From Nitratireductor arenosus (lineage in GTDB: Bacteria > Pseudomonadota > Alphaproteobacteria > Rhizobiales > Rhizobiaceae), in the NCBI RefSeq assembly GCF_009742725.1, contig NZ_WPHG01000004.1, positions 310,001-374,000 of the forward strand: a DNA stretch of 64,000 nucleotides, in the 5' to 3' direction. Every line of letters begins with the position of its first letter. Position 1 is the stretch's first letter. Shown one piece after another: positions 1 through 64,000 of the stretch. The translations under genes and the position numbers were made by a program. The notes under the pieces were generated by a model that was not told the DNA's origin, searched no databases, and saw only the letters and a program-made list of their open reading frames with translations.

Positions 1-745
1 TGTGGTGCGCTTCCTCCGTCAGCATGAAGCGGCAGGTGCGCGACAGCGGGTCGAAGCCGGACTGGGCCAGGCTTTCGAGCTGCATCTTGCCGTCGCGATC
101 GGTGAAATAGGTGAACATGAAGAAGGACAGCCAGTCGGGCGTGGCCTCGTTGAAGGCGCCCAGCATGCGCGGCGCCTCCTCCGATCCCGACGAGCGGCGC
201 AGCAATTCGTCGGCCTCCTCGCGGCCGTCGGCGCCGAAATATTTCTGCAAGAGATAGACCATCGCCCACAGATGCCGCCCCTCCTCGACATTGACCTGGA
301 ACAGATTGCGCATGTCGTAGAGCGACGGCGCGGTCTTGCCGAGATGGCGCTGCTGTTCGACCGAGGCCGGCTCGGTGTCGCCCTGGATGACGATCAGCCG
401 GCGCAGCATGGCGCGGTGTTCGCCCGGCACTTCCTGCCAGGCCGGTTCGCCATACTGTTCGCCGCACGGGATGCGGCGATCCTCGACCTGCGGCGCGAGC
501 AGGATGCCCCAACGATAATCCGGCATCTTGACGTAGTCGAACTTGGCCCAGCCCTTCGGATCGACCGAGATCGCGGTGCGCAGATAGACCAGCGATTCCT
601 GGAATTTCTGCGGGATCAGGTCGTTCCACCAATTGATGTAGCCCGGGTGCCACTTCTCCAGCGCCTTGAGAACGCGCCGGTCGGAGGAAAGCCCGACATT
701 GTTGGGGATCATCGTGTCGTAGGAAACATTGAGCAATTCGGACAT
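1..745 (-). CDS. boxB: Benzoyl-CoA 2,3-epoxidase oxygenase subunit BoxB (partial, C-terminus off window)
   Basis: BoxB is the di-iron oxygenase that, with reductase BoxA, epoxidises benzoyl-CoA in the aerobic hybrid benzoate pathway. The first 248 codons are present, starting MSELLNVSYDTMIPNN at an ATG at 745. The usual length is about 475 residues, so roughly half lies left of the window. The visible part carries the helical ferritin-like region with conserved stretches such as EGRHLWAMVYLLQKYFG, including candidate iron ligands in the EGRH element. It follows boxC by 98 bp on the same strand, the usual order. Identification is by family resemblance plus neighbours; the truncation is only the window edge. 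Confidence 0.93.
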   Translation of the reverse strand, partial: MSELLNVSYDTMIPNNVGLSSDRRVLKALEKWHPGYINWWNDLIPQKFQESLVYLRTAISVDPKGWAKFDYVKMPDYRWGILLAPQVEDRRIPCGEQYGEPAWQEVPGEHRAMLRRLIVIQGDTEPASVEQQRHLGKTAPSLYDMRNLFQVNVEEGRHLWAMVYLLQKYFGADGREEADELLRRSSGSEEAPRMLGAFNEATPDWLSFFMFTYFTDRDGKMQLESLAQSGFDPLSRTCRFMLTEEAHH

Positions 746-843
746 TGGTCACTCCCGCAAGACTTTAAGCCGTGATTGGTCACTGGACGAAGGAAGCATG
801 CCCGGCCCGCAGGGCCGCGCCCACGCGCCTCGTGGCGCTTTCC

Positions 844-2505
844 TCACACCCGCTTCATGTCGAATTCGCCGCGCAGACCGGTACCGTAGCGCTGCAGCGC
901 GCCGGTCTCGCCGACCGCGTTGGGACGCTGGAATATCCAGTTCTGCCAGGCCGTCAGCCGGCCGAAAATGCGCGTTTCCATGGTTTCGGGCCCGGCGAAG
1001 CGCAGATTGGCCTCCATGCCGGTGAGCGCATCCGGCGAAAAGCTCGCCCGCTCCTCCAGGAAGATACGCACCTCGTCCTCCCAGTCGATATCGTCGAAGG
1101 CGAAGGTGACCAGGCCGAGCTCGCTCGCAGCGTCCGCCTCCAGCGCCTCACCGATCCGTTCCTCGGCGGCCCCGACACTTGCCGGTTCGCCGAGAAAGCG
1201 CGTCTCAAGGCGGGTGAGGTCGTTCGACATCGGGTACGGCCCGAAATTGCCCTTGGTCAGGGTCAGGGTCGCGACCGGCCGGTTGTCGCCCTCGAACTCG
1301 CCGTCAGCCATGTAGGAGCGGTCGGCGGCGAAGGCGAGTTCGGCCAGGGGTCCGGCGAAACAGGAGCCCGGCTCGATCAATGCCGCCAGCGAGCGCGAGG
1401 TCATGTCGACCCGTTTCAAAACCCGCTTCCAGTAAAGCAGGATCTCGTTGGCGAGCCAGTCGTCGCGATTGTCGAGCAGAAACGCTTCATGCACGGCGAC
1501 CAGAGCCGGGTCGCCCTGGGTGCGAAACACGATGACGCCGATCTCGAGTTCGTTGTTGCGCAGATGCAAAATGGCGTCGTCGAGTTCGCGCGCCGCCCGC
1601 AGCATCCAGCTTTCGGCCCCCTCGGCGTGCAGCGCCTCGACCGAGGCCGGCGCCGGGGCGTCGGGACCGTGCACGGTCAGCCGCGCGATGCGCTTTTCGC
1701 GGTCGATCTCGACCTCGACGCTCGAATAGGTCACCGATCCGTCCTCGGAAATATCGCGCTTGAGCGGCGTCAGCGCGATCCCTTTGGCGTCGGCGGGCCG
1801 CTTCGACTTGGCCGCGTATTCGCGGGCGCGGGCCGCGACCGTCTCGGCGAATTTGGTGTTGGGCACAACGTCGTCGACGAGACGCCAGTCCTTGGCCCGG
1901 CGTCCTTTCACCCCCTCCTCGATCGAGCAGAACACGTCGGCGTGGTCGCGGCGCACTTTGCGCTTGTCGGTGACGCGGGTGAGCCCGCCCGTGCCCGGCA
2001 GCACGGCCAGCAGCGGCACTTCCGGCAGCGCGACCGAGGACGAGCTGTCGTCGGCCAGGATGATGTGGTCGCAGGCAAGCGCCAGTTCGTAGCCGCCGCC
2101 CGCGCACGCGCCCTTGACGGCGCAGATGTAATATTGCCCGGACTCCGCCCCCGCCGCCTCGAACGTGTTGCGGGTCTCGTTGGTGAATTTGCAGAAATTG
2201 ACCTTGTGGGCGTGGGCCGCCCCGCCCAGCATGCGGATATTGGCGCCGGCGCAGAACACCCGGTCCTTGCCCGACTGCAGGACAACGACTTTGATTTCGG
2301 GATGCTCGAAGCGCATCCGCTGGACCACGTCTGCCAGTTCGATGTCGACGCCGAGATCGTAGGAATTGAGCTTGAGCTCGTAGCCCTCGAACAGGCCGCC
2401 ATTCTCGTCGACATCCATGAACAGATGCGCGACCTCGCCGTCATAATCGATCCGCCAGTGGCGATACTGCGACGGGTCGGTCTGGAAATCGATTATCTTG
2501 GCCAC
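844..2505 (-). CDS. boxC: 2,3-epoxybenzoyl-CoA dihydrolase BoxC
   Basis: BoxC opens the ring of 2,3-epoxybenzoyl-CoA to 3,4-dehydroadipyl-CoA semialdehyde plus formate. The product is 553 aa, typical of the family, and has an enoyl-CoA hydratase/crotonase-like N-terminal half with the oxyanion-hole element CAGANIRMLGG and the helix CAGGGYELALACDHI. The start is GTG at 2505, preceded by a GGAGG ribosome site about 7 nt upstream. A phased TGCA tract lies 22-45 bp before the start, inside the likely leader. The gene sits between the DUF309 gene and boxB on the same strand, and the 126-bp gap upstream suggests its own promoter. Confidence 0.95.
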   Translation of the reverse strand: MAKIIDFQTDPSQYRHWRIDYDGEVAHLFMDVDENGGLFEGYELKLNSYDLGVDIELADVVQRMRFEHPEIKVVVLQSGKDRVFCAGANIRMLGGAAHAHKVNFCKFTNETRNTFEAAGAESGQYYICAVKGACAGGGYELALACDHIILADDSSSSVALPEVPLLAVLPGTGGLTRVTDKRKVRRDHADVFCSIEEGVKGRRAKDWRLVDDVVPNTKFAETVAARAREYAAKSKRPADAKGIALTPLKRDISEDGSVTYSSVEVEIDREKRIARLTVHGPDAPAPASVEALHAEGAESWMLRAARELDDAILHLRNNELEIGVIVFRTQGDPALVAVHEAFLLDNRDDWLANEILLYWKRVLKRVDMTSRSLAALIEPGSCFAGPLAELAFAADRSYMADGEFEGDNRPVATLTLTKGNFGPYPMSNDLTRLETRFLGEPASVGAAEERIGEALEADAASELGLVTFAFDDIDWEDEVRIFLEERASFSPDALTGMEANLRFAGPETMETRIFGRLTAWQNWIFQRPNAVGETGALQRYGTGLRGEFDMKRV

Positions 2506-2526
2506 GCTCTGCCTCCACCTTCTTGC

Positions 2527-2629
2527 TGCACTCTAGTGCAATATGATGCAAATTCCAAGCCCAATCTGGAAAGTTACTGCGATATTTCACAGGAATCTTG
2601 GTCTTTTTGGGGTGATTTTATGCATTATA
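2527..2629 (-). promoter_or_regulatory. boxC promoter/operator region with phased TGCA repeats
   Basis: TGCA occurs at 2527-2530, 2537-2540 and 2547-2550, exactly 10 bp apart. A minus-strand TATAAT (2629-2624) abuts another TGCA (2621-2624). BzdR/BoxR repressors of benzoate genes are known to bind TGCA repeats, so these are plausible operators, with the first repeats lying in the leader and the last at the -10 element. The element TGCATCATATTGCAC (2550-2536, minus strand) recurs almost exactly in front of the ligase gene. No boxR gene is in the window. Confidence 0.6.
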
Positions 2630-2631
2630 AT

Positions 2632-3174
2632 TCATAATTTCCATTCCAGCACGGGACGCCGTGCCACGAGACGCTCCAAGGCGCCGGAGCCGGCTTCCGC
2701 GTCGATCGCCACGGCATAGGCGACCGACGCTTCGGCGAGCTGCGCCACGTCGACCCCCATCACGCGCGCCGTGCGGCCATGCCCCGCGTTCCATAGGCAG
2801 TCGGCCGCGTGATGGGCGAGGCGGGCGGCCGCGCGCGGCCGCCCCATGCCGAGTTTCAGGCAGCAATTGGCCAATTGGATCATGCCCTGAACGAGCATCC
2901 GCTCGGCGCTGTTGGGCCTGAGCCCCATCCACACCGGCTCCCAGACCTCGTGCGCCTCCCAGAAGAAGCCGTTGCCGTAGAGCGCGAAACCGTAGAGCCA
3001 GGCCTGGTTGTCGGCCCAGCCGGCCGGATCGGTCGTCTCCGGCGCGGCATCGGCGACGTCGATGAAGACGCCGCTTTCGGGCCGGCGCGTCACGCCGGGC
3101 ACGAAGGCGGTGTCCGGCAGCGGCAAGGCCCCGGCCTGACTGAAAATGCGATCGGACATGCTGTTGTCCGGCAC
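2632..3174 (-). CDS. DUF309-family protein of the box cluster
   Basis: This 180-aa soluble protein carries the DUF309 signature, with FWEAHEVWEPVW near residues 71-82 followed by a helical repeat (LVQGMIQLANCCLK). DUF309 has no established activity. The Glu/His-rich helix could bind a metal or act as a small helical scaffold, but this is conjecture. The start chosen is GTG at 3174, with GAGG upstream; ATG at 3159 is an alternative. It lies 17 bp after the alpha/beta hydrolase gene in what looks like one operon with the benzoate-CoA ligase, so a role in benzoate use is inferred only from context. Confidence 0.75.
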   Translation of the reverse strand: MPDNSMSDRIFSQAGALPLPDTAFVPGVTRRPESGVFIDVADAAPETTDPAGWADNQAWLYGFALYGNGFFWEAHEVWEPVWMGLRPNSAERMLVQGMIQLANCCLKLGMGRPRAAARLAHHAADCLWNAGHGRTARVMGVDVAQLAEASVAYAVAIDAEAGSGALERLVARRPVLEWKL

Positions 3175-3191
3175 CGTTCGCGCCTCGCCGA

Positions 3192-4007
3192 TTAGGCCGC
3201 CTCCGCCTCGGCGGCCTCGATCGCGTCGAGCCGCCCGACAAATTCGGCCATCGCCGCGAGCGTGCGGTCCGGCTGGTCGATATGCGGCGAATGCCGGCAG
3301 TCTTCCAACATCGCAACGTCGACCGGATTGTAGCTCTGCGTCTCGAGCGCTTCGATCTGGGCGCGCGTGCCGTACTGGTCGTCGACGCCCTGGATCGCCA
3401 GCACCGGCACGCGGATATAGGCGATCACCTCCTCGATGTTCCAGGCTTCGAATGTCGGATCGAGCCAGGCGTCGTTCCAGCCCCGGAAGGCGTTGTCGAC
3501 ATCGCGATGATAGCGCCCGAGCCGCGCGCGCAGGTCGCCCTCGTCATAGGCCTGGCGCGCGTCGCGGATCGCGTCGAGCCCCATCGGCTCGGTGAAGAAA
3601 TGCGGCGCCATCAGCACCAGCCCGCGCACCCGGTGATCCTGGACCGAGCCGGCATAGATCGCGGCGATCGAGGCGCCGTCGGAATGGCCGGCAAGCACGC
3701 CTTTCTTGAAGCCGATCGCCTTGAGCACGTCGGGCAGCACGTCGACCGCCTCGCGGGTCATGTAGTCGAGCGGGCGCGGCAGCAGGGCCGCGTCCGAACG
3801 GCCATATCCCTGCCGGGAATAGGCGAACACGCCATAACCGGTCGCCTCGGCGAGTTTTTGCGGGAAATCGCGCCACAGCTCGACGCAACCCAGCCCCTCG
3901 TGCAGCAGCACGATCGTCGGCGCGCGCTCCGGCGTCGGGCCGTAGCCCCTGCCCTCGAGCGACACGCCCCGGGTCCGGATCACCATGCCTTCGCCGCTGG
4001 TCCACAT
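3192..4007 (-). CDS. Alpha/beta hydrolase of the box cluster
   Basis: The 271-aa protein has the alpha/beta hydrolase fold: oxyanion region LLHEGLGCVELW, nucleophile elbow GHSDG (Ser109), acid in the QGVDDQYG stretch, and a C-terminal His in the CRHSPH stretch. No signal peptide is seen, so it is cytoplasmic. It starts within a few bases of the ligase stop (4009), so the two are probably translationally coupled. Hydrolases of this type are common in box clusters, perhaps as thioesterases relieving CoA trapping or acting on a dead-end acyl-CoA; that role is inference. ATG at 3986 is an alternative start. Confidence 0.82.
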   Translation of the reverse strand: MWTSGEGMVIRTRGVSLEGRGYGPTPERAPTIVLLHEGLGCVELWRDFPQKLAEATGYGVFAYSRQGYGRSDAALLPRPLDYMTREAVDVLPDVLKAIGFKKGVLAGHSDGASIAAIYAGSVQDHRVRGLVLMAPHFFTEPMGLDAIRDARQAYDEGDLRARLGRYHRDVDNAFRGWNDAWLDPTFEAWNIEEVIAYIRVPVLAIQGVDDQYGTRAQIEALETQSYNPVDVAMLEDCRHSPHIDQPDRTLAAMAEFVGRLDAIEAAEAEAA

Positions 4008-4008
4008 A

Positions 4009-5562
4009 TCAGGCCACTCCCTGTCTGAGTTTGAAACGCTGGATCTTGCCGGTCGCCGTCTTCGGCAGGTCGGGCACGAAATCGATCCGGCGCGGATATT
4101 TCCAGGCGCCGACCTTGGCCTTCACATGGTCCTTGAGCGCCTGTTCCAGCCCGTCGCCGGCGGCCTCGCCCTTCAAAACGACGAAGGCGCGCGGCTTTTC
4201 CAGCCCCGTCTCGTCACGGTCGGCCACCACCGCCGCCTCGAGCACGTCGGGATGGGTCACCAGCGCCTGCTCGACCTCGAACGGCGACACCCAGATGCCC
4301 GAGACCTTGAACATGTCGTCGGTGCGCCCGCAATAAACGAAGCGGCCCTCGGCGGTGCGCTCGTATTTGTCGCCGGTGCGCGTCCAGCGCCCCTCGAAGG
4401 TCGAGCGGCTCTTCTCGCGCTGGTTCCAATAATTCTCCGCCGCCGAGGGACCGTCGACCAGAAGCTCGCCGACCTCGCCGACGCCGACCTCGCCGCCGGT
4501 CTCGTCGACCAGCCGCAATGCGTAGCCCGGCACGGCCACGCCCGAGGTGCCGTAGACGATGTCGCCGGGTGCGTTCGACAGGAAGATGTGCAGCATCTCG
4601 GTCGAGCCGACCCCGTCAATAATGTCGACGCCGGTCGCCGCCTTCCAGCCATTGCCGATCTCGGCCGGCAGCGCCTCGCCGGCCGACACGCAAAGCCGGA
4701 GCCTGTCCATCCCGTCCGGCCGCGCCCCGCCGGCGGCGGCCACCATGGCGGCGTAAAGCGTCGGCACGCCGCAAAAGACCGTCGGTCTGATCTGGGCGGT
4801 GGCGGCGAACATGTCGTCCGGCGTCGGCCGCCCCTTGAAGAGCGCCGCCGTCGCGCCGGCCGCCATCGGAAACGTCATCGCGTTGCCGAGCCCGTAGGCG
4901 AAGAACAGCTTGGCCGCCGACAACACGACATCGTCCGCCTGCATGCCGAGAATTTTTGCGCCGAACGTATCGGCGGTCGCCTTCAGGCTGCCGTGCAGAT
5001 GGCGAACCCCTTTCGGCCGGCCGGTCGAGCCCGACGAATAAAGCCAGAAGGCGCATTCGTCCGCGCTCGCCTCGACCGTGCCGCCGTCCCGGCTCGTGGC
5101 GAGTTCGGCGGCGAAATCCGCATGCCCGTCCACCGCGCCGCCGACGACGAACACCGTGGCGAGATCCGGCAGCCGGCCGAGGATCGGCGCGACCACCGGC
5201 AAGAGCTCGCGCGACACGAACAGCGCCTTGGCGCGGCTGTCGGCCAGGATGATCTCGTAATAATCGGCCGAAAGCAGCGTGTTGAGCGGCACCGGCACGA
5301 CGCCGGCCTTCAGCGCGCCCCAGAAGATGATCGGGAACTCGACCTGGTCGAGCACGATCATCGCAGCCCGATCCTCGCGCCGCACCCCGTGCCGCGCAAA
5401 CAGATCGGCCATGCGGCCGGCCTCCCGCGACAGCCCGGCATAAGTTAGCCGCCGTCCGTCCTGCCCGCATTCGACGAAGGCGACGCCGTCGCCGCGCCCC
5501 GCCGCGACATGCCGGTCGATGAAATAGGCGGCGGCGTTGCCGTTCTCCTGGCCCAAAACCAT
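4009..5562 (-). CDS. bclA: Benzoate-CoA ligase
   Basis: This adenylate-forming enzyme activates benzoate to benzoyl-CoA with ATP, the entry step of the box pathway. The product is 517 aa, normal for the family. The AMP-binding P-loop LYSSGSTGRPKG lies at residues 174-185, the benzoate-ligase-type element SAAKLFFAYGLGNAMTFP follows, and the C-terminal lysine motif region ends PKTATGKIQRFKLRQ. The ATG start at 5562 heads an apparent operon with the hydrolase and DUF309 genes. A long upstream region (5563-5806) contains TGCA-type operators. Specificity for benzoate rather than a substituted benzoate rests on the BoxB/BoxC neighbours. Confidence 0.92.
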   Translation of the reverse strand: MVLGQENGNAAAYFIDRHVAAGRGDGVAFVECGQDGRRLTYAGLSREAGRMADLFARHGVRREDRAAMIVLDQVEFPIIFWGALKAGVVPVPLNTLLSADYYEIILADSRAKALFVSRELLPVVAPILGRLPDLATVFVVGGAVDGHADFAAELATSRDGGTVEASADECAFWLYSSGSTGRPKGVRHLHGSLKATADTFGAKILGMQADDVVLSAAKLFFAYGLGNAMTFPMAAGATAALFKGRPTPDDMFAATAQIRPTVFCGVPTLYAAMVAAAGGARPDGMDRLRLCVSAGEALPAEIGNGWKAATGVDIIDGVGSTEMLHIFLSNAPGDIVYGTSGVAVPGYALRLVDETGGEVGVGEVGELLVDGPSAAENYWNQREKSRSTFEGRWTRTGDKYERTAEGRFVYCGRTDDMFKVSGIWVSPFEVEQALVTHPDVLEAAVVADRDETGLEKPRAFVVLKGEAAGDGLEQALKDHVKAKVGAWKYPRRIDFVPDLPKTATGKIQRFKLRQGVA

Positions 5563-5613
5563 GCCCTCCCGAATGCGATTTTGGATCCGCTTCGGCCATG
5601 GTCAGGCGGCGGA

Positions 5614-5768
5614 TTTGTGCGATATGATGCACAAACGCACTCGAGAGTGCAAGCGCCCTTCTGCGTGTCTATGTGGCTAAGGCAAATGTCCAGGCTGTGT
5701 TTCGTCGATTTTCCGATGTATCTCAGTTGGTTGGGTTATGCCGGCGGAGATTTCTGCATTATATTGCA
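5614..5768 (-). promoter_or_regulatory. Ligase-operon promoter/operators: TGCA repeats and palindrome
   Basis: Two elements are visible. Near the gene, TTTGTGC-N8-GCACAAA (5614-5635) is a perfect palindrome holding TGCG at 5618 and TGCA at 5628, with a further TGCA at 5648, all in 10-bp phase. Further up, TGCA-N6-TGCA (5755-5768) brackets a minus-strand TATAAT (5763-5758). Both elements resemble those in front of boxC, supporting shared repression by a BzdR/BoxR-type protein encoded elsewhere. The inferred leader is about 190 nt. Confidence 0.6.
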
Positions 5769-5806
5769 TATATAGGTGCGATAACACCCTATTCCGACCT
5801 CGCCGC

Positions 5807-6028
5807 TCAGATCACGTCCGGCCAATCCGGGTTTTGCGCCCGCCGCCCGCGCGGATCGTTGCCGTCCGCGAACCCCATGTCGCGCTTGAGATGATCGGGA
5901 AGCAAACGCGGGTCGAGGCGGTTTCGACGGGAACCGGGACGCAGGCGGACGATGTGAGCGGCAAGTCGCATGAGCCAGAAACGGCCGCGGGGCGCGAAAA
6001 GCCGGGGAAGATGATCTGCGGTAGCCAT
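5807..6028 (-). CDS. Small DUF1127-like protein
   Basis: A 73-aa basic peptide with the DUF1127/YjiS-like core LLPDHLKRDMGFADG near its C-terminal half and an amphipathic N-terminal helix. DUF1127 proteins are small Arg-rich alphaproteobacterial factors, some of which affect RNA turnover or phosphate and carbon metabolism; no specific role can be assigned here. An AAGGAG ribosome site lies about 8 nt before the ATG at 6028, which supports real translation. It is divergent from the LysR gene, with a 115-bp palindrome-containing gap, so LysR control is plausible. Confidence 0.65.
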   Translation of the reverse strand: MATADHLPRLFAPRGRFWLMRLAAHIVRLRPGSRRNRLDPRLLPDHLKRDMGFADGNDPRGRRAQNPDWPDVI

Positions 6029-6048
6029 GGCTAGGCTCCTTCCTTATG

Positions 6049-6100
6049 ATCGACGATTGATGCGTCGATGACATAACTGGCTCGAAAAGCCTTGCTTTTC
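6049..6100. promoter_or_regulatory. Two palindromes in the DUF1127/lysR divergent region
   Basis: ATCGACG-N7-CGTCGAT (6049-6069) and GAAAAGC-N3-GCTTTTC (6084-6100) are perfect inverted repeats in the 115-bp divergent promoter region. The first has spacing compatible with a LysR-type recognition site (dyad with T-N11-A geometry). Binding by the adjacent LysR protein is inference from position. Confidence 0.45.
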
Positions 6101-6143
6101 CAATCAAACGGCAATCGGGATACATAAGGGAGTTTCATGCATC

Positions 6144-7037
6144 ATGGCCACACAGCTCCCTCCGCTGGCTGCGATCCGTGCGTTCGAGGCCGTCGCCCGG
6201 CACGGCAGCTTCACCCGCGCGGCCGGCGAGCTCGGCATGACCCAGTCAGCCGTCAGCTACCAGATCAAGGTTCTGGAGGAGCGGGTCGGAACACCGCTTT
6301 TCGTGCGCCGCCCGCGCCGGATCGCGCTCACCGAGATCGGCCGCCGACTGGCGCCGGCGGTCAGCGAGGCCTTCGAACATATCGCGGCCGCATGGCAGGA
6401 AGCGCGCCACGGCGCCCAGGGCACCCTGGTCATCAACACGCTGCAGACCTTCGCCACCGCGTGGCTCGCACGTCATGTCGGCTCATTCCAGCTTGCCCAT
6501 CCCGGCATCGCAGTCCGCATCGAGACCGAGCAAAAGGTCATCGACTTCGCCCGCAACGAGGCCGACGTTGCCATCCGGGCCGGGTCGGGCGGCTGGCCGG
6601 GCCTGGTCGAGCACCAACTGATCGGCACCGATTTCTCGCCGATGTTGTCGCCTCGCCTGGCCGCCTCGGTCGGCGGATTGCGCGAGCCGGTCGACCTGCT
6701 GAAGCTGCCGATCGTATCGCCCAACGACCCCTGGTGGCCCGACTGGCTGGTGCGCGCCGGACTTGCCGCCGACGCGCTCGCAGGGCGGCCGCGGACCAGC
6801 CTGGGTTCGCAATCGGTGGAAGCGAGCGCGGCAATTGCCGGCCAGGGGGTGGCACTCCTGACCACGGCCTTCTACCGGCAGGAAATCGAGGCCGGCCTTC
6901 TGGTCCAGCCCTTCGACATCGTCGGCACGGAGGGCCAGCGATATTTCCTCGTTTATCCGGAGGCGCGGCGCAACGCGCCCAAGACACGGGCCTTCCGCGA
7001 CTGGATCCTGCCGCTGTTCGACCAAAAAACCGCCTGA
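6144..7037 (+). CDS. LysR-family transcriptional regulator (GcvA-like)
   Basis: The 297-aa protein has the N-terminal winged-helix HTH of LysR regulators (GSFTRAAGELGMTQSAVSYQIKVLEERVG, described here in part as residues about 21-50) followed by a periplasmic-binding-like effector domain. The opening LPPLAAIRAFEAVARHGSF is typical of the GcvA subgroup. It is transcribed away from the DUF1127 gene. Targets are probably itself and that peptide gene. No linked catabolic operon points to an effector. Confidence 0.85.
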   Translation: MATQLPPLAAIRAFEAVARHGSFTRAAGELGMTQSAVSYQIKVLEERVGTPLFVRRPRRIALTEIGRRLAPAVSEAFEHIAAAWQEARHGAQGTLVINTLQTFATAWLARHVGSFQLAHPGIAVRIETEQKVIDFARNEADVAIRAGSGGWPGLVEHQLIGTDFSPMLSPRLAASVGGLREPVDLLKLPIVSPNDPWWPDWLVRAGLAADALAGRPRTSLGSQSVEASAAIAGQGVALLTTAFYRQEIEAGLLVQPFDIVGTEGQRYFLVYPEARRNAPKTRAFRDWILPLFDQKTA

Positions 7038-7066
7038 GGACGACCGGTCCGGACACCCGGCCTTGC

Positions 7067-7080
7067 TTGATCCAGATCAT
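7067..7080. promoter_or_regulatory. FNR-like half-consensus dyad
   Basis: TTGAT-CCAG-ATCAT differs at one base from the FNR/FnrL consensus TTGAT-N4-ATCAA. It lies about 160 bp upstream of the dctB-like start. One 14-bp match in 64 kb is weak evidence; an oxygen-responsive input is only possible. Confidence 0.25.
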
Positions 7081-7155
7081 GGCGCCAGGGCAGCGACCGC
7101 GCCATCTCTGGCATGGGCAGGCGCGGCGGGCCAAAAAAGGCTGGACGCGCACCGA

Positions 7156-7181
7156 TATTTTGCTCAAACCATGGCAAAATA
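7156..7181. promoter_or_regulatory. Perfect 8-bp inverted repeat upstream of dctB
   Basis: TATTTTGC-N10-GCAAAATA is a perfect dyad ending 57 bp before the kinase start. Its size and two-turn spacing fit a dimeric regulator. Autoregulation by the adjacent NtrC-type regulator is one possibility but is not shown by sequence. Confidence 0.4.
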
Positions 7182-7238
7182 AGCGCGCCGCCGCATCACC
7201 ACAGCAAGTCTGCGGACAAGGCGCACAGGGAGGGGAAT

Positions 7239-9062
7239 GTGGGTCCGGCCGAAATCCATGCCGGCGAAAGCCTTATTCGCGGGCGCTATGCGCGCATCGG
7301 CTTTGCAGTCCTGGCCGCGACGCTTTTATGTGGCGCGGTGCTGGCTTGGATTGCCTATGCCTTCGGCAGCGCCCAGGCGCGCCGCGCGGTCGAGGCGTCT
7401 GCCAGCGAGGCGCTGGCGCTGCAAGCCGAAACCCTGACGGGCGTGCTGGAAAAATACCGCCTGCTGCCGCCTCTGCTGGCGCGGCGCGACGACATCATGG
7501 CCCTGTTCGCCCGGCCGAACGAAGGCGAGGCGCGCAAGGCGGCCCGCGACGTCGCCTTCGAGATCGCCGGCTATTCCGGCGCCAAAGATGTCGCCTTCGC
7601 CGACGCGACCGGACGCATCTTCGCCTCGGCGCGCGGCATATTCGACAATTCGCGCCTCAACGAAAACGCCCTGCTCGACGCCGCGCGACAGGGCCGTCTC
7701 GGGCGCGAAACCCGGTCGGACGACAATGAACGCGCCTACGTGTTCGCCGCGTCCGTCCGGCGCGGCGGCGCGCTGGTCGGGGTGATCGCGGTCTATGTGC
7801 GTATCGACCGGATCGAGCAGACCTGGTCGCTTTCGGCCAATCCCATCGCCGTGGCCGATGCCGGCGGCCTTGTCTTCATCTCCAACCGCCCGCAATGGAA
7901 CCAGCGCCGCCTGTTCGGCCCGGCGGGCGGCGACGCGGTTCTGAGCGGCGATCCAGACGGAGACGGCGTGGTCGCCGAAACCGGCGAACCCGGCCTCGGC
8001 TACATCCCCGCCCGGCGTGACCTGCCCTTGATGGGCTGGACCCTGCATGTGCTGGCCGACCGCGCGCCGGTGGTGGCCGCCGGACGCACGGCCGGTCTGG
8101 TCGTCGTGCTGGCGGCCCTGCTCGCCGGCAGCCTCTCCTTCTTCCTCGTCAAGCGCCGCGAGGCGTTCGCGCTGCGCCAGGCGCGCGCGGAGGCCGAAGC
8201 GCATCGGCTCGAACATCTGGTCCAGGAGCGCACCGCCGACCTGACCCAGGCCAACGCGGCCCTTGCCCACGAGGTCAGGGAACGCACCGAGGCCGAAGCG
8301 CAATTACGCAAGGCCCAGAACGAGGTGATCCAGGCCGCCAAGCTCGCCGCGCTCGGGCAGATGTCGGCCACCCTCAGCCATGAATACAACCAGCCGCTGG
8401 CCGCCATTCGCACCTATGCCGACAATGCGACCGCCTTTCTGCAACGTGGCCGCGCGGAAGCCGCGAGCGAGGCGCTCGCACGCATTTCCGGTCTCGTCGA
8501 CCGCATGTCGGAACTGTCGCGCACGCTCTTGTCCTTCGCCCGCAAGCCGGGCACCGAAATCGGCGATGTCGCCCTCGCCCCGGTGCTGGAGGAGGCGTTG
8601 ATGCTTATCGGGCCGAGGGCGCGCAGCGCCGGTATCGAGATCCGGCGTGAGAGCATTCCGCAGGACCTCGTGGTGCGCGGCGGCAAGCTGCGCCTCACCC
8701 AAGTGGTAGTCAACCTGCTCAACAATGCGCTCGATGCGCTCTCCGGTATCGGCTCGCAGGGCCGGTCCGACACGCCCCTGGTCACGATTGGCGCACGCCG
8801 CGCCGGCGCCCGCGTCGCGCTGACGGTGGAAGACAATGGCCCCGGCATTCCCGATGCGCTGCGCGAGCAGGTGTTCGAGCCGTTTTTCTCCACCAAAGGG
8901 GTTGGAGAAGGCGTCGGCATCGGCCTGTCCATCGTCTACAATATCGTGCGCGAATTCGGTGGCGCGGTGCGCATCTCCAGCACCCCCGGCGGCGGCGCAC
9001 GCTTCACCGTGCTTTTGTCCGCCGCCGCATCGGCCCCACAAACGCTGGCCAAGGCCTCGTGA
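7239..9062 (+). CDS. dctB: C4-dicarboxylate-type sensor histidine kinase DctB
   Basis: The 607-aa membrane kinase has an N-terminal transmembrane helix (about residues 17-38), a periplasmic dCache-like sensor region, a second membrane helix near 280, a coiled coil (AEAHRLEHLVQERTADL region), the H-box LSHEYNQPLAAIRTY, and N, G1 and G2 boxes (VVNLLNNALDAL, EDNGPGIP, GVGIGLSIVYNIV). GTG at 7239 is chosen because GGGAGGGGA precedes it. Architecture and length match DctB. It overlaps dctD by 4 nt (GTGA), so the two are co-translated. The likely ligand is a dicarboxylate or other organic acid imported by the TRAP system downstream. Confidence 0.85.
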   Translation: MGPAEIHAGESLIRGRYARIGFAVLAATLLCGAVLAWIAYAFGSAQARRAVEASASEALALQAETLTGVLEKYRLLPPLLARRDDIMALFARPNEGEARKAARDVAFEIAGYSGAKDVAFADATGRIFASARGIFDNSRLNENALLDAARQGRLGRETRSDDNERAYVFAASVRRGGALVGVIAVYVRIDRIEQTWSLSANPIAVADAGGLVFISNRPQWNQRRLFGPAGGDAVLSGDPDGDGVVAETGEPGLGYIPARRDLPLMGWTLHVLADRAPVVAAGRTAGLVVVLAALLAGSLSFFLVKRREAFALRQARAEAEAHRLEHLVQERTADLTQANAALAHEVRERTEAEAQLRKAQNEVIQAAKLAALGQMSATLSHEYNQPLAAIRTYADNATAFLQRGRAEAASEALARISGLVDRMSELSRTLLSFARKPGTEIGDVALAPVLEEALMLIGPRARSAGIEIRRESIPQDLVVRGGKLRLTQVVVNLLNNALDALSGIGSQGRSDTPLVTIGARRAGARVALTVEDNGPGIPDALREQVFEPFFSTKGVGEGVGIGLSIVYNIVREFGGAVRISSTPGGGARFTVLLSAAASAPQTLAKAS

Positions 9063-10399
9063 GCGATGCCCGCATCCTGCTCGTCGACGACGACGATGAT
9101 CTGCGCCCGGCGCTCGTCCAGGGTTTCGAGATCGAGGATCTCGCCGTCATCGCCTATCGCAGCGCCGAGGACGCGCTGCCCGACATCAGCCGCGAGCTCT
9201 ATGGCTGCATCGTTACCGACATCCGCATGGCCGGCATGGACGGCATGGATTTCATGCGCCGCTGCCTGGAAATCGACCCGGCGCTGCCGGTCGTGCTGAT
9301 CACCGGCCACGGCGAGGTCGCGCTTGCGGTACAGGCGATGCGCGACGGCGCCTACGATTTCATCGAAAAACCCTTCCCTGTTCACCGCCTGACATCGGTG
9401 GTGCGCCGGGCCATCGAAAAGCGCCGCCTGGTGCTGGAAAACCGGGTCCTGCGCGAAACACTCGACGCCTCCGGCAATCTGGAAACGCGCCTGGTCGGCC
9501 GCAATCCGGCGATGCGACGCCTGCGCGAAGAGATCGCCGCGCTTGCCGGCACCGACGCCGACGTGCTCATTCTGGGCGAGACCGGCTCCGGCAAGGAGGT
9601 CGTGGCGCGTGCCCTGCACGATTTCGGCGACCGCTCGCAGGCCAATTTCGTCGCCATTAATTGCGGCGCGCTGCCGAAGGACATTTTCGAAAGCGAGTTG
9701 TTCGGCCACGAGGCCGGCGCCTTCACCGGCGCGCAGAAATTACGTATCGGCAAGCTGGAACACGCCGACGGCGGCACGGTCTTCCTCGACGAGATCGAAT
9801 CGATGCCGCTCGACCTTCAGGTCAAGCTGTTGCGCGCCATCGAGCACCGCACCGTCGAACGCCTCGGCTCCAACCGCCCGATCCCGCTAAATGTCCGTTT
9901 CGTCGCGGCCAGCAAGGCCGACCTCAAGGCCGAGAGCGAGGCACGCCGGTTCCGCGCCGATTTGTTCTACCGGCTCAATGTGGCCGCGCTGAAAATCCCG
10001 CCCTTACGTGAGCGCGGCGACGATATCCCGCTGCTGTTCGCCCATCTGGCGCGCGAGGCACGCGCCCGCTACCGCCGCGACATGCCCGAAATGACCCCGG
10101 CGCTGGAGGCCGAGCTCACAGCCCATGACTGGCCAGGCAATGTCCGCGAATTGCGTAATATCGCCGATCGCTGGGTACTCGGGCTGTGGCGCGGCGTTTC
10201 GCCCGATGACCCTGCCCCGCCCGACGGTGCCAATGTGCTGGCCGACAGGGTCGCGGCTTTCGAACGCGCTGTCATCGAGGCCGAGTTGAAGCGCCACGGC
10301 GGACGCCAGAAGGAAACCTACGAGGCGCTCGGGATTTCGCGCAAAGGCCTTTACGACAAGATGAAGAAGCTCGGCCTCGGCGGTCGCGACGATGGGTAG
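9059..10399 (+). CDS. dctD: Sigma-54-dependent response regulator DctD
   Basis: The 446-aa NtrC-family activator has a receiver domain (Asp54 phosphoacceptor in VTDIRM, Lys104), a AAA+ domain with Walker A GETGSGKE (173-180), the sigma-54 contact loop GAFTGA (220-225), and Walker B VFLDEIE (241-247). It ends in a Fis-type HTH ([19 protein letters not shown]). The start is GTG at 9059 inside the kinase stop. It is predicted to activate the sigma-54 promoter 140 bp downstream, driving dctPQM. All key residues are intact. Confidence 0.93.
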
Positions 10400-10464
10400 A
10401 TATCCACTCATGTCGCCTGCGCAATGTGTATTCGATGTAACACTCTTGTAGATGGGCGTTTGAA

Positions 10465-10520
10465 CAGGCGCCTGCGAAAAGACGTCTAGACACCTGATTT
10501 TAAAGTATTTTTCGAAAAAT
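10465..10520. promoter_or_regulatory. Palindromes upstream of the sigma-54 promoter (candidate DctD sites)
   Basis: CAGGCGCCTG (10465-10474), AGACGTCT (10480-10487) and ATTTTTCGAAAAAT (10507-10520) are perfect palindromes lying 20-75 bp upstream of the -24 element. Enhancer-binding proteins bind dyads upstream of sigma-54 promoters, but these are closer than is usual. Assigning them to DctD is inference. Confidence 0.35.
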
Positions 10521-10539
10521 TCGACCGCCGTACCGAAAC

Positions 10540-10555
10540 TGGCACCGCTCTTGCT
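10540..10555 (+). promoter_or_regulatory. Sigma-54 (-24/-12) promoter of dctPQM
   Basis: TGGCAC-CGCTC-TTGCT matches the RpoN consensus TGGCAC-N5-TTGCW exactly. It lies between dctD and dctP. Transcription should begin about 12 nt after the GC of the -12 element, leaving a structured leader of roughly 120 nt before dctP. Its position next to an NtrC-family activator makes this a high-confidence call. Confidence 0.88.
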
Positions 10556-10688
10556 ATCAAAAGAGCGAGCGGCGCGTCCGCTTAGACGGCGTGGATCGCC
10601 GCCGCGCTCCCGAGCGGAGCGCGAATGCTGCTGCAGCCGTGGATTTGAAAGCAGAACCGGGCCTGGGCCCACCAAGTGGAGGACGATC

Positions 10689-11690
10689 ATGAAAAAACTT
10701 CTCGGCGCCGTATCGGCGCTCGCCATCGCGCTATTCGCCGGACAGGCAGTCGCATCCGAAGGCTGCGACGATGGCGAGATGGTCATCAAGTTCAGCCACG
10801 TCGTGGCGGCAACCGGTCATCCCAAGGGCGACGCGGCCACGCTTCTGGCCGACCGCGTAAACAAGGAGATGGACGGCAAGGCCTGCATGGAGGTGTTTGC
10901 CAACTCAACCCTGTTCGACGACGACAAGGTGATGGAGGCACTACTTCTCGGCGACGTCCAACTCGCCGCCCCCTCGCTTTCCAAATTCGAGGCCTACACG
11001 CTGAAATACCGGCTGTTCGACTTGCCCTTCATCTTCGCCGACCTGAAAGCCGTCGGCGCCTTTACCGGCAGCGAGGCCGGCAAGAACCTTCTCAAGGTGA
11101 TGGAGGACCAGGGTTATACCGGGCTCGGCTACTGGATGTCGGGCATGAAATATTTCTCCGCCAAGAAGCCGCTCCTGGTGCCCAGCGACGCCAACGGGCT
11201 GAAATTCCGCGTCCAGACCTCCGACGTCGCGGTGGCGATGATCGAGGCGATGGGCGCTTCGGCGCAGAAACTGGCCTTCAAGGAGGTCTACGGCGCGCTG
11301 CAGACCGGCGTGGTCGACGGCCAGGAAAATTCCTGGTGCAACATCTACAAGCAGAAATTCTTCGAGGTTCAGGACGGCGTCTCGGAGACCAACCACCAGG
11401 CGCTGGCCTATCTGCTGGTGACCTCGACCGAATGGCTAAACGGTCTCGACGCCGACGTTCGCGACCAGTTCCTGGCGATCGCCGAGGATGTCACCAACGC
11501 CGCCAATGACGAAGTCGGCAAGAAGGAAGCCGACTGCCGCCAGGGCATTCTCGACGCCAAGGGCGAGATCCGCACCCTGACGCCCGAACAGCGGACCGAA
11601 TGGGTCAAGACGATGAAGCCGGTCTGGGACAAGTTCGAGGGCGACATCGGAAAAGATCTGATCGACGCCGCCGCGGGCGCCGGCTCCTGA
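10689..11690 (+). CDS. dctP: TRAP transporter substrate-binding protein DctP
   Basis: The 333-aa periplasmic receptor of a TRAP importer has a Sec signal peptide (MKKLLGAVSALAIALFAGQAVASE) and the DctP-family fold. The conserved region around GLKFRVQTSDVAVAMIEAMGA holds the carboxylate-binding Arg typical of the family. ATG at 10689 is chosen for the signal peptide and the GGAGGACG sequence before it. It is driven by the sigma-54 promoter and followed by a strong hairpin before dctQ. Substrate class: C4-dicarboxylate or related acid, inferred from the paired DctB/DctD. Confidence 0.9.
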   Translation: MKKLLGAVSALAIALFAGQAVASEGCDDGEMVIKFSHVVAATGHPKGDAATLLADRVNKEMDGKACMEVFANSTLFDDDKVMEALLLGDVQLAAPSLSKFEAYTLKYRLFDLPFIFADLKAVGAFTGSEAGKNLLKVMEDQGYTGLGYWMSGMKYFSAKKPLLVPSDANGLKFRVQTSDVAVAMIEAMGASAQKLAFKEVYGALQTGVVDGQENSWCNIYKQKFFEVQDGVSETNHQALAYLLVTSTEWLNGLDADVRDQFLAIAEDVTNAANDEVGKKEADCRQGILDAKGEIRTLTPEQRTEWVKTMKPVWDKFEGDIGKDLIDAAAGAGS

Positions 11691-11702
11691 TCAAGCCCAA
11701 CA

Positions 11703-11731
11703 CGGCACGGCCGGGCAATCCGGCCGTGCCG
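11703..11731 (+). terminator. Strong intercistronic hairpin between dctP and dctQ
   Basis: A perfect 12-bp stem (CGGCACGGCCGG, 11703-11714, pairing with 11720-11731) closes a 5-nt loop. No T-tract follows, so it is more likely an mRNA-stabilising or partial-termination element that raises DctP over DctQM, a common pattern for binding-protein genes. Confidence 0.7.
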
Positions 11732-11786
11732 TTCCTGCCGCCAGCTCGAGCAGCCGGCAGGTTCCAAAACCGGGGGGAACCATCCG

Positions 11787-12482
11787 ATGGCATTGTTGTG
11801 GCCAATCCTTGGCCTGATCGCGCTCGTCGCGATCCTTTTCGCGGCCGAGCGACGCTGGCCCGAGGCGATCACCCGGCTTGAAGAAAACTTCATCGCCGTG
11901 CTGATGGCCATCATCACCCTGGTCTCGTTTTTCCAGGTCGTCGCGCGCTACGGTTTCAACACCGGCTGGAGCGGCGCGCTGGAACTGACCCGCATCCTGT
12001 TTGCCTGGCTGATCCTGTTCGGCATGAGCTACGGCATCAAGCAGCACATGCATCTCGGCGTCGACGCCTTCATCCGCTTGCTGCCGAAACCCGCCTTCCG
12101 CGTCGTCGCCGTGTTCGGCGCGTTTTGCGCCTTCCTCTACGCCTTCATGCTCTTGCATGCCGGCTGGCTGGCCTGGTTCGGAGTCGACGTCAGCACCAAT
12201 TGGCGCCAGACCGGCGCTATCGGCTACTGGAAGTTCATGTTCGATCGCGGCACCGGCCTCGACGATTTGCGCTGGCCGGAGCTGATCCAGTCGCTGTTCG
12301 GCACCCAGGAGCGGGTGCAGCGCTGGATCGCCTATCTGATGCTGCCGGTCGGGCTTTCGCTGCTCGCCTTTCGGTCGCTGGAAGCCATGATCGCCATTGT
12401 GCGCGGCGAGCGCGAACTGGTGATCGCCGGCCACGAGGCCGAGGAGCTCGTCTCCGAACACAAAGACATCCTGAAGGACTGA
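11787..12482 (+). CDS. dctQ: TRAP transporter small membrane subunit DctQ
   Basis: The 231-aa protein has four predicted membrane helices typical of DctQ, beginning with a hydrophobic helix (MALLWPILGLIALVAILFAA) and including the element ELTRILFAWLILFGMSYGIKQHMHLGVD. It forms the membrane complex with DctM. Its ATG at 11787 follows GGGGGGAACC. At 231 aa it is somewhat longer than the usual 160-200, with an extra loop around residues 125-170. It lies 5 nt before dctM. Confidence 0.88.
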   Translation: MALLWPILGLIALVAILFAAERRWPEAITRLEENFIAVLMAIITLVSFFQVVARYGFNTGWSGALELTRILFAWLILFGMSYGIKQHMHLGVDAFIRLLPKPAFRVVAVFGAFCAFLYAFMLLHAGWLAWFGVDVSTNWRQTGAIGYWKFMFDRGTGLDDLRWPELIQSLFGTQERVQRWIAYLMLPVGLSLLAFRSLEAMIAIVRGERELVIAGHEAEELVSEHKDILKD

Positions 12483-12487
12483 GAACC

Positions 12488-14107
12488 ATGGAAGCCGCCA
12501 TTCTGTTCGTTCTCGTCCTGGGTCTGCTTTTTCTCGGCGTGCCGGTCGCGGTGTCGCTGGGCCTTTCGTCGATCATCATCATCGCCTTTTTCTCCGCCGA
12601 TTCGATGTCCTCGGTGGCGCTGCAGCTTTTCACCGCCTCGCAAAACTACACGCTGCTTGCGATTCCCTTCTTCATCCTCGCCTCCGCCTTCATGTCGACC
12701 GGCGGCGTGGCCAGGCGCATCATCCGTTTCGCGATCGCCACGGTCGGCCATTTCCGCGGCGGCCTGGCGATGGCGAGTGTCATGGCCTGCATGCTGTTCG
12801 CCGCGCTCTCCGGCTCCTCGCCGGCGACCGTGGTCGCCATCGGCACGATCGCCATCGCCGGCATGCGTCAGGTCGGCTACAGCAAGGACTTCGCCGCCGG
12901 CATCATTGCGAACGCCGGCACGCTCGGCATCCTGATCCCGCCCTCGATCGTCATGGTGGTCTATTCCGCCGCCACCGATGTGTCGGTCGGGCGCATGTTT
13001 CTGGCCGGCGTCGTGCCCGGCCTCGTCGCCGGGCTGATGCTGATGGCGGCGATCTACGTGCTGGCGCGCATCCGCAACCTGCCGGCCGAGGAGTGGAAGG
13101 GGTTCGGCGAAATTCTGGCCGGCGGCAAGGAAGCCGGCTGGGGCCTGTTCCTCATCATCATCATTCTGGGCGGCATCTATGGCGGCGTCTTCACGCCCAC
13201 CGAGGCCGCCGCGGTCGCCGCCGTCTACGCCTTCTTCGTCGCGCTGTTCGTCTATCGCGACATGGGCCCGCTCAAGGGCGTGCGCTGGATCCAGGACACC
13301 GACAGCAAGCGCGCCCGCGTCGGCTTTTCCGCCCTCGTCTACGCGCTCGCCTTCTTCTTCGTGTTCATGATCCTGTCCTTCTTCGTCACCGCCGAATGGG
13401 AAGGCGTGACGGCAGGCGGCCGCGCGCTCGTCGGCCTGGTCCTGTCGCTCGCCATCATGGTCGCCTACGCGGTGTGGCGCGACCGCGAGTCCAACCCCTT
13501 CAACATTCCCGGCTACGTCGTCGCCGGCCTGCCGATCTGGGGCCGCAATGTCGCGCTGATGGGCCGCAACTTCTTGCGCATGTTCTTCAACGAGGACACG
13601 CGCAAGGTGATGACCGACGCGTCGAAGACGACGATTATGCTGATGTTCATCATCGTCAACGCGCTGCTGTTCGCGCACGTGCTGACCTCCGAGCGCATTC
13701 CCGACGCCATCACCGAACTGATGATCGGCTACGGCTTCAACTGGTTCACCTTCCTGATCGCGGTCAACCTTTTGCTGTTGCTCGGCGGCCAGTTCATGGA
13801 ACCTTCCGGCCTGCTTCTGATCGTCGCGCCGGTCGTGTTTCCGATCGCCATGGAGCTCGGCGTCGACCCGGTCCATCTCGGCATCATCATGGTGGTCAAC
13901 ATGGAGATCGGCATGATTACCCCGCCGATCGGCCTCAACCTGTTCGTCACCTCCGGCATCACCGGCATGAGCCTGATCCAGGTGGTACGCGCCGCCGCCC
14001 CCTTCGTGGCGGTGCTGTTCGCCTTCCTGATCCTGGTCACCTATGTGCCGGTCTTGTCGACCTGGCTGCCCTACAGCCTGATGGGCCCGGAGATCGTGAC
14101 GCGCTGA
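12488..14107 (+). CDS. dctM: TRAP transporter large permease DctM (long form)
   Basis: The 539-aa multi-spanning permease carries DctM hallmarks: ALSGSSPATVVAIGTI, GTLGILIPPSIVMVVYS, and GMITPPIGLNLFVTSGI near the C-terminus. Most DctM proteins are about 430 aa. The extra ~100 residues form a block near 260-390 (after the VYAFFVALFVY helix) with two more hydrophobic segments and a charged stretch. The start is ATG at 12488, 6 nt after dctQ. With DctP and DctQ it imports organic acids using the sodium or proton gradient. Confidence 0.9.
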   Translation: MEAAILFVLVLGLLFLGVPVAVSLGLSSIIIIAFFSADSMSSVALQLFTASQNYTLLAIPFFILASAFMSTGGVARRIIRFAIATVGHFRGGLAMASVMACMLFAALSGSSPATVVAIGTIAIAGMRQVGYSKDFAAGIIANAGTLGILIPPSIVMVVYSAATDVSVGRMFLAGVVPGLVAGLMLMAAIYVLARIRNLPAEEWKGFGEILAGGKEAGWGLFLIIIILGGIYGGVFTPTEAAAVAAVYAFFVALFVYRDMGPLKGVRWIQDTDSKRARVGFSALVYALAFFFVFMILSFFVTAEWEGVTAGGRALVGLVLSLAIMVAYAVWRDRESNPFNIPGYVVAGLPIWGRNVALMGRNFLRMFFNEDTRKVMTDASKTTIMLMFIIVNALLFAHVLTSERIPDAITELMIGYGFNWFTFLIAVNLLLLLGGQFMEPSGLLLIVAPVVFPIAMELGVDPVHLGIIMVVNMEIGMITPPIGLNLFVTSGITGMSLIQVVRAAAPFVAVLFAFLILVTYVPVLSTWLPYSLMGPEIVTR

Positions 14108-14139
14108 GCCGGCGATGGCGCGCCGGCGCCTGCCGGCTC
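14106..14139. terminator. Hairpin between convergent dctM and tspO
   Basis: GAGCCGGC (14106-14113) pairs with GCCGGCTC (14132-14139). A GC-rich inner dyad sits in the loop. Its position between convergent genes suggests a bidirectional stop signal. No U-tract is present. Confidence 0.45.
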
Positions 14140-14168
14140 GGCGAGCGACGCGATCTCTGCAACCGGCT

Positions 14169-14648
14169 TTAGTTGAGGATCGCGATCGACAGATTGAGGA
14201 TGGCGGCGAAACCGACCCAGGCCGCGTAGGGCACGAACAGAGCGGCCGACAGGCGGTCGGCGCGCCAGCGGTTGATCACGAAGCCGACGACCAGCAGCGT
14301 CACGGCAACGATCACCACGAATGCCGGCCAGACGAGATGCAGCGCGAAGAAGACCGGCGACCAGAGCCAGTTCAGCGCCATCTGCCCATACCATAGCTTC
14401 ATGGCGGTGCCGTCGTGCCCGGCGAGAAAGGTCCGCCAGCCGGCAATGGCGATCAGCGCATAGAGCGTGAACCAAGCGGGGCCGAAAATCCAGTTCGGGG
14501 GGTTGAACGGCGGTTTTTGCAGGCCCGCATACCACGCGCCTGGCGCCGTTGCGTAGCCGATCAGAGCGCCGACGCCGATGACGACGGCCAAAAAAGCGGC
14601 CAGGAGCAAGAGCGAATGGCCGCTGCGATAATCGACTTTCGAAACCAT
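14169..14648 (-). CDS. tspO: TspO/MBR family membrane protein
   Basis: This 159-aa integral membrane protein has five helices and the TspO signature: YAGLQKPPFNPPNWIFGPAWF, the WYGQMALNWLWSPVFF helix, and NRWRADRLSAALFVPYAAWVGFA. Bacterial TspO binds tetrapyrroles and cholesterol and modulates tetrapyrrole export or photooxidative stress. The start is taken at MVSKVDYRSGHS (14648), because the residues encoded upstream are charged and not family-like. It lies tail-to-tail with dctM and 79 bp from the DUF3307 gene. Confidence 0.9.
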   Translation of the reverse strand: MVSKVDYRSGHSLLLLAAFLAVVIGVGALIGYATAPGAWYAGLQKPPFNPPNWIFGPAWFTLYALIAIAGWRTFLAGHDGTAMKLWYGQMALNWLWSPVFFALHLVWPAFVVIVAVTLLVVGFVINRWRADRLSAALFVPYAAWVGFAAILNLSIAILN

Positions 14649-14727
14649 GGTCATGCTCCAGCAACGCAAACGGCGCCATCTGGTTTCCGTGGCCGGCATG
14701 CCCGCGGCGGTCGGGCGCCGGGCGCTG

Positions 14728-15150
14728 TCAGACCACTGACATCACCGCCAGCCGCAGCGCCGCCGCCGTCATCGCCAGATAGGTCATGTGGTGCAGGAAC
14801 TGGTCGAAGCCGTGCATGGCCCAGAAGGCGGCCGTATCGGGACCTTTGCAGCTTTTCATGCCGTGGCGCGCCTTGGCGTGGTCGATCAGGAAATGCACGG
14901 CAAACTCGGCCGCCATGAAGACGAGCAGCAGCGGCAGGCCAAGCCCGGCCAGGACCAGAGCCGGCACCGAGCCGAGCGCGTGCACGCCGGCGTGGCAATA
15001 ACCGCCCGGCTGGTCGAAATGCCCCTTGGCGCGGATGACCCAGCGCGGCTGCAGCAGATAGTCGGCGATGAAATGCTTGGCCTGCAGGCACGCAAGCACG
15101 CCGAACGCCAGCATCAATTCGTCGGCCAAATACAGCCTCCCCACAGGCAC
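14728..15150 (-). CDS. DUF3307 membrane protein
   Basis: A 140-aa protein with hydrophobic segments and DUF3307-like features: the helix ACLQAKHFIADYLLQPRW, a His-containing helix (HAGVHALGSVPALVLAGLG), and AEFAVHFLIDHAKARHG. Function is unknown; the repeated His/Asp residues in membrane-proximal helices suggest a metal or catalytic site. MLAFGVLACL, ten codons or so in, is an alternative start. Upstream, 15151-15378 holds no recognisable gene. Confidence 0.72.
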   Translation of the reverse strand: MPVGRLYLADELMLAFGVLACLQAKHFIADYLLQPRWVIRAKGHFDQPGGYCHAGVHALGSVPALVLAGLGLPLLLVFMAAEFAVHFLIDHAKARHGMKSCKGPDTAAFWAMHGFDQFLHHMTYLAMTAAALRLAVMSVV

Positions 15151-15378
15151 GACCGGACACCTCGCCCGACGCCGGTATCGACCATGCCCTTACACCACAC
15201 TAGAACATGACGGCGGCTCAAGGAAACACCGCCGGTCCTGCGTCAAACCGCCTCCGCCGGCGCTGGTTTGCGACCCCAGTCTCGCTATCAAAGCCGACCT
15301 TGCCAAGAGGCAGCGCGCGAAGGCGTCGGTGCGTCAATGTCGCAGGCCGCGCGCGGCGGCGCTCCAACGGGCCCCGGA

Positions 15379-16620
15379 TCACGACGACATCCGGCGCCTG
15401 CGCGAAAACAACGCCGCCGCCCAGAAGCTTGCCGCCAGTACCAACGTGCCGGCGATCACCGCCAGCATGACGCGATCATAATCGCCGTCGCGCGCCCACA
15501 GCGCTGCCGCGGCCAGCGGCGCCAGCGCCTGCACGAGATGCATGGGAGCCGTCAGCGCGCCGTTGATCGCGCCGTAAGCGTTGCGGTCGACCATCTCGGG
15601 AACCGCCAGCCCGCGTACGATCGTCAACACGCCATTGGCTGCCCCGTAGAAGAGCGCGACCGGCGCCAGCAGCCAGAATTCGGCCGGTGCGAAAGCGAAG
15701 CCGGCCGCCGCGAACGGGAACGCCAGCACCGCGACCGACCCGATCCGGCGCACGGGCGCCTCGGCCATGAAAAACCACACCAACACCCGCCCCGCTACCT
15801 GGGCCGGCCCGATCACCGCGATCACGCCGACGACGGCGGCCGGCGCAAGTCCTTTTTCGAGCAGGATCGGGTAGAGATGGAAGGTCAATATCGAAAACGC
15901 CGCCGCGTAGGCGACCAGCGCCAGGACCAGCGCCCAAAACACCGGTCTGCCGGCGGCCACGACCACGGCGCGGCGTCCCGTAACGGTCGGACGGTCGGCG
16001 GCGCCGGCAACGGCCTGATCCCTGGCCGGATCGATGGCGAAGACATAAAGTGGCGCGCATATCAAGATATTGACCAGGCCGAGCCCGATCAGCGCACCGC
16101 GCCAGCCCACCTGATCGAGCAGGAACTGGATCAGAGGCACGAAGACGGTGCTTGCGAACCCGCCCCACAGGGTCAGCGCGGTGATGCCGCGCCGCGCGCC
16201 GCTCGCCCCGGCGCGCCGGGCGATCACCGCGAAGGCGGGTTCGTAAAGAGTGGCCGCATGCAGGCCGCCGATCGCGGCGAAGATCAGGTAGAAGCCGTAC
16301 AGGCTTTGGACGCGCGACCACATGATCAGCAAAAGGCCGGCCGCCAGCGCGGCCGTCGCCATCACGACGCGCCCGCGCCCGCGATCGATCGCCGCACCGA
16401 CCGGGTAAGCGGCGAGACTGGCCGCGATCAGGCCGATCGTGACGGCAAGATAAAGATCCGGCTTGGCCCATCCGAGGTCCCGCCGCATCGCCTCCGCGAT
16501 CAACGGAAAGGAATAATAAAGCGACCCCCAGGAGCATATCTGCGCAATACCGAGCGCGGTGATCATCGCGAGCAAGGTCGGAGCAGAGGGCGCATAGCCG
16601 CGCCCGGGAACAGCGTTCAC
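15379..16620 (-). CDS. MFS transporter of the arsenic cluster
   Basis: A 413-aa protein with about 12 hydrophobic helices and MFS loop motifs (YPVGAAIDRGRGRVVM between helices 2 and 3). The GTG start at 16620 overlaps the stop of the Cys-rich gene (GTGA), which indicates coupled translation. Co-transcription with ArsR and a Cys-rich peptide points to export of an arsenical, for example a methylated or organo-arsenical or an arsenic-phosphoglycerate adduct as with ArsJ. The exact substrate cannot be read; no neighbouring GAPDH-like gene (the ArsJ partner) is present. Confidence 0.78.
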   Translation of the reverse strand: MNAVPGRGYAPSAPTLLAMITALGIAQICSWGSLYYSFPLIAEAMRRDLGWAKPDLYLAVTIGLIAASLAAYPVGAAIDRGRGRVVMATAALAAGLLLIMWSRVQSLYGFYLIFAAIGGLHAATLYEPAFAVIARRAGASGARRGITALTLWGGFASTVFVPLIQFLLDQVGWRGALIGLGLVNILICAPLYVFAIDPARDQAVAGAADRPTVTGRRAVVVAAGRPVFWALVLALVAYAAAFSILTFHLYPILLEKGLAPAAVVGVIAVIGPAQVAGRVLVWFFMAEAPVRRIGSVAVLAFPFAAAGFAFAPAEFWLLAPVALFYGAANGVLTIVRGLAVPEMVDRNAYGAINGALTAPMHLVQALAPLAAAALWARDGDYDRVMLAVIAGTLVLAASFWAAALFSRRRRMSS

Positions 16621-16841
16621 GCCGCCGTGCCGCAACAGGTTGTGTTTTGGGTTGCCTTTTCGTCCGGTCGCGCCGCGCCTTCGCTGCAGCCGCACCCGTC
16701 GCTCCCCTGCGCTTTGGCCTCGGCGTCCTTGGCACAGCAGGCCTCCACCTCCGCTGGCGCCGGCCCGCCGCAGCAGCCGGATTGCCCTTCGACCCCGGTC
16801 GTATGCTCGCCGCGCGACGCTGTCGGCTTGGGTTTCAGCAT
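16617..16841 (-). CDS. 8-cysteine mini-protein of the arsenic cluster
   Basis: This 74-aa peptide has eight cysteines in four paired clusters: CC at 23-24, CC at 35-36, CGC at 50-52 and CC at 69-70, spaced by Gly, Ala and Glu-rich linkers. It has no signal peptide or membrane helix. The 3' end overlaps the MFS gene by 4 nt and the 5' end overlaps arsR by 7 nt, so all three are one coupled unit. Vicinal thiols bind As(III) strongly. A metallothionein-like buffer or chaperone handing arsenite to the exporter is inferred. I do not recognise a named family. Confidence 0.7.
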   Translation of the reverse strand: MLKPKPTASRGEHTTGVEGQSGCCGGPAPAEVEACCAKDAEAKAQGSDGCGCSEGAARPDEKATQNTTCCGTAA

Positions 16842-17197
16842 CCTTTGATCCTTCCTTGCGATGCGCCATCTGCAGCCGGCAACGCAGTGGCACCGCTCAC
16901 CGGCCGGCAGTTGGCGTCGGCACAACACTCGTCCGCGAGATAGCCGATCAGAGCCTGCATATGCGGATAACTGGCGCGACAGATCAGGGTCGTCGCCTGC
17001 CGCTCCCGTTCCACCAGTTCGGTGTCCACCAACCGCCTGAGATGGTGCGACAGGGTCGAGGCCGGGATGGCGAGTTTTTCCTGAACATGGCCGACCGCTA
17101 GGCCCGCCGTGCCGGCGCGCACCAGCACACGATAGAGTTCGAGCCGGGTGGTATTGCCCAGCGCCTCGAGTTGCCGCGCGGCTTGTTCGATTTTCAT
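16835..17197 (-). CDS. arsR: ArsR/SmtB-family repressor (first ars unit)
   Basis: The 120-aa winged-helix protein has the ArsR HTH (VGHVQEKLAIPASTLSHHLRRL region, residues about 35-55) and a C-terminal Cys pair plus another Cys (ADECCADANC, near 88-97) suited to trivalent arsenic sensing, unlike the classical alpha-3 CVCDLC site. It heads the arsR, Cys-rich, MFS unit. Its start codon lies inside an inverted repeat (17186-17201) that is repeated upstream, which suggests autorepression including a block at the translation start region. Confidence 0.9.
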   Translation of the reverse strand: MKIEQAARQLEALGNTTRLELYRVLVRAGTAGLAVGHVQEKLAIPASTLSHHLRRLVDTELVERERQATTLICRASYPHMQALIGYLADECCADANCRPVSGATALPAADGASQGRIKGC

Positions 17198-17254
17198 CGA
17201 AATAGCATGGCGACCGCGCCGCCGCGGGTCAAGCCTATTTCGAGTATCATCGAA
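17186..17254 (-). promoter_or_regulatory. Twin ArsR operators TTCGA-N6-TCGAA
   Basis: The same dyad TTCGA-N6-TCGAA occurs at 17186-17201 (spanning the arsR start codon) and at 17239-17254 (upstream of arsR, 20 bp beyond the arsC stop). The copies are 53 bp apart, about five helical turns. Their identical architecture around an ArsR gene makes them likely ArsR binding sites. Confidence 0.6.
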
Positions 17255-17273
17255 TTATAGGGGGGGGCTGCGA

Positions 17274-17696
17274 TCAGGCGGCGCTCTTACCGCCGCTACC
17301 GATCACCACCTCGCCATCCTCCTTGACGAAGGAGGCGATCTGCACATTCGGCAGTAGTGCGAACACGCGTTCAAACGGGCGGCAGAGCGCCGTGCCCTTC
17401 GGGCTTTCCACGATCGGCCGATTGATCAGGATCGGATGCGCGATCATGGCATCGATCAGCGCATCGTCGCTCCAGGCGCCCTCGCCCAGGCCGAGTTCGT
17501 GATGAGGCGCGGCCTTGTCGCGCAGGATAGCGCGCGGCGTCACGCCCATCGCCTCAATCAGCGCGACCAGTTTCTCGCGCGTGGGCGGGGTCTTGAGATA
17601 TTCGATCACGACCGGCTCGACGCCTGCCTCGCGGATCGCGGCGAGTGTCTTGCGCGAGGTGCCGCAGGCCGGATTGTGGTAGATGGTGATCGTCAT
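17274..17696 (-). CDS. arsC: Arsenate reductase, glutaredoxin-dependent type
   Basis: This 140-aa ArsC of the E. coli plasmid R773 type reduces arsenate to arsenite using glutathione and glutaredoxin. The catalytic Cys11 sits in HNPACGTSRKTL, and the substrate-site Arg is in LINRPIVESPKG. It is the last gene of the arsR-arsC-acr3-arsC unit, 15 nt after acr3. A second, unrelated arsenate reductase is two genes upstream. Confidence 0.93.
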   Translation of the reverse strand: MTITIYHNPACGTSRKTLAAIREAGVEPVVIEYLKTPPTREKLVALIEAMGVTPRAILRDKAAPHHELGLGEGAWSDDALIDAMIAHPILINRPIVESPKGTALCRPFERVFALLPNVQIASFVKEDGEVVIGSGGKSAA

Positions 17697-17711
17697 GCGT
17701 GTCTCGTTCTT

Positions 17712-18803
<1,092 letters not shown>

Positions 18804-18831
18804 GAGATTGTCCTGAAGGGTTCGGTCGGGA

Positions 18832-19341
18832 TCATCCGGCCTTGGCGATATCGCCACCGATGGCGTCGAGCCGCTTTTGCAGCGTCATCTGGTCGATCGA
18901 GGCGAGCGGCAGGCTGGTGAAGACGGCGATGCGGTTCGACAACATCCGGTAGGCATCGGCGAAGGCGAGGTGCTTTTCGGCCTCCGTCCCCTCAACCGCG
19001 GCCGGATCGGGCACGCCCCAGTGCGCCGACATTGGCTGGCCGGGCCAGATCGGACAGCTTTCAGCCGCCGCACTGTCGCAGACGGTGAAGACGAAATCCA
19101 ATGCCGGCGCCTCGGGTCCGGAAAACTCTTCCCAGCTCTTGGAGCGCGCGAATCCGGTATCGTGGTTCATCGCCGTAAGCAGTCGCAGCGTGGCGGGGTG
19201 AACCGCGCCTTTTGGCTGCGAGCCGGCCGAAAATCCTCTGAAGCGCCCGTTTCCGATGCGATTGATGATCGCCTCGGCAAGGATCGAACGGGCGGAATTG
19301 CCCGTGCACAGAAAAAGTACGTTGTAGACCCGTTCGCTCAT
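18832..19341 (-). CDS. arsC: Arsenate reductase, low-molecular-weight phosphatase (thioredoxin-type)
   Basis: This 169-aa protein has the LMW-PTP P-loop CTGNSAR (Cys12 to Arg18) and a downstream redox Cys pair region ([15 protein letters not shown]), as in thioredoxin-linked ArsC. The start at MSERVYN (19341) overlaps the arsR stop by 4 nt (ATGA). The product reduces arsenate for export by ACR3. It gives the operon a thioredoxin route alongside the glutaredoxin route encoded by the other arsC. Confidence 0.92.
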
Positions 19342-19718
19342 GTCGGCCCTTTCCACGCATCGTGATCGGTTGATTGGTGTTCGTCCTGCCGCAAGCAGGT
19401 CGCCGCCGCGATCGCGGGCCGGCACAGGCCCGGCGCGCCGTTGCAGCAATCCTCCATCAGGAAGGCGAGCAGGTCGCGAAAGCCGGTCATGTCGGCGGCG
19501 TAGCACACGCTGCGGCCCTCGCGCCGCGCGGCGATAAGCCCGGCCCGGTCGAGCACTTTCAAATGCGCCGACATGGTGTTTTGCACCGTCGACAGGCGCG
19601 CCGCGATCTCACCGGCCGCAAGTCCGTCTGGGCCGGCGCGCACCAAAAGGCGAAACACATCCAGCCGGGTCTCCTGGCCAAGCGCGGCCAGGGCGTCGAG
19701 AGCGGTTATCTTATCCAT
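19338..19718 (-). CDS. arsR: ArsR-family repressor (second ars unit)
   Basis: A 126-aa ArsR-type winged helix with the HTH STVQNTMSAHLKVLDRAGL region and C-terminal Cys residues (MEDCCNGAPGLC, about 91-102) likely to form the As(III) site. It heads arsR-arsC-acr3-arsC and overlaps arsC by 4 nt. The short upstream region contains an AT-rich imperfect dyad around 19716-19739 that may be its operator. Its sequence differs clearly from the other ArsR, so the two units are probably separately controlled. Confidence 0.9.
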   Translation of the reverse strand: MDKITALDALAALGQETRLDVFRLLVRAGPDGLAAGEIAARLSTVQNTMSAHLKVLDRAGLIAARREGRSVCYAADMTGFRDLLAFLMEDCCNGAPGLCRPAIAAATCLRQDEHQSTDHDAWKGPT

Positions 19719-20145
19719 ATTTCCAGAAATCCGGATATTTAGACCAGCCGCCGTTTAACCTTTGCCACGGCCGCACGCAAGATAAAAATCAAAGGTCGAC
19801 ACAGGGGTTTGCGGGTGGGCGATTACCGCACCTTGGCCATCCCGGTGAACGACAAGCGGCGCCTTGCGCGATCCGGCCCGAGCGACTTGCGCGCGGCCCG
19901 CGCCGGCACTGCGGAGCTTGAGCCCGCAGCCATCGCACCGTGGAGTATAGCCCGGTCTCGAATTGTCTAACTTCCCCCAGATGCCTTCAGGCAATCCTTG
20001 GCCGGTGCTTCTTGGCCTGGGAACGGACTGGCGACCGGGCACCGACGGAATCGCTGCCGCGTCCGCAATGCGGGTCGGCGCGTGACACAAGGCAGTTCCG
20101 CTCCGGCAGATTCGGTATAAGCTGCCGCCGAACAAGGTAAATGGC
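19719..20145. other. Intergenic region between arsR and the HWE kinase
   Basis: This stretch of 427 bp separates divergent genes. Apart from the presumed arsR promoter next to 19720-19745, I see no gene with a ribosome site or recognisable family, and no repeat or RNA structure worth naming. Confidence 0.5.
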
Positions 20146-21171
20146 ATGAGTACGATGGAATACCCGATCAGTCTGCAGCAGCACCTCGCAGCAATCGTCG
20201 AGGATTCCAACGACGCGATCATCACCAAAAACCTGGACAGCATCATACAGAGCTGGAATCGCAGCGCTGAACGCCTGTTCGGCTATACCGCCGAGGAAGC
20301 GATCGGCCAGCCGATCACGATCCTCTTCCCCGAGGGCCGGCAGGGTGAAGAGGCTGATATTATCGGCAGGATACGCCGCGGTGAACGCATCACGCATTAC
20401 GAGACCACCCGCCGGAGAAAGGACGGAAACCTCTTACCGATCTCCCTGACCATCTCCCCTGTCCGCGATGCCAGCGGCCGCATCGTCGGTGCCTCAAAGA
20501 TCGCGCGTGACATCACCTTGCAACACGAAGCGGAAGAACAGCAGCGCTTGCTGTTGTCGGAAATGCGTCATCGGGTCGGAAACTGCTTCGCCGTCGCAAG
20601 CGGCCTGCTGAGTATATGCGCCCGGCAAGCAGACACGACCGAGGAACTTGTGCAGATGGTGAAGGAGCGCTTTGCAGCGCTGTCGGTCGCGCATTCTCTC
20701 GCCGTGCATGACCCGAAGCAAACGCACACGCAAACCTCGAATACGCGCCTGTCCGAACTACTTCTGTCTATTTTGGAGCCATTCGTCGGAACGAAACGGC
20801 CGCGTATTGAAGTCGAGGATTGTCCGGTTGTGGATGCGGCAATCACGCCGTTCGCGCTCGTGTTCTACGAACTTTGCACAAATGCACTGAAATATGGCGC
20901 GCTTTCCCAGCCGGAAGGCGAACTCGCCGTCAGCACCGAGCGACACCACGATCGGCTGCGGATTATCTGGGCGGAAACCTGCAGGCTTGAGTGCGAGGAT
21001 CAAGCCAAGCCTCGCCTAGGTTTCGGCACGCGGATGAGCCAGACCACGATCGCCAGCTATCTCGATGGATCGTTCGAGCGGACATTCGCGCCAACCGGCA
21101 TGCGGGCCGTGATCGATCTGAGTCTGGAAAAGGTCACGGGACAACGCCTGACCACAACAATTTCGGAATGA
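20146..21171 (+). CDS. PAS-domain HWE-type sensor histidine kinase
   Basis: A 341-aa soluble kinase. A PAS domain (about 12-125, with FGYTAEEAIGQPITILFP and a PAC-like IVGASKIARDIT end) precedes an HWE-type transmitter: the phosphoacceptor His142 in EMRHRVGN, the N-box ELCTNALKYGALS, and the WAE element (IIWAETC) that names the family. Such kinases often feed general stress-response phosphorelays or light/redox sensing in Alphaproteobacteria. No cognate regulator lies nearby. The 3' end runs directly into a transposase relic, so the gene's surroundings have been rearranged although the kinase looks complete. Confidence 0.85.
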   Translation: MSTMEYPISLQQHLAAIVEDSNDAIITKNLDSIIQSWNRSAERLFGYTAEEAIGQPITILFPEGRQGEEADIIGRIRRGERITHYETTRRRKDGNLLPISLTISPVRDASGRIVGASKIARDITLQHEAEEQQRLLLSEMRHRVGNCFAVASGLLSICARQADTTEELVQMVKERFAALSVAHSLAVHDPKQTHTQTSNTRLSELLLSILEPFVGTKRPRIEVEDCPVVDAAITPFALVFYELCTNALKYGALSQPEGELAVSTERHHDRLRIIWAETCRLECEDQAKPRLGFGTRMSQTTIASYLDGSFERTFAPTGMRAVIDLSLEKVTGQRLTTTISE

Positions 21172-21176
21172 AGCCA

Positions 21177-21242
21177 TGCCCGGGCGAAGTCGAACGCGAC
21201 CTTGGCCTTGAACTCGGCCGTAAACCGTCTGCGTGTCTTCAT
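21177..21242 (-). mobile_element. IS3-family transposase OrfA N-terminal relic
   Basis: The minus strand from 21242 encodes MKTRRRFTAEFKAKVA, the characteristic start of IS3-group OrfA, and resemblance fades after about 18 residues. No remaining OrfA or OrfB is visible, so this is a short leftover of an insertion sequence abutting the HWE kinase stop. 21243-21484 contains no recognisable gene. Confidence 0.65.
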
Positions 21243-21484
21243 GCTGGATCGTCCTTCTCAACGGTCGATCCACCGTATGCCCCCTGTCTCAGAAACCGGC
21301 ACCACCTCACTGACGTGCACGCCGTCACAGCCGCAATCGTTCGAAACAGAAATTCCCCGCAAACCGGTGCGCCAAATGCCGCGTCAGCGCCTTCTTTCAA
21401 TCCTCAAGATATCCACCTCGAAAAGTCTGCCAAAATAGTGCGAGAATGAACAATTCTACGACATCGATGGATGTAACGAACAAT

Positions 21485-22846
21485 TCAGTTGCGAATCGCT
21501 TCCTCCGCGGCAAGCGCCACCGCCAACAGGTGATCGTCTGTATGCGGCAGGCCCGATAACAGGCACCCGACCGGCATCCCGGCGGCGCCCGTCGTACCAC
21601 AGGGAATGGAAACACCACACCAATCGAGGAAATTGCCGATCTGCGTGTTACGTAACGCTTTCGCGTTGGCAGCGAAGAAGCTCGCATCATCGGCCAGAAG
21701 GCCCTCTATCTTCGGCGCGACATGAGGCAATGTCGGCGAAACGAGTATTTCGCCGGGTGCGACGGAGCGAGCCATTTCCGCGATCATGCGCTCGCGCGTC
21801 TGGAGGATATGGACGTAGTCCGGTACGGTGATCTTCTGGCCGGCCAATATCCGCGAAACGACACGCGGATCGATGTTCCGGGCATTTTCGCCGTGTAGCC
21901 GCTCGTGATGAAACGCATAGGCTTCTGCCGTGACGAGAGCCCCCTTCTCGGCAATGAGTTCGAATAGCTGGGAAAAAATCGGAAAAGCCTGACGACGGAT
22001 GCGGACTCCGGCATTGGTAAGTTTCTCAAGTGCCGCCTCGAAGGCGGTAGCGACACCATCCTCAATGCCGTCGAAGAACACTGTTTCCGGCACGACGAGG
22101 GATTGTCCCTCCAGCCCTCCCCGAACTACCTCCGAACGGGTGCAGCCGCGCATGGCTGCGTCGACCCATACGGCGTCCTGAACGGTTCGGCACAACGGGC
22201 CGAGGGAATCGAGGCTCTTTGCCAGCGGAAAGACGCCGCCCATGCCATAGCGCCCTCGCGTCGCCTTGTAGCCGACAATTCCGTTGAAAGCGGCGGGGAT
22301 ACGGATGGAGCCGCCGGTGTCCGTGCCGATCGCAACGGGCACGAGACCGGCCGCCACCGCCACGCCCGAGCCAGAGGACGAGCCGCCGGGAACGCGCGGG
22401 GCATCGGTTGCTGCGGGGTTCTTCGGCGTGCCGTAATGCGGGTTGATGCCGATACCGGAAAAGGCGAATTCACTCATATTGGTCCGGCCGACGGCAATCA
22501 TGCCGGCCTGTTTGAGGGCTGCGACGGCAGCGGCATCGGCTGTCGCGGGCCGGCTCTTCGCCAGCACCTTCGACCCGGCGGTGGTCGCCATCCCCTGCAT
22601 ATCAAAGAGATCCTTCCAGGCAACGGGTATACCGTCGAGGACGCCGATCGAGCGACCTTCGGCAAGCCGCTTAGCAGATATTTCAGCCTCGGCCATTGCC
22701 CTTTCCGGCGTCGGCCGGATGAAGATGGATTGATCCGCATGGGAGCGGATGGCGTCAAGCGTTTCCTCGGCGAGCGCACGCGGATCAAGCGCTCCCGTCT
22801 GTAGAAGAACTGAAAGTTGCGCAATCGACTTGCCAAGATTACCCAA
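21485..22846 (-). CDS. Amidase-signature-family amidohydrolase
   Basis: A 453-aa amidase with the full Ser-cisSer-Lys site: Lys78 in VAWKDLFD, the cis-Ser in GGSSSGSG (154-161), and nucleophile Ser180 in GTDTGGSIRIPA. It hydrolyses amides to acid plus ammonia; the substrate is unknown. The likely start is TTG at 22846 (no in-frame ATG near), with a modest AGGG upstream. It stands alone between two mobile-element relics, so it may have been acquired. No transporter or regulator is linked. Confidence 0.88.
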   Translation of the reverse strand: MGNLGKSIAQLSVLLQTGALDPRALAEETLDAIRSHADQSIFIRPTPERAMAEAEISAKRLAEGRSIGVLDGIPVAWKDLFDMQGMATTAGSKVLAKSRPATADAAAVAALKQAGMIAVGRTNMSEFAFSGIGINPHYGTPKNPAATDAPRVPGGSSSGSGVAVAAGLVPVAIGTDTGGSIRIPAAFNGIVGYKATRGRYGMGGVFPLAKSLDSLGPLCRTVQDAVWVDAAMRGCTRSEVVRGGLEGQSLVVPETVFFDGIEDGVATAFEAALEKLTNAGVRIRRQAFPIFSQLFELIAEKGALVTAEAYAFHHERLHGENARNIDPRVVSRILAGQKITVPDYVHILQTRERMIAEMARSVAPGEILVSPTLPHVAPKIEGLLADDASFFAANAKALRNTQIGNFLDWCGVSIPCGTTGAAGMPVGCLLSGLPHTDDHLLAVALAAEEAIRN

Positions 22847-23136
22847 ATTCTTACCCTATTTTCTTCGATGAATTTCTGAACTGTATTCAGCGTCGGGCGA
22901 GATAGCTGTCCTCATTCATCGTGGTGTTCTCACACCGCGATTGAATTAACTCTTTGCCAGTGGAGCCTGCGCCGCGACGGATGCGGATGCCGCCGTCCAG
23001 ATCGGACAGGCACTCTTTGCTGGAAAACGGGCGCAAGCCATCGAGCGACATCGACAACCCTCATCGCGCACGAGGTTGTCACCCATGTCTTAGGTACAGA
23101 CTGTTACCCATGTCTCCGGGCCGTACAAGTATGATT
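22847..23136. repeat. Intergenic region with IS-end-like direct repeats next to tRNA-Ile
   Basis: Two near-identical 14-mers, TGTCACCCATGTCT (23077-23090) and TGTTACCCATGTCT (23102-23115), lie 25 bp apart and just before the tRNA. ACCCATGTCTCCGG-like sequence is reminiscent of IS481-type element ends. No transposase frame survives. The rest of the region contains no gene I can support. Confidence 0.4.
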
Positions 23137-23212
23137 TGGTGGGCCCGGAGGGACTCGAACCCCCAACCAAGCGGTTATGAGCCGCCGGCTCTAACCATTG
23201 AGCTACAGGCCC
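23137..23212 (-). tRNA. tRNA-Ile (CAU anticodon, lysidine type)
   Basis: A 76-nt cloverleaf with encoded CCA. The acceptor stem is GGGCCTG/CGGGCCC, the anticodon loop CTCATAA gives CAU, and the T arm holds TTCGAGT. The D and anticodon arms (AGCTCAATGGTTAGAGC, GGCTCATAACCGCTTGGT) resemble E. coli tRNA-Ile2 rather than elongator or initiator Met, so C34 is expected to be modified to lysidine by TilS and to decode AUA. Confidence 0.88.
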
Positions 23213-23326
23213 CACCGGCTGCGTGACTTAGTGGCTTTTTGACCTCCGCACAAGCAGGTGCCGCAATCCACCCACATTCGCCCCCTAGCGCTTGCGGCGG
23301 GAGAGATTTCAACCGGAGTGAACTGA

Positions 23327-24037
23327 ATGATCCGCACCGTCCTGCCGCTGGCCGCCGCCCTGTCGCTTTCCGCCCTGCCCGCAATCGCCGCCGACCAGCC
23401 CTCTCCGCGCATCCAGGTGTCCGGCGAAGGCGAGGCGGCGCTGAAGCCCGATCTCGCGGTCCTGACCCTGTCGGTGATGCGCGAGGCCGACAGCGCGCGT
23501 GAAGCGATGAGCGCCGCAAACCAGGCGATGGAGGCCGTGATCGCGGCGATGAAGGAGGCCGGCATCGCCGCCCGCGACCTGCAGACCGCCGGCCTGCAGA
23601 TCAACCCGCGTTATGAAGCGAAAAAACACGACGACGGCAGCCAGACCTCCGAGATCGCCGCCTATCAGGTCGCCAACACGCTGACGGTGCGCGTGCGCGA
23701 CATCGCCGCCGTCGGCGCGGTGCTCGACCAGGCCGTCACGCTCGGCGTCAACCAGGGTGGCGGCATCCTGTTCGGCAACGAGGACCCTTCCTCCGCCCTG
23801 ACGCAGGCGCGCACGGCCGCCGTCAAGGACGCGATCGCCAAGGCGGGAACGCTGGCCGCGGCCGCCGGCGTCGAACTCGGTCCGATCGTCGAGATTTCCG
23901 AACAGGCCTATAATCCGCGCCCGATGCCCTATATGGCGCGGGCCGAAATGGCTGCCGGCGCGGCCCCGGTCGAAGCCGGCGAGAATGCCTACCGCGTCCA
24001 GGTCAACGTCACCTTCGGCATCGACGCGCAGCAATAG
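23327..24037 (+). CDS. SIMPL-domain periplasmic protein (DUF541)
   Basis: The 236-aa protein has a Sec signal peptide ending near PAIAAD and a SIMPL domain beginning RIQVSGEGEAALKPDLAVLTLSV, with the characteristic AGIAARDLQTAGLQINPRYE stretch and a C-terminal VQVNVTFGI strand. SIMPL proteins are periplasmic or outer-membrane-associated and linked to oxidative stress; biochemical function is unsettled. It is transcribed convergently with the binding protein gene, and a clear hairpin separates them. Confidence 0.87.
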   Translation: MIRTVLPLAAALSLSALPAIAADQPSPRIQVSGEGEAALKPDLAVLTLSVMREADSAREAMSAANQAMEAVIAAMKEAGIAARDLQTAGLQINPRYEAKKHDDGSQTSEIAAYQVANTLTVRVRDIAAVGAVLDQAVTLGVNQGGGILFGNEDPSSALTQARTAAVKDAIAKAGTLAAAAGVELGPIVEISEQAYNPRPMPYMARAEMAAGAAPVEAGENAYRVQVNVTFGIDAQQ

Positions 24038-24061
24038 GCCGCCGGCTCGTGAACGAACCAA

Positions 24062-24083
24062 GGCCCGGCGCGCACGCCGGGCC
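24062..24083. terminator. Bidirectional terminator hairpin
   Basis: GGCCCGGCG (24062-24070), a CGCA loop and CGCCGGGCC (24075-24083) form a perfect 9-bp stem between two convergent genes, with short A and T flanks. Confidence 0.7.
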
Positions 24084-24108
24084 CTTCATAACGGTTAATT
24101 CTCCGGAC

Positions 24109-25320
24109 CTATTCGACCTGGCCGACTTCCTTGAAGACCGCGCCTTCCACGACCGTCTTCACGATCACGCCCGGCACGTCGCCATTGTCGTCGAACTCAT
24201 GGCTGCCGGAGGCGCCCTCGTAGTTGATGTCGGCGCCCTCGGCGAGCAGCTTCTTGGCTTTTTCCCACTCACCCGGCAGGATCACCTCGCCCGGAGCGCT
24301 GGCGACGTCGCGCAGCGCCTGGCTCAGCCCCTCGCGGCCGCCATTGCCGTTCTTCTCGATGGCAAGTGCGATCAGGAACGCGGCGTCGTAACCTTGCGGC
24401 ACGAAGGTGCCTGTGGGGGGCACGCCGGCGTCCTCGGCGAGTGTGTTGAAAATGGCCGTGCCGTCGGTCTGGCTGCTGCCGGGGCGGGTGGCGATCATGC
24501 CCTGCAGCGGAGCCTCGCCGACGGCGGGAACGAGCGTGGCGCTGATCATGCCGTCGCCGCCGGCGAACTTGGAAAAGTCGCCGCCTTCGATCGCCTGGCG
24601 GATGATCGTCTGGCCGGAACCGTCGGCATAGGCCAGCACGACCAGCATACCGGCGCCGGAGCCGGCGAGCTGGCCGATCTCGGCGCGGTAGTCCGCCTTG
24701 CCGTCCTCATGGGCCACATTGGCCGCAACCGAACCGCCCTGCTCGGCGAACGCGGCCGCCAGCGCATCGGCGAAGCCCTTGCCGTAATCGTTGTTGACAT
24801 AGGTGATCGCGATGTTGTCGGCGCCGTCGGCGCGCAACGTCTTGGCGAGCATCTGGCCCTGATAGGCGTCTGACGGCGCGGTGCGGAAGACGAGGTCGTT
24901 GTCGTCCAGGGTGGTCAGCGCCGGCGAGGTGGCGGCCGGCGAGATCAGAAGCACGCCGCCAGGTATCGCGGCGGTGTTGGCGGCCGCGATGGTCGCGCCC
25001 GAGCAGAGCGGACCGACGAGCGCGGTCACATTCTCAGAATTGACCATGCGGTCGGCGGCGCCGGAGGCGGCCGTCGTGTCGGCGCAGGTCGAGTCGCCCT
25101 GCACGAGGTTGAGCTTGCCGTCGAGTATGCCGCCCTGGGCATTGACCTGGTCGACGGCGAGCTTGACGCCGTTGAAGATCGGCGGCGTCAGGCTTTCGAT
25201 CGGCCCGGTAAAGCCGCCGAGAAAGCCGATCTTGACGTCCTCGGCGCTGGCGGGCGCGGCCATCGCCAGCGCCAGGCCGGCGACAGACGCAGCCATGACA
25301 TTACGGAATGCGGATCTCAT
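24109..25320 (-). CDS. Branched-chain amino acid-type ABC substrate-binding protein (orphan)
   Basis: The 403-aa periplasmic type I binding protein of the LivJ/UrtA class has a signal peptide (MRSAFRNVMAASVAGLALAMAAPASAE) and the ligand-domain opening VKIGFLGGFTGPIESLTPPIFNGVKLAVDQVN. The start at 25320 is chosen for the signal peptide and GGGAG upstream. No permease or ATPase genes adjoin it, so it must work with a transporter encoded elsewhere. Ligand unknown; it could be an amino acid, urea or an aromatic acid. Confidence 0.88.
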   Translation of the reverse strand: MRSAFRNVMAASVAGLALAMAAPASAEDVKIGFLGGFTGPIESLTPPIFNGVKLAVDQVNAQGGILDGKLNLVQGDSTCADTTAASGAADRMVNSENVTALVGPLCSGATIAAANTAAIPGGVLLISPAATSPALTTLDDNDLVFRTAPSDAYQGQMLAKTLRADGADNIAITYVNNDYGKGFADALAAAFAEQGGSVAANVAHEDGKADYRAEIGQLAGSGAGMLVVLAYADGSGQTIIRQAIEGGDFSKFAGGDGMISATLVPAVGEAPLQGMIATRPGSSQTDGTAIFNTLAEDAGVPPTGTFVPQGYDAAFLIALAIEKNGNGGREGLSQALRDVASAPGEVILPGEWEKAKKLLAEGADINYEGASGSHEFDDNGDVPGVIVKTVVEGAVFKEVGQVE

Positions 25321-25505
25321 GAAAAATCTCCCTGTTTGTCCGTCTCTTGGCGTCCGCTTGGCGGACCAGACGCTCCGCGCGTCGGACATGCACGGTAGCC
25401 GTGCGCCGATATTGGAATTGCATTAGCACTTTGTAAAGCCGGGCTCGACCGTTGGACGACACGAATCCGAACGCAGCGGCGCTTGGCGATACCATCGATC
25501 TAGCT

Positions 25506-25548
25506 GTAATAACATTACGTCTCGTCTTGACGAATGTAATAACATCAC
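25506..25548 (+). promoter_or_regulatory. Tandem Zur-like boxes upstream of aztC
   Basis: GTAATAACATTAC (25506-25518) and GTAATAACATCAC (25536-25548) are 30 bp apart and resemble alphaproteobacterial Zur sites. They lie 70-110 bp before a zinc-binding protein gene and near nothing else zinc-related, so zinc-dependent repression of that gene is the natural reading. Confidence 0.72.
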
Positions 25549-25616
25549 GTACCCCTCACGGCGATCGGCGCCGGTCCTGGCGACGAAGAAAAATTTGTTT
25601 CGCGAAGGAGTAAACG

Positions 25617-26603
25617 ATGCGCCCCTTGACCCAGGCCGCCCTTGCCGGACTTGCTTTTGCCGTTCTCGCGCCGACCGCGCAGGCCGGCGCCGAACCGCTC
25701 GAGGTGGTCGCGAGCTTTTCGATCATCGGCGATTTCGCCGGCGCAGTCGGCGGCGATCGCATCCGCCTGACCACATTGGTCGGCCCGAATGGCGACGCTC
25801 ATGTCTATGAGCCGCGCCCGGCCGATGCCGCGGCGACGGCCAGGGCGCGCGTCGTGCTGGTCAACGGCCTGCGTTTCGAGGGGTTTCTCGACCGACTGAT
25901 CGAGGCCAGCGGCACCACCGCCACCGTGGTCGAGGTGTCGAAGGGAGCGCATATCCTGCCCGCGAACGGCAAGGCAGACGATCATCACGCGGATGAGGAC
26001 AAGGCCGAGGAGCACCATCATGACGGGTCCGGTGATGATGACGGCCACGCTCACGCCGGACACGATCACGGCGCCTACGACCCACACGCCTGGCAGTCCG
26101 TCGACAATGCCGAGCGCTATATCAGAAACATCGCCGAGGCGTTCTGCCTGACCGACCGCGACGGCTGCGCGGCCTATCAGGAAAACGCCGCCGCCTACAT
26201 CGAGCAACTCGAGGAGCTCGACGCCGAGATCAAGAGCGCGATCGCCGGGCTTGCCAAGGACAGGCGCACCATCATCACCTCGCATGACGCGTTCGGTTAT
26301 TTCGAGCACGAATACGGCCTGCACTTCCTGGCGCCGAAAGGCCTGTCGACGGAAGCCGATGCGTCGGCCGCCGATATCGCCGCGCTGATCCGGCAGGTGC
26401 GTGAGGAACGCGCGGCTGCGATTTTTGTCGAAAACATCACCAATCCGCGACTGGTCGAGCAGATCTCGGCCGAAACCGGGCTGAAGCCGGGCGGCGCGCT
26501 CTATTCGGACGCGCTGTCGGACCAGGATGGCCCGGCCGCGACCTATCTCGACATGATGCGTCACAACCTGACCACCATCACCAGCGCCATCGCCGGCAGC
26601 TAA
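25617..26603 (+). CDS. aztC: Zinc ABC transporter periplasmic binding protein (AztC/ZnuA type)
   Basis: The 328-aa cluster A-I metal-binding protein has a signal peptide to about residue 25. Predicted zinc ligands are His62 (DAHVYEP), His157 (DPHAW), a His in ITSHDAFGYF, and an Asp in LYSDALSD. A His/Asp-rich flexible loop at about 122-151 is typical of zinc-specific members and helps capture Zn from a chaperone. The gene is followed by a terminator and aztD. Partner permease and ATPase genes (aztA, aztB) are not adjacent. AztC is preferred over ZnuA because of the AztD neighbour. Confidence 0.88.
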   Translation: MRPLTQAALAGLAFAVLAPTAQAGAEPLEVVASFSIIGDFAGAVGGDRIRLTTLVGPNGDAHVYEPRPADAAATARARVVLVNGLRFEGFLDRLIEASGTTATVVEVSKGAHILPANGKADDHHADEDKAEEHHHDGSGDDDGHAHAGHDHGAYDPHAWQSVDNAERYIRNIAEAFCLTDRDGCAAYQENAAAYIEQLEELDAEIKSAIAGLAKDRRTIITSHDAFGYFEHEYGLHFLAPKGLSTEADASAADIAALIRQVREERAAAIFVENITNPRLVEQISAETGLKPGGALYSDALSDQDGPAATYLDMMRHNLTTITSAIAGS

Positions 26604-26617
26604 CGCGCCCTCCTGAC

Positions 26618-26648
26618 GTGAAAAGCCGGTTTGCGCCGGCTTTTTCAC
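26618..26648 (+). terminator. Intrinsic terminator after aztC
   Basis: GTGAAAAGCCGG, a TTTGCG loop and CCGGCTTTTTCAC form a long stem with a run of T in the right arm. It separates aztC from aztD, so aztD needs its own promoter. Confidence 0.8.
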
Positions 26649-26662
26649 GCGGTTTATTCGTA

Positions 26663-26674
26663 ATGTTATAACAT
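26663..26674 (+). promoter_or_regulatory. Zur-like box upstream of aztD
   Basis: ATGTTATAACAT is a perfect 12-bp palindrome matching the core of Zur sites. It ends 16 bp before the aztD start codon and follows the aztC terminator directly. Confidence 0.75.
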
Positions 26675-26690
26675 ATAAGACTGCTCCGAC

Positions 26691-27893
26691 ATGACTGTCC
26701 GTTTCCACCGTCCCATGATCCTGGCATGCGCCATCGCCTTGTCGGGCTACCCGGCCTGCGCCGAACAGATCGAAGCCTGGCGGGTTTTCGTCGCCGACCA
26801 TTCCGAGCCGGTCGTGCGCGCATTCGACCTGCGCGAAGGTAAGGAAGTCGACCGGTTCGCGCTCGCCGGCGCGGCGCGGCTCCATCGTTCGCAAAGCGGG
26901 CGCGTAGTCTATGCCGTGCAGCGCGATGCCAACCGTGTCCAGATGATCGGCACCGGCATTGCGCTCGGCGACCATGGCGATCACGGCGACATCACGATCG
27001 AAGCGCCGGCGCTGCTCGATGCCATCCTCGCCGGGCGAAAGCCGGTACATCTGGTCGAGCGCGACGGCACGGTCGCCGCGTTTTTCGACGACGAAGGCAT
27101 TGCCCGGCTGGTGTCCGAACATGCCGCGCTCGAGGGAACCGAAGAACCGCGCGACATCGCCAGCAGCGCGCCACATCACGGCGTGGCGATCCCTTTCGGC
27201 GTCCATCTGCTTGTGACGCGCCCCCACCCGAGCGACCCTGGCGCCCTACCCGTCGGCCTCGACCTTTTCGGTCCGGACGGCGCACCGACCGGCGATCACG
27301 CACCGTGTCCCGACCTGCATGGCGAGGCGCAATCCGGCAACCTCGTCGCCGTCGCCTGCGCCACCGGGCTGCTGGTCGTCGCTCCGGGCCCGGAGCGGCC
27401 GGATATCCGCCACCTGCCCTATGCGACCGGGCTGCCTGAGGGCAAGACGACCAAACTGGTCGGCGGCAAGGGGTTGCGCTATTTCCTCGGCAATTTTGCC
27501 GCCCGCACCCTGGTGCTGATCGACCCGACCCAGGCGGAGGAAAGTTTTCGCCCGGTCGAACTTCCGACCCGCGTCGTCGACTTTGCCACCCATCCCGCAA
27601 AACCGCGTTTTGCGCTCGCCTTCACCGAGGACGGTTACCTGCACCGGATCGACGTCATTGCCGGCCAGATCGACCGGTCGGTGCGGCTCACCGCGCCTTA
27701 CAGCATGGACGGGCACTGGAGCGACCCGCGACCGCGCATCGCCGTGGCGGGCCCGCTCATCGTGGTCAGCGATCCTCTGGCCGGCCACCTGCACGTCGTC
27801 GACACAGAAACGTTCGAGCCGACAGGTGCGATCGCGGTGGAGGGCGAGCCGTTTTCGCTCGTCGCCGTCGGCGGCGCCGGTGAAACGCACTGA
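26691..27893 (+). CDS. aztD: Periplasmic zinc metallochaperone AztD
   Basis: The 400-aa exported protein has a signal sequence ([18 protein letters not shown]) and a beta-propeller-like run of repeats. The acidic/His motif GDHGDHGD (93-100) near the N-terminus matches the AztD zinc-binding element, and a further His pair lies in [12 protein letters not shown]. AztD hands Zn to AztC in the periplasm. The start at 26691 lies just after a Zur box. The COG0523 GTPase remnant begins 2 nt after its stop, so these were one zinc-starvation operon. Confidence 0.85.
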
Positions 27894-27895
27894 GG

Positions 27896-28413
27896 ATGCG
27901 CGACATGCCAAGCGTAAATCCGAAACGGCGCCTGCCGACCACCGTGCTGTCGGGCTTTCTGGGAGCCGGAAAGACGACACTGCTCAACCATGTGCTCTAC
28001 AATCGCGAGGGGCGCCGGGTTACTGTCATCGTCAACGATATGAGCGAGATCAATATCGACGCGGCCCTTTTGCGCGACGGCGGCGCCAACCTGTCGCGCA
28101 CCCAGGAACAGCTCGTCGAAATGACCAATGGCTGCATCTGCTGCACCCTGCGCGACGACCTGCTGGATGCGGTCGCTGGTGGGCGCCCGTACCACGGCAA
28201 AACTGGCCCGACGATACCGGATGGCGGGTCGCCATGGCGCCTTATCTCGATTCCGTCTGGGGCGACCGGCGCCAGGAAATGGTTTTCATCGGCTGCGACC
28301 CGATAGACCAAACCCGGCTGAGTGCCGAACTCGATTCCTGTCTTGTCGAGGCGCCGGATTTTGCGCCGCAACGATGGAGATCGATGCCCGGCCCGTTTCC
28401 GTCATGGTCGTGA
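27896..28413 (+). pseudogene. COG0523 (CobW/ZigA-type) GTPase, broken by internal deletion and frameshift
   Basis: The first 90 or so codons are intact, with P-loop [16 protein letters not shown] and the metal motif CICC ([12 protein letters not shown]). Sequence then jumps near 28170-28182 into a different frame that encodes a C-terminal COG0523 tail, [12 protein letters not shown] through [15 protein letters not shown], running to a stop at 28413. About 200 internal residues, including the later GTPase motifs, are missing. The intact family is a zinc chaperone induced on zinc starvation, and this copy should be non-functional. Confidence 0.88.
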
Positions 28414-28434
28414 CCACGAACCGGCGCGTCCGCA

Positions 28435-28908
28435 TCAAAGCGCCACGGCGGTTTCCTGCTTGATGTCCTTCAGCACCAGATTGGTGCGCACATTGGCGAT
28501 GCCCGGCAGACGAAACAGAAACCCTTCCAGAAAGGCGTTGTAGGCGGCAAGATCGTCGCATACGACACGCATATGGTAATCTGCCTCGCCGGTGGTGGCG
28601 AAACAGTCGAGCACTTCCGGGCGCTGAGACACCTCGGCGATGAACGTGTCGACATGGCCTTGATCGTGCCGGGTCAGCGAGACGTTGACGATGGCATGGA
28701 AGGCAATGCCGGCGCGCGCGGCGTCGACCAGCGCGACATAGCGGCGGATGATGCCGGCCTCCTCCAGCGCCCGCACCCGGCGCCAGCATGCCGAGGCCGA
28801 CAGGCCGGCCTTCTCCGCCAGCTCCTGGTTGGAGACACGGCCATTGTGCTGCAAAAGCCGCAAAAGCCGGCGGTCCTGATCTTCAAGCTTGATCGCATCC
28901 TGGCTCAT
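28435..28908 (-). CDS. Lrp/AsnC-family transcriptional regulator
   Basis: A 157-aa Lrp-type protein with an N-terminal HTH (RVSNQELAEKAGLSASACWRRVRAL, residues about 24-48) and a C-terminal RAM effector domain with GEADYHMRVVCDDLAAYNAF. The start at MSQDAIKLED (28908) fits family alignment. It is divergent from the indolepyruvate oxidoreductase gene, 134 bp apart, and probably controls that gene in response to an amino acid. Confidence 0.9.
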   Translation of the reverse strand: MSQDAIKLEDQDRRLLRLLQHNGRVSNQELAEKAGLSASACWRRVRALEEAGIIRRYVALVDAARAGIAFHAIVNVSLTRHDQGHVDTFIAEVSQRPEVLDCFATTGEADYHMRVVCDDLAAYNAFLEGFLFRLPGIANVRTNLVLKDIKQETAVAL

Positions 28909-29042
28909 TATCGCAAGGCCCTTCCGATATTTTCGCCTCTTCCGGTCAGAGCTTTCATTATTGACAGCAGATAGCGGCAATCTGAACAAAAATTCCAGCA
29001 CAAATCGGTTACACTTCCCATTCCATTTTGAGGGAGGAACCC

Positions 29043-32000
29043 GTGACCGCGCACGATCCAGTCCGCGCCTATCATCGCTACCGGCTTGAAGATCGCTATG
29101 CGGCGACCTCCGGCCGCGTCTTCATGACCGGCACACAGGCGCTGGTGCGCGTGCTCGTCGACCAGGCGCGGCGCGACCGGCAGGCGGGTCTCGACACGGC
29201 CGGTTTCGTGTCAGGCTATCGCGGCTCGCCGCTCGGCGGCGTCGATCTGGAACTGTGGCGTGCCAAGGCGCTGATTGCCGAAAACCGCATCGAGTTCCTG
29301 CCCGCCGTCAACGAGGATCTGGCCGCGACTGCCGTGCTCGGCGCCCAGCAGGTCGAAACCAATCCCGACCGCGAGGTCCAGGGCGTGTTTTCGATGTGGT
29401 ACGGCAAGGGACCGGGCGTCGACCGCGCCGGCGACGCGCTCAAGCACGGCAACGCCTATGGCTCCTCGCCGCATGGCGGGGTACTGGTGGTGGCCGGCGA
29501 CGATCATGGCTGCGTCTCATCCTCGATGCCGCACCAGTCCGACGTCGCGTTCATGGCCTGGTTCATGCCGATGCTGAACCCGGCCAATGTCTCCGAATAT
29601 CTGGCGTTCGGCGAATATGGCTACGCGCTGTCGCGCTTTTCGGGTATGTGGGTCGGCTTCAAGGCGGTGTCGGAGACGGTCGAATCGGCCGCCTCGGTGG
29701 AGATCGGACCCGACCGGATTTTTGCCGCGCCGGACTTCGTCCCACCGCCCGGCGGTCTGCACTATCGCTGGCCCGACCTGCCCGGCCCGCAGATCGAGGA
29801 GCGCATGGAGGCGAAGAAGCATGCCGTTTTCGCCTTCGCCGAGGCCAATCCGATCGACCGGCACATCTACGACATCAAAAACGCCCGTTTCGGCATCGTC
29901 ACCACCGGCAAGGGCCACGGCGACCTGATGGAGGCACTGCGCCTGCTCGGGATCGGCGAGGCCGAGTGCCGCGAACTCGGCATCGACATCTACAAGGTCG
30001 GCATGGTGTGGCCGCTGGCGCGCCGCGACGCGCTCGACTTCGTGCGCGGCAAGGACGAAGTGCTGGTGGTGGAGGAAAAGCGCGGCATCATCGAGAGCCA
30101 GTTCAAGGAGTATTTTTACGACTGGCCCGGCCACAAGCCGCGGGTGATGGTCGGCAAGCGCGACGAACGGGGCGAACGGCTGGTGCCGTGGACGGGCGAA
30201 TTATCGCCGCGCGAGCTCGTGCCGATCGTCGCCGGCCGGCTCGACGGGCTGTTTGCCGGGCGCGGTTTCGCCGAACGGGCCGCCAGAATCGTGTGCGAGG
30301 AACCGATTGCGATTGCCGTCGACGGGGCCGCGCGCACGCCTTATTTCTGCTCCGGCTGCCCGCACAACACTTCGACCAAGGTGCCGGAGGGCTCCAAGGC
30401 TTTGGCCGGCATTGGCTGCCATTTCATGGCAAGCTGGATGGACCGCGAAACCACCTCGTTGATCCAGATGGGCGGCGAAGGCGTCAACTGGGCCGCCTCG
30501 TCCCGCTTCACCGGCAAGGGCCATGTCTTCCAGAATCTCGGCGAAGGCACCTGGTACCATTCCGGCTCCATGGCGATCCGCCAGGCCGTCGCCGCCGGCG
30601 CCAACATCACTTACAAAATCCTCTACAACGACGCAGTCGCCATGACCGGCGGCCAGCCGGTGGACGGGCCGGTCAGCGTGCAGGCGATCGCCCACCAGGT
30701 ACGCGCGGAAGGCGTGACGCGCATCGCGCTCGTCTCCGACCAGCCGGAAAAGTTTCGCACCGGCGACTTTCCCGCCGGCACCAGCATCCACCATCGGCGC
30801 GAGCTGGACGCGCTGCAGCGCGAGCTGCGCGAGATCGAAGGCGTGACAGTGCTGATTTACGAGCAGACCTGCGCCACCGAGAAGCGCCGGCGGCGCAAGC
30901 GCGGCACAGTGGAGGACCCGAAGAAATTCGCCGTCATCAACGAGCTGGTGTGCGAGGGCTGCGGTGACTGTTCGGTGGAATCGAACTGCCTGTCGGTCGA
31001 ACCGGTCGAGACCGAATTCGGCCCCAAGCGGCGGATCAACCAGTCCTCCTGCAACAAGGATTTTTCCTGCGTCAACGGATTCTGCCCGAGTTTCGTGACG
31101 GTCGAGGGCGCGACCCGGCGCAAAAAGACCGGGCTGGAGGTCGATCTGTCGGTGCTCGCGGCCACCCTGCCCGAGCCGGAGCTGCCGGCATTCGACCAGC
31201 CCTACGATCTGCTGATCACCGGCGTCGGCGGCACCGGCGTCATCACGGTCGGCCAACTCGTCACCATGGCCGCGCATCTGGAGGCGCGCGGCGCCTCCGT
31301 GCTCGACTTCACCGGCTTCGCGCAAAAATTCGGACCGGTGCTGTCTTATGTCCGGATCGCGGCCGCACCGGAGATGCTGCACCAAGTGCGTATCGACCAG
31401 GGCGCCGCCGACGCGCTGATCGGCTGTGACATCGTCGTGTCGTCCTCGCCCAAGGCGTCGGCCGCCTACCGGCCGGGCATGAAGGCGGCGGTCAATCTCG
31501 CCGAAATGCCGACCGGCGACATCGTACGCCGGCGCGACGCCAGCCTCAGGGTCGACGAGCGGCTGGCAGCGATCGCGGCCGTCACCGGCGCCGACAACAT
31601 CGCCGCGCTCGACGCCAACCGGGCGGCGGAAAAACTGTTCGGCGATTCAGTGTTTGCCAACGTGATGATGCTCGGCTTCGCCTGGCAGGCCGGGCTGGTG
31701 CCGGTGTCGCTGGAGGCGCTGCGCCAGGCGATCGTACTCAACGGTGTCGCCGTTGAGCAAAACCACCGCGCCCTGCTGCTCGGCCGCATCGCTCACGCCG
31801 ACCCCGAACGCCTCGCCGCGCTGATTACGCCACGACCGGCGGCACCGGAAACGCTCGACGCGCTGATAACGCGGCGCGAGGCTTTTTTGACCGACTATCA
31901 GGACGAGGTCTACGCGACCCGCTATCGCATGATTGTCGACAAAGTGCGTGCCTCCGAAGCCGTGCACGGCTCCGAAAGGCTGACGGAGGCGGTCGCCCGC

Positions 32001-32468
32001 GCGCTGTTCAAGCTGATGGCCTACAAGGACGAATACGAGGTGGCGCGGCTGCACATCGAGACCGGTTTCGCGGAGCGATTGAAAGGCGAGTTCGACGGCG
32101 ATTTTCGTATCGTCCACCACCTCGCGCCGCCCTTCCTGCCCGGCGGCAAGGATGCGCGCGGCCGCCCGCTGAAACGCGCCTTTGGACCCTGGATTCGCCT
32201 GCCGTTCAAACTGCTGTCGCGTATGAAGAGCCTGCGCGGCACCGCGATCGACCCCTTCGGCCACACAGCCGAGCGGCGCATGGAGCGCGCGCTGATTAGC
32301 TGGTACGAACACAAGATCGACCGTGCGCTTGCCGAACTCGCGCCCGACACGCTCGGCCGGCTTGGCGACGCCTTGGCGCTGCCGATGCAGATCCGCGGCT
32401 ACGGCCCGGTCAAGGAGGAGGCGGCGGCGAAGGTCAAGGCGGAGATGGAGACGATGCTGGCCGGATAG
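29043..32468 (+). CDS. Fused indolepyruvate ferredoxin oxidoreductase
   Basis: The 1141-aa single-chain enzyme oxidatively decarboxylates aryl or branched 2-oxo acids to acyl-CoA, reducing ferredoxin. Domains in order are an N-terminal pyrimidine-binding region, a TPP-binding region with the Cys pair CSGCPHNTS near residue 435, an Fe-S segment starting CEGCGDCS near residue 637 with later Cys in SSCNKDFSCVNGFCPS, and a KOR-gamma domain beginning LLITGVGGTGVITVGQL near 722. GTG at 29043 is chosen because GAGGGAGG precedes it. The alpha/gamma-fused aerobic form is typical of Proteobacteria. The divergent Lrp gene suggests a role in aromatic or branched amino acid breakdown. Confidence 0.92.
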   Translation: MTAHDPVRAYHRYRLEDRYAATSGRVFMTGTQALVRVLVDQARRDRQAGLDTAGFVSGYRGSPLGGVDLELWRAKALIAENRIEFLPAVNEDLAATAVLGAQQVETNPDREVQGVFSMWYGKGPGVDRAGDALKHGNAYGSSPHGGVLVVAGDDHGCVSSSMPHQSDVAFMAWFMPMLNPANVSEYLAFGEYGYALSRFSGMWVGFKAVSETVESAASVEIGPDRIFAAPDFVPPPGGLHYRWPDLPGPQIEERMEAKKHAVFAFAEANPIDRHIYDIKNARFGIVTTGKGHGDLMEALRLLGIGEAECRELGIDIYKVGMVWPLARRDALDFVRGKDEVLVVEEKRGIIESQFKEYFYDWPGHKPRVMVGKRDERGERLVPWTGELSPRELVPIVAGRLDGLFAGRGFAERAARIVCEEPIAIAVDGAARTPYFCSGCPHNTSTKVPEGSKALAGIGCHFMASWMDRETTSLIQMGGEGVNWAASSRFTGKGHVFQNLGEGTWYHSGSMAIRQAVAAGANITYKILYNDAVAMTGGQPVDGPVSVQAIAHQVRAEGVTRIALVSDQPEKFRTGDFPAGTSIHHRRELDALQRELREIEGVTVLIYEQTCATEKRRRRKRGTVEDPKKFAVINELVCEGCGDCSVESNCLSVEPVETEFGPKRRINQSSCNKDFSCVNGFCPSFVTVEGATRRKKTGLEVDLSVLAATLPEPELPAFDQPYDLLITGVGGTGVITVGQLVTMAAHLEARGASVLDFTGFAQKFGPVLSYVRIAAAPEMLHQVRIDQGAADALIGCDIVVSSSPKASAAYRPGMKAAVNLAEMPTGDIVRRRDASLRVDERLAAIAAVTGADNIAALDANRAAEKLFGDSVFANVMMLGFAWQAGLVPVSLEALRQAIVLNGVAVEQNHRALLLGRIAHADPERLAALITPRPAAPETLDALITRREAFLTDYQDEVYATRYRMIVDKVRASEAVHGSERLTEAVARALFKLMAYKDEYEVARLHIETGFAERLKGEFDGDFRIVHHLAPPFLPGGKDARGRPLKRAFGPWIRLPFKLLSRMKSLRGTAIDPFGHTAERRMERALISWYEHKIDRALAELAPDTLGRLGDALALPMQIRGYGPVKEEAAAKVKAEMETMLAG

Positions 32469-32602
32469 GCCAAACCGCCTGCAACCGTGCGCTCCGGCCG
32501 AAGGCCGCACGACGCGCGGAAGGATCGTTGCCTCCCGCGCGCCGCCCCCTGCGCCGACGTCCCGGCGCCGCCCCGTTCAAACCCTGCCGGCCTCGCCCGC
32601 CT

Positions 32603-35020
32603 TCAGCCCTTTTGCGGAACGCCCTTGCGCTCCGCCGGCGTAGCGTGGGCGTTCTGCAGTCGCCCGACAAAGCTGATCGCCTCGGCGATGTCGCGCGCCG
32701 TCGTCTCGTCGATATAGGTCGAACGGTCCGGCGGCAGGAATTGCGTCCAGTAGCCGATGATCTGCGGCGCGGGCGCCCGGGCGATCATCTGGCCGTTCAT
32801 AACGTAGCTGTTCATACTGTCTTCCTCGGAGCTCGCCGACTCGGATCGCGAAATCGAAAACACCAGAAATCCGCCGCCCTGGCTCTTGACCGATTTCGAC
32901 GTGCTGCGCAGCGCCTCGGACTCGGCCATGTCGACCTTGACCTTGATCGACACGTCCTTGGCCAGCAGCACGGCGACCGGATAGGCGGGGAAGGAGTAGT
33001 TCTTGAGGACGTTGAGCAGCTTCTCCTCGCCCTTTTCGCCCATGAACTGATAGTTTTCGAGCTGGGTGTCGGGGGCAAGCGGCTTTTGCAGCGTGCGGAA
33101 GAAATCCGAGGTGTGGGCGAAAATCTCCGGCTTCATCCAGGCCCGGTCGATCAGCACCTTGGTGCACAGGAAGCCGATCTGGATCTCGTCGGATGCCTGC
33201 ATGAAACGCTCGGCGAATTCGGTCCCGCTCACCTCGGTCGTGCCACCGCCGCTGCCCAGAAACAGGTTCACACCCCACTGCATACGGTCGAAATAGGTGT
33301 TCATCGTCTTCGAGGTCGACAATTGGTCCTTGGAGATGGTGACGGTAAGCTGCGTCCAGCGATTGTTGGCCGGATAATCGAGCTTGTTGGGGAAAGAATT
33401 GGTGCCGAACGCATTGGTGTCGTTGAGGTCGACGTTGGGGTTTTCCTCCTTCAGCTTTTCGTTTTCCGGCGAGTAGAGATAATCGTAATAGACGTTGGAG
33501 GCCGACGCCATCTGCCGCTCGAGGCGCTCGATCGCCGCAAGTTTGGTCTCGAGTTGCTTGACATAGGCGTCGAGCCAGTCGAACTGGATGCGGTTGGCAT
33601 CCGTCTCCAGGAACTTCGTCGCCGCGCCCGCCAGTGCCCAGCCGCTGTCGATCAACCCCTGCTGCGCGTCGACGAGCTTGCCCTGGCCGGTGCCGACCTG
33701 GTCGGCGATGTCCTTGATCATCGCCCAGTCCATGGCCTTCGGCACGCCCTTGCTCGGTTCCGACTTGCCGAGATTGGCACCCAGATCATTGATTTCGTCG
33801 GTCAATGCTTTCTGTTCGTTGGAGCCCGTCACGCTGGACAGCGGATCGCCGCGCGATTCCATCACGTCGCAGAAAATCTTGACCGCTGTGACGGCGTTTT
33901 CGGTATAGGTCTTGATCAGCGTCGATTGGGCGTCGCTGAACGCCTGGCCGGCCTTCTGGAAGGCATCCGCGTCGGCTTTCACGGTTGCGTCGTCGATCTG
34001 CGGGATGATCGCCATCCAGGTACGGATCTCGAGTTCGAGCTGGGTGCGCGCGACGTCGAGCGCCTGCTGCTGGGCCTCCGGATCGGCCAGAAGGTCGATG
34101 AACTTGGTCGAGGGTTTGATTTCCTTCGGCCATGAATAGGGCACGCCGCGCGTCGGATAATAATTCATCCCTTCCTGGTAGGGGACCGGAATGACGGCGT
34201 TGCGCACGAGCTGCTTGGCCTCTCCCAATCCACCGTCGTCGCTCGTGTCGAGTACGGTGATGGCATCCTGCCAGGCCGTCAGCGGGAATTCGACGACGAG
34301 CTGATCGTATTTGGCGTTGATTTCCTGGATATGGCCGTCCGCGTTGACGGCGTACCAGGCGAGATATTCGTCCCAGGCGCGGGTGGAATCGAGCGGATTG
34401 TCGGCCTTGAATTTCGCCCGCATCTCGGCTTGCAGCTTGCCCCAATTCTGCTTGGCCCTGATCCATTGCTGGAAAAGATAGTCGAAATAGTCGACCAACC
34501 GCATAGTGACGTCCTTACCGTCGATCACCACCTCCACCTTGGTCTGCAAGCGCTCGCGGATAATTTCCTGCAGGCGGATCAGGTCGAGGCTCGGCATGGG
34601 GCCGAGCTGCGAGACGGCCTGTTTGTAGCGATCCGAAACCCGGGTTCCGTCAGGCTGGGTGATCGGGGCCGGCGGCACATATTGATCGAGGATCTGCGAG
34701 GTGCGGATCAGCGCGCGCTCGGGCATGTTGCCGGCGGTCTCCTCGGCGTCCTCCCAGCCAAGATGGCCGGCGTCGAGCACCGTTCCCGGCCAGCACAGAC
34801 AAAACATCTGGGTCGGGTTCTTGTTGGCGAAACTGGCGATGATGGCGTTGTAGATCGCCTCCGAAAAATCCTGTGCCGGGGGCGGCGCGGCCGAGGCTCG
34901 GGCCTGGCCGTTGGGTCGCGGCGGCGTTTTGGCCGATTTTTCGTCCTGTTTGGCGGTCGCGGTCCGCGACGACGCCTCGGGGCTGGCTACCTTAGCGGCT
35001 TCTTTTTCGGAATCGGGCAT
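32603..35020 (-). CDS. 805-aa protein of unknown family
   Basis: I recognise no family. The protein has no signal peptide or clear membrane segment. Residues 1-50 are a low-complexity Ala/Pro/Ser/Thr/Lys tail. A Cys pair (FCLCWPG, about 73-77) is followed by a long, mainly helical middle with many Gln, Lys, Asp and Trp residues. The C-terminal third looks like a beta-rich domain (RWTQLTVTISKDQLSTSK, VLIDRAWMKPEIF, VKVDMAESEAL, PAPQIIGYWTQFLPPDRS). It follows the di-haem gene on the same strand after 225 bp. Longer open frames on the opposite strand here are shadows. The amphitropic, large-repeat look would fit a secreted effector or structural protein, but no function is assigned. Confidence 0.75.
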   Translation of the reverse strand: MPDSEKEAAKVASPEASSRTATAKQDEKSAKTPPRPNGQARASAAPPPAQDFSEAIYNAIIASFANKNPTQMFCLCWPGTVLDAGHLGWEDAEETAGNMPERALIRTSQILDQYVPPAPITQPDGTRVSDRYKQAVSQLGPMPSLDLIRLQEIIRERLQTKVEVVIDGKDVTMRLVDYFDYLFQQWIRAKQNWGKLQAEMRAKFKADNPLDSTRAWDEYLAWYAVNADGHIQEINAKYDQLVVEFPLTAWQDAITVLDTSDDGGLGEAKQLVRNAVIPVPYQEGMNYYPTRGVPYSWPKEIKPSTKFIDLLADPEAQQQALDVARTQLELEIRTWMAIIPQIDDATVKADADAFQKAGQAFSDAQSTLIKTYTENAVTAVKIFCDVMESRGDPLSSVTGSNEQKALTDEINDLGANLGKSEPSKGVPKAMDWAMIKDIADQVGTGQGKLVDAQQGLIDSGWALAGAATKFLETDANRIQFDWLDAYVKQLETKLAAIERLERQMASASNVYYDYLYSPENEKLKEENPNVDLNDTNAFGTNSFPNKLDYPANNRWTQLTVTISKDQLSTSKTMNTYFDRMQWGVNLFLGSGGGTTEVSGTEFAERFMQASDEIQIGFLCTKVLIDRAWMKPEIFAHTSDFFRTLQKPLAPDTQLENYQFMGEKGEEKLLNVLKNYSFPAYPVAVLLAKDVSIKVKVDMAESEALRSTSKSVKSQGGGFLVFSISRSESASSEEDSMNSYVMNGQMIARAPAPQIIGYWTQFLPPDRSTYIDETTARDIAEAISFVGRLQNAHATPAERKGVPQKG

Positions 35021-35245
35021 CCCATCGTCTCCCCTTTTTCAGCGCCGCGCTTGGCCGCGCAGTCATGGTTCCGGTCGATAGTGGCGGTCCGTCGACGGCG
35101 CCGGCCGCCAACCGGCCTTCTCGGCCTCGGCCGTGAGGCGTGTGGCCCGCACCCCGCCTCGCGGACGATCCCACCGTTCGAGCGCGCCCGTTTCGAAACC
35201 GGCCTTCGCTCCGGGTGCATGGGGTCGCCAACGGTTTTCGCAGTG

Positions 35246-36412
35246 CTAGTGCAGCATCTTCTTGTTGCAACCCTTGGCGTTCGGCGTGGCGTTGCAGGCT
35301 TGGACCTTCTTGACCGAACTGTCGTAATTCTTGCTCCAGCTCGACTGTTTGGCCCGAGGCGGCATCCAATGGGTGTCGTCGAACTCGCCCGTATCGAGTT
35401 GGCTCGGCGCCAGCGCACCGGCCGAATAATCCGTGAAGGAACCGCTCGAATTGCCGAGGCCGAGGCTGTGGCAGGCCACGCACGCCCCCTCCTCGCCGGA
35501 TTTGCGCGGCTGGATGTCGAAATAGCCGTGATACTGCTTCCAGCTCGCACCGAAATGGTCGAGTGCGACGATTTCGTAGGCCTCGCCAGAGCTGCGCCGT
35601 GGAAGGCTGTCGGCCTTGTCGATCGTCACCTGATAGGCATAGGGCGTACGCACGTAGGGATTGGCGTCGTGACACTGGGCGCAATTGATCTGCTCGACTA
35701 CCGAGGGTTTGTCCCAGAACGCATCCGCGCCGACCTCGAACGGCGAGGGAATGTCAGTACCCGGTATCGCCTGTTGTGGCGCGAAGGCACTGTCGGAGAC
35801 GTTGAATGCCGACAGGTTGGGATCGGACAATCTCTGGAAAAAACAGGTCTTCTTGTTGACCGGGCTGTAGACGACCATGGCGATGTCGTCATATTCCGGC
35901 TTGACCTTCTCTTGCGCAAGGCTGCGATATTTATAGTTGCGGCACAAAAGCGCGTAATAAGGCCAGTCCTTCTGATCGACATTCTGCTGTTGAACCTGAC
36001 GCACCTGCAGGCGCGAATTGGGCACGCACTGCCCGATGCCGCCGCGGGATATGTCGAGGATCGGCGGCTTGTCGCATGTCGTTTGGGCGGTGAAGAATTT
36101 CGAATCCGCCGACGTGTCGGCCGGGATCGGCACTCCATTCTGACTTATCGGTAGAATAGGTCCGTCAACGCATTGGAACTGCTTTGGAAAATTGATCGGA
36201 TTGCTACCGGAGAGTTCCGTCAGACATTGTTTGGCGTATTCGGAGAATTTCTGCCGCAAGACGTCCCCGGCTGCATAGGAGTCGTTTTGTGCTTCAGCGC
36301 GCTTCACCCCAACAAGATCGGGCATAGCGATATCGAATAAGGACACAACAATTGCGCTTCCGGCTACGACTCCGCAAAAGACGAAGCCGAAACCGCGAAA
36401 TTTCAGGGACAT
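35246..36412 (-). CDS. Secreted di-haem c-type cytochrome-like protein
   Basis: The 388-aa protein has an N-terminal hydrophobic export segment (about 8-27) and two CXXCH haem-binding motifs, CAQCH at 244-248 and CVACH at 311-315, the second followed by a TDYS-containing loop. The N-terminal 200 residues contain eight or so additional Cys and match no domain I know; disulfides are likely. The sequence is visibly less GC-rich than its neighbours. Partner proteins for electron transfer are not evident. It is upstream of, and probably co-transcribed with, the 805-aa gene. Confidence 0.8.
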   Translation of the reverse strand: MSLKFRGFGFVFCGVVAGSAIVVSLFDIAMPDLVGVKRAEAQNDSYAAGDVLRQKFSEYAKQCLTELSGSNPINFPKQFQCVDGPILPISQNGVPIPADTSADSKFFTAQTTCDKPPILDISRGGIGQCVPNSRLQVRQVQQQNVDQKDWPYYALLCRNYKYRSLAQEKVKPEYDDIAMVVYSPVNKKTCFFQRLSDPNLSAFNVSDSAFAPQQAIPGTDIPSPFEVGADAFWDKPSVVEQINCAQCHDANPYVRTPYAYQVTIDKADSLPRRSSGEAYEIVALDHFGASWKQYHGYFDIQPRKSGEEGACVACHSLGLGNSSGSFTDYSAGALAPSQLDTGEFDDTHWMPPRAKQSSWSKNYDSSVKKVQACNATPNAKGCNKKMLH

Positions 36413-36788
36413 CTACATTCCCCTTGCATAGGTACTATGAACTCGATGTCGATCGTTTCGGATTTCTATTTAAAATGCAACTAAAAAATGCATTGAATTG
36501 TTTATACTCGACTTTTCTATACGATCGTGGTTGCAAGGCACGCTGCGCCGGCGCCGGCGGCAACATTGCCGCGCTTCAAAATCTTCCACCACCCTGGCCA
36601 TCCCTTCGCCGACGGACGCCTCGACGGGAGACCGCGCGGCCAATCGACAACAAGGCGCCGATATCGGCTCCGACGCAGTGTGAAGCCGGCCGGGCGCGCT
36701 ATACAGTCATAACGCCGATAAAATACTGGTATTTTGTTGCCGAGTGCTATGATCGCGTTCGCAGACGGCCAGATTGGGGAACGGTAGG
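36413..36788. other. Divergent intergenic region, AT-rich at the left end
   Basis: A gap of 376 bp separates the di-haem gene from the FAD oxidase gene. 36430-36530 is AT-rich compared with the surroundings and may hold the leftward promoter. I see no further gene or RNA. Confidence 0.45.
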
Positions 36789-38063
36789 ATGGCTGCGGCA
36801 GGGAGCAATCCGCCGGATGCGCGCCAGCCGCCGGTGGCGGTGGTTGGCGCCGGCATCGTCGGCGTCGCCACGGCCATCTGGCTGCAGCGCGATGGTCACG
36901 AGGTCGTGCTGATCGACCGCGGTGCGCCCGGCGACGGCGCGAGCTACGGCAATGGTGGCGTGCTGGCGTCCTGTTCGGTGGTGCCGGTGACCGTACCCGG
37001 CCTCCTTGCCAAAGCCCCGCGCATGGTTTTCGATCCCGGCCAGCCGCTTTTCGTGAAATGGGCCTATCTGCCGAGGCTCTTGCCATGGCTGCGGCGCTAT
37101 CTCGGCCACGCCAATGCCGGCGACGCGCGCCGGATCGCCGCCGCACTGGCGCCGGTCATCAGCGACAGCCTGACCGAGCACGAGGCGCTAGCAGCCGGCA
37201 CGGGGGCCGAAAAATGGCTGAAACCCTGCGACTACGTATTTCTCTACCGCGACCGAACGCACTATCTGGCCGATGCGTTCGCCTGGGATCTGCGCCGGGC
37301 GCACGGTTTTTCGTGGCGCGAGTTGGACGGCGCCGCGTTGCGCGATCACGACCCGGCCCTGGCACCGGATATCGGCTTCGCGGCCAGCCTCGGCGGTCAT
37401 GGCGCGATTACCGACCCCGGCCGCTATGTGAAAGCGCTTGCAGCCCATTTCGTTTCCCGGGGTGGCCGGATGCTGACGACGGCCGTCACCGACTTCGTTC
37501 GCGAGGACGGGCGGATCCAGGGTGTGCGCGCCGGCGCCGAGACCATCGCTTGCAGAGCGGTCGTGGTATGCGCCGGCGCCTGGTCGAAACCGCTGGCGCG
37601 CAAGCTCGGGCTGAAGATTCCGCTGGAAAGCGAGCGTGGCTACCATGTCGAACTTCTCGACCCGAGCGTGATACCGCGCGCGCCATGCATGGTGGCGGCG
37701 GGAAAATTCGTCATGACGCCGATGGAGGGGCGGCTCCGGCTGGCCGGCATCGTCGAATTCGGCGGGCTCGAGCGCCCGCCCTCGCGGGCGCCCTTCGACC
37801 TTCTAGTGAAACAGGCTCAGGCCACCCTGCCCGGCCTGCGCTGGGCGGAAAGGCGCGAATGGATGGGGCATCGGCCCGCCCCGGCGGATTCCATTCCAAT
37901 CATCGGCGAGGCGCCACGGCTCAAGGGGGCCTTTCTCGGCTTCGGCCATCATCATGTCGGGCTCACCGGCGGACCCAGGACCGGCCGGCTGCTCGCCCAG
38001 CTCGTTTCCGGGCGCACGCCCAATTTGGACCTTGCGCCCTACGCGCCGTCGCGGTTCCAATAG
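36789..38063 (+). CDS. DadA-like FAD-dependent amino acid oxidase/dehydrogenase
   Basis: A 424-aa DAO-family flavoprotein with the N-terminal ADP-binding loop VVGAGIVGVATAIWL (GAGIVG at 20-25) and the C-terminal FAD motif region GHHHVGLTGGPRTGRLLAQLV. It resembles D-amino acid dehydrogenase DadA, which deaminates D-amino acids to 2-oxo acids. ATG at 36789 with GGTAGG upstream is preferred over TTG at 36774. It precedes a complete TRAP importer by 65 bp, so its substrate is likely what that importer brings in: a D-amino acid or an N-substituted amino acid. Confidence 0.85.
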   Translation: MAAAGSNPPDARQPPVAVVGAGIVGVATAIWLQRDGHEVVLIDRGAPGDGASYGNGGVLASCSVVPVTVPGLLAKAPRMVFDPGQPLFVKWAYLPRLLPWLRRYLGHANAGDARRIAAALAPVISDSLTEHEALAAGTGAEKWLKPCDYVFLYRDRTHYLADAFAWDLRRAHGFSWRELDGAALRDHDPALAPDIGFAASLGGHGAITDPGRYVKALAAHFVSRGGRMLTTAVTDFVREDGRIQGVRAGAETIACRAVVVCAGAWSKPLARKLGLKIPLESERGYHVELLDPSVIPRAPCMVAAGKFVMTPMEGRLRLAGIVEFGGLERPPSRAPFDLLVKQAQATLPGLRWAERREWMGHRPAPADSIPIIGEAPRLKGAFLGFGHHHVGLTGGPRTGRLLAQLVSGRTPNLDLAPYAPSRFQ

Positions 38064-38128
38064 GGCCGGTCGAAACCGGGATATCGAAAGCAGACAAACA
38101 GGACGACCATCACCAAGGGAGGAAGATC

Positions 38129-39103
38129 ATGAAATATCTGACCACACTGCTCGCCGCAACGGCGATGACCGCCGTGTCGGCCGTGGCCGCGCAGGCTGAA
38201 AAATGGGACATGCCGCTCGCCTACGCCGCGAGCAATTTCCATTCCGAAAACGCGGCCGACTTCGCCAAATGCGTGACCGACGGCACGAGCGGCGCGCTCG
38301 AGATCGTCACCCACCCGTCGGGCTCGCTGTTCAAGGGCAACGAGATCAAGCGCGCGGTACAGACCGGACAGGCACCGATCGGCGAGAGGCTGCTTTCGGC
38401 GCACCAGAACGAAAATCCGATTTTCGGCGTCGATTCGGTCCCCTTCCTTGCGACCTCCTTCGACGCGCATGAGAAGCTGTGGAAGGCGGCGGGCGAGGCC
38501 GTCGGAAAAATCCTCGACGAGCAGAACCTCGTCTATCTCTACTCCGTGCCGTGGCCGCCGCAGGGACTTTATTTCAACAAGGAAGTGAATTCGGTCGCCG
38601 ACATGAAGGGCCTGAAATTCCGCTCCTATTCGTCCGCGACCGCGCGCATGGCCGAGTTGACCGGCATGCTGCCGGTCCAGGTCGAGGCTGCCGAACTCAG
38701 CCAGGCGCTGGCGACCGGCGTGGCGGAAAGCTTCATTTCGTCGGGCGCGACCGGCTACGACCGCAAGGTGTGGGAGCATCTGTCGCATTTTTACGAGGTC
38801 GACGCCTGGCTGCCGCGCAACGCCGTTTTCGCCAACAAGGACGCCTGGAACGGGCTCGACGAGGCGACGCGCAAGGTCGTTCTCGATTGTGCCGCGGACG
38901 CCAAAACGAAGGGCCTGCAACGGGCCAAGGACTATACGCAGCTGACCGTCGACGGGCTGCGCGAAGGCGGCATGACCGTGGCCGAACCCAGTGAAAAACT
39001 GGTCGAGGAGTTGAAGGCGATCGGCGACACCATGACCGCCGAATGGCTCGAGCAGGCTGGCGAGCAAGGCAAGGCGATCGTCGACGCCTACAAAGCCATG
39101 TGA
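38129..39103 (+). CDS. TRAP transporter substrate-binding protein (second TRAP system)
   Basis: A 324-aa DctP-family receptor with signal peptide MKYLTTLLAATAMTAVSAVAAQA and the conserved MKGLKFRSYSSATARMAELTGM element bearing the family Arg. The start at 38129 is preceded by GGGAGGAAG. It groups with the following DctQ and DctM genes and the preceding oxidase. Its sequence differs from the first DctP, in keeping with a different ligand, probably amino-acid-like. Confidence 0.9.
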   Translation: MKYLTTLLAATAMTAVSAVAAQAEKWDMPLAYAASNFHSENAADFAKCVTDGTSGALEIVTHPSGSLFKGNEIKRAVQTGQAPIGERLLSAHQNENPIFGVDSVPFLATSFDAHEKLWKAAGEAVGKILDEQNLVYLYSVPWPPQGLYFNKEVNSVADMKGLKFRSYSSATARMAELTGMLPVQVEAAELSQALATGVAESFISSGATGYDRKVWEHLSHFYEVDAWLPRNAVFANKDAWNGLDEATRKVVLDCAADAKTKGLQRAKDYTQLTVDGLREGGMTVAEPSEKLVEELKAIGDTMTAEWLEQAGEQGKAIVDAYKAM

Positions 39104-39173
39104 ACCCTCCCCTTCACTGACACCGGTGTGGCGGCGTCCGGCGCCGCCGCGCCCAAAGCGGGAGGCAGAGAGC

Positions 39174-39707
39174 ATGCCGTCAGCAGGACGCACGCTCAGG
39201 CGTGCACTCGACGCGCTCTATACGGCCGGCGGGGTGATCGCGGCGGTCTTCATGGTCGCGATCCTGGTCATCATCGTCTTGCAGATGATGGCGCGTTGGA
39301 GCGGGCAGGTCTTTCCCGGCGCGACCGACTATGCCGGCTACTGCATGGCCGGGGCGTCCTTCTTCGCCTTCGCCTACGCGCTCAATCACGGCGCCCATAT
39401 CCGGGTTTCGATCCTGCTGAACGCGGTCGGCGGCAAGCGGCGCTATCTGGAACTATGGTGTTTCGCGATCGGCACGGCCGCCTCGGCCTATTTCGCCTGG
39501 TACGCGGTCAAGACCACATGGCTGTCCTACAAGCTCAACGACATCAGCCAGGGGCAGGACGCCACGCCGATCTGGATCCCGCAACTGGTGATGGCGGCGG
39601 GAACCGTGCTGCTGGCGCTGTGTTTCGTCGATCACCTCTTCCGCCTGCTCGTCACCGGTGCCCATGGTATCCGGTCCGAAATCCTCGAGCAGAGCCACGG
39701 GGAATAG
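39174..39707 (+). CDS. TRAP transporter small permease subunit (second system)
   Basis: A 177-aa DctQ with four hydrophobic helices, including VIAAVFMVAILVIIVLQMMARW and DYAGYCMAGASFFAFAYAL, and the family element HGAHIRVSILLNAV. ATG at 39174 is chosen because GGGAGGCAGAGAGC precedes it. It sits 8 nt before the large permease gene. Confidence 0.88.
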   Translation: MPSAGRTLRRALDALYTAGGVIAAVFMVAILVIIVLQMMARWSGQVFPGATDYAGYCMAGASFFAFAYALNHGAHIRVSILLNAVGGKRRYLELWCFAIGTAASAYFAWYAVKTTWLSYKLNDISQGQDATPIWIPQLVMAAGTVLLALCFVDHLFRLLVTGAHGIRSEILEQSHGE

Positions 39708-39715
39708 AACCGGCC

Positions 39716-41029
39716 ATGGAACAGTTGCTGCCGATCGCCACCTTCCTGTTCGTGCTTTTCCTGTTGCTCGGCACCGGCGTCTGGGTCGGCCTTGCCCTGC
39801 TCGGCGTCGCTTTTGTCGGCATGGAGCTTTTCACCGCCCGCCCGCCGGGCGACGCCATGATCACCACGATCTGGAGCTCGTCCTCGTCGTGGACGCTGAC
39901 GGCGCTGCCGCTGTTCATCTGGATGGGCGAGATCCTGTACCGCACCCGGCTTTCGGAAGACATGTTCCGCGGCCTGTCGCCCTGGATGGCGCGGCTGCCG
40001 GGCGGCCTGATCCACACCAACATCGTCGGCTGCACGGTGTTCGCCGCGGTTTCCGGTTCGTCGGCCGCCACGCTGACGACGGTCGGCCGGATGTCGATCC
40101 CCGAACTGCGCAAGCGCGGCTATCCCGAACATCTGGTGATCGGCACGCTCGCCGGCGCGGCGACGCTCGGCCTGATGATCCCGCCGTCGCTCACCCTGAT
40201 CGTCTACGGCGTCACCATCAACGAATCGATCACCAAATTGTTCATCGCCGGCATTCTTCCCGGCCTGACGCTGGCGGCAATGTTCATGGGCTACGTGGCG
40301 ATCTATGCGCGGGTGTCGAAACGGTTCGACCCCAAGCCCGAACCGGTGATGAGCTTTGCCGAAAAACTCGCCAATTCACGCTTTCTAATCCCCGTCATCC
40401 TGCTCATCCTTCTGGTGATCGGATCGATGTATCTGGGTTTTGCCACCGCCACCGAGGCGGCCGCCTTCGGCGTTCTCGGCTCCCTGGTGCTGGCGGCCAC
40501 GCAAGGGTCGCTGAACTGGGCCACCTTCACGGAAAGCCTGCTGGGGGCGACCCGCACCTCGGCGATGATTGCGCTGATCTTGGCCGGCGCGGCCTTCCTG
40601 TCGCTATCGATGGGTTTTACCGGACTGCCGCGCGGACTCGCCCAGTGGATCGGCTCGTTCGAGCTTACCCGTTTCGAGCTTTTGATGATGCTGCTCGTCT
40701 TCTACATCGTCATCGGCTGCTTCCTCGACGGCATCTCCTCGGTCGTCCTGACCATCGCGGTGGTGGAACCGATGGTCCGCCAGGCCGGCATCGACATCGT
40801 CTGGTTCGGCATCTTCGTCGTGGTGGTGGTCGAAATGGCGCAGATCACGCCACCGATCGGCTTCAATCTGTTCGTGCTCCAGGGCATGACCCATCACGAG
40901 ATGAACTATATCGCGCGCGCCGCCCTGCCGATGTTCGCCATCATGGTGGTGATGGTCTTCATCCTGATCGCCTTTCCGGATCTGGCCACCTGGCTGCCGG
41001 AAAACATGCGCCAGCGTCCCGGTGGTTAG
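39716..41029 (+). CDS. TRAP transporter large permease subunit (second system)
   Basis: A 437-aa DctM of normal length with the family elements AVSGSSAATLTTVGRM, GAATLGLMIPPSLTLIVYG and MAQITPPIGFNLFVLQGM. It completes the oxidase-TRAP operon. Compared with the DctM at 12488-14107 it lacks the central ~100-residue insertion. Confidence 0.92.
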   Translation: MEQLLPIATFLFVLFLLLGTGVWVGLALLGVAFVGMELFTARPPGDAMITTIWSSSSSWTLTALPLFIWMGEILYRTRLSEDMFRGLSPWMARLPGGLIHTNIVGCTVFAAVSGSSAATLTTVGRMSIPELRKRGYPEHLVIGTLAGAATLGLMIPPSLTLIVYGVTINESITKLFIAGILPGLTLAAMFMGYVAIYARVSKRFDPKPEPVMSFAEKLANSRFLIPVILLILLVIGSMYLGFATATEAAAFGVLGSLVLAATQGSLNWATFTESLLGATRTSAMIALILAGAAFLSLSMGFTGLPRGLAQWIGSFELTRFELLMMLLVFYIVIGCFLDGISSVVLTIAVVEPMVRQAGIDIVWFGIFVVVVVEMAQITPPIGFNLFVLQGMTHHEMNYIARAALPMFAIMVVMVFILIAFPDLATWLPENMRQRPGG

Positions 41030-41116
41030 AGCCGTGGACCCGACGGGCGCGGCAAACCCCGGCACGCCGACCGCGACACCGTTCGGCATGCCGTCGCCGG
41101 GCCCGGCGGCGTCTCG

Positions 41117-42058
41117 ATGACCCTCGCCGCACCGTTGCTGTTCGCGGCCCGGCACGGGCGCATGACGCTGGTCGCGGGGCTCGTCGCCGGCATTGCTCTG
41201 CCGGGGCTGGCCGAGGCGCTGAAGCCCTTCATCGGCGAGATGGTGGCAGGACTGCTTTTTCTCGCCGCGCTGCGGGTCGGCCCGCGCCAGGCCGTCGGGG
41301 CGCTTGCCGACCTGAAGACCTCTTTCGCGTTCACCCTGCTTTTTCAGCTCGCCATGCCGGTCGCGGCGGTTTTTGCCTTCGCAACGCTCGGCTGGAACGG
41401 GGTGCTCGCCACCGGGCTGGTGTTGATGCTGGCCGGCGCGCCGATCTCGGGCAGTCCGAACCTGGCGCTTCTGACCGGCAACGATCCCGCGCCGGCGCTG
41501 CGCCAGCTGGTCGTCGGCACGGCATTGTTGCCCCTCACCGTCATCCCGGTCTTCTGGCTTGCCCCGGCGCTGGGCAATGCCGGCGTGGTGATCGGCGCGG
41601 CGGCGCGGCTGCTCGTCATCATCGCAGTGGCGGCGGGCGCGGCATTCGCGATACGGGTTTTTATCTTCAAAACCCTATCGGCGCGGCAGCTCGGCGTCAT
41701 CGACGGCTGGTCGGCGATCGGCATGGCCGTGGTGGTGGTCGGCCTGATGGCCGCCGTCGGACCGGCGATGCGCGCGCCGTCGATGGTGCTCGCGGCCGCG
41801 CTCGCCGCCGCCTTCGCCGGCAATTTCGCCTGCCAGATCGCGATGGCGCTGATCCTGCGGCCGCGCATGTCCCAACATATGACCGCGCCGCTGGCTATCG
41901 TCGCAGGCAACCGCAATGTGGCCCTGTTTCTCGCCGCCCTGCCGGCAGCGGTGACCGATCCGCTGCTGCTGTTCATCGGCTGCTACCAGATCCCGATGTA
42001 TCTGACGCCGATCCTGCTTGGTTGGCTCTACCGGCGCGGCAGCGCAGCGTCGAGTTGA
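41117..42058 (+). CDS. BASS/SBF-like sodium symporter family protein
   Basis: A 313-aa membrane protein with nine or ten hydrophobic helices and bile-acid:sodium symporter-like elements: LVLMLAGAPISGSPNLALLTG with small and polar residues at a helix break, and the late APLAIVAGNRNVALFLAAL helix. Substrate is unknown; organic anions are typical of the family. It may be co-transcribed with the TRAP operon, 87 bp upstream, or independent. Confidence 0.72.
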   Translation: MTLAAPLLFAARHGRMTLVAGLVAGIALPGLAEALKPFIGEMVAGLLFLAALRVGPRQAVGALADLKTSFAFTLLFQLAMPVAAVFAFATLGWNGVLATGLVLMLAGAPISGSPNLALLTGNDPAPALRQLVVGTALLPLTVIPVFWLAPALGNAGVVIGAAARLLVIIAVAAGAAFAIRVFIFKTLSARQLGVIDGWSAIGMAVVVVGLMAAVGPAMRAPSMVLAAALAAAFAGNFACQIAMALILRPRMSQHMTAPLAIVAGNRNVALFLAALPAAVTDPLLLFIGCYQIPMYLTPILLGWLYRRGSAASS

Positions 42059-42069
42059 CCCGGCCACCC

Positions 42070-43668
42070 TCATTTGGACCAGGGCCGGCCGGTCGCGCGA
42101 AATCCGTCCCACGGCGCGCGCAGGCCAGCCTCGAGGTCGGCCAGGTCGCGTGCCTGCCAGCCACGGATCGCGCCGCACGCCTCGCGCGCGGCCGCCGGCA
42201 TTTCGGGCACAGCGACCCGGTCGAGCAGAGCGGCGGTGACGGCGACGTCGTTGTAGCGGCCGAGCCCGTCCTGGAGCACCGACAGGGCCTTGGCGTAGCG
42301 TCTTGCTTCACTGCCCTTCCTCGCGCAGAGCGGCAGCAGGAAATCGGTGACGTAGCGCAACTTCTTGACGGCCAGGCGCAGTTCGTGGCGCGCCTCCGGT
42401 TCCAGCCTGTCGAAATGCCGGCCCATGTCGAGCACCTTGCGGTGCTGGCGCGTCAGCACGGTGAGCGCATGTTTGGAGGCCGGCGCGGCAAGCGCGGCGC
42501 GCGCCTTGCCGGAAAGGTCGGCGCGCCAACCACGACACGCAATCCAGCGGGCAAGCAAAAGCTGAAAACGCTGCGCGCGAGGGCCGGCAAGCGCGGCACG
42601 CGCCCTGTCATATCCCCGTTCGCGCAGGATTTCGGCGGCGTTCCGCAAATCCGCGAAACCGGCGATTTCGGGACAGGCCGCCTCGATCGGCGGCACGGTC
42701 TCGACCATAAAAACGTCCCAGTCGCGCGCATCGCCGTGCTCGCCGGCGAGCCATCGCGCCTCACCGGCGAAGGCGTCGGCCTCGGACGAGCCGGTGAGCT
42801 TGCCGAGCAGCTTGAGGATCGCTCGCGTGCGCCGCAGCGCGACACGCAACTGGTGCACACCCTCCGGATGGCGGCCGTCGATGGCGGCCGGCTTGTTGCG
42901 CATGAGATGCAGCAAGGCGTCGACGAGCATGGCTGAAAAAGCGTCGTCGAGGCTGACCTTGCCGCGGATGGCGCTCTTCTTGGCCTTCACAAAGGCCGGC
43001 GGCCGGCCGAGCGCCAGATCGAAACCGCGCGCCGCCTTGCTGCGGATGCTGAGATCTGCGGGACCGTGCTCGGCCAGGTCGAGCGCCAGGTCGTAAAGCG
43101 CGGACGCCGAGCCGCCTTCGAGCTCGAACTCGAGCTCGCAGATCGGCTCGCTCGCCTTGCCGGCAACGATACGGCCCTCATCCACCGCCAGCTCGATCGA
43201 GGCATCGGGCAGGTCGAGCTTGCGCGTGCGGCGCCTGACCTCGGTCGAAAACATCGGTTCGAGCGACGCGGCGCCGAGCGCCTCGAAAAACGCCTTCGGC
43301 AACTGCGCGGCCAACGCACCGACCCGCGGCCGCATGTCCTGCACCGGCGCCTCCCACTCGCTGCGGGCGAGCAGGCCGCCATTGGCGGGCTCCGTCGACT
43401 TGACCGTCATCGTGCAGGCCGCGCCTTTGTTGCGCACGCGCAGCGTGAAGCCCGCCTCCCACAAGGCCCTGTCCGGCGTATCGTAGTAGACCGTGTTCAG
43501 GCGGCGCACGGTGCCGGCATTGCGGGCGTGATGCTCGATCGCCGGACTGGTCGCCATCTCGGCAAGGCGGGCGGCGGGAACGATCAGCTTCAGTTCGATT
43601 TCTCTCGGGTCCGCGCCCCGCCCGGCGCCTGCGTCCGGCGCGGCATTCGTCTCGGCCGGAACGGACAT
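42070..43668 (-). CDS. CYTH-CHAD domain protein
   Basis: This 532-aa soluble protein combines an N-terminal CYTH domain (EIELKLIVPAARL near residue 22, with repeated ExExK-type acidic and basic strands, LRVRNKG) and a C-terminal helical CHAD domain beginning around 215 with His/Arg/Lys clusters (HPEGVHQLRVALRRTRAIL, MGRHFDRLEPEARHELRLAVKKLRYVTDF). CYTH enzymes act on triphosphates, and CHAD binds polyphosphate, so a polyphosphate-linked phosphatase role is likely. The start at 43668 is chosen because upstream codons encode non-homologous basic sequence. It is convergent with the BASS gene. Confidence 0.9.
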   Translation of the reverse strand: MSVPAETNAAPDAGAGRGADPREIELKLIVPAARLAEMATSPAIEHHARNAGTVRRLNTVYYDTPDRALWEAGFTLRVRNKGAACTMTVKSTEPANGGLLARSEWEAPVQDMRPRVGALAAQLPKAFFEALGAASLEPMFSTEVRRRTRKLDLPDASIELAVDEGRIVAGKASEPICELEFELEGGSASALYDLALDLAEHGPADLSIRSKAARGFDLALGRPPAFVKAKKSAIRGKVSLDDAFSAMLVDALLHLMRNKPAAIDGRHPEGVHQLRVALRRTRAILKLLGKLTGSSEADAFAGEARWLAGEHGDARDWDVFMVETVPPIEAACPEIAGFADLRNAAEILRERGYDRARAALAGPRAQRFQLLLARWIACRGWRADLSGKARAALAAPASKHALTVLTRQHRKVLDMGRHFDRLEPEARHELRLAVKKLRYVTDFLLPLCARKGSEARRYAKALSVLQDGLGRYNDVAVTAALLDRVAVPEMPAAAREACGAIRGWQARDLADLEAGLRAPWDGFRATGRPWSK

Positions 43669-43822
43669 CGACTTTCCTTCCCCGTCGCGCAAACGAACAC
43701 CTCGCGCCAGAAGGCGCATGGGCGACCGCGTCGGCGGGACTTTCGGAAAAATGGCGATTTGCGTCAAGCCGACGAAAAGCCGCGTGCGAATCCGGACGAT
43801 AGGTTTTCGAAAAGACGAAAAA

Positions 43823-43899
43823 TGGCGCGAGTGACGGGGCTCGAACCCGCGACCTCCGGCGTGACAGGCCGGCACTCTAACCGACTGAGCTACACCCGC
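43823..43899 (-). tRNA. tRNA-Asp (GUC anticodon)
   Basis: A 77-nt cloverleaf with encoded CCA. The acceptor stem is GCGGGTG/CACTCGC, the anticodon loop CTGTCAC gives GUC, and the T arm is GCGGGTTCGAGCCCCGT-like. It lies on the same strand as the CYTH-CHAD gene, about 155 bp upstream of it. Confidence 0.95.
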
Positions 43900-44186
43900 G
43901 CTACGACTTGCGTTGCCCGCAGGCACCGTCGTCGTGGCGGCTGGATTAAGCGGTTCGCGAATGCCTGTCAAGCGCCCCCACGGCGATTGTGCACGCCCTT
44001 GCCGGGACAATGCGACCGGGGCCGCGATGACGCCGCGGGCGGGTGGCTTTTGTCTTGCCGCAGGCGGCCGGCCGGCAGCCTGCGCCTGCGGCAAAAAGCA
44101 CGGCAGCTGCTCCGGACCGACGGTGTGTGCGCGCGGCCGACGAAGGCTTGCACATTCACCACGAAGCGCTTAAACCGCGCCGAGGC

Positions 44187-44262
<76 letters not shown>

Positions 44263-44800
44263 TTTCAAGCTCTTGAGATCAAATATTGTGGGACCATCGC
44301 CGTCCGGTGGCAGCTACGGCCGTTCCTCCTTAAACGGAAACGGTTTGATGGAATGGACTTCGCGCCAGTTGGGAGAAGCTTGTGGCACGATATCGCTATC
44401 GGGCAAGGATTTCGGCGGCGAGGTCTGGTTTATCGGGCTTGCCTGACGAAACGCGCCGTGAACATTTCGCCAGCCGAACGCGCAAAAGGCAGGGGTGGGA
44501 AAGCCGAAACCCGGCGTAGGACGAGAGGAATTTTCGGTTGGAAACGGCACAGTTGGCAGCGTACGGGCGGGCACCCAGCAGTGGCTGCTCCGTCCCCTTC
44601 CCCTCGCGGCACCGGCAGACCGCGTTCCTCGCCGGCGTGGCGCGGCCGCGGCTTTGCTTCCCAAAGATCCTTGCCGACACATTCAGCTGCGCAGGCATAA
44701 GACTGGCAGTGCCGGCACAAGCGGGACGCGGGCCGTGCCGGAACGTCGCAAAGACGGTAAGAGAAAGCGTCTTCGGCGATCCGGCTTTTGCCGCCCCGCT
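44263..44800. other. Non-coding stretch after tRNA-Val
   Basis: A region of 538 bp follows tRNA-Val. Open frames here lack ribosome sites and are compositionally odd (Arg/Pro/Ser-rich); none looks like a known protein. I see no repeat or second RNA gene. Confidence 0.45.
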
Positions 44801-45646
44801 CTAACGCGCGGCCACCACGGTCTGGCGCTGCGCACCGAGCCCGTCAATGCCGAGTTCGACGACGTCGCCCGCGCGCAGATAGCGTGGCGGCGTCTTGCCC
44901 ATGCCGACGCCCGGAGGGGTGCCGGTGGAGATGATATCCCCCGGCTGCAAGGACATGAAGCGGCTGATATAGGAAACCAGGAAAGCCGGCTTGAAGATCA
45001 TCGTCGCCGTCGATCCGTCCTGCATGATCTCGCCGTTCAGCTTGAGCCACATCGGCAGCGAGAGCGGGTTTTCGACCGCATCGGCCGGCACCAGCCAGGG
45101 ACCGGTCGGCCCGAACGTGTCGGCCGACTTGCCCTTGGTCCACTGCCCCTCGTGCTCGAGCTGGTAGGCGCGTTCGGATACGTCGTGCACGGTGCAATAG
45201 CCGGCCACGTGGTCGAGCGCTTCGGCTTCGTCGACATATCTGGCCGTCCGTCCGATCACCACGCCGAGCTCGACCTCCCAGTCGGTCTTTTGCGAACCGC
45301 GCGGCAGGACGAGGTCGTCATTGGGGCCGCAGATCGCCGATGTCGCCTTCATGAACAGGATCGGTTCGGCAGGGACCGCGGCTCCCGCCTCGGCCGCATG
45401 GTCGGAATAGTTGAGGCCGACGCAGATGAATTTTCCCGTGCCGGCCACGCAGGGGCCGAGCCGCGGATCGCCCTCCACCTTCGGCAACGAGGAAGGATCG
45501 ATCGTCTTCAGCCGGGCGAGCGCCCGCGGATCGAGCACCTCTCCAGCCAGATCGTCGACGTGAGCCGACAGGTCGCGCAGCGCGCCCCTGTCATCGACAA
45601 GCCCCGGCCGTTCCCGTCCGGGCGCACCATAACGCACGAGCTTCAC
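44801..45646 (-). CDS. Fumarylacetoacetate hydrolase (FAH) family protein
   Basis: A 281-aa member of the FAH/acylpyruvase superfamily with the active-site entry GLNYSDHAAE (77-86), metal ligands in DWEVELGVVIG (Glu124 and Glu126) and VHDVSE (Asp155), and KGKSADTF (171-178). Members cleave or hydrate 2,4-dioxo acids, and this subgroup resembles 2,4-diketo-3-deoxy-sugar-acid hydrolases and ureidoglycolate lyase-annotated enzymes. GTG at 45646 follows GGAGAAACGATT. It is the last gene of the leftward ABC-ridA-rraA-SDR-FAH operon. Confidence 0.9.
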   Translation of the reverse strand: MKLVRYGAPGRERPGLVDDRGALRDLSAHVDDLAGEVLDPRALARLKTIDPSSLPKVEGDPRLGPCVAGTGKFICVGLNYSDHAAEAGAAVPAEPILFMKATSAICGPNDDLVLPRGSQKTDWEVELGVVIGRTARYVDEAEALDHVAGYCTVHDVSERAYQLEHEGQWTKGKSADTFGPTGPWLVPADAVENPLSLPMWLKLNGEIMQDGSTATMIFKPAFLVSYISRFMSLQPGDIISTGTPPGVGMGKTPPRYLRAGDVVELGIDGLGAQRQTVVAAR

Positions 45647-45719
45647 AATCGTTTCTCCAAATTTGTCACAGACAAGGCCGATGCGGCTCCGCGCGGCATC
45701 GGCGCGCGGGGCCAATGGA

Positions 45720-46457
45720 TCAGGCGGTCCAGCCGCCATCGATGACATAGGCCTGGCCGGTGGTGAAAGTCGCCCCGGCCAGATGTAGCGCAAGATCGGC
45801 GATCTCGTCGGGCGTGCCGATGCGCCCCATCGGCTGGCGCGCGATGAAGGCCGCCCTGGCGGCCTCGTAGTCGCCGCCCGCCCGCATTCTCTGCTGGAGC
45901 GAGGGACTGTCGACCGTTCCCGGACAAATCGCATTGCAGCGGATGCCGCGGGCGACGAAATCGGCGGCCACGGATTTGGTCAGGCCGATCACCGCCGCCT
46001 TGGTGGTGGCGTAGACGAACCGGTTGGGAGCGGCCTTCACGCTGGAAACCACCGACGCGATGTTGACGATCGCGCCGTCGCCCTGCTCCAGCATGCCGGG
46101 CATGACGGCACGAATGGTGCGCATCATCGCGCGCACGTTGACGTCGACGGCGCGGTCGAACTCCGCGTCCGTAGCGTCCATGATCGTGCCGGAATGCACG
46201 ATACCGGCGCAGTTCATCAACACATCGAACGGCCCGTTTTCGTCGACCAGCGCGCCGATCGCGTGTTGGTCGCACACGTCGAGGCCGGCCGTGCGGATGC
46301 TCGCCGCCCCTTCCAGGCCGGCAAGCGCGCTGCGGTCGATGTCGGTGGCGAGCACATGCGCGCCCGCCGCGGCCATGCGCTCAGCGCAGGCCCGGCCGAT
46401 GCCGGCGCCTGCCGCGGTGATGAGAACCCGCTTTCCCGTCAGGGGCGACACGGTCAT
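45720..46457 (-). CDS. Short-chain dehydrogenase/reductase
   Basis: A 245-aa classical SDR with the nucleotide loop TAAGAGIGRA (14-23), an NCAG stretch, and the Ser135-Tyr149-Lys153 catalytic set (NIAS, YATTK). Asp39 after the second strand (ATDIDR) suggests NAD preference. It resembles hydroxybutyrate/2-keto-3-deoxy-L-fuconate-dehydrogenase-type SDRs, which matches the FAH neighbour, since the two act in sequence in that sugar-acid route. It lies 3 nt after the RraA-like gene. Confidence 0.87.
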   Translation of the reverse strand: MTVSPLTGKRVLITAAGAGIGRACAERMAAAGAHVLATDIDRSALAGLEGAASIRTAGLDVCDQHAIGALVDENGPFDVLMNCAGIVHSGTIMDATDAEFDRAVDVNVRAMMRTIRAVMPGMLEQGDGAIVNIASVVSSVKAAPNRFVYATTKAAVIGLTKSVAADFVARGIRCNAICPGTVDSPSLQQRMRAGGDYEAARAAFIARQPMGRIGTPDEIADLALHLAGATFTTGQAYVIDGGWTA

Positions 46458-46460
46458 GGC

Positions 46461-47138
46461 CTACAGGATCCGGTGGCGCGTGAAGATGGTGCGCAGCGAT
46501 TCGCCGGCCGCCAGCTCGTTGCGCACGGTGGTTTCCGCACGCACCTTGGCCAGTGCCGCGCCGACCACGTCGACGATCAGTGCGCGCGGCACGATCACCG
46601 TTCCGTCCTCGTCGGCGAAAATCAGATCGCCGCTGTTGACGTCGACGCCGCCGATCTTGCCCGGCACGTCGTAAAGCACCAGCTTACCGCGATATTTGGT
46701 GTCGACCGGCGTCGTGCCGGCACACACGACCGGAAAGCCCATTTCACGGATCATCCGAGCGTCGCGCACCGAGCCGTCGGTGACGAAACCGCCCGCCTTG
46801 AGCACCTGGGCGCGGGTCGACAGCAACTCGCCCCACGGCGCGATATGCGCCAGCCCGTGGCAGGCGAGCACCGGCACCTCGTTCGGCTGCAGGCTGTCGA
46901 CCAGATCGATCTCCTCGCCATAGACGTCGAGTTCCTCGCTGTCGTGATAGACCGGCATGTAGATGCCGACCCTGGCAAGACCGCAGAGCGGCTTGGACAC
47001 GTCGAGCAACCGCATGCCGGCGCGCGGCGACTGGTTATAGAGACCGTGACGGTCGAGCGTGTCGCTCAAGACGGCGGCATAAAGCTCGCTGCGACACGAT
47101 TCGATCGCGTCGTGAACGGTGGTCGGCATTTCGCTCAT
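46461..47138 (-). CDS. RraA-like/HMG-aldolase-fold protein
   Basis: A 225-aa protein of the RraA superfamily, which includes 4-hydroxy-4-methyl-2-oxoglutarate aldolases and oxaloacetate decarboxylases. The central GFVTDGSVRDARMIREMGFPVVCAGTTP holds the conserved Arg-Asp pair that binds metal and oxo acid (residues about 119-125). In a catabolic operon an aldolase or decarboxylase role is much likelier than RNase E inhibition. It sits between ridA and the SDR gene. Confidence 0.85.
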   Translation of the reverse strand: MSEMPTTVHDAIESCRSELYAAVLSDTLDRHGLYNQSPRAGMRLLDVSKPLCGLARVGIYMPVYHDSEELDVYGEEIDLVDSLQPNEVPVLACHGLAHIAPWGELLSTRAQVLKAGGFVTDGSVRDARMIREMGFPVVCAGTTPVDTKYRGKLVLYDVPGKIGGVDVNSGDLIFADEDGTVIVPRALIVDVVGAALAKVRAETTVRNELAAGESLRTIFTRHRIL

Positions 47139-47177
47139 GAGATGGGCCTTTGTATTGATGGGTAACGGGAGGGCCGG

Positions 47178-47549
47178 TCAGACCGGCTTGTAGGCGACGA
47201 CTTCGATCTCGATCTTACCGTCGACGACAAGCGGCGAAACGACGGTGGAGCGCGCCGGCGGGGCGCTGCCGAAATGCTGCGCATAAACCTTATTGAAGGC
47301 GCCGAAATCACGCGCGTCGTCGAGCCATACCGTGGTCTTGACCACGTCAGCGAGCGTGCAGCCGCATTTTTGGAGAACCGCAACGATGCGCTGGATCGTC
47401 AGTTCGGTCTGCTCGGCGATGTTGCCGTTGATGATCGTGCCGGTCTCGTCCAGCGCGGCCTGACCGGACAGAAACAAAAAGTCGCCGGCGCGCACGGCAG
47501 GCGCAAGCGGCAGGGGAGTTTTGGGGTCGACGCCGATCCGTTCGATCAT
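47178..47549 (-). CDS. RidA/YjgF-family imine deaminase
   Basis: A 123-aa RidA-fold trimeric protein with the family stretch FLFLSGQAALDETGTIINGNIAEQTELTIQRI and the C-terminal KIEIEVVAY. It hydrolyses reactive enamine/imine intermediates from deamination or dehydratase reactions to oxo acids. The substrate-binding Arg of archetypal RidA (Arg105 region, ARST here) appears present. Co-operonic with amino-acid-type ABC genes, implying an amine-bearing substrate. Confidence 0.88.
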   Translation of the reverse strand: MIERIGVDPKTPLPLAPAVRAGDFLFLSGQAALDETGTIINGNIAEQTELTIQRIVAVLQKCGCTLADVVKTTVWLDDARDFGAFNKVYAQHFGSAPPARSTVVSPLVVDGKIEIEVVAYKPV

Positions 47550-47580
47550 GATGTCCTCGTCTTGAGCTTGGATAAAAGTC

Positions 47581-47610
47581 CCCGCCCGGCCGCCGGGCGG
47601 CCGGGCGGGG
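47581..47610 (-). terminator. GC-rich hairpin between the ABC binding-protein gene and ridA
   Basis: CCCGCCCGGCC (47581-47591) and GGCCGGGCGGG (47599-47609) form a perfect 11-bp stem with a 7-nt loop. It lies after the binding-protein stop on the minus strand and before ridA. It probably stabilises or partly terminates the transporter message. Confidence 0.6.
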
Positions 47611-47624
47611 GCGGATGAGAAGAA

Positions 47625-48407
47625 TTATTCGCTGAACATGGCCGACCATTCGGCCTTCAGGCCCTGCTGCTCGGCCGCTTCCTGCCAGATATTGACCAGG
47701 CGCAGGAAATGATACTCGCCGCGCCGGATCCCGTAGGAATAGCCCTGCGGATCCAGCGGCTCGTCGGTTTGGAGAATACGCACGTCGAGATTGTCGTTTT
47801 CGGCGACCAGCTTCCTGGCCGAAGCCGTATCGCTCACCATGGCGTCGGCGCGGCCGCTGGCGACGTCGACTAGCAGCGTGGAAAGCTTGTCGGTCACCAG
47901 CGATTTCACCTCGGCCTTCTTGAAGAAGCGCTTGGCGAAGCCCTCGTCGGCGGAGCCGGAGGTGACGACGATCACCTTGCCCTCCTGGTCGAGCGCGGCC
48001 AGATCGGCGATGTCGGCGTTGGGGCCGACGGTCACGCTTTTGGTTTCGTGGCCGGACGGCTCGCTGAACAGAATGCGCATGGCGCGCTCCGGGGTGCGGA
48101 ACATCGGTGCCATGACGATGTCGCATTTGCCGGCCTCCAGGCTGGGGATCAACGTGCCCCAGGTGGCGTCGACATGCTCGATCTCGACGTCCATCGCCGC
48201 GGCCAGGTTCTTGGCGGCCTCGACGTCGGACCCCTTCCATTCATTGCTGGCCGGATCCTTTACCGCCCAGGGAAACGCCTCGGCGTGGCAGGCTTGCAGG
48301 ACGCCGCGATCGCGAATTTCCTGGATCTGATTATCGGCCGCGCCGGCGATCCCAGGTGCGGCGACCAGGGCGGCCAGCGCGGCCGCGATAAGCGTTTTGG
48401 ATTTCAT
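47625..48407 (-). CDS. Polar amino acid-type ABC substrate-binding protein
   Basis: A 260-aa SBP (family 3) with signal peptide MKSKTLIAAALAALVAAPGIAGA and a domain beginning IQEIRDRGVLQACHAEAFPWAVKD. It has the acidic/Arg ligand features seen in amino-acid receptors (GSDVEAAKNLAAAM; EAGKCDIVMAPMFRTPER). The start at 48407 with GGAGG upstream. It belongs to the permease-permease-ATPase-SBP unit. Ligand unknown. Confidence 0.9.
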   Translation of the reverse strand: MKSKTLIAAALAALVAAPGIAGAADNQIQEIRDRGVLQACHAEAFPWAVKDPASNEWKGSDVEAAKNLAAAMDVEIEHVDATWGTLIPSLEAGKCDIVMAPMFRTPERAMRILFSEPSGHETKSVTVGPNADIADLAALDQEGKVIVVTSGSADEGFAKRFFKKAEVKSLVTDKLSTLLVDVASGRADAMVSDTASARKLVAENDNLDVRILQTDEPLDPQGYSYGIRRGEYHFLRLVNIWQEAAEQQGLKAEWSAMFSE

Positions 48408-48466
48408 AGTGGCTCCTCCAAGATTGAACGTCTCTGTGTGGCACCGCCGCATGGCGGGCCGTCGTC

Positions 48467-49213
48467 TCACAACACCTTCGACAAAAACGCCTTCTGGCGT
48501 TCGTCCTCGGGCGCGGTGAAGAAGGTTGCGGGCGCGGCGTCGACCAGAAGCTGGCCCTCGGCCATGAAAAGGATGCGATCGCCGACCTCGCGCGCGAAAC
48601 CCATTTCGTGGGTGACGACGACCATGGTCATGCCGCCGCGGGCGAGATCGCGCATGACGTCGAGCACCTCGTTGACCATTTCGGGATCGAGCGCGGAGGT
48701 CGGTTCGTCGAACAGCATGATCTCGGGTTCCATCGCCAGCGCCCGGGCGATCGCCACGCGCTGCTGCTGGCCTCCGGAAAGCTGGGCCGGGTATTTGTCG
48801 ATCTGCTCGCCGATGCCGACCCGCGTCAGCAGCTTCTGCGCCGCCTCGTCGGCCTCGGCGCGGCCGAGGCCGCGCGCCGTCATCGGCGCCAGCACGAGGT
48901 TCTCGCGCACCGTCATGTGGCCGAACAGGTTGAAGTTCTGGAACACCATGCCGACCCGGCGGCGGATCGTCTCCAGCTCGCGGCGCGGCCCCGGCAGGGT
49001 GTGGCCAAGCACGTTGACCGTACCGGCATCGATCGCCTCGAGCCCGTTCATGGTCCGAAGCAGGGTCGACTTGCCGCTGCCCGAGGGGCCGATCACGCAG
49101 ACGACCTCGCCGGTTCCGATTTCGGTCGAAACCCGGTCGAGAGCGACGAACGTGCCGTAGCGCTTGACCACGTCCGTGCAGCGGACCGCTTGCTTTGTCG
49201 CGCCGGCGCTCAT
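48467..49213 (-). CDS. Polar amino acid-type ABC transporter ATPase
   Basis: A 248-aa ATPase of the GlnQ/HisP class with Walker [10 protein letters not shown] (near 42-50), signature LSGGQQQRV, Walker [13 protein letters not shown], and H-loop VVTHEMGFA. It powers the importer formed with the two adjacent permeases. Its start is 25 bp after the second permease gene. Confidence 0.93.
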
Positions 49214-49238
49214 GGGTGCTGTGTCCGGAGAATGGAGA

Positions 49239-49904
49239 TCATCGTGACGTCCTCTTGAAATGCCTGGTCTCGGCGCGGCGCACGTAAAGGCTGAGCGGAA
49301 AGATCAGCATGAAGAACAGCACCGCGACCGCCGTGAGGAATTCGAGATAGGCGAAGGTCTCGTTGCCCAGCACGGTCGCCTGATAGACGATCTCGGCGAC
49401 GCCGATCGTCGACAGCAGGCTCGAGGCCTTCAGCAATTCGGTGAGAAAGTTGACGAAGTTCGGCATCATGCGCCGGACCGCCGGCGGCAATACGACCCGG
49501 CGCCAGATCGTGGATGCGGGCAGGCCGAGCGAAAAGGCGGCTTCCAACTGTCCCTTCTCGGTCGACAGGATCCCGGCGCGCAGGATCTCCGCGACATTGG
49601 CGGCCACGAACAGCGACAGCGCGACGATACCGCTGATCTCGGCCGACATGCGCAGCCCGAACAGCAGCGGCAGACAGGAATAGACCCAGAAAATCAGCAC
49701 CACCTCGGGAATGGTGCGGAAGAAATCGATCACGAACACCGCGACCCGGTAGCCGGGACCACGGCCCGACAGCTTGCCCAGGCACAGCACGACGCTGCCG
49801 AGGGCGCCGAACAGAATCGCGTAAAAGACGATGCGCAGCGTGACCAGCAGACCCTGCAGCAGCAGCGGATAGTTGGCTTCGAGCGCGTTGAGGTCGAATG
49901 TCAT
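49239..49904 (-). CDS. Polar amino acid-type ABC permease (second)
   Basis: A 221-aa inner-membrane permease of the HisM/GlnP class with about five helices and the EAA-loop [24 protein letters not shown] that contacts the ATPase. It starts 2 nt after the first permease stop, so translation is coupled. Confidence 0.91.
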
Positions 49905-49906
49905 GA

Positions 49907-50692
49907 TCAGCGCCCCTCACGACGGGCGAGCGAACGCTCGAGCCAATGCGTCGACTGGCTTATGGCGTAGCCGAACAAAAAGTAGATCAGCGCGGCCAGC
50001 GTCAGGATTTCGATCGGCTTGAAGATCGCGTTGGCGATGCGCGTGGAGACCGTCATCAGCTCGCCGACCTGCAGCACGGTCAGGATAGCGGAAGCCTTGA
50101 AAAAGCTGATGGTCATGTTGACGAAGGGCGGGATCATCACCCGGAAGGCGGGCGGCAGGATGACGCGCCGCCAGCGCGTATAAACCGGGATGCCGAGCGC
50201 GTCGGACGCCTCGCCATAGCCGGCGGGGACCGCGCGGATGCCGCCACGCACGATCTCGCCGAAATAGGCGCTGGCCTGCAAAACGATGGCGATGACGCCG
50301 CTAACGATGGCGCTGGTGTTGATGCCGGACACCAGCGGCAGGGCGAAATGGATCCACAGCACTTGGACCAGGATCGGCGTATTGCGGAAAAGCTCGACAT
50401 AACCGATGGCGAACCAGCGCGCCGGCGCCAGCGGCACTTGCGTCAAAACGGCGAGAATAGTGCCGAAGAAGATGCCGCAGGCCGCGGCGGCCGCCGTCAG
50501 CACCAGGGTCATCACCAGCCCCTCGGCCAATGTGCCGCGATATTGCCATAAAACGGCGAAGTCGAGCCCACCGACGATCTTCCAGTTGAGATTGATCAGG
50601 GCGAGCGCAATCAGCCCCGCGAGACCCGCGGTCAAGCCGCCGCGTATCCAACGTCCGCCCGATGCTTCGATCAGCTCTCCGAAAAGGCCCAT
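49907..50692 (-). CDS. Polar amino acid-type ABC permease (first)
   Basis: A 261-aa permease with an N-terminal extension and helix (WIRGGLTAGLAGLIALALINLNW), periplasmic loop and the EAA-loop GEASDALGIPVYTRWRRVILPPAFR. It is the first gene of the leftward operon, divergent from the IclR regulator across about 200 bp, which makes IclR the likely controller. Confidence 0.91.
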   Translation of the reverse strand: MGLFGELIEASGGRWIRGGLTAGLAGLIALALINLNWKIVGGLDFAVLWQYRGTLAEGLVMTLVLTAAAAACGIFFGTILAVLTQVPLAPARWFAIGYVELFRNTPILVQVLWIHFALPLVSGINTSAIVSGVIAIVLQASAYFGEIVRGGIRAVPAGYGEASDALGIPVYTRWRRVILPPAFRVMIPPFVNMTISFFKASAILTVLQVGELMTVSTRIANAIFKPIEILTLAALIYFLFGYAISQSTHWLERSLARREGR

Positions 50693-50892
50693 GCCCTTGC
50701 CTGCCCGCCTGTCACGGCTTTATGTCAAAACGTTGATCCGATATTTCCGGTACAGCGTTCCAGTTTTTCATTGACATGTCGAGTCCTTTTTGCGTTTTTT
50801 GTCGCTAAGGTGATCAGCGCTGCCGCCGTGCGGCACGAAAAACCCCGTCGCCGGGTCCCTCCCGTCGATCGAATTGCATCAGGAGTGTGATG
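50693..50892. promoter_or_regulatory. Divergent promoter region between ABC operon and iclR
   Basis: About 200 bp serve both operons. They are AT-richer between 50720 and 50810, with TTGACA-like hexamers on both strands (50771-50776 rightward). The 11-mer TTCCAGTTTTT (50758-50768) recurs before the PotABCD-type operon (55227-55237). These are candidate sites for the adjacent IclR regulator. Confidence 0.4.
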
Positions 50893-51699
50893 ATGTCTCG
50901 AGACCTGCAGGCCGAGGATGCCCCGATCCGGGCGATCTTGAACGCCATGGACGCGCTGGAGTTCATCGCCCAGTCGCGCCAGGGCGTTGGCGTGCGTGAA
51001 CTGGCCCGCACCCTGCGCCTGACGCCGGCGACCGCGAGCCGGGTGCTCGCCTCGCTGCAGGCCAGCGACATGCTGGATCAGGACCCCGACACGGCGCGCT
51101 ACCATCTAGGGCCGCGCGCCCTGAAAATCGCCGCCGACCACAGCCGCAGCATCAATCTTCACGGCGTCGCCGAATCCTATTTGCGCGACCTGGTCGACGC
51201 GACCGGGGAGACGATTTTCCTCGGCGTTCTCGACGGCGCGGAAGTCGTCGTGATCAACCGGATCGATTCGCCGCAGCCGCTGCGGATGGCCGGCGAGCTC
51301 GGCACCCGCGAACCCGCCCACTGCACCGCGCTCGGCAAGATCATGCTCGCCTCCAAGCCGACGCACGAACGCGCCGACCTGGTCGCCCGCCTCGCCATGG
51401 AGCCGGACACCGGCAACCGGGTCATGACGCGCGAGGCGCTGGAGGCCGTGTTGGAGGAAACCGCCGGACGCGGCTGGGCGCTCGACGACGAGGAGCATTT
51501 CGAGGGCGTTCGCTGCATCGCCGCCGGCATCGTCAATTCCGAGGGCCGGACCATCGCCGCGATCAGCGTCTCGGGGCCGGCGGTGCGGATGACGGACGCG
51601 AAAATTGCCGCGACCGTGCCAACGCTGCGTGCCATGGCGGCTGCGGTCTCGCGCCGCCTCGGCTACCGTCCGGCCGATGCCGTCAACGCCCCACGCTGA
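50893..51699 (+). CDS. IclR-family transcriptional regulator
   Basis: A 268-aa IclR protein with an N-terminal winged HTH (GVGVRELARTLRLTPATASRVLASL, residues about 29-53) and a C-terminal GAF-like effector domain (GETIFLGVLDGAEVVVINRID; HCTALGKIMLAS). The start at 50893 has AGGAG at the best spacing; GTG at 50887 and ATG at 50890 are alternatives. It heads the rightward peptidase-like genes and is divergent from the ABC operon, so it likely regulates both. Confidence 0.9.
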   Translation: MSRDLQAEDAPIRAILNAMDALEFIAQSRQGVGVRELARTLRLTPATASRVLASLQASDMLDQDPDTARYHLGPRALKIAADHSRSINLHGVAESYLRDLVDATGETIFLGVLDGAEVVVINRIDSPQPLRMAGELGTREPAHCTALGKIMLASKPTHERADLVARLAMEPDTGNRVMTREALEAVLEETAGRGWALDDEEHFEGVRCIAAGIVNSEGRTIAAISVSGPAVRMTDAKIAATVPTLRAMAAAVSRRLGYRPADAVNAPR

Positions 51700-51712
51700 G
51701 GAGACGGTCGGG

Positions 51713-53185
51713 ATGCGTGTCGCGATTGGCGGTTTTTATCATGAAACGAACACCCGCGCGCGCACCGTCACGCGGCTGACGGATTTTCAGGCCTACCAAT
51801 ATGCCGAAGGCGCGGCCCTGGCCCGGACCTTCGCCGGCACCAACAGCGAAATCGGCGGCATGCTCGACCGGGTGGCCGAAGGCGGGCACGACACCATACC
51901 GCTTCTGTTCGCCGCCGCGGTGCCGTCGGGACCGATCGAGCGCGCCTGTTACGAACAATTGCTCGGCCGCTCGCTTGCCCTGCTTGCCGAAGCCGGACGG
52001 GTCGACGCGGTGCTCTTGTCGCTGCACGGCGCCGCTGTCGTCGAGGGCATCGACGACCCCGACAGTGCCTTCGTCGCCGCCGTGCGCGCGGCCGTCGGCA
52101 AGGATGTGCCGATCGGCGTTACGCTCGACTATCATGCCAATATCGGCTCCGCGCTGTTCGACGCGGCGAGCTTCATCTCCGTCTACCGCACCTATCCCCA
52201 TACCGACATGGCCGAACGGGGTCGGGAAGCGGCCCACGTCACGCTGGCACCGGACGGACCGCCGCCGGGCGTGATGCGCAAGCTACCGCTGATCACGGTG
52301 CCGCTGGTTCAGGCCACCGGTGACACCGGCATGGCCGGCGCCATGCGCGCTTTCGCCGAGGCGCTGGCGACGCCAGGCGTGGTCAGCGCCTCGCTCGCCA
52401 TGGGCTTTGCCTATGCCGACAGTCCCAATCTGGGCGCGACCGTTTTGGCCTATGGCGGCGAAGCGGCGCAGCGCGCCGCCGACCGGCTGGCGCATGCGGT
52501 GTGGGACGAGCGCGCCACCCTTCTGCCGGAACTGGTCGAGCTGGCCGCGCTGCCGGCCACCCTGGTCGCCGACGGCCGGGACCCGACCATCGTCGTCGAC
52601 CCCTCGGACAATGTCGGCGGCGGCAGCGCCGGCGACGGCACCGCTTTGCTGGAGACGCTGCTTGCAGCCGGAATCGGCGGTGCCGTCGTGATCACCGACC
52701 CCGAGGCGGTCGCGGTGGCGGGGACCGTCGGCCTCGGCGGCGCCTTCGACGGCCTCGTCGGCGCGAAAGCCGATACGCTGCACGGCAGGCCGGTGCGGCT
52801 GCGCGGCCGGGTGAACTGGCTCGGGCCGGCCTCCTTCACCAATACCAGCAGCTACATGACCGGCTTCGTCACCACGATGGGCGACTGCGCGGTCGTCTCG
52901 CACGGCGATCTGCATGTCGTGCTGACCAGCCGGCGCACCATGCCCTTCGACACCGGCATTCTCACCGCCGTCGGCCTTGCCCCCGAGGCGCAGCCGGTGA
53001 TCGTGGTCAAATCGGCGATCGCCTGGCGCGCCGCCTTCGCGCCGATCGCGCGGCGCGTGCTCGTCGCCGACACGCCCGGCATCTGTCCGGCGCGGCTGCG
53101 GGCCGAACACTACACCAAGGTGCCACGGCCAATCTGGCCGCTCGACCCCGATATCGACTTCAATCAGGAAAGCCCCACACCATGA
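51713..53185 (+). CDS. M81-family (MlrC/microcystinase C-like) metallo-hydrolase
   Basis: A 490-aa protein opening MRVAIGGFYHETNT, the hallmark of M81 enzymes, with a domain of unknown function typical of MlrC, including LSLHGAAVVEGIDDPD, the metal-site candidate LDYHANI and YRTYPHTDM. MlrC cleaves linearised microcystin, but most relatives sit in catabolic operons with unknown substrates, some on N-carbamoyl, hydantoin-like or amide compounds. The start at 51713 is preceded by GAGGAGACGG. It overlaps the M24 gene by 4 nt. Confidence 0.87.
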   Translation: MRVAIGGFYHETNTRARTVTRLTDFQAYQYAEGAALARTFAGTNSEIGGMLDRVAEGGHDTIPLLFAAAVPSGPIERACYEQLLGRSLALLAEAGRVDAVLLSLHGAAVVEGIDDPDSAFVAAVRAAVGKDVPIGVTLDYHANIGSALFDAASFISVYRTYPHTDMAERGREAAHVTLAPDGPPPGVMRKLPLITVPLVQATGDTGMAGAMRAFAEALATPGVVSASLAMGFAYADSPNLGATVLAYGGEAAQRAADRLAHAVWDERATLLPELVELAALPATLVADGRDPTIVVDPSDNVGGGSAGDGTALLETLLAAGIGGAVVITDPEAVAVAGTVGLGGAFDGLVGAKADTLHGRPVRLRGRVNWLGPASFTNTSSYMTGFVTTMGDCAVVSHGDLHVVLTSRRTMPFDTGILTAVGLAPEAQPVIVVKSAIAWRAAFAPIARRVLVADTPGICPARLRAEHYTKVPRPIWPLDPDIDFNQESPTP

Positions 53186-54342
53186 GCGTCACCCGTGAGG
53201 ATGTGTTTTCGGCCGCGGAGTTCGAGCGGCGTCGCGACCGCGTTCGTAGCGCCATGCGCGCACAAGACCTCGACGCGATCGTGCTGCACGACCCGTCAAA
53301 CATCTACTATCTATGCGGCCACCACACCCTCAATATCTGGGATTACCAGTGCCTCGTGCTGCCGCTCGACGGCCTGCCGTTCATGGTGCTGTGGCAATTC
53401 GAGCAGGGCCGCTTCAACGCCAGCGCGAGCGCCTGCAAGGCGGTCTATTTCGGCAACGGCGCCGAACCCGTGGCCGCGACCGCCGCAGCGCTCGCCGCGC
53501 ACGGTCTGGCCAAGGCGCGGATCGGCCTGGAGGCGGCCGGCGGCTTTCTGAGCCCGGCCCGCCATGCGGCCATCGTCGAAGCCTTGCCCGGGGCGCGCGT
53601 CGCCGACGCCGGCGGCCTGGTGGAGGACGTGCGCGCGGTCAAATCTGCTGCCGAGCTCGACATCATGCGCCAGGCCCAGACCGTCACCGACGCGGCCATG
53701 CGCGCCGCGCTCGGCGCCATCCGGCCCGGCGCCAGCGACCGCGACATCACCCGCGCCATGGCCGACGCGCTGATCGAGGGCGGCACGCAAGGATTCTCGA
53801 TCTTTCCGATGGTCGCCGTCGGCGCACGTTCCGGCGTGCCGCACCACGCCCAGATCGGCGCCACCGTGGAGAACGGCGACACGGTGTTCCTGGAATGCTC
53901 GCCGGCGATCCATTGGTACCATGCGCCGCTGATGCGCACGGCCGCGCTCGGCACGCCGCGCGACCCGTTCGTGGAGGAGGTGGCGGCGGTTGGCACCGAA
54001 GCCATCGAGGCGATGATGCAGGCGATGAAGCCGGGCGTGGCCGCCTGCGAGGTCGCCGAGGCCGGCGCCCGCGTCGTCGACCGCATCCGCGACGGGATCC
54101 TGTTCCACGATTTCTACGGCTACTCGGTCGGCATCGGCTTTCCGCCGACCTGGATCGTCGGCGGCACGATGCAGATTACCCGCGACAACCCTCGCCCGCT
54201 CGAGGCCGGCATGACCTTCCATTTTCCCATGACGCTGCGCAAACTCGGCGTGTTCGGCGTCGGCCAAAGCCGCACGGTGGTCGTCACCGAAGCCGGCTGC
54301 ACGGCACTGAGCGCGCTGCCGCTCGGCCTCGACAGGGTCTGA
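53182..54342 (+). CDS. M24-family creatinase/ectoine-hydrolase-like protein lacking metal ligands
   Basis: A 386-aa two-domain pita-bread protein: N-terminal creatinase-N domain (about 12-145), then the M24 catalytic fold. Where metallo-aminopeptidases have Asp-Asp metal ligands, this protein reads FLECSPAIHWYHAPLMRT (236-253), as in metal-free creatinase and ectoine hydrolase DoeA. His221/His222 fall near the catalytic His of those enzymes. It should therefore hydrolyse a small C-N bond compound, not a peptide. It is translationally coupled to the M81 gene and 4 bp before the racemase-like gene. Confidence 0.87.
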   Translation: MSVTREDVFSAAEFERRRDRVRSAMRAQDLDAIVLHDPSNIYYLCGHHTLNIWDYQCLVLPLDGLPFMVLWQFEQGRFNASASACKAVYFGNGAEPVAATAAALAAHGLAKARIGLEAAGGFLSPARHAAIVEALPGARVADAGGLVEDVRAVKSAAELDIMRQAQTVTDAAMRAALGAIRPGASDRDITRAMADALIEGGTQGFSIFPMVAVGARSGVPHHAQIGATVENGDTVFLECSPAIHWYHAPLMRTAALGTPRDPFVEEVAAVGTEAIEAMMQAMKPGVAACEVAEAGARVVDRIRDGILFHDFYGYSVGIGFPPTWIVGGTMQITRDNPRPLEAGMTFHFPMTLRKLGVFGVGQSRTVVVTEAGCTALSALPLGLDRV

Positions 54343-54346
54343 GGCC

Positions 54347-55102
54347 ATGACGAAGACAAAGCTGCGCCTCGGCCTCGTTTTCCCCGGCGGCGGCTGCGAA
54401 GCCGATTTCTACCGCTTCGAACGCGACACCGGCGAGGCCGTCCGGGTCTATTTCGCGCAGGCGCGGTACGGCGCCGTCGAAGGCGCCGACCACCATCCCG
54501 ACGCGCTGCGCGAGACGGCGCGCGTCGACTGGATCGCGCAGGCAGCGCATCGCCTGTCGCAGGTTCCGCTCGACGCTCTGGTCTGGGCCTGCACCAGCGG
54601 TAGCTTCATCAACGGCCGGCGCTTCGCCGAGGAGCAGGCACGCGGCATCGCGGCGGCGACCGGCGTGCCGACGACCAGCACTTCGCTCGCCTTCGCGGCC
54701 GCCGCACACGCCCTGTCGGCGCGCAAGGTCAGCCTACTTGCCACCTATCCGCAGGACACGGTGGCGTTCTTCACATCGTTTCTGGCCGAATACGGGATCG
54801 CGGTCGAAACCAGCCGCAGCCTCGGCTTCGACAGCGGCTGGATCTCGTCCGGCTTCGACGGCGACGCGCTGATGCGCGCGGCCGAAAAGGCGGTCGCGCC
54901 CGGCACGCAGGCCCTGCTGATTCCCGATACCGCCCTTCCAACGCTCGACGTCGTCGACGCCCTGGAAAAACGCCTCGGCCTTCCCGTCCTCAGCGCCAAC
55001 GCGGTCACGCTCTGGCACGGCATGCGCACGAGCGGGCGCGTCGTGCCAGTCAACGGGCTGGGAACGCTGCTTGCGGATTTCGGGCAAATGCCGGCCGCGT
55101 AG
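54347..55102 (+). CDS. Asp/Glu racemase-superfamily protein (maleate isomerase/AMDase-like)
   Basis: A 251-aa protein of the maleate isomerase/arylmalonate decarboxylase group. The first active-site Cys is Cys82 in WACTSGSF. At the second position, where racemases and maleate isomerase have Cys, it has Asp194 (LIPDTALPT). With a single catalytic Cys it should not act as a two-base racemase, so an isomerase, decarboxylase or hydrolytic variant is more likely. It ends the IclR-M81-M24 unit. Confidence 0.82.
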   Translation: MTKTKLRLGLVFPGGGCEADFYRFERDTGEAVRVYFAQARYGAVEGADHHPDALRETARVDWIAQAAHRLSQVPLDALVWACTSGSFINGRRFAEEQARGIAAATGVPTTSTSLAFAAAAHALSARKVSLLATYPQDTVAFFTSFLAEYGIAVETSRSLGFDSGWISSGFDGDALMRAAEKAVAPGTQALLIPDTALPTLDVVDALEKRLGLPVLSANAVTLWHGMRTSGRVVPVNGLGTLLADFGQMPAA

Positions 55103-55226
55103 ACGCGAGCACAATCCGCATGAACGTCATGGCATCGAGAGGTGGGGCGGCTGGCTTTGTGCTCGTGTCGTCGCTTGGAGCGATTTCGGTTGCCGCGCGG
55201 CCTAGCTGCCACCATGGCGATTGTTT

Positions 55227-55269
55227 TTCCAGTTTTTGGTCCGCCGACGCAGTTTTCCGATTGGAAAAC
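55227..55269 (+). promoter_or_regulatory. Operator candidates upstream of the PotABCD-type operon
   Basis: GTTTTCC-GATT-GGAAAAC (55252-55269) is a perfect palindrome 101 bp before the binding-protein start. Next to it, TTCCAGTTTTT (55227-55237) repeats an 11-mer found in the iclR divergent promoter. IclR-family operators are often TTCC/GGAA dyads, so this may be an IclR site. Confidence 0.45.
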
Positions 55270-55370
55270 CCGGCTCGAGCACGGTTTTGCCTTGCCGCGC
55301 GCGGCTAGCAAAAATAGTCTTTTTTGCCGCCGTCGACCTCCCGCGGCGAAACCAAAACAGAGGGCAAGAC

Positions 55371-56408
55371 ATGATCGGCACATTTTCGCGCATCCTCGCC
55401 GGCGCCGCGTGCGCGGCCATGCTGGCAGCAGGCCCGGCAGCGGCGCAATCCAAGACGCTGACGATTTCCTGGTGGGGCTTCAACGGCGACAAGCTAAACG
55501 AGTACATCGTCCAGCCGTTCCAGAAACAATGCGGCTGCGAGCTCGTTTTCGAGACCGGCAACAATGCCGACCGGCTGAACAAGATCAAGATCCGCAGCGG
55601 CGGCGGCGTCGACGTCGCCTATTTCACCGATTCCTATTCGCAGATCGGCATCGAGGAAGGCCTGTTCCAGCCGATCGACCGCTCGAAGATTCCCAATATC
55701 GACGGGCTTTACGAGATGGCGCAGGCGCCGCAGGGCGAATACGGCCCGGCCTATTCGATCGGCCGCGTGGGCATCGTCTACGATTCGGCCAAGGTCGAGC
55801 CGGCGATCACGCGCTGGAGCGATCTGTGGCGCGACGACCTGAAAGGCCAGATCTCGTTGCCCGGCATCACCACGACGGCCGGCCCGATGGTCGTCATGCT
55901 GGCCGGCGACAAGGCCGGCACCGACGCCTTCGAGGACGACGGCCCGGCCTTCGCCGAGATCGAGGCGCTGAAGCCGAACGTGGTCAAGAACTACAAGACC
56001 GGTTCGGAGATGATCAATCTATTCTCGACTGGCGAGGTGACGGTGTCGCTCGCCCAGGATTTCGCGCTGGCGCAGTTGCAGGCGGCGGTGCCAACAGTGG
56101 TGTGGGCCGATCTGGAGGATGGCGCGGTGGCGACGTTGAATACGGTCAACATCCCCAAGGGCGCCGAAAACGTCGAACTTGCGCATGAATTCATCAATTT
56201 CATCCTCGATCCCGAACTGCAAAAGACGCTCGCCGCCAACGGCGTCGACGCACCGGTGGTGAAATCGGTCGAGCTGACGCCGGAACAGGCCAAGCAGTGG
56301 ACCTATGGCGCGGCAATGATCGACAATCTCAAACGGGTCGACTACGCCAAGATGAACGCAGCCAAGAAGGGCTGGATCGACCGCTGGAACGAAGTCTTCG
56401 GCATGTAA
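55371..56408 (+). CDS. Spermidine/putrescine-type ABC substrate-binding protein
   Basis: A 345-aa PotD/PotF-like receptor with signal peptide to about residue 25 (MLAAGPAAAQ) and the opening LTISWWGFNGDKLNEYIVQPF. It contains the ligand region YSIGRVGIVYDSAKVEPAITRWSDLW. Acidic residues typical for polyamine recognition are only partly recognisable, so another small amine or amidine ligand is possible. The start at 55371 follows GAGGGCAAGAC. It is 168 bp ahead of the permease genes. Confidence 0.9.
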   Translation: MIGTFSRILAGAACAAMLAAGPAAAQSKTLTISWWGFNGDKLNEYIVQPFQKQCGCELVFETGNNADRLNKIKIRSGGGVDVAYFTDSYSQIGIEEGLFQPIDRSKIPNIDGLYEMAQAPQGEYGPAYSIGRVGIVYDSAKVEPAITRWSDLWRDDLKGQISLPGITTTAGPMVVMLAGDKAGTDAFEDDGPAFAEIEALKPNVVKNYKTGSEMINLFSTGEVTVSLAQDFALAQLQAAVPTVVWADLEDGAVATLNTVNIPKGAENVELAHEFINFILDPELQKTLAANGVDAPVVKSVELTPEQAKQWTYGAAMIDNLKRVDYAKMNAAKKGWIDRWNEVFGM

Positions 56409-56576
56409 AGGCGACGTTCATCCGCTCCTTGCGTCAAGACGCGATGCGGGTGTGGTGAGCTGGACGGGGACGGTCTGTCGTCAGCGCGTCCCCTTCCGCC
56501 ACCCCACCCACGCCAGGGCGGACAGCTTTTAGACCCAGCCCGCGACGGCTTCAAAAAAAACGCGGAAATCCCGACC

Positions 56577-57404
56577 ATGCCCAAACGTTTCGCCGGCTGG
56601 ATACTCGCCTTTCCCGCGACCATGCTGGTGGCGCTGTTCCTGCTGGTTCCGGTCACGCTGACGATCGCCACCACGTTCGGCGACGGTTCGGGGCCGATCG
56701 CGCCCTATCTCGATTTCTTCAACAGCGGCTTCCGCCGCACGGTGTTGTGGCGCACGCTCGAGGTCTCGCTGGCGACGACGGCGATCTCGCTCGTTCTGGG
56801 TTTCCTGACCGCCTATGTGGTGTCGCGCGCGCCCGGCCGGCTGAAAAGCATCCTGATTATCGCCGCCGTGTTCCCGCTCCTGACCGGCGTGGTGGTGCGC
56901 TCCTTCGCCTGGCTGATCATCCTGGGCAAGAACGGCATTTTGAACAATTTCCTCACCTGGATCGGTGTTATCGGCGAACCGCTGTCGATGCTCTATACGG
57001 AAGGGTCGGTCATCGTTGCGATGGTCTATCTGTTCACGCCGCTGATGATCCTGACCCTGGTCGGGGTGCTCGAGAACATCCCCGACGACGTCATCCAGGC
57101 CTCCGCCTCGCTGGGCGCCACGCCGGCCGCCACGTTCCGGCAGGTCATTTTCCCGCTCGCCGTGCCCGGCCTGATCGTCGGCGCGGTGCTGGTCTTCACC
57201 GGGTCCTTCACCTCCTACGCCACGCCGCAGCTTCTCGGCGGCGAGCGGCAGATGATGATGGGCACGCTGATGTACCAGGCCGCCATGGTCAATTTCGACT
57301 GGGTCAGCGCCTCCACCATCGCCACGATCATGGTCGTCATCACCGTGTCGGTGGTGCTGGCCATGACCCGCATCGCCAAGCGCCTCAACCCGATGACGAC
57401 GTGA
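56577..57404 (+). CDS. Spermidine/putrescine-type ABC permease (PotB-like)
   Basis: A 275-aa permease with six helices and the EAA-loop IQASASLGATPAATFRQVIFPLAVPG. It overlaps the next gene by a single base. The start at 56577 follows a weak ribosome site (CGGAAATCCCGACC). Confidence 0.9.
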   Translation: MPKRFAGWILAFPATMLVALFLLVPVTLTIATTFGDGSGPIAPYLDFFNSGFRRTVLWRTLEVSLATTAISLVLGFLTAYVVSRAPGRLKSILIIAAVFPLLTGVVVRSFAWLIILGKNGILNNFLTWIGVIGEPLSMLYTEGSVIVAMVYLFTPLMILTLVGVLENIPDDVIQASASLGATPAATFRQVIFPLAVPGLIVGAVLVFTGSFTSYATPQLLGGERQMMMGTLMYQAAMVNFDWVSASTIATIMVVITVSVVLAMTRIAKRLNPMTT

Positions 57405-58192
57405 TGAACACAACCATGCCCCGCTCTCTCGTCGCCTTCGCGGCGGTGGTCTATGTCTTTCTGGTCGGGCCGCTGATCATCGTGATCGGCGCAGCCCTCA
57501 GCGACACCTCCTATCTGACCTTCCCGCCGCAGGGCCTGACGTTCAGATGGTTCGAGAACATTTTCGAGATTAGCGCGTTTCGCCGTACCATCGTGACCAG
57601 CATGCAGCTTGCCTTCCTGGCCACCGGCCTGGGGCTTCTGGTCGGCATTCCGGCCGCCTACGCGCTCAACCGCCACCGCATCCAGCTTCCGTCATGGCTG
57701 TCGACGGTGTTCGTGCTGCCGATCCTGGTGCCGGAAATCGTGCTCGGCTTCTCCTTGCTCAAATCGGTCGCCGTCGGCGCCTCGCTGCCGATCTTTTTGT
57801 CGCTCCTGATCGGCCACACGCTGATCGTACTGCCTTATTGCGTGCGGGTGATCTCGGCCAGCCTGTCCTCCTTCGACTTCTCGATCGAGGAGGCCGCGAT
57901 CAGCCTCGGCAGCCGGCCGGCGAAGACCTTCTTCACCATCGTGCTGCCGAATGTGCGCTCGGGCGTGATCGCCGCCTTCATCCTGGCCTTCATCACCTCG
58001 ATCAACGACGTGTCGACCTCGCTGTTTCTGACCGGGCCAGGCATCTCCACGCTGCCGATCCAGATTCTCGCCCATGTCGAGCAGTTCTTCGACCCGACGA
58101 TCGCTTCCGTATCCGTTTTGCTGATGGTGCTGACCGTCGCCGTGATGGCGATCGTGGAACGCACGCTCGGCCTGACCTTCCTGACAAAGTAG
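57404..58192 (+). CDS. Spermidine/putrescine-type ABC permease (PotC-like)
   Basis: A 262-aa permease, six helices, with EAA-loop IEEAAISLGSRPAKTFFTIVLP. ATG at 57404 shares one base with the previous stop (TGATG). It pairs with the PotB-like protein to form the channel. Confidence 0.9.
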   Translation: MNTTMPRSLVAFAAVVYVFLVGPLIIVIGAALSDTSYLTFPPQGLTFRWFENIFEISAFRRTIVTSMQLAFLATGLGLLVGIPAAYALNRHRIQLPSWLSTVFVLPILVPEIVLGFSLLKSVAVGASLPIFLSLLIGHTLIVLPYCVRVISASLSSFDFSIEEAAISLGSRPAKTFFTIVLPNVRSGVIAAFILAFITSINDVSTSLFLTGPGISTLPIQILAHVEQFFDPTIASVSVLLMVLTVAVMAIVERTLGLTFLTK

Positions 58193-58197
58193 ACACG

Positions 58198-59259
58198 ATG
58201 ACCCAGCCGCTTTCCGTCGAAAACGTCACCGCCCATTACGGCACCACCAAGGTGCTGGAGGACCTGTCGCTGTCCGTTGCAGCCGGCGAACTGGTTTCGC
58301 TGCTCGGTGCGTCGGGTTGCGGCAAGACGACCACGCTGCGCCTGATCGCCGGTTTCCTGGAGCCGACTTCCGGCCAGATCACGCTCGGCGGCCGCGACCT
58401 GACCCGGCTGCCGGCCTATCGGCGCGACATCGGGCTGGTGTTCCAGAACTACGCCCTGTTTCCGCATCTGAGCGTGCTCGACAATGTCGCCTTCGGGCTC
58501 AAGCAGCGCGGCGTCGGCTCGAGCGAACGCGACGGCAAGGCACAGGCCATGCTCGAGCGCGTCGGCCTGTCGGGCCTGTCGGACCGCCTGCCCGGTGCGC
58601 TGTCCGGCGGCCAGAAGCAGCGCGTCGCGCTGGCGCGCGCGCTCGTCATCGAACCGCCGCTTTTGATGTTCGACGAGCCGCTATCCAATCTCGACGCCAA
58701 GCTCAGGATCGACATGCGCGTGGAGATCCGCCAGTTGCAGCGCGCCAACGGCACCACATCGGTCTATGTCACCCACGACCAGGAGGAGGCGTTTTCGATC
58801 TCCGACCGGGTGGCGATCATGAATGCCGGGCGCATCATGCAGTTCGACACGCCCGAAAATCTCTATCAGCGGCCGGCCAACGCCTTCGTCGCGCGTTTCG
58901 TCGGCTTCGAAAACCTGGTCGCGATGCGCGTCGTGGCGCGCGACGGCGACCAGGTGACGGCCGAGGCGGCCGGCGGCACCCGGCTCGAGCTCAGCCAGGC
59001 CAGGTTCGGCGCAATCCCCGACCGGTTCGTGCTGGCGACGCGGCCCGACGGGCTGGCCGTCAGCGCCGACCCGAACGCGCAGGGCATTCCCGCCAAGCTG
59101 GGGCTGCGCACCTATCTCGGGCGCGCCTACCAGTATCAATGCGAGACCGAAGCCGGCCATCTGATCGCCAACGGCACGCTGTCGACGCCGCTGGAGCCCG
59201 GCAATCCGGCGCGGCTGGTGCCGGTGCCCGACCAGTGCTGCGTGCTCGACGCGGAGTGA
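58198..59259 (+). CDS. Spermidine/putrescine-type ABC ATPase (PotA-like)
   Basis: A 353-aa ATPase with Walker A GASGCGKT (near 39-46), signature LSGGQKQRV, Walker B LLMFDEPLSNLDAKL and the H-loop YVTHDQEEAF. A C-terminal TOBE-like domain starts near residue 235. It begins 5 nt after the PotC-like gene. It completes an importer for a cationic or amine compound, whose substrate feeds the hydrolases downstream. Confidence 0.92.
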   Translation: MTQPLSVENVTAHYGTTKVLEDLSLSVAAGELVSLLGASGCGKTTTLRLIAGFLEPTSGQITLGGRDLTRLPAYRRDIGLVFQNYALFPHLSVLDNVAFGLKQRGVGSSERDGKAQAMLERVGLSGLSDRLPGALSGGQKQRVALARALVIEPPLLMFDEPLSNLDAKLRIDMRVEIRQLQRANGTTSVYVTHDQEEAFSISDRVAIMNAGRIMQFDTPENLYQRPANAFVARFVGFENLVAMRVVARDGDQVTAEAAGGTRLELSQARFGAIPDRFVLATRPDGLAVSADPNAQGIPAKLGLRTYLGRAYQYQCETEAGHLIANGTLSTPLEPGNPARLVPVPDQCCVLDAE

Positions 59260-59320
59260 TGGCCGGCGACGGCCCAGCAATACCGGCGCGCAAACCGCCC
59301 CAACCCGACCGGGACCGCCC

Positions 59321-60643
59321 ATGACCCTGCTGATCACCAACGCCACGCTGCTGCCCTGCACGCCGGAGATGCCGGTGATCGAGAACGGTTTCGTGCAGAT
59401 CGAGGGCGAGACGATCACCGCGACGGGCGCCGGTCCCGCCCCGGCGATCGACGGCGCCGAGACGATCGACGTCGCCGGCGACATCGTCATGCCGGGCATG
59501 GTCAATCCGCATTGCCATATGGCGATGACGTTGTTTCGCGGCCTCGGCGAAGATGTCGACGACCGGCTCTATCGTTACGTGCTGCCGCTGGAACGCAAAT
59601 TCGTCACGCCCGAGATGGTGCGGGCCGGCACAAGGCTCGCCGCCCTGGAACTGATCGCCGGCGGCGTCACCACCGTAGCGGACATGTATTATTTCGAAAC
59701 CGAGGTCGGCCGTGTGATCGACGAGGCCGGCATGCGCGGCGTGGTCGGCCAGACGATCGCCGATTTCGACCCGCCCGACCACGCCACCATCGACGCCGGC
59801 TTCGCATTGACCGAGGATCTTGTGGCCGAATTCGCAGGCCATCCGCGAGTGATCGCCTCGATCGCGCCGCACGCGCCCTATTCGACCGATATCGCGGTCA
59901 TGAACCGGATCGCGCGCTGGGCCGACGACCACCCCGGCGTGCCGGTGCAGATCCATCTGGCCGAGATGGATTCGGAAATGGACTGGTGCGCCAAGAATCA
60001 CGGGCTTCGTCCAGTCGAAGTGGTCGAGAAGGCGGGGTTGCTGCGCAAGGGGTTGATCTGCGCGCATTGCTTGCACGTGTCGGAAAGCGACATCGAGAAG
60101 ATGGCGCGCGCCGAGGTCCGCGTTGCCCACAATGCGCGCTCCAATGCCAAGGCCGGCCGCGGCATCGCGCCGGTGGAAGCGATGCGGACCGCCGGCCTGC
60201 CGGTCGGGATCGCCACCGACGGGCCGATGAGCGGCAATACGCTCGACCTGTTCTCGCAATTCGCGCCGGTTACCATGTTCCAGAAGCTTCTGGGCCACAG
60301 CCGCAAGCCGATGCCGGGCGTGGAGGTGATCCGCATGGCCACGGTCGAGGGTGCGCGCGTGCTTGGGCTGGACGACCGGATCGGCTCACTGGAGCCCGGC
60401 AAGCAGGCCGACCTGATCCGCATCGACATGTCCGCCCCGCGCCTGCAGCCGGTCTACGATCCCTATGCAACCCTGGTGTTTTCGGCCATGCCGGACGATG
60501 TGCGCGACGTCATGGTGGCCGGATCGTGGCTGATGCGCGACCGCACGGTGCTGACACTTGAACGCAAGCAGGTGCTGCGCGACGCGCTGCAGGTGGCCGC
60601 ACGCTTCAAGGCCGAAATGACACGGATCGACGCCACCGTTTGA
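59321..60643 (+). CDS. TrzA/SAH-deaminase-like metal-dependent amidohydrolase
   Basis: A 440-aa amidohydrolase-superfamily protein. Metal ligands lie in HCHMAM (near residue 66), in IHLAEMD and HCLHVSES, and the proton-relay Asp is in IATDGPMSGNTLD. It resembles adenosine/S-adenosylhomocysteine deaminases, 8-oxoguanine deaminase and chlorotriazine hydrolases, so it probably removes ammonia or a leaving group from an amidine or N-heterocycle. It follows the PotA-like gene by 61 bp. Confidence 0.9.
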   Translation: MTLLITNATLLPCTPEMPVIENGFVQIEGETITATGAGPAPAIDGAETIDVAGDIVMPGMVNPHCHMAMTLFRGLGEDVDDRLYRYVLPLERKFVTPEMVRAGTRLAALELIAGGVTTVADMYYFETEVGRVIDEAGMRGVVGQTIADFDPPDHATIDAGFALTEDLVAEFAGHPRVIASIAPHAPYSTDIAVMNRIARWADDHPGVPVQIHLAEMDSEMDWCAKNHGLRPVEVVEKAGLLRKGLICAHCLHVSESDIEKMARAEVRVAHNARSNAKAGRGIAPVEAMRTAGLPVGIATDGPMSGNTLDLFSQFAPVTMFQKLLGHSRKPMPGVEVIRMATVEGARVLGLDDRIGSLEPGKQADLIRIDMSAPRLQPVYDPYATLVFSAMPDDVRDVMVAGSWLMRDRTVLTLERKQVLRDALQVAARFKAEMTRIDATV

Positions 60644-60749
60644 GGCTGGACCACGACAAGCCGGCGCGCTGGCCGGGCGCAGGCATTGCCCTCAGCGGCC
60701 CGCTCCGGCATGGATCGCCAAGGCGCCCCGCAATCGACAGGAGACGACA

Positions 60750-62162
60750 ATGCCCGCCCCGACCGAACAACTCGATGCCGTGCTCGCGCATGTCGACGCC
60801 AATCTGGATCAAAGCCTGGAGCGGCTTTTCGCGTTGATCCGCATCCCCTCGGTCTCGACCGACCCGGCCTATGCCGACGACTGCCGGCGCGCGGCCGACT
60901 GGCTGGCCGGCACGCTCGCCGCGATCGGTTTTGAGGCATCGGCGCGGCCGACCGGGGGCCATCCGATGGTGGTCGGCCACGCGCCGGCGAAGCCGGGGCC
61001 GCATGTGCTTTTTTACGGCCATTACGACGTGCAGCCGGTCGATCCGCTACCGCTTTGGAATTCGGATCCGTTCGAGCCGACGCTGGTTCCGCAGGACAAT
61101 GGCGACATCCATATCGTGGCGCGCGGCGCCTCCGACGACAAAGGGCAATTGCTGACCTTCGTGGAGGCCTGCCGCGCCTGGCACGCGGTGGCGGGCGCCT
61201 TGCCGGTCCAGGTGTCGATGCTGTTCGAGGGCGAGGAGGAATCCGGTAGCGCCAGTCTCGGGCCGTTCCTCGACGAGGCCGGGGCGGAACTGAAGGCCGA
61301 TGTCATGCTGGTGTGCGACACCGACATGTGGGACGACAAGACCCCGGCGATCACGACCATGCTGCGCGGCATCGTGCAGGAAGAAGTAACGGTGCGCTGC
61401 GCCAGCCGCGACCTGCATTCGGGCATGTTCGGCAATGCCGCGCGCAACCCGCTGCAGGTGCTGTCGGAGGCGATCGCGACGCTGCGGGCGCCTGACGGCA
61501 GCGTCACGCTGGACAGATTTTATGATGGCGTAAAACCGCTGCCGGCCGACGTGGCTGAGCGCTGGAAACGGCTTCCCTTCGACGAAGAAGGGTTTTTGAA
61601 GGATATCGGCCTGTCGATCCCGGCCGGCGAGGCGGGCTATTCGGTGCTGGAGCAGGTCTGGGCGCGACCGTCCTGCGAGATCAACGGCCTGTGGGGCGGT
61701 TATACCGGCGACGGCTTCAAGACTGTCATCCCGGCCGAGGCCCACGCCAAGATTTCGTTTCGCCTGGTCGCCGGCCAGGATCCCGAAAAGGTCCGCGCCG
61801 CCTTCCGCGCCCATATACGCGCGCATGTGCCGGAGGATTGCAGCGTCGACTTCGTGGTCCATGGCGGCAGTTCGGCCACCGTGATGCCGATCGACAGCCC
61901 GCTGCTGCAAAAGGCGCTCGGGGCGCTGTCAGAGGAATGGGACTGCGAGGCGGCGGTTGCCGGCACCGGCGGTTCGATCCCGATCGCGACCGTCTTCAAG
62001 GACCGGCTCGGCATGGATTCACTGCTGGTCGGCTTTGCCAAGTTCGACAACCGTATCCACAGTCCAAACGAGAAATACGACCTGTCGAGCTATCACAAGG
62101 GCATCCGCTCCTGGGTGCGCATCCTTGCCGCCTTCGCCGCCGCGGAGACGGAAAGAGCGTGA
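60750..62162 (+). CDS. M20-family dipeptidase
   Basis: A 470-aa M20 metallopeptidase with the zinc-ligand stretches FYGHYDVQPV, GASDDKGQLLTF and EGEEESGSASLG, and the dimerisation lid domain in the middle. It resembles carnosinase/CPG70-like dipeptidases cleaving an amide next to a free carboxylate. Its stop overlaps the nucleoside hydrolase start (GTGA). The start ATG at 60750 follows GGAGACGAC. Confidence 0.9.
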   Translation: MPAPTEQLDAVLAHVDANLDQSLERLFALIRIPSVSTDPAYADDCRRAADWLAGTLAAIGFEASARPTGGHPMVVGHAPAKPGPHVLFYGHYDVQPVDPLPLWNSDPFEPTLVPQDNGDIHIVARGASDDKGQLLTFVEACRAWHAVAGALPVQVSMLFEGEEESGSASLGPFLDEAGAELKADVMLVCDTDMWDDKTPAITTMLRGIVQEEVTVRCASRDLHSGMFGNAARNPLQVLSEAIATLRAPDGSVTLDRFYDGVKPLPADVAERWKRLPFDEEGFLKDIGLSIPAGEAGYSVLEQVWARPSCEINGLWGGYTGDGFKTVIPAEAHAKISFRLVAGQDPEKVRAAFRAHIRAHVPEDCSVDFVVHGGSSATVMPIDSPLLQKALGALSEEWDCEAAVAGTGGSIPIATVFKDRLGMDSLLVGFAKFDNRIHSPNEKYDLSSYHKGIRSWVRILAAFAAAETERA

Positions 62163-63079
62163 GCGACAATCCGCCCCGGCCGGTGATCATCGACACCGAT
62201 CCCGGCATCGACGACGCAATCGCGATCCTCGCCGCCCTCGCCGCGCCAGCCTTCGACATTCGCGGCGTGACCACGGTCGCCGGCAATATCGGCATCGAGA
62301 CCACCACGCGCAATGCCGGCCGCATCCTGGCGCTGGCCGGGCGCGGCGACATTCCGGTGATCGCCGGGGCGGCCGCACCGCTGGCGCGCAAGGGCTTCGA
62401 CACCGCCGACATCCACGGCCGCGACGGGCTCGGCGGGGTGCCGTTTCCCGAACCGCTGGCGCCGCCCGCCGGCGCCGACGCCGCCGGCTGGATCGCGGAC
62501 ACGCTGGACGCGACTGCGCCCGGCACGCTCGACATCCTGGCGCTCGGACCACTGACCAATCTGGCGCTTTTGCTGCGAGACCGGCCGGACACGGCCCAGC
62601 GCGTCGGCCGCATCATCGCAATGGGTGGCGCCATCGACGAGCCCGGCAATATCGGGCCGCGCTCAGAATTCAACCTGGCCGCCGATCCCGAGGCGGCGGC
62701 GGCCGTGCTCGGCAGCGGCCTGCCGGTGACGCTGATCCCGCTCGACGTGACGCGCCGCGTGCGCGCCGCGCGCGCCTATGTGGCGTCGCTGCGCGCGGCC
62801 TCCACCACGGCGGCAACCGCCTCCGCCAACCTGATCGAGGCCTATTTCACCACCACGACGGGCGGCGCCAGCCGGCCGCTGCACGATCCCTGCGTGATGC
62901 TGTTCGCGCTCCGCCCCGAACTGTTCGACTGCGAAGACCTCACCCTGTCGGTCGATATCGGCGACGGTCCCGACGCCGGTGCGCTGACGCCAGGCGGCGC
63001 CGGCGCGCCCAGCGTGGAGGTGGCGCTGGGCGTCGACGCCGACCAGGCGCTCGCGCTGCTTGCCGACGTGCTCGGGTAA
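62159..63079 (+). CDS. Inosine-uridine-preferring-type nucleoside hydrolase
   Basis: A 306-aa nucleoside hydrolase with the calcium/ribose site IIDTDPGIDDA (10-20), GPLTNLALLL and the C-terminal HDPCVMLF. GTG at 62159 overlaps the dipeptidase stop by 4 nt. It splits the N-glycosidic bond of nucleosides, giving a free base and ribose. Its coupling to deaminase and amidase genes argues for degradation of a modified nucleoside or related N-glycoside. Confidence 0.91.
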   Translation: MSDNPPRPVIIDTDPGIDDAIAILAALAAPAFDIRGVTTVAGNIGIETTTRNAGRILALAGRGDIPVIAGAAAPLARKGFDTADIHGRDGLGGVPFPEPLAPPAGADAAGWIADTLDATAPGTLDILALGPLTNLALLLRDRPDTAQRVGRIIAMGGAIDEPGNIGPRSEFNLAADPEAAAAVLGSGLPVTLIPLDVTRRVRAARAYVASLRAASTTAATASANLIEAYFTTTTGGASRPLHDPCVMLFALRPELFDCEDLTLSVDIGDGPDAGALTPGGAGAPSVEVALGVDADQALALLADVLG

Positions 63080-63092
63080 GGCTGAGACCGGC

Positions 63093-64000
63093 TCAGCCGG
63101 TCGCCAGCTCCATTTCGACCAGCCGGGTCCAGAAGGCGACGCCGGAGGCGATCGCGGCGTCGTTGAAATCGTAGCGGCTGTTGTGATGGAGCGCATCGTT
63201 TTCGGCCGGGCCGTTGCCGAGCCAGACATAGGCCCCCGGCACCACCGCGGAAAAATGCGCAAAATCGTCGCCCGCCGTCGATGGTGCGAAGGTGCTGACG
63301 ACCCGCTCGGTCCCCAGCGCCCGTTCGGCCGCGAGCCGGGCGCGCCGCGTCGCCTCGGGATCGTTCACCACCGGCGGGATCTGCCTCATGTAACGATAGT
63401 CGATCTCGATACCGAACATGGCGGCGACCCCGCGCGCGAAGACGCCGATCTCCTCCTCGAGCAGATCGCGGGTTTCGGGCGTATAGGCGCGGGTGGTGCC
63501 GCCGATGCGCACCTCGTCGGGAATGACGTTAAGGGCGTCGAAATCGCCGGCCGAAAGCGCGCAGGCGCTGACGACGGCCGGCTGCAGCGGGTCGACCCGG
63601 CGCGCCACAATCGACTGGATTGCGGCCAGGAAATGGCCGGCGGCGGTGACGGCGTCGCGTCCGAGATGCGGTTTGGCGCCATGCGTGCCCTTGCCCCGGA
63701 AGGTCAGCGTCCAGCGGTCGGAACTGGCCAGTTGAGGGCCCGCGACCGCCGCGATCTGGTCGGTGGCAAGCCCCGGCATATTGTGCAGGCCGTAGACGGC
63801 GTCGACCGGAAAGCGGTCGAAGAACCCGTCATCGATCATCGCCTTGGCGCCACCCCGTCCCTCCTCTGCCGGCTGGAAGACGAAATGCACGGTACCGGCC
63901 AGGTCGGGTTTGTCCGCCAGCGCGCGCGCCGCCCCGAGGAGCATGACCGTGTGACCGTCATGGCCGCACGCATGCATACGGCCTTCAACGGTCGAACGGT
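63093..64000 (-). CDS. M20D amidohydrolase (hippurate hydrolase/aminoacylase-like), partial
   Basis: The gene runs off the right edge: codons upstream of the internal ATG at 63977 continue in frame (RSTVEGR before MHACGHDGH), so the N-terminus is outside. The visible 302 residues contain MHACGHDGHT, FQPAEEGRGG with the catalytic Glu, KGTHGAKPHLGRD and a late DDFAHFS metal ligand. Family members cleave N-acyl amino acids or IAA conjugates. It is convergent with the nucleoside hydrolase gene (13-bp gap), so it belongs to a separate unit. Confidence 0.9.
   Translation of the reverse strand, partial: RSTVEGRMHACGHDGHTVMLLGAARALADKPDLAGTVHFVFQPAEEGRGGAKAMIDDGFFDRFPVDAVYGLHNMPGLATDQIAAVAGPQLASSDRWTLTFRGKGTHGAKPHLGRDAVTAAGHFLAAIQSIVARRVDPLQPAVVSACALSAGDFDALNVIPDEVRIGGTTRAYTPETRDLLEEEIGVFARGVAAMFGIEIDYRYMRQIPPVVNDPEATRRARLAAERALGTERVVSTFAPSTAGDDFAHFSAVVPGAYVWLGNGPAENDALHHNSRYDFNDAAIASGVAFWTRLVEMELATG

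Follow-up and report, generated by a model that had tools for sequence, protein, structure and literature searches.

The genes at positions 44801–64000 of the window, the 64,000-nt stretch of Nitratireductor arenosus DNA analyzed here, are two separately distributed modules that adjoin at a tRNA locus. Module 1 (44801–55102) is a divergon centered on a gene for an IclR-family regulator. Module 3 (55371 onward) encodes a Pot-type importer, an MTA/SAH-deaminase-like amidohydrolase, an M20 dipeptidase and a nucleoside hydrolase. The genes of both modules were called by profile matches against Pfam and NCBIfam models with their cut-offs. Every gene class named in the initial annotation was recovered as an intact open reading frame with a family match. 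The single catabolic island drawn there was misbounded, the DNA from about 55169 onward being a different module with an independent distribution.

The divergent cluster around the IclR gene

The minus-strand arm of Module 1 encodes an ABC importer, with two permeases (49907–50692 and 49239–49904; both over the TIGR01726 cut-off, 86 and 87% identical to those of Afifella), an ATPase (48467–49213; GlnQ/EhuA-like but below the cut-offs, 83% identical to that of Afifella) and a family-3 (polar amino-acid type) binding protein (47625–48407; PF00497). The binding protein scored 69.5 bits against the EhuB model TIGR02995 (cut-off 190.9). Its arginine, which presumably holds a carboxylate, was not retained in the related locus L067.

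Four enzymes complete this arm. A RidA enamine/imine deaminase (47178–47549; PF01042, 100 bits) was 90% identical to that of Afifella, 78% to that of locus L065 and 68% to that of L066. A putative pyruvate-type aldolase resembling RraA (46461–47138; PF03737, 90 bits) was 76% identical to the Afifella protein and 64% to that of L065, and fell below the cut-off of all nine NCBIfam models that it matched. These are followed by an SDR oxidoreductase (45720–46457; PF13561/PF00106 over cut-off) and, most distally, a FAH-family 2,4-dioxo-acid hydrolase (44801–45646; PF01557, 246 bits). The latter scored 407.9 bits against the 2,4-didehydro-3-deoxy-L-rhamnonate hydrolase model NF053535 (cut-off 500), and its closest solved structure was L-2,4-diketo-3-deoxyrhamnonate hydrolase (8gsr, E 1.7e-91). 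The FAH protein had no match in the Afifella or metagenome-assembled genome (MAG) loci and was seen in Nitratireductor alone; beyond that genus, the SDR was recovered only from Afifella (57% identity). This suggested that both may be accessory.

The regulator gene (50887–51699, plus strand; PF01614, 147 bits) encodes a protein that did not reach the cut-off of the BhcR model of the beta-hydroxyaspartate cycle (202 bits; cut-off 350). A putative IclR-type operator, CGGTACAGCGTTCCA (50748–50762), lies in the promoter region between the two arms. A palindrome of the type TGGAA-N5-TTCCA occurs at the equivalent place in L064 and L065, and a variant was seen by eye in L066. A putative IclR-type palindrome between the arms is common to three lineages. 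Searching the window for TGGAACAGTGTTCCA, a consensus built from the very loci in which it was counted, gave one match with up to three mismatches (0.57 expected). This single match in 64 kb was not significant alone, as 38 of 100 shuffled sequences also had one. We infer that Module 1 is controlled by its IclR protein.

The plus-strand arm begins with an M81 (MlrC-like) metallohydrolase (51713–53185), in which PF07364 and PF07171 both exceeded their cut-offs, the two-domain architecture of M81. Its score against the microcystinase MlrC model NF041767 was 152.5 bits (cut-off 999).

The next gene (53182–54342, plus strand; PF00557/PF01321) encodes an M24 hydrolase of the creatinase/ectoine-hydrolase type. 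By sequence, its closest solved structure was ectoine hydrolase DoeA/EutD (6twk, E 3e-37). Foldseek also ranked ectoine hydrolase closest, then several Xaa-Pro dipeptidases with creatinase below them; the predicted model was poor (pLDDT 68; 17–19 Å rmsd to the listed hits) and contributes this ranking only. Both NCBIfam scores were below cut-off (NF038259, DoeA_2, 217.3 of 575; TIGR02993, EutD, 166.8 of 613). Alignment to 6twk and 5cde showed that, of the five positions that we take to be the metal ligands of the peptidases, four are altered (E239, P250, F321 and S364) and the fifth is Glu. His222 and Glu239 (A1 numbering), presumably the catalytic pair, were invariant in all seven sequences. 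The pattern is that of ectoine hydrolase and creatinase, in which the peptidase metal ligands are replaced and the catalytic Glu and His are kept. This suggested that the enzyme works like these two, and that the peptidase metal site of this M24 branch has probably been lost.

The last gene of Module 1 (54347–55102, plus strand) encodes an EutA/arylmalonate-decarboxylase-like enzyme (PF17645, 78.1 bits; cut-off 25.9). It did not reach the EutA model TIGR02990 (88.9 bits; cut-off 318) or NF052327 (86.8 bits; cut-off 225). Two active-site cysteines mark the racemase/isomerase type of the arylmalonate decarboxylase, EutA and maleate isomerase group. The EutA-like enzyme lacks this pair; it has one active-site cysteine, in the motif CTSGSF (invariant in eight of eight sequences), and the second position reads IPDTA (Asp-Thr).

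Among the NCBIfam matches listed, no Module 1 enzyme reached an equivalog cut-off (for the SDR, 25 of its 228 matches were listed), so their specific activities are guesses.

Conservation of Module 1 and independence of Module 3

Module 1 was compared with seven other loci having an M24 at least 45% identical (L063–L068 and L072). M81 and M24 were adjacent in all seven, and the EutA-like gene lay next to them in six (it was missing in L072). The divergent arms on either side of the IclR gene, which the initial annotation had combined into one system, co-occurred in four of the seven, so that Module 1 withstood the refutation proposed there, a lack of co-occurrence in other genomes. The importer and RidA arm was absent from L067, L068 and L072. 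The only trace of an importer in L067 was a binding protein of 40% identity, 5.7 kb distant. A syntenic block of 9–11 Module 1 genes recurred at 47–90% identity in Afifella (11 genes), a Rhodobacteraceae MAG (10, with an IclR fragment only) and another Proteobacteria MAG (9). This indicated that the association of these genes is more than chance. In L065, the IclR gene was represented by an N-terminal fragment only. The extents of L066, L072, L073, L092 and L093 were clipped by contig ends. There was one scan of genome contigs, with a single-protein query, and in the large genome samples the best 4–10 candidates per genome were scored.

The genes for C-C cleavage varied. The RraA-like gene was present in three of the seven loci, and L072 had a relative of 36% identity at a distance of about 3 kb; the SDR-FAH pair was seen only in Nitratireductor. 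A DapA-like aldolase occurred in L066 and in Module 2, a gene set that adjoins Module 1 in N. alexandrii. This swapping of candidates would fit a single, exchangeable pyruvate-releasing step. L066 is one same-strand run of IclR, M81, M24, an aminotransferase, EutA-like, DUF3830, the DapA-like aldolase and Amidohydro_2; the final four also have equivalents in Module 2. The L066 EutA-like protein was slightly nearer the Module 2 copy (55% versus 52%).

Locus L073 (G552) was left out of the seven, its M24 being 39% identical and its 9-kb contig having no M81 match. EutA-like genes were also seen in G144, G038 (with one internal stop) and G037, where they gave no useful context.

Modules 1 and 3 were distributed independently in both directions. 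All five other carriers of an ortholog of the Module 3 amidohydrolase in a sample of 249 genomes lacked an M24 at E 1e-40. Conversely, none of the six non-Nitratireductor genomes with a Module 1-type M24 gave a match to this ortholog at E 1e-80. In Nitratireductor G630, Module 3 directly follows the equivalent tRNA-Val, and Module 1 is absent. This suggested that Module 1 was acquired or lost as a single unit. On the other hand, its catalytic genes except RidA were 57–77% identical to those of Afifella, below Lon (81%), which weakens the argument for transfer.

A search for att-like repeats of the tRNA-Val 3' end at the distal boundary of Module 1 gave only three short matches (a 12-mer and a 10-mer in direct orientation and an inverted 11-mer). 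None lies within the tRNA, and they provide no integrase-type evidence. A tRNA-Met called by ARAGORN next to Module 1 in Afifella looked like a false positive by its sequence and was set aside.

Gene content of Module 3

The Module 3 importer consists of a PotD-like binding protein (55371–56408; family 8, closest solved chain 4edp), two permeases (56577–57404, PotB/PotH-like; 57404–58192, PotC-like) and an ATPase (58198–59259, PotA/PhnT-like), all on the plus strand. An aminohydrolase follows on the same strand (59321–60643). Its closest solved structure was 5-methylthioadenosine/S-adenosylhomocysteine deaminase (4f0r, E 7.5e-73), and no equivalog deaminase cut-off was reached (best NCBIfam model, 355.8 bits; cut-off 540). 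The next plus-strand genes encode an M20 dipeptidase (60750–62162; NF006579, 772 bits, cut-off 327; NF006053, 443.7 bits, cut-off 441) and a nucleoside hydrolase (62159–63079; PF01156, 274.7 bits, cut-off 34.2), of which the closest solved structure was RihA and the score against the RihC equivalog was 222.6 bits (cut-off 382). A convergent M20 amidohydrolase gene on the minus strand (63093–64349; TIGR01891, 349 bits, cut-off 154) runs past the window end at 64000.

Among the Module 3 relatives, an adenine deaminase is annotated in L094, and relatives of it (27–65% identity) were present in L090, L091 and L092. A phosphoribosyltransferase gene was present in L090, L091 and L094, and also directly past the window end. 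Neither was found in L089 or in L093, which is clipped by its contig end. Judged by gene families, Module 3 looks like purine-nucleoside salvage independent of Module 1, and is the commoner of the two gene sets. The nucleoside hydrolase, the MTA/SAH-deaminase-like enzyme and the purine base enzymes of the relatives agree with such salvage, whereas the two M20 enzymes and the Pot-type importer differ from it.

A candidate pathway and its alternatives

We put at roughly 0.5 the probability, taken jointly for the whole explanation, that Module 1 is a rare, conserved, laterally moving and IclR-controlled catabolic divergon for a compound that resembles an alpha-amino acid and bears an amidine, guanidine or amide bond. 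This reading draws on gene content, synteny, presence or absence at one site and residue conservation; the import specificity, the order of the steps and the products are what we infer from them. The family-3 ABC system would import the compound. M24 would open the amidine, guanidine or amide bond without metal, through the His/Glu pair that is conserved in ectoine hydrolase and creatinase, and M81 would hydrolyze a further amide bond in a metal-dependent manner. The EutA-like enzyme may isomerize or decarboxylate through its single cysteine, and RidA may hydrolyze the enamine or imine arising on deamination. Pyruvate and a small product would arise from the resulting 4-hydroxy-2-oxo acid through cleavage by the RraA-like aldolase or, alternatively, through oxidation by the SDR and then FAH hydrolysis. 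The enzyme set thus fits the general scheme of the initial annotation, namely import, hydrolysis, deamination and oxo-acid release. Its remark that it could name no known pathway with this exact set also stood, as no description of the cluster was found in literature searches conducted mostly without subscription journals and preprints. More tentatively, and with some doubt, Modules 1 and 2 together may represent an undescribed catabolism of a naturally occurring hydroxy-amino acid of the cyclic-amidine or guanidino kind, opened by M81 and by the metal-independent, ectoine-hydrolase-like M24 and taken to pyruvate by way of the single-cysteine EutA-like enzyme and RidA.

The initial annotation had both importers and all the hydrolases acting on one compound, including cleavage of an N-glycosidic bond. 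Modules 1 and 3 do lie side by side in the window, and in N. alexandrii some 10 kb separates them. However, the second importer, the amidohydrolase, M20 and the nucleoside hydrolase all belong to Module 3, the relatives of which carry purine base enzymes, and no copy of the palindrome lies ahead of its start at 55371 (64-kb window scanned with up to three mismatches). In view of the distribution of the modules, including the G630 site, the single pathway was rejected as the least likely of the readings, and its step of N-glycosidic cleavage was not supported. Scavenging of small or modified peptides, trimmed by M81, M24 and M20 with the residues processed by RidA, RraA, SDR and FAH, is unlikely. 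M24 and M81 are of peptidase clans, the M81 enzyme MlrC cuts microcystin at an amide bond, and Xaa-Pro dipeptidases are the next-best solved relatives of M24. Against this stand the altered ligand positions of M24, as we assign them, and its nearness to ectoine hydrolase; moreover, the Module 1 importer is of family 3 rather than an oligopeptide system, and the M20 genes lie in Module 3. The M81 two-domain enzyme is what Module 1 shares with mlr microcystin degradation, but its score is far below the MlrC cut-off and no MlrA- or MlrB-type match was seen among the window genes scanned.

A divergent ectoine/5-hydroxyectoine utilization cluster is very unlikely. Module 1 resembles such clusters (ehuABCD-eutABCDE; PMC5924519, PMC8739950, PMC13188858) in its family-3 amino-acid-type importer, an M24 with the DoeA sequence pattern and an EutA-like protein. 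It differs from them in having IclR instead of EnuR, and M81, RidA, RraA, SDR and FAH in place of EutB/C/E, Ssd and Atf. Ectoine-pathway proteins are among the best family matches of its M24, EutA-like and importer proteins, but no tested member reached an ectoine cut-off (EutD 167/613, DoeA_2 217/575, EutA 89/318, EhuB 69.5/190.9), the Module 3 M20 scored 292 of 550 for DoeB2, and EutB, EutC and EnuR did not appear among the matches listed for Module 1 genes. This reading was rejected on the missed cut-offs and on a true ectoine cluster elsewhere in the genome (contig C11, with EutD at 621 bits and EhuB, EhuA and EutB over cut-off).

The substrate might specifically be a guanidino amino acid hydroxylated at the gamma position, namely gamma-hydroxyarginine or an enduracididine-like cyclic guanidine. 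In that case M24 would be an amidinohydrolase of the creatinase type, and the aldolase would take the 4-hydroxy-2-oxo acid that remains. We consider this quite improbable, more so than peptide scavenging. Creatinase (creatine amidinohydrolase) uses metal-independent His/Glu type chemistry and shares the M24 fold family, and its structures are among the Foldseek hits; it ranked there below ectoine hydrolase and several Xaa-Pro dipeptidases, and a search with the M24 sequence at E 1e-20 did not return it. The enzymes that are candidates for C-C cleavage belong to families acting on 4-hydroxy- or 4-oxo-2-oxo acids, which agrees with this substrate. So does an aminotransferase in L067 (with 64–66% identical relatives in L066 and L068), the best NCBIfam match of which was GntE of the guanitoxin pathway; this match was below cut-off (378 bits; cut-off 525) and a near tie with glutamate-1-semialdehyde aminomutase (375 bits). 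Module 1 of the window lacks this aminotransferase, and no urea-handling gene was identified among the Module 1 genes. The end of the non-phosphorylating L-rhamnose/L-fucose pathway, at which an SDR and a FAH hydrolase lead to pyruvate, resembles the distal part of Module 1, where the FAH gene adjoins the SDR gene. In contrast, Module 1 has an amino-acid-type importer and RidA, its FAH protein is below the 500-bit cut-off, and no sugar dehydratase was seen among its genes.

An apparent 19-kb catabolic island can thus be two separately distributed modules adjoining at a tRNA locus. Module 1 could bring to light a nitrogen source that is so far uncharted. Being small, conserved and movable, with its own regulator and importer, it offers a tractable route to the true role of one M24 branch. 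M24 relatives on plasmids (36–37% identical) were annotated as Xaa-Pro peptidases in 17 of the 20 matches listed (20 of 37), a label carried although the peptidase metal site appears lost in the branch of Module 1.

A rare conserved module around the IclR gene

The gene classes named by the initial annotation were all present in the 19-kb stretch, as intact ORFs with family matches; RidA was a 123-residue ORF (47178–47549). The proposal that 44801–64000 is a single catabolic island around the IclR regulator held for 44801–55102 (module 1), in which an importer/RidA/RraA-like/SDR/FAH arm diverges from an M81/M24/EutA-like arm. This part is a real, rare and conserved pathway module. The remainder was an ordinary-looking purine-salvage neighbour. 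The window is part of contig C10 in a 4.8-Mb genome, and a literature search found no paper describing the module 1 cluster.

Relatives were sought with the M24 protein as the single query. One scan of an 84,980-species genome collection gave six loci (L063–L068), and sampled searches added L072 (genome G463). The M24 proteins of these seven loci were at least 45% identical to that of the window; L073 (39%) was left out. M81 adjoined M24 in all seven. The EutA-like gene lay downstream of M24 in six, with an aminotransferase gene inserted before it in three. The divergent importer and RidA arm was found in four (L063–L066), and IclR also in four, the copy in L065 (a Rhodobacteraceae MAG) being only an N-terminal fragment. 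The RraA-like gene was present in 3/7 loci, and L072 had a 36% relative about 3 kb from M24. The closest named relative in this set was Nitratireductor alexandrii (M24 97% identical). For Afifella pfennigii (L064), module 1 identities were 68–90%, except for SDR (57%).

Module 1 is rare. Among 249 genomes of the order, two (one being the window genome) had an M24 at least 60% identical. At E 1e-95 the M24 profile detected 3 of 385 genomes of the class (one being L073) and, in the phylum, a single genome out of 398. In the class of the Arenicellales locus it detected 1 of 274 at E 1e-90. The starting genome is counted in each figure. In the genus sample, M24 was present in two of four genomes at E 1e-60.

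In the window, a tRNA-Asp/tRNA-Val pair (43823–44262) was followed by about 11 kb containing module 1, and then by module 3 (a second, Pot-type importer, amidohydrolase, M20 dipeptidase and nucleoside hydrolase) from 55169–55252. In another Nitratireductor genome, G630, the tRNA-Asp and tRNA-Val genes were followed by module 3, then lon and clpX, and this site had no module 1 genes. Module 1 was therefore gained or lost as a block at the tRNA locus. Between the window and Afifella, the importer, RidA and IclR were 82–90% identical, and the housekeeping protease Lon 81%; for the L065 genome, the importer and RidA were 65–78% identical and Lon 68%. On these comparisons gain is likelier than loss, the Afifella identities matching or exceeding that of Lon. 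The argument is weak, because the other catalytic genes were less identical (57–77% for Afifella, 54–67% for the L065 genome). An att-like repeat was sought around module 1 and tRNA-Val, and none was found.

Neighbouring gene sets

Orthologs of the second importer, amidohydrolase and nucleoside hydrolase were found in none of the seven loci (about 10 kb fetched on each side, less at contig ends). In N. alexandrii these genes lay about 10 kb off, beyond a further module. The amidohydrolase ortholog (E 1e-130) occurred in six genomes of the 249-genome draw, including the window genome, and none of the other five had M24 even at E 1e-40. At E 1e-80, the amidohydrolase was found in none of the six genomes from outside Nitratireductor that carried a module 1-type M24; this absence may reflect incompleteness, because four of the six were reached via MAG contigs. 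Within the genus, G629 had modules 1 and 3, G630 only module 3, and G631 neither. Because the two modules are distributed separately in both directions, module 3 is an independent set. The initial annotation's single pathway spanning both importers and N-glycosidic cleavage was therefore abandoned, the distal plus-strand genes being those of module 3.

The Pot-type importer adjoined the amidohydrolase in all five other carriers; in L093 it was 34–52% identical and divergent. Nearby were a nucleoside hydrolase (3/5), an adenine-deaminase relative (3/5), an M20 dipeptidase (2/5) and a phosphoribosyltransferase (2/5). Locus L089 had only the importer and amidohydrolase of this set, and a Qingshengfaniella plasmid carried importer, amidohydrolase, nucleoside hydrolase, M20, phosphoribosyltransferase and adenine deaminase together. 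In the window genome, a phosphoribosyltransferase (52% identity) was located just beyond the window end. The amidohydrolase was closest to MTA/SAH deaminase, yet below every equivalog cut-off listed. Module 3 is most simply read as purine-nucleoside salvage. At 60750–64349, it combines two M20 enzymes (dipeptidase and aminoacylase-like) with nucleoside enzymes, as would be expected for salvage of nucleosides conjugated to amino acids.

The further module of N. alexandrii (module 2) lay between modules 3 and 1. It had an EutA-like gene and an importer of its own, the two divergently oriented, together with FAH, RidA, DUF3830, LacI, a DapA-like aldolase, an Amidohydro_2 protein and SDR. In the window strain it was located elsewhere, on contig C1 (L079:4279–14215), and its edge was formed by 78 bp that duplicate (97%) the 3' end of the EutA-like gene of module 1. 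This copy is a relocation scar if N. alexandrii has kept the ancestral order. L066, from another proteobacterial MAG, joined genes of both modules in one run (IclR-M81-M24-aminotransferase-EutA-like-DUF3830-DapA-like-Amidohydro_2). This suggested a common pathway for modules 1 and 2.

A palindrome in the divergent promoter region

A TGGAA-N5-TTCCA-type palindrome occupied the same place in the divergent intergenic region of the window, Afifella and L065, and a shortened variant was seen by eye in L066. A search with TGGAACAGTGTTCCA, allowing up to 3 mismatches, gave one match in the window, at the divergent intergenic site (0.57 expected; 38/100 shuffles had one), and none before the first gene of module 3. 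L064 gave two strand-matches representing one site (4/100 shuffles had two) and L065 one match (41/100 shuffles had one); L066 and the module 2 locus gave none. The palindrome is a putative shared regulatory site of module 1. This evidence is suggestive only, because the consensus was derived from the same loci that were searched.

The divergent promoter region of module 2 in L079 contained a perfect palindrome, ATTTAACGTTAAAT; module 2 encodes a LacI protein.

Proposed chemistry and other M24 contexts

By sequence, the closest PDB match of M24 was ectoine hydrolase (6twk, E 3e-37), followed by Xaa-Pro dipeptidase (5cde, E 2.5e-21). M24 peptidases bind metal through five positions, of which four were here E239, P250, F321 and S364 (alignment A1 numbering), corresponding to E, P, Y and T in ectoine hydrolase; the fifth was Glu in both. 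His222 and Glu239 were invariant in 7/7 sequences. By analogy, this supports a reaction that needs no metal and acts on an amidine, guanidine or amide. The EutA-like protein kept one cysteine (CTSGSF) in 8/8 sequences, but lacked the second cysteine of two-base racemases. SDR and FAH could oxidize and then split a 4-hydroxy-2-oxo acid, a step proposed because FAH was closest to L-2,4-diketo-3-deoxyrhamnonate hydrolase. RraA-like or DapA-like aldolases might achieve the same outcome at other loci. We infer this order of steps and these products for the module 1 pathway.

Module 1 was also considered as an ectoine pathway. This was rejected, as its ectoine-like proteins fell below their cut-offs; also against it, contig C11 of the window genome had EutD, EhuB, EhuA and EutB above cut-off. 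The comparison with ectoine utilization draws on PMC5924519, PMC8739950 and PMC13188858.

The stretch of C11 with the canonical ectoine utilization genes (L062, 74000–93900) also held another DoeA-like M24, which scored below cut-off. In Afifella and in G226 (L043 and L044), two DoeA-like M24 genes (34–38% to that of the window) flanked a Pot-type ABC importer. At L067:3209–7455, three consecutive DUF4143/AAA_14 ATPase genes adjoined the gammaproteobacterial M81-M24 operon, with gcvT and gcvP just downstream. On Agrobacterium fabrum and Pantoea plasmids (L076 and L077), M24 relatives (36–37%) annotated as Xaa-Pro peptidases adjoined a GntR gene within importer/M20/mandelate-racemase clusters, which are perhaps further undescribed catabolic sets.
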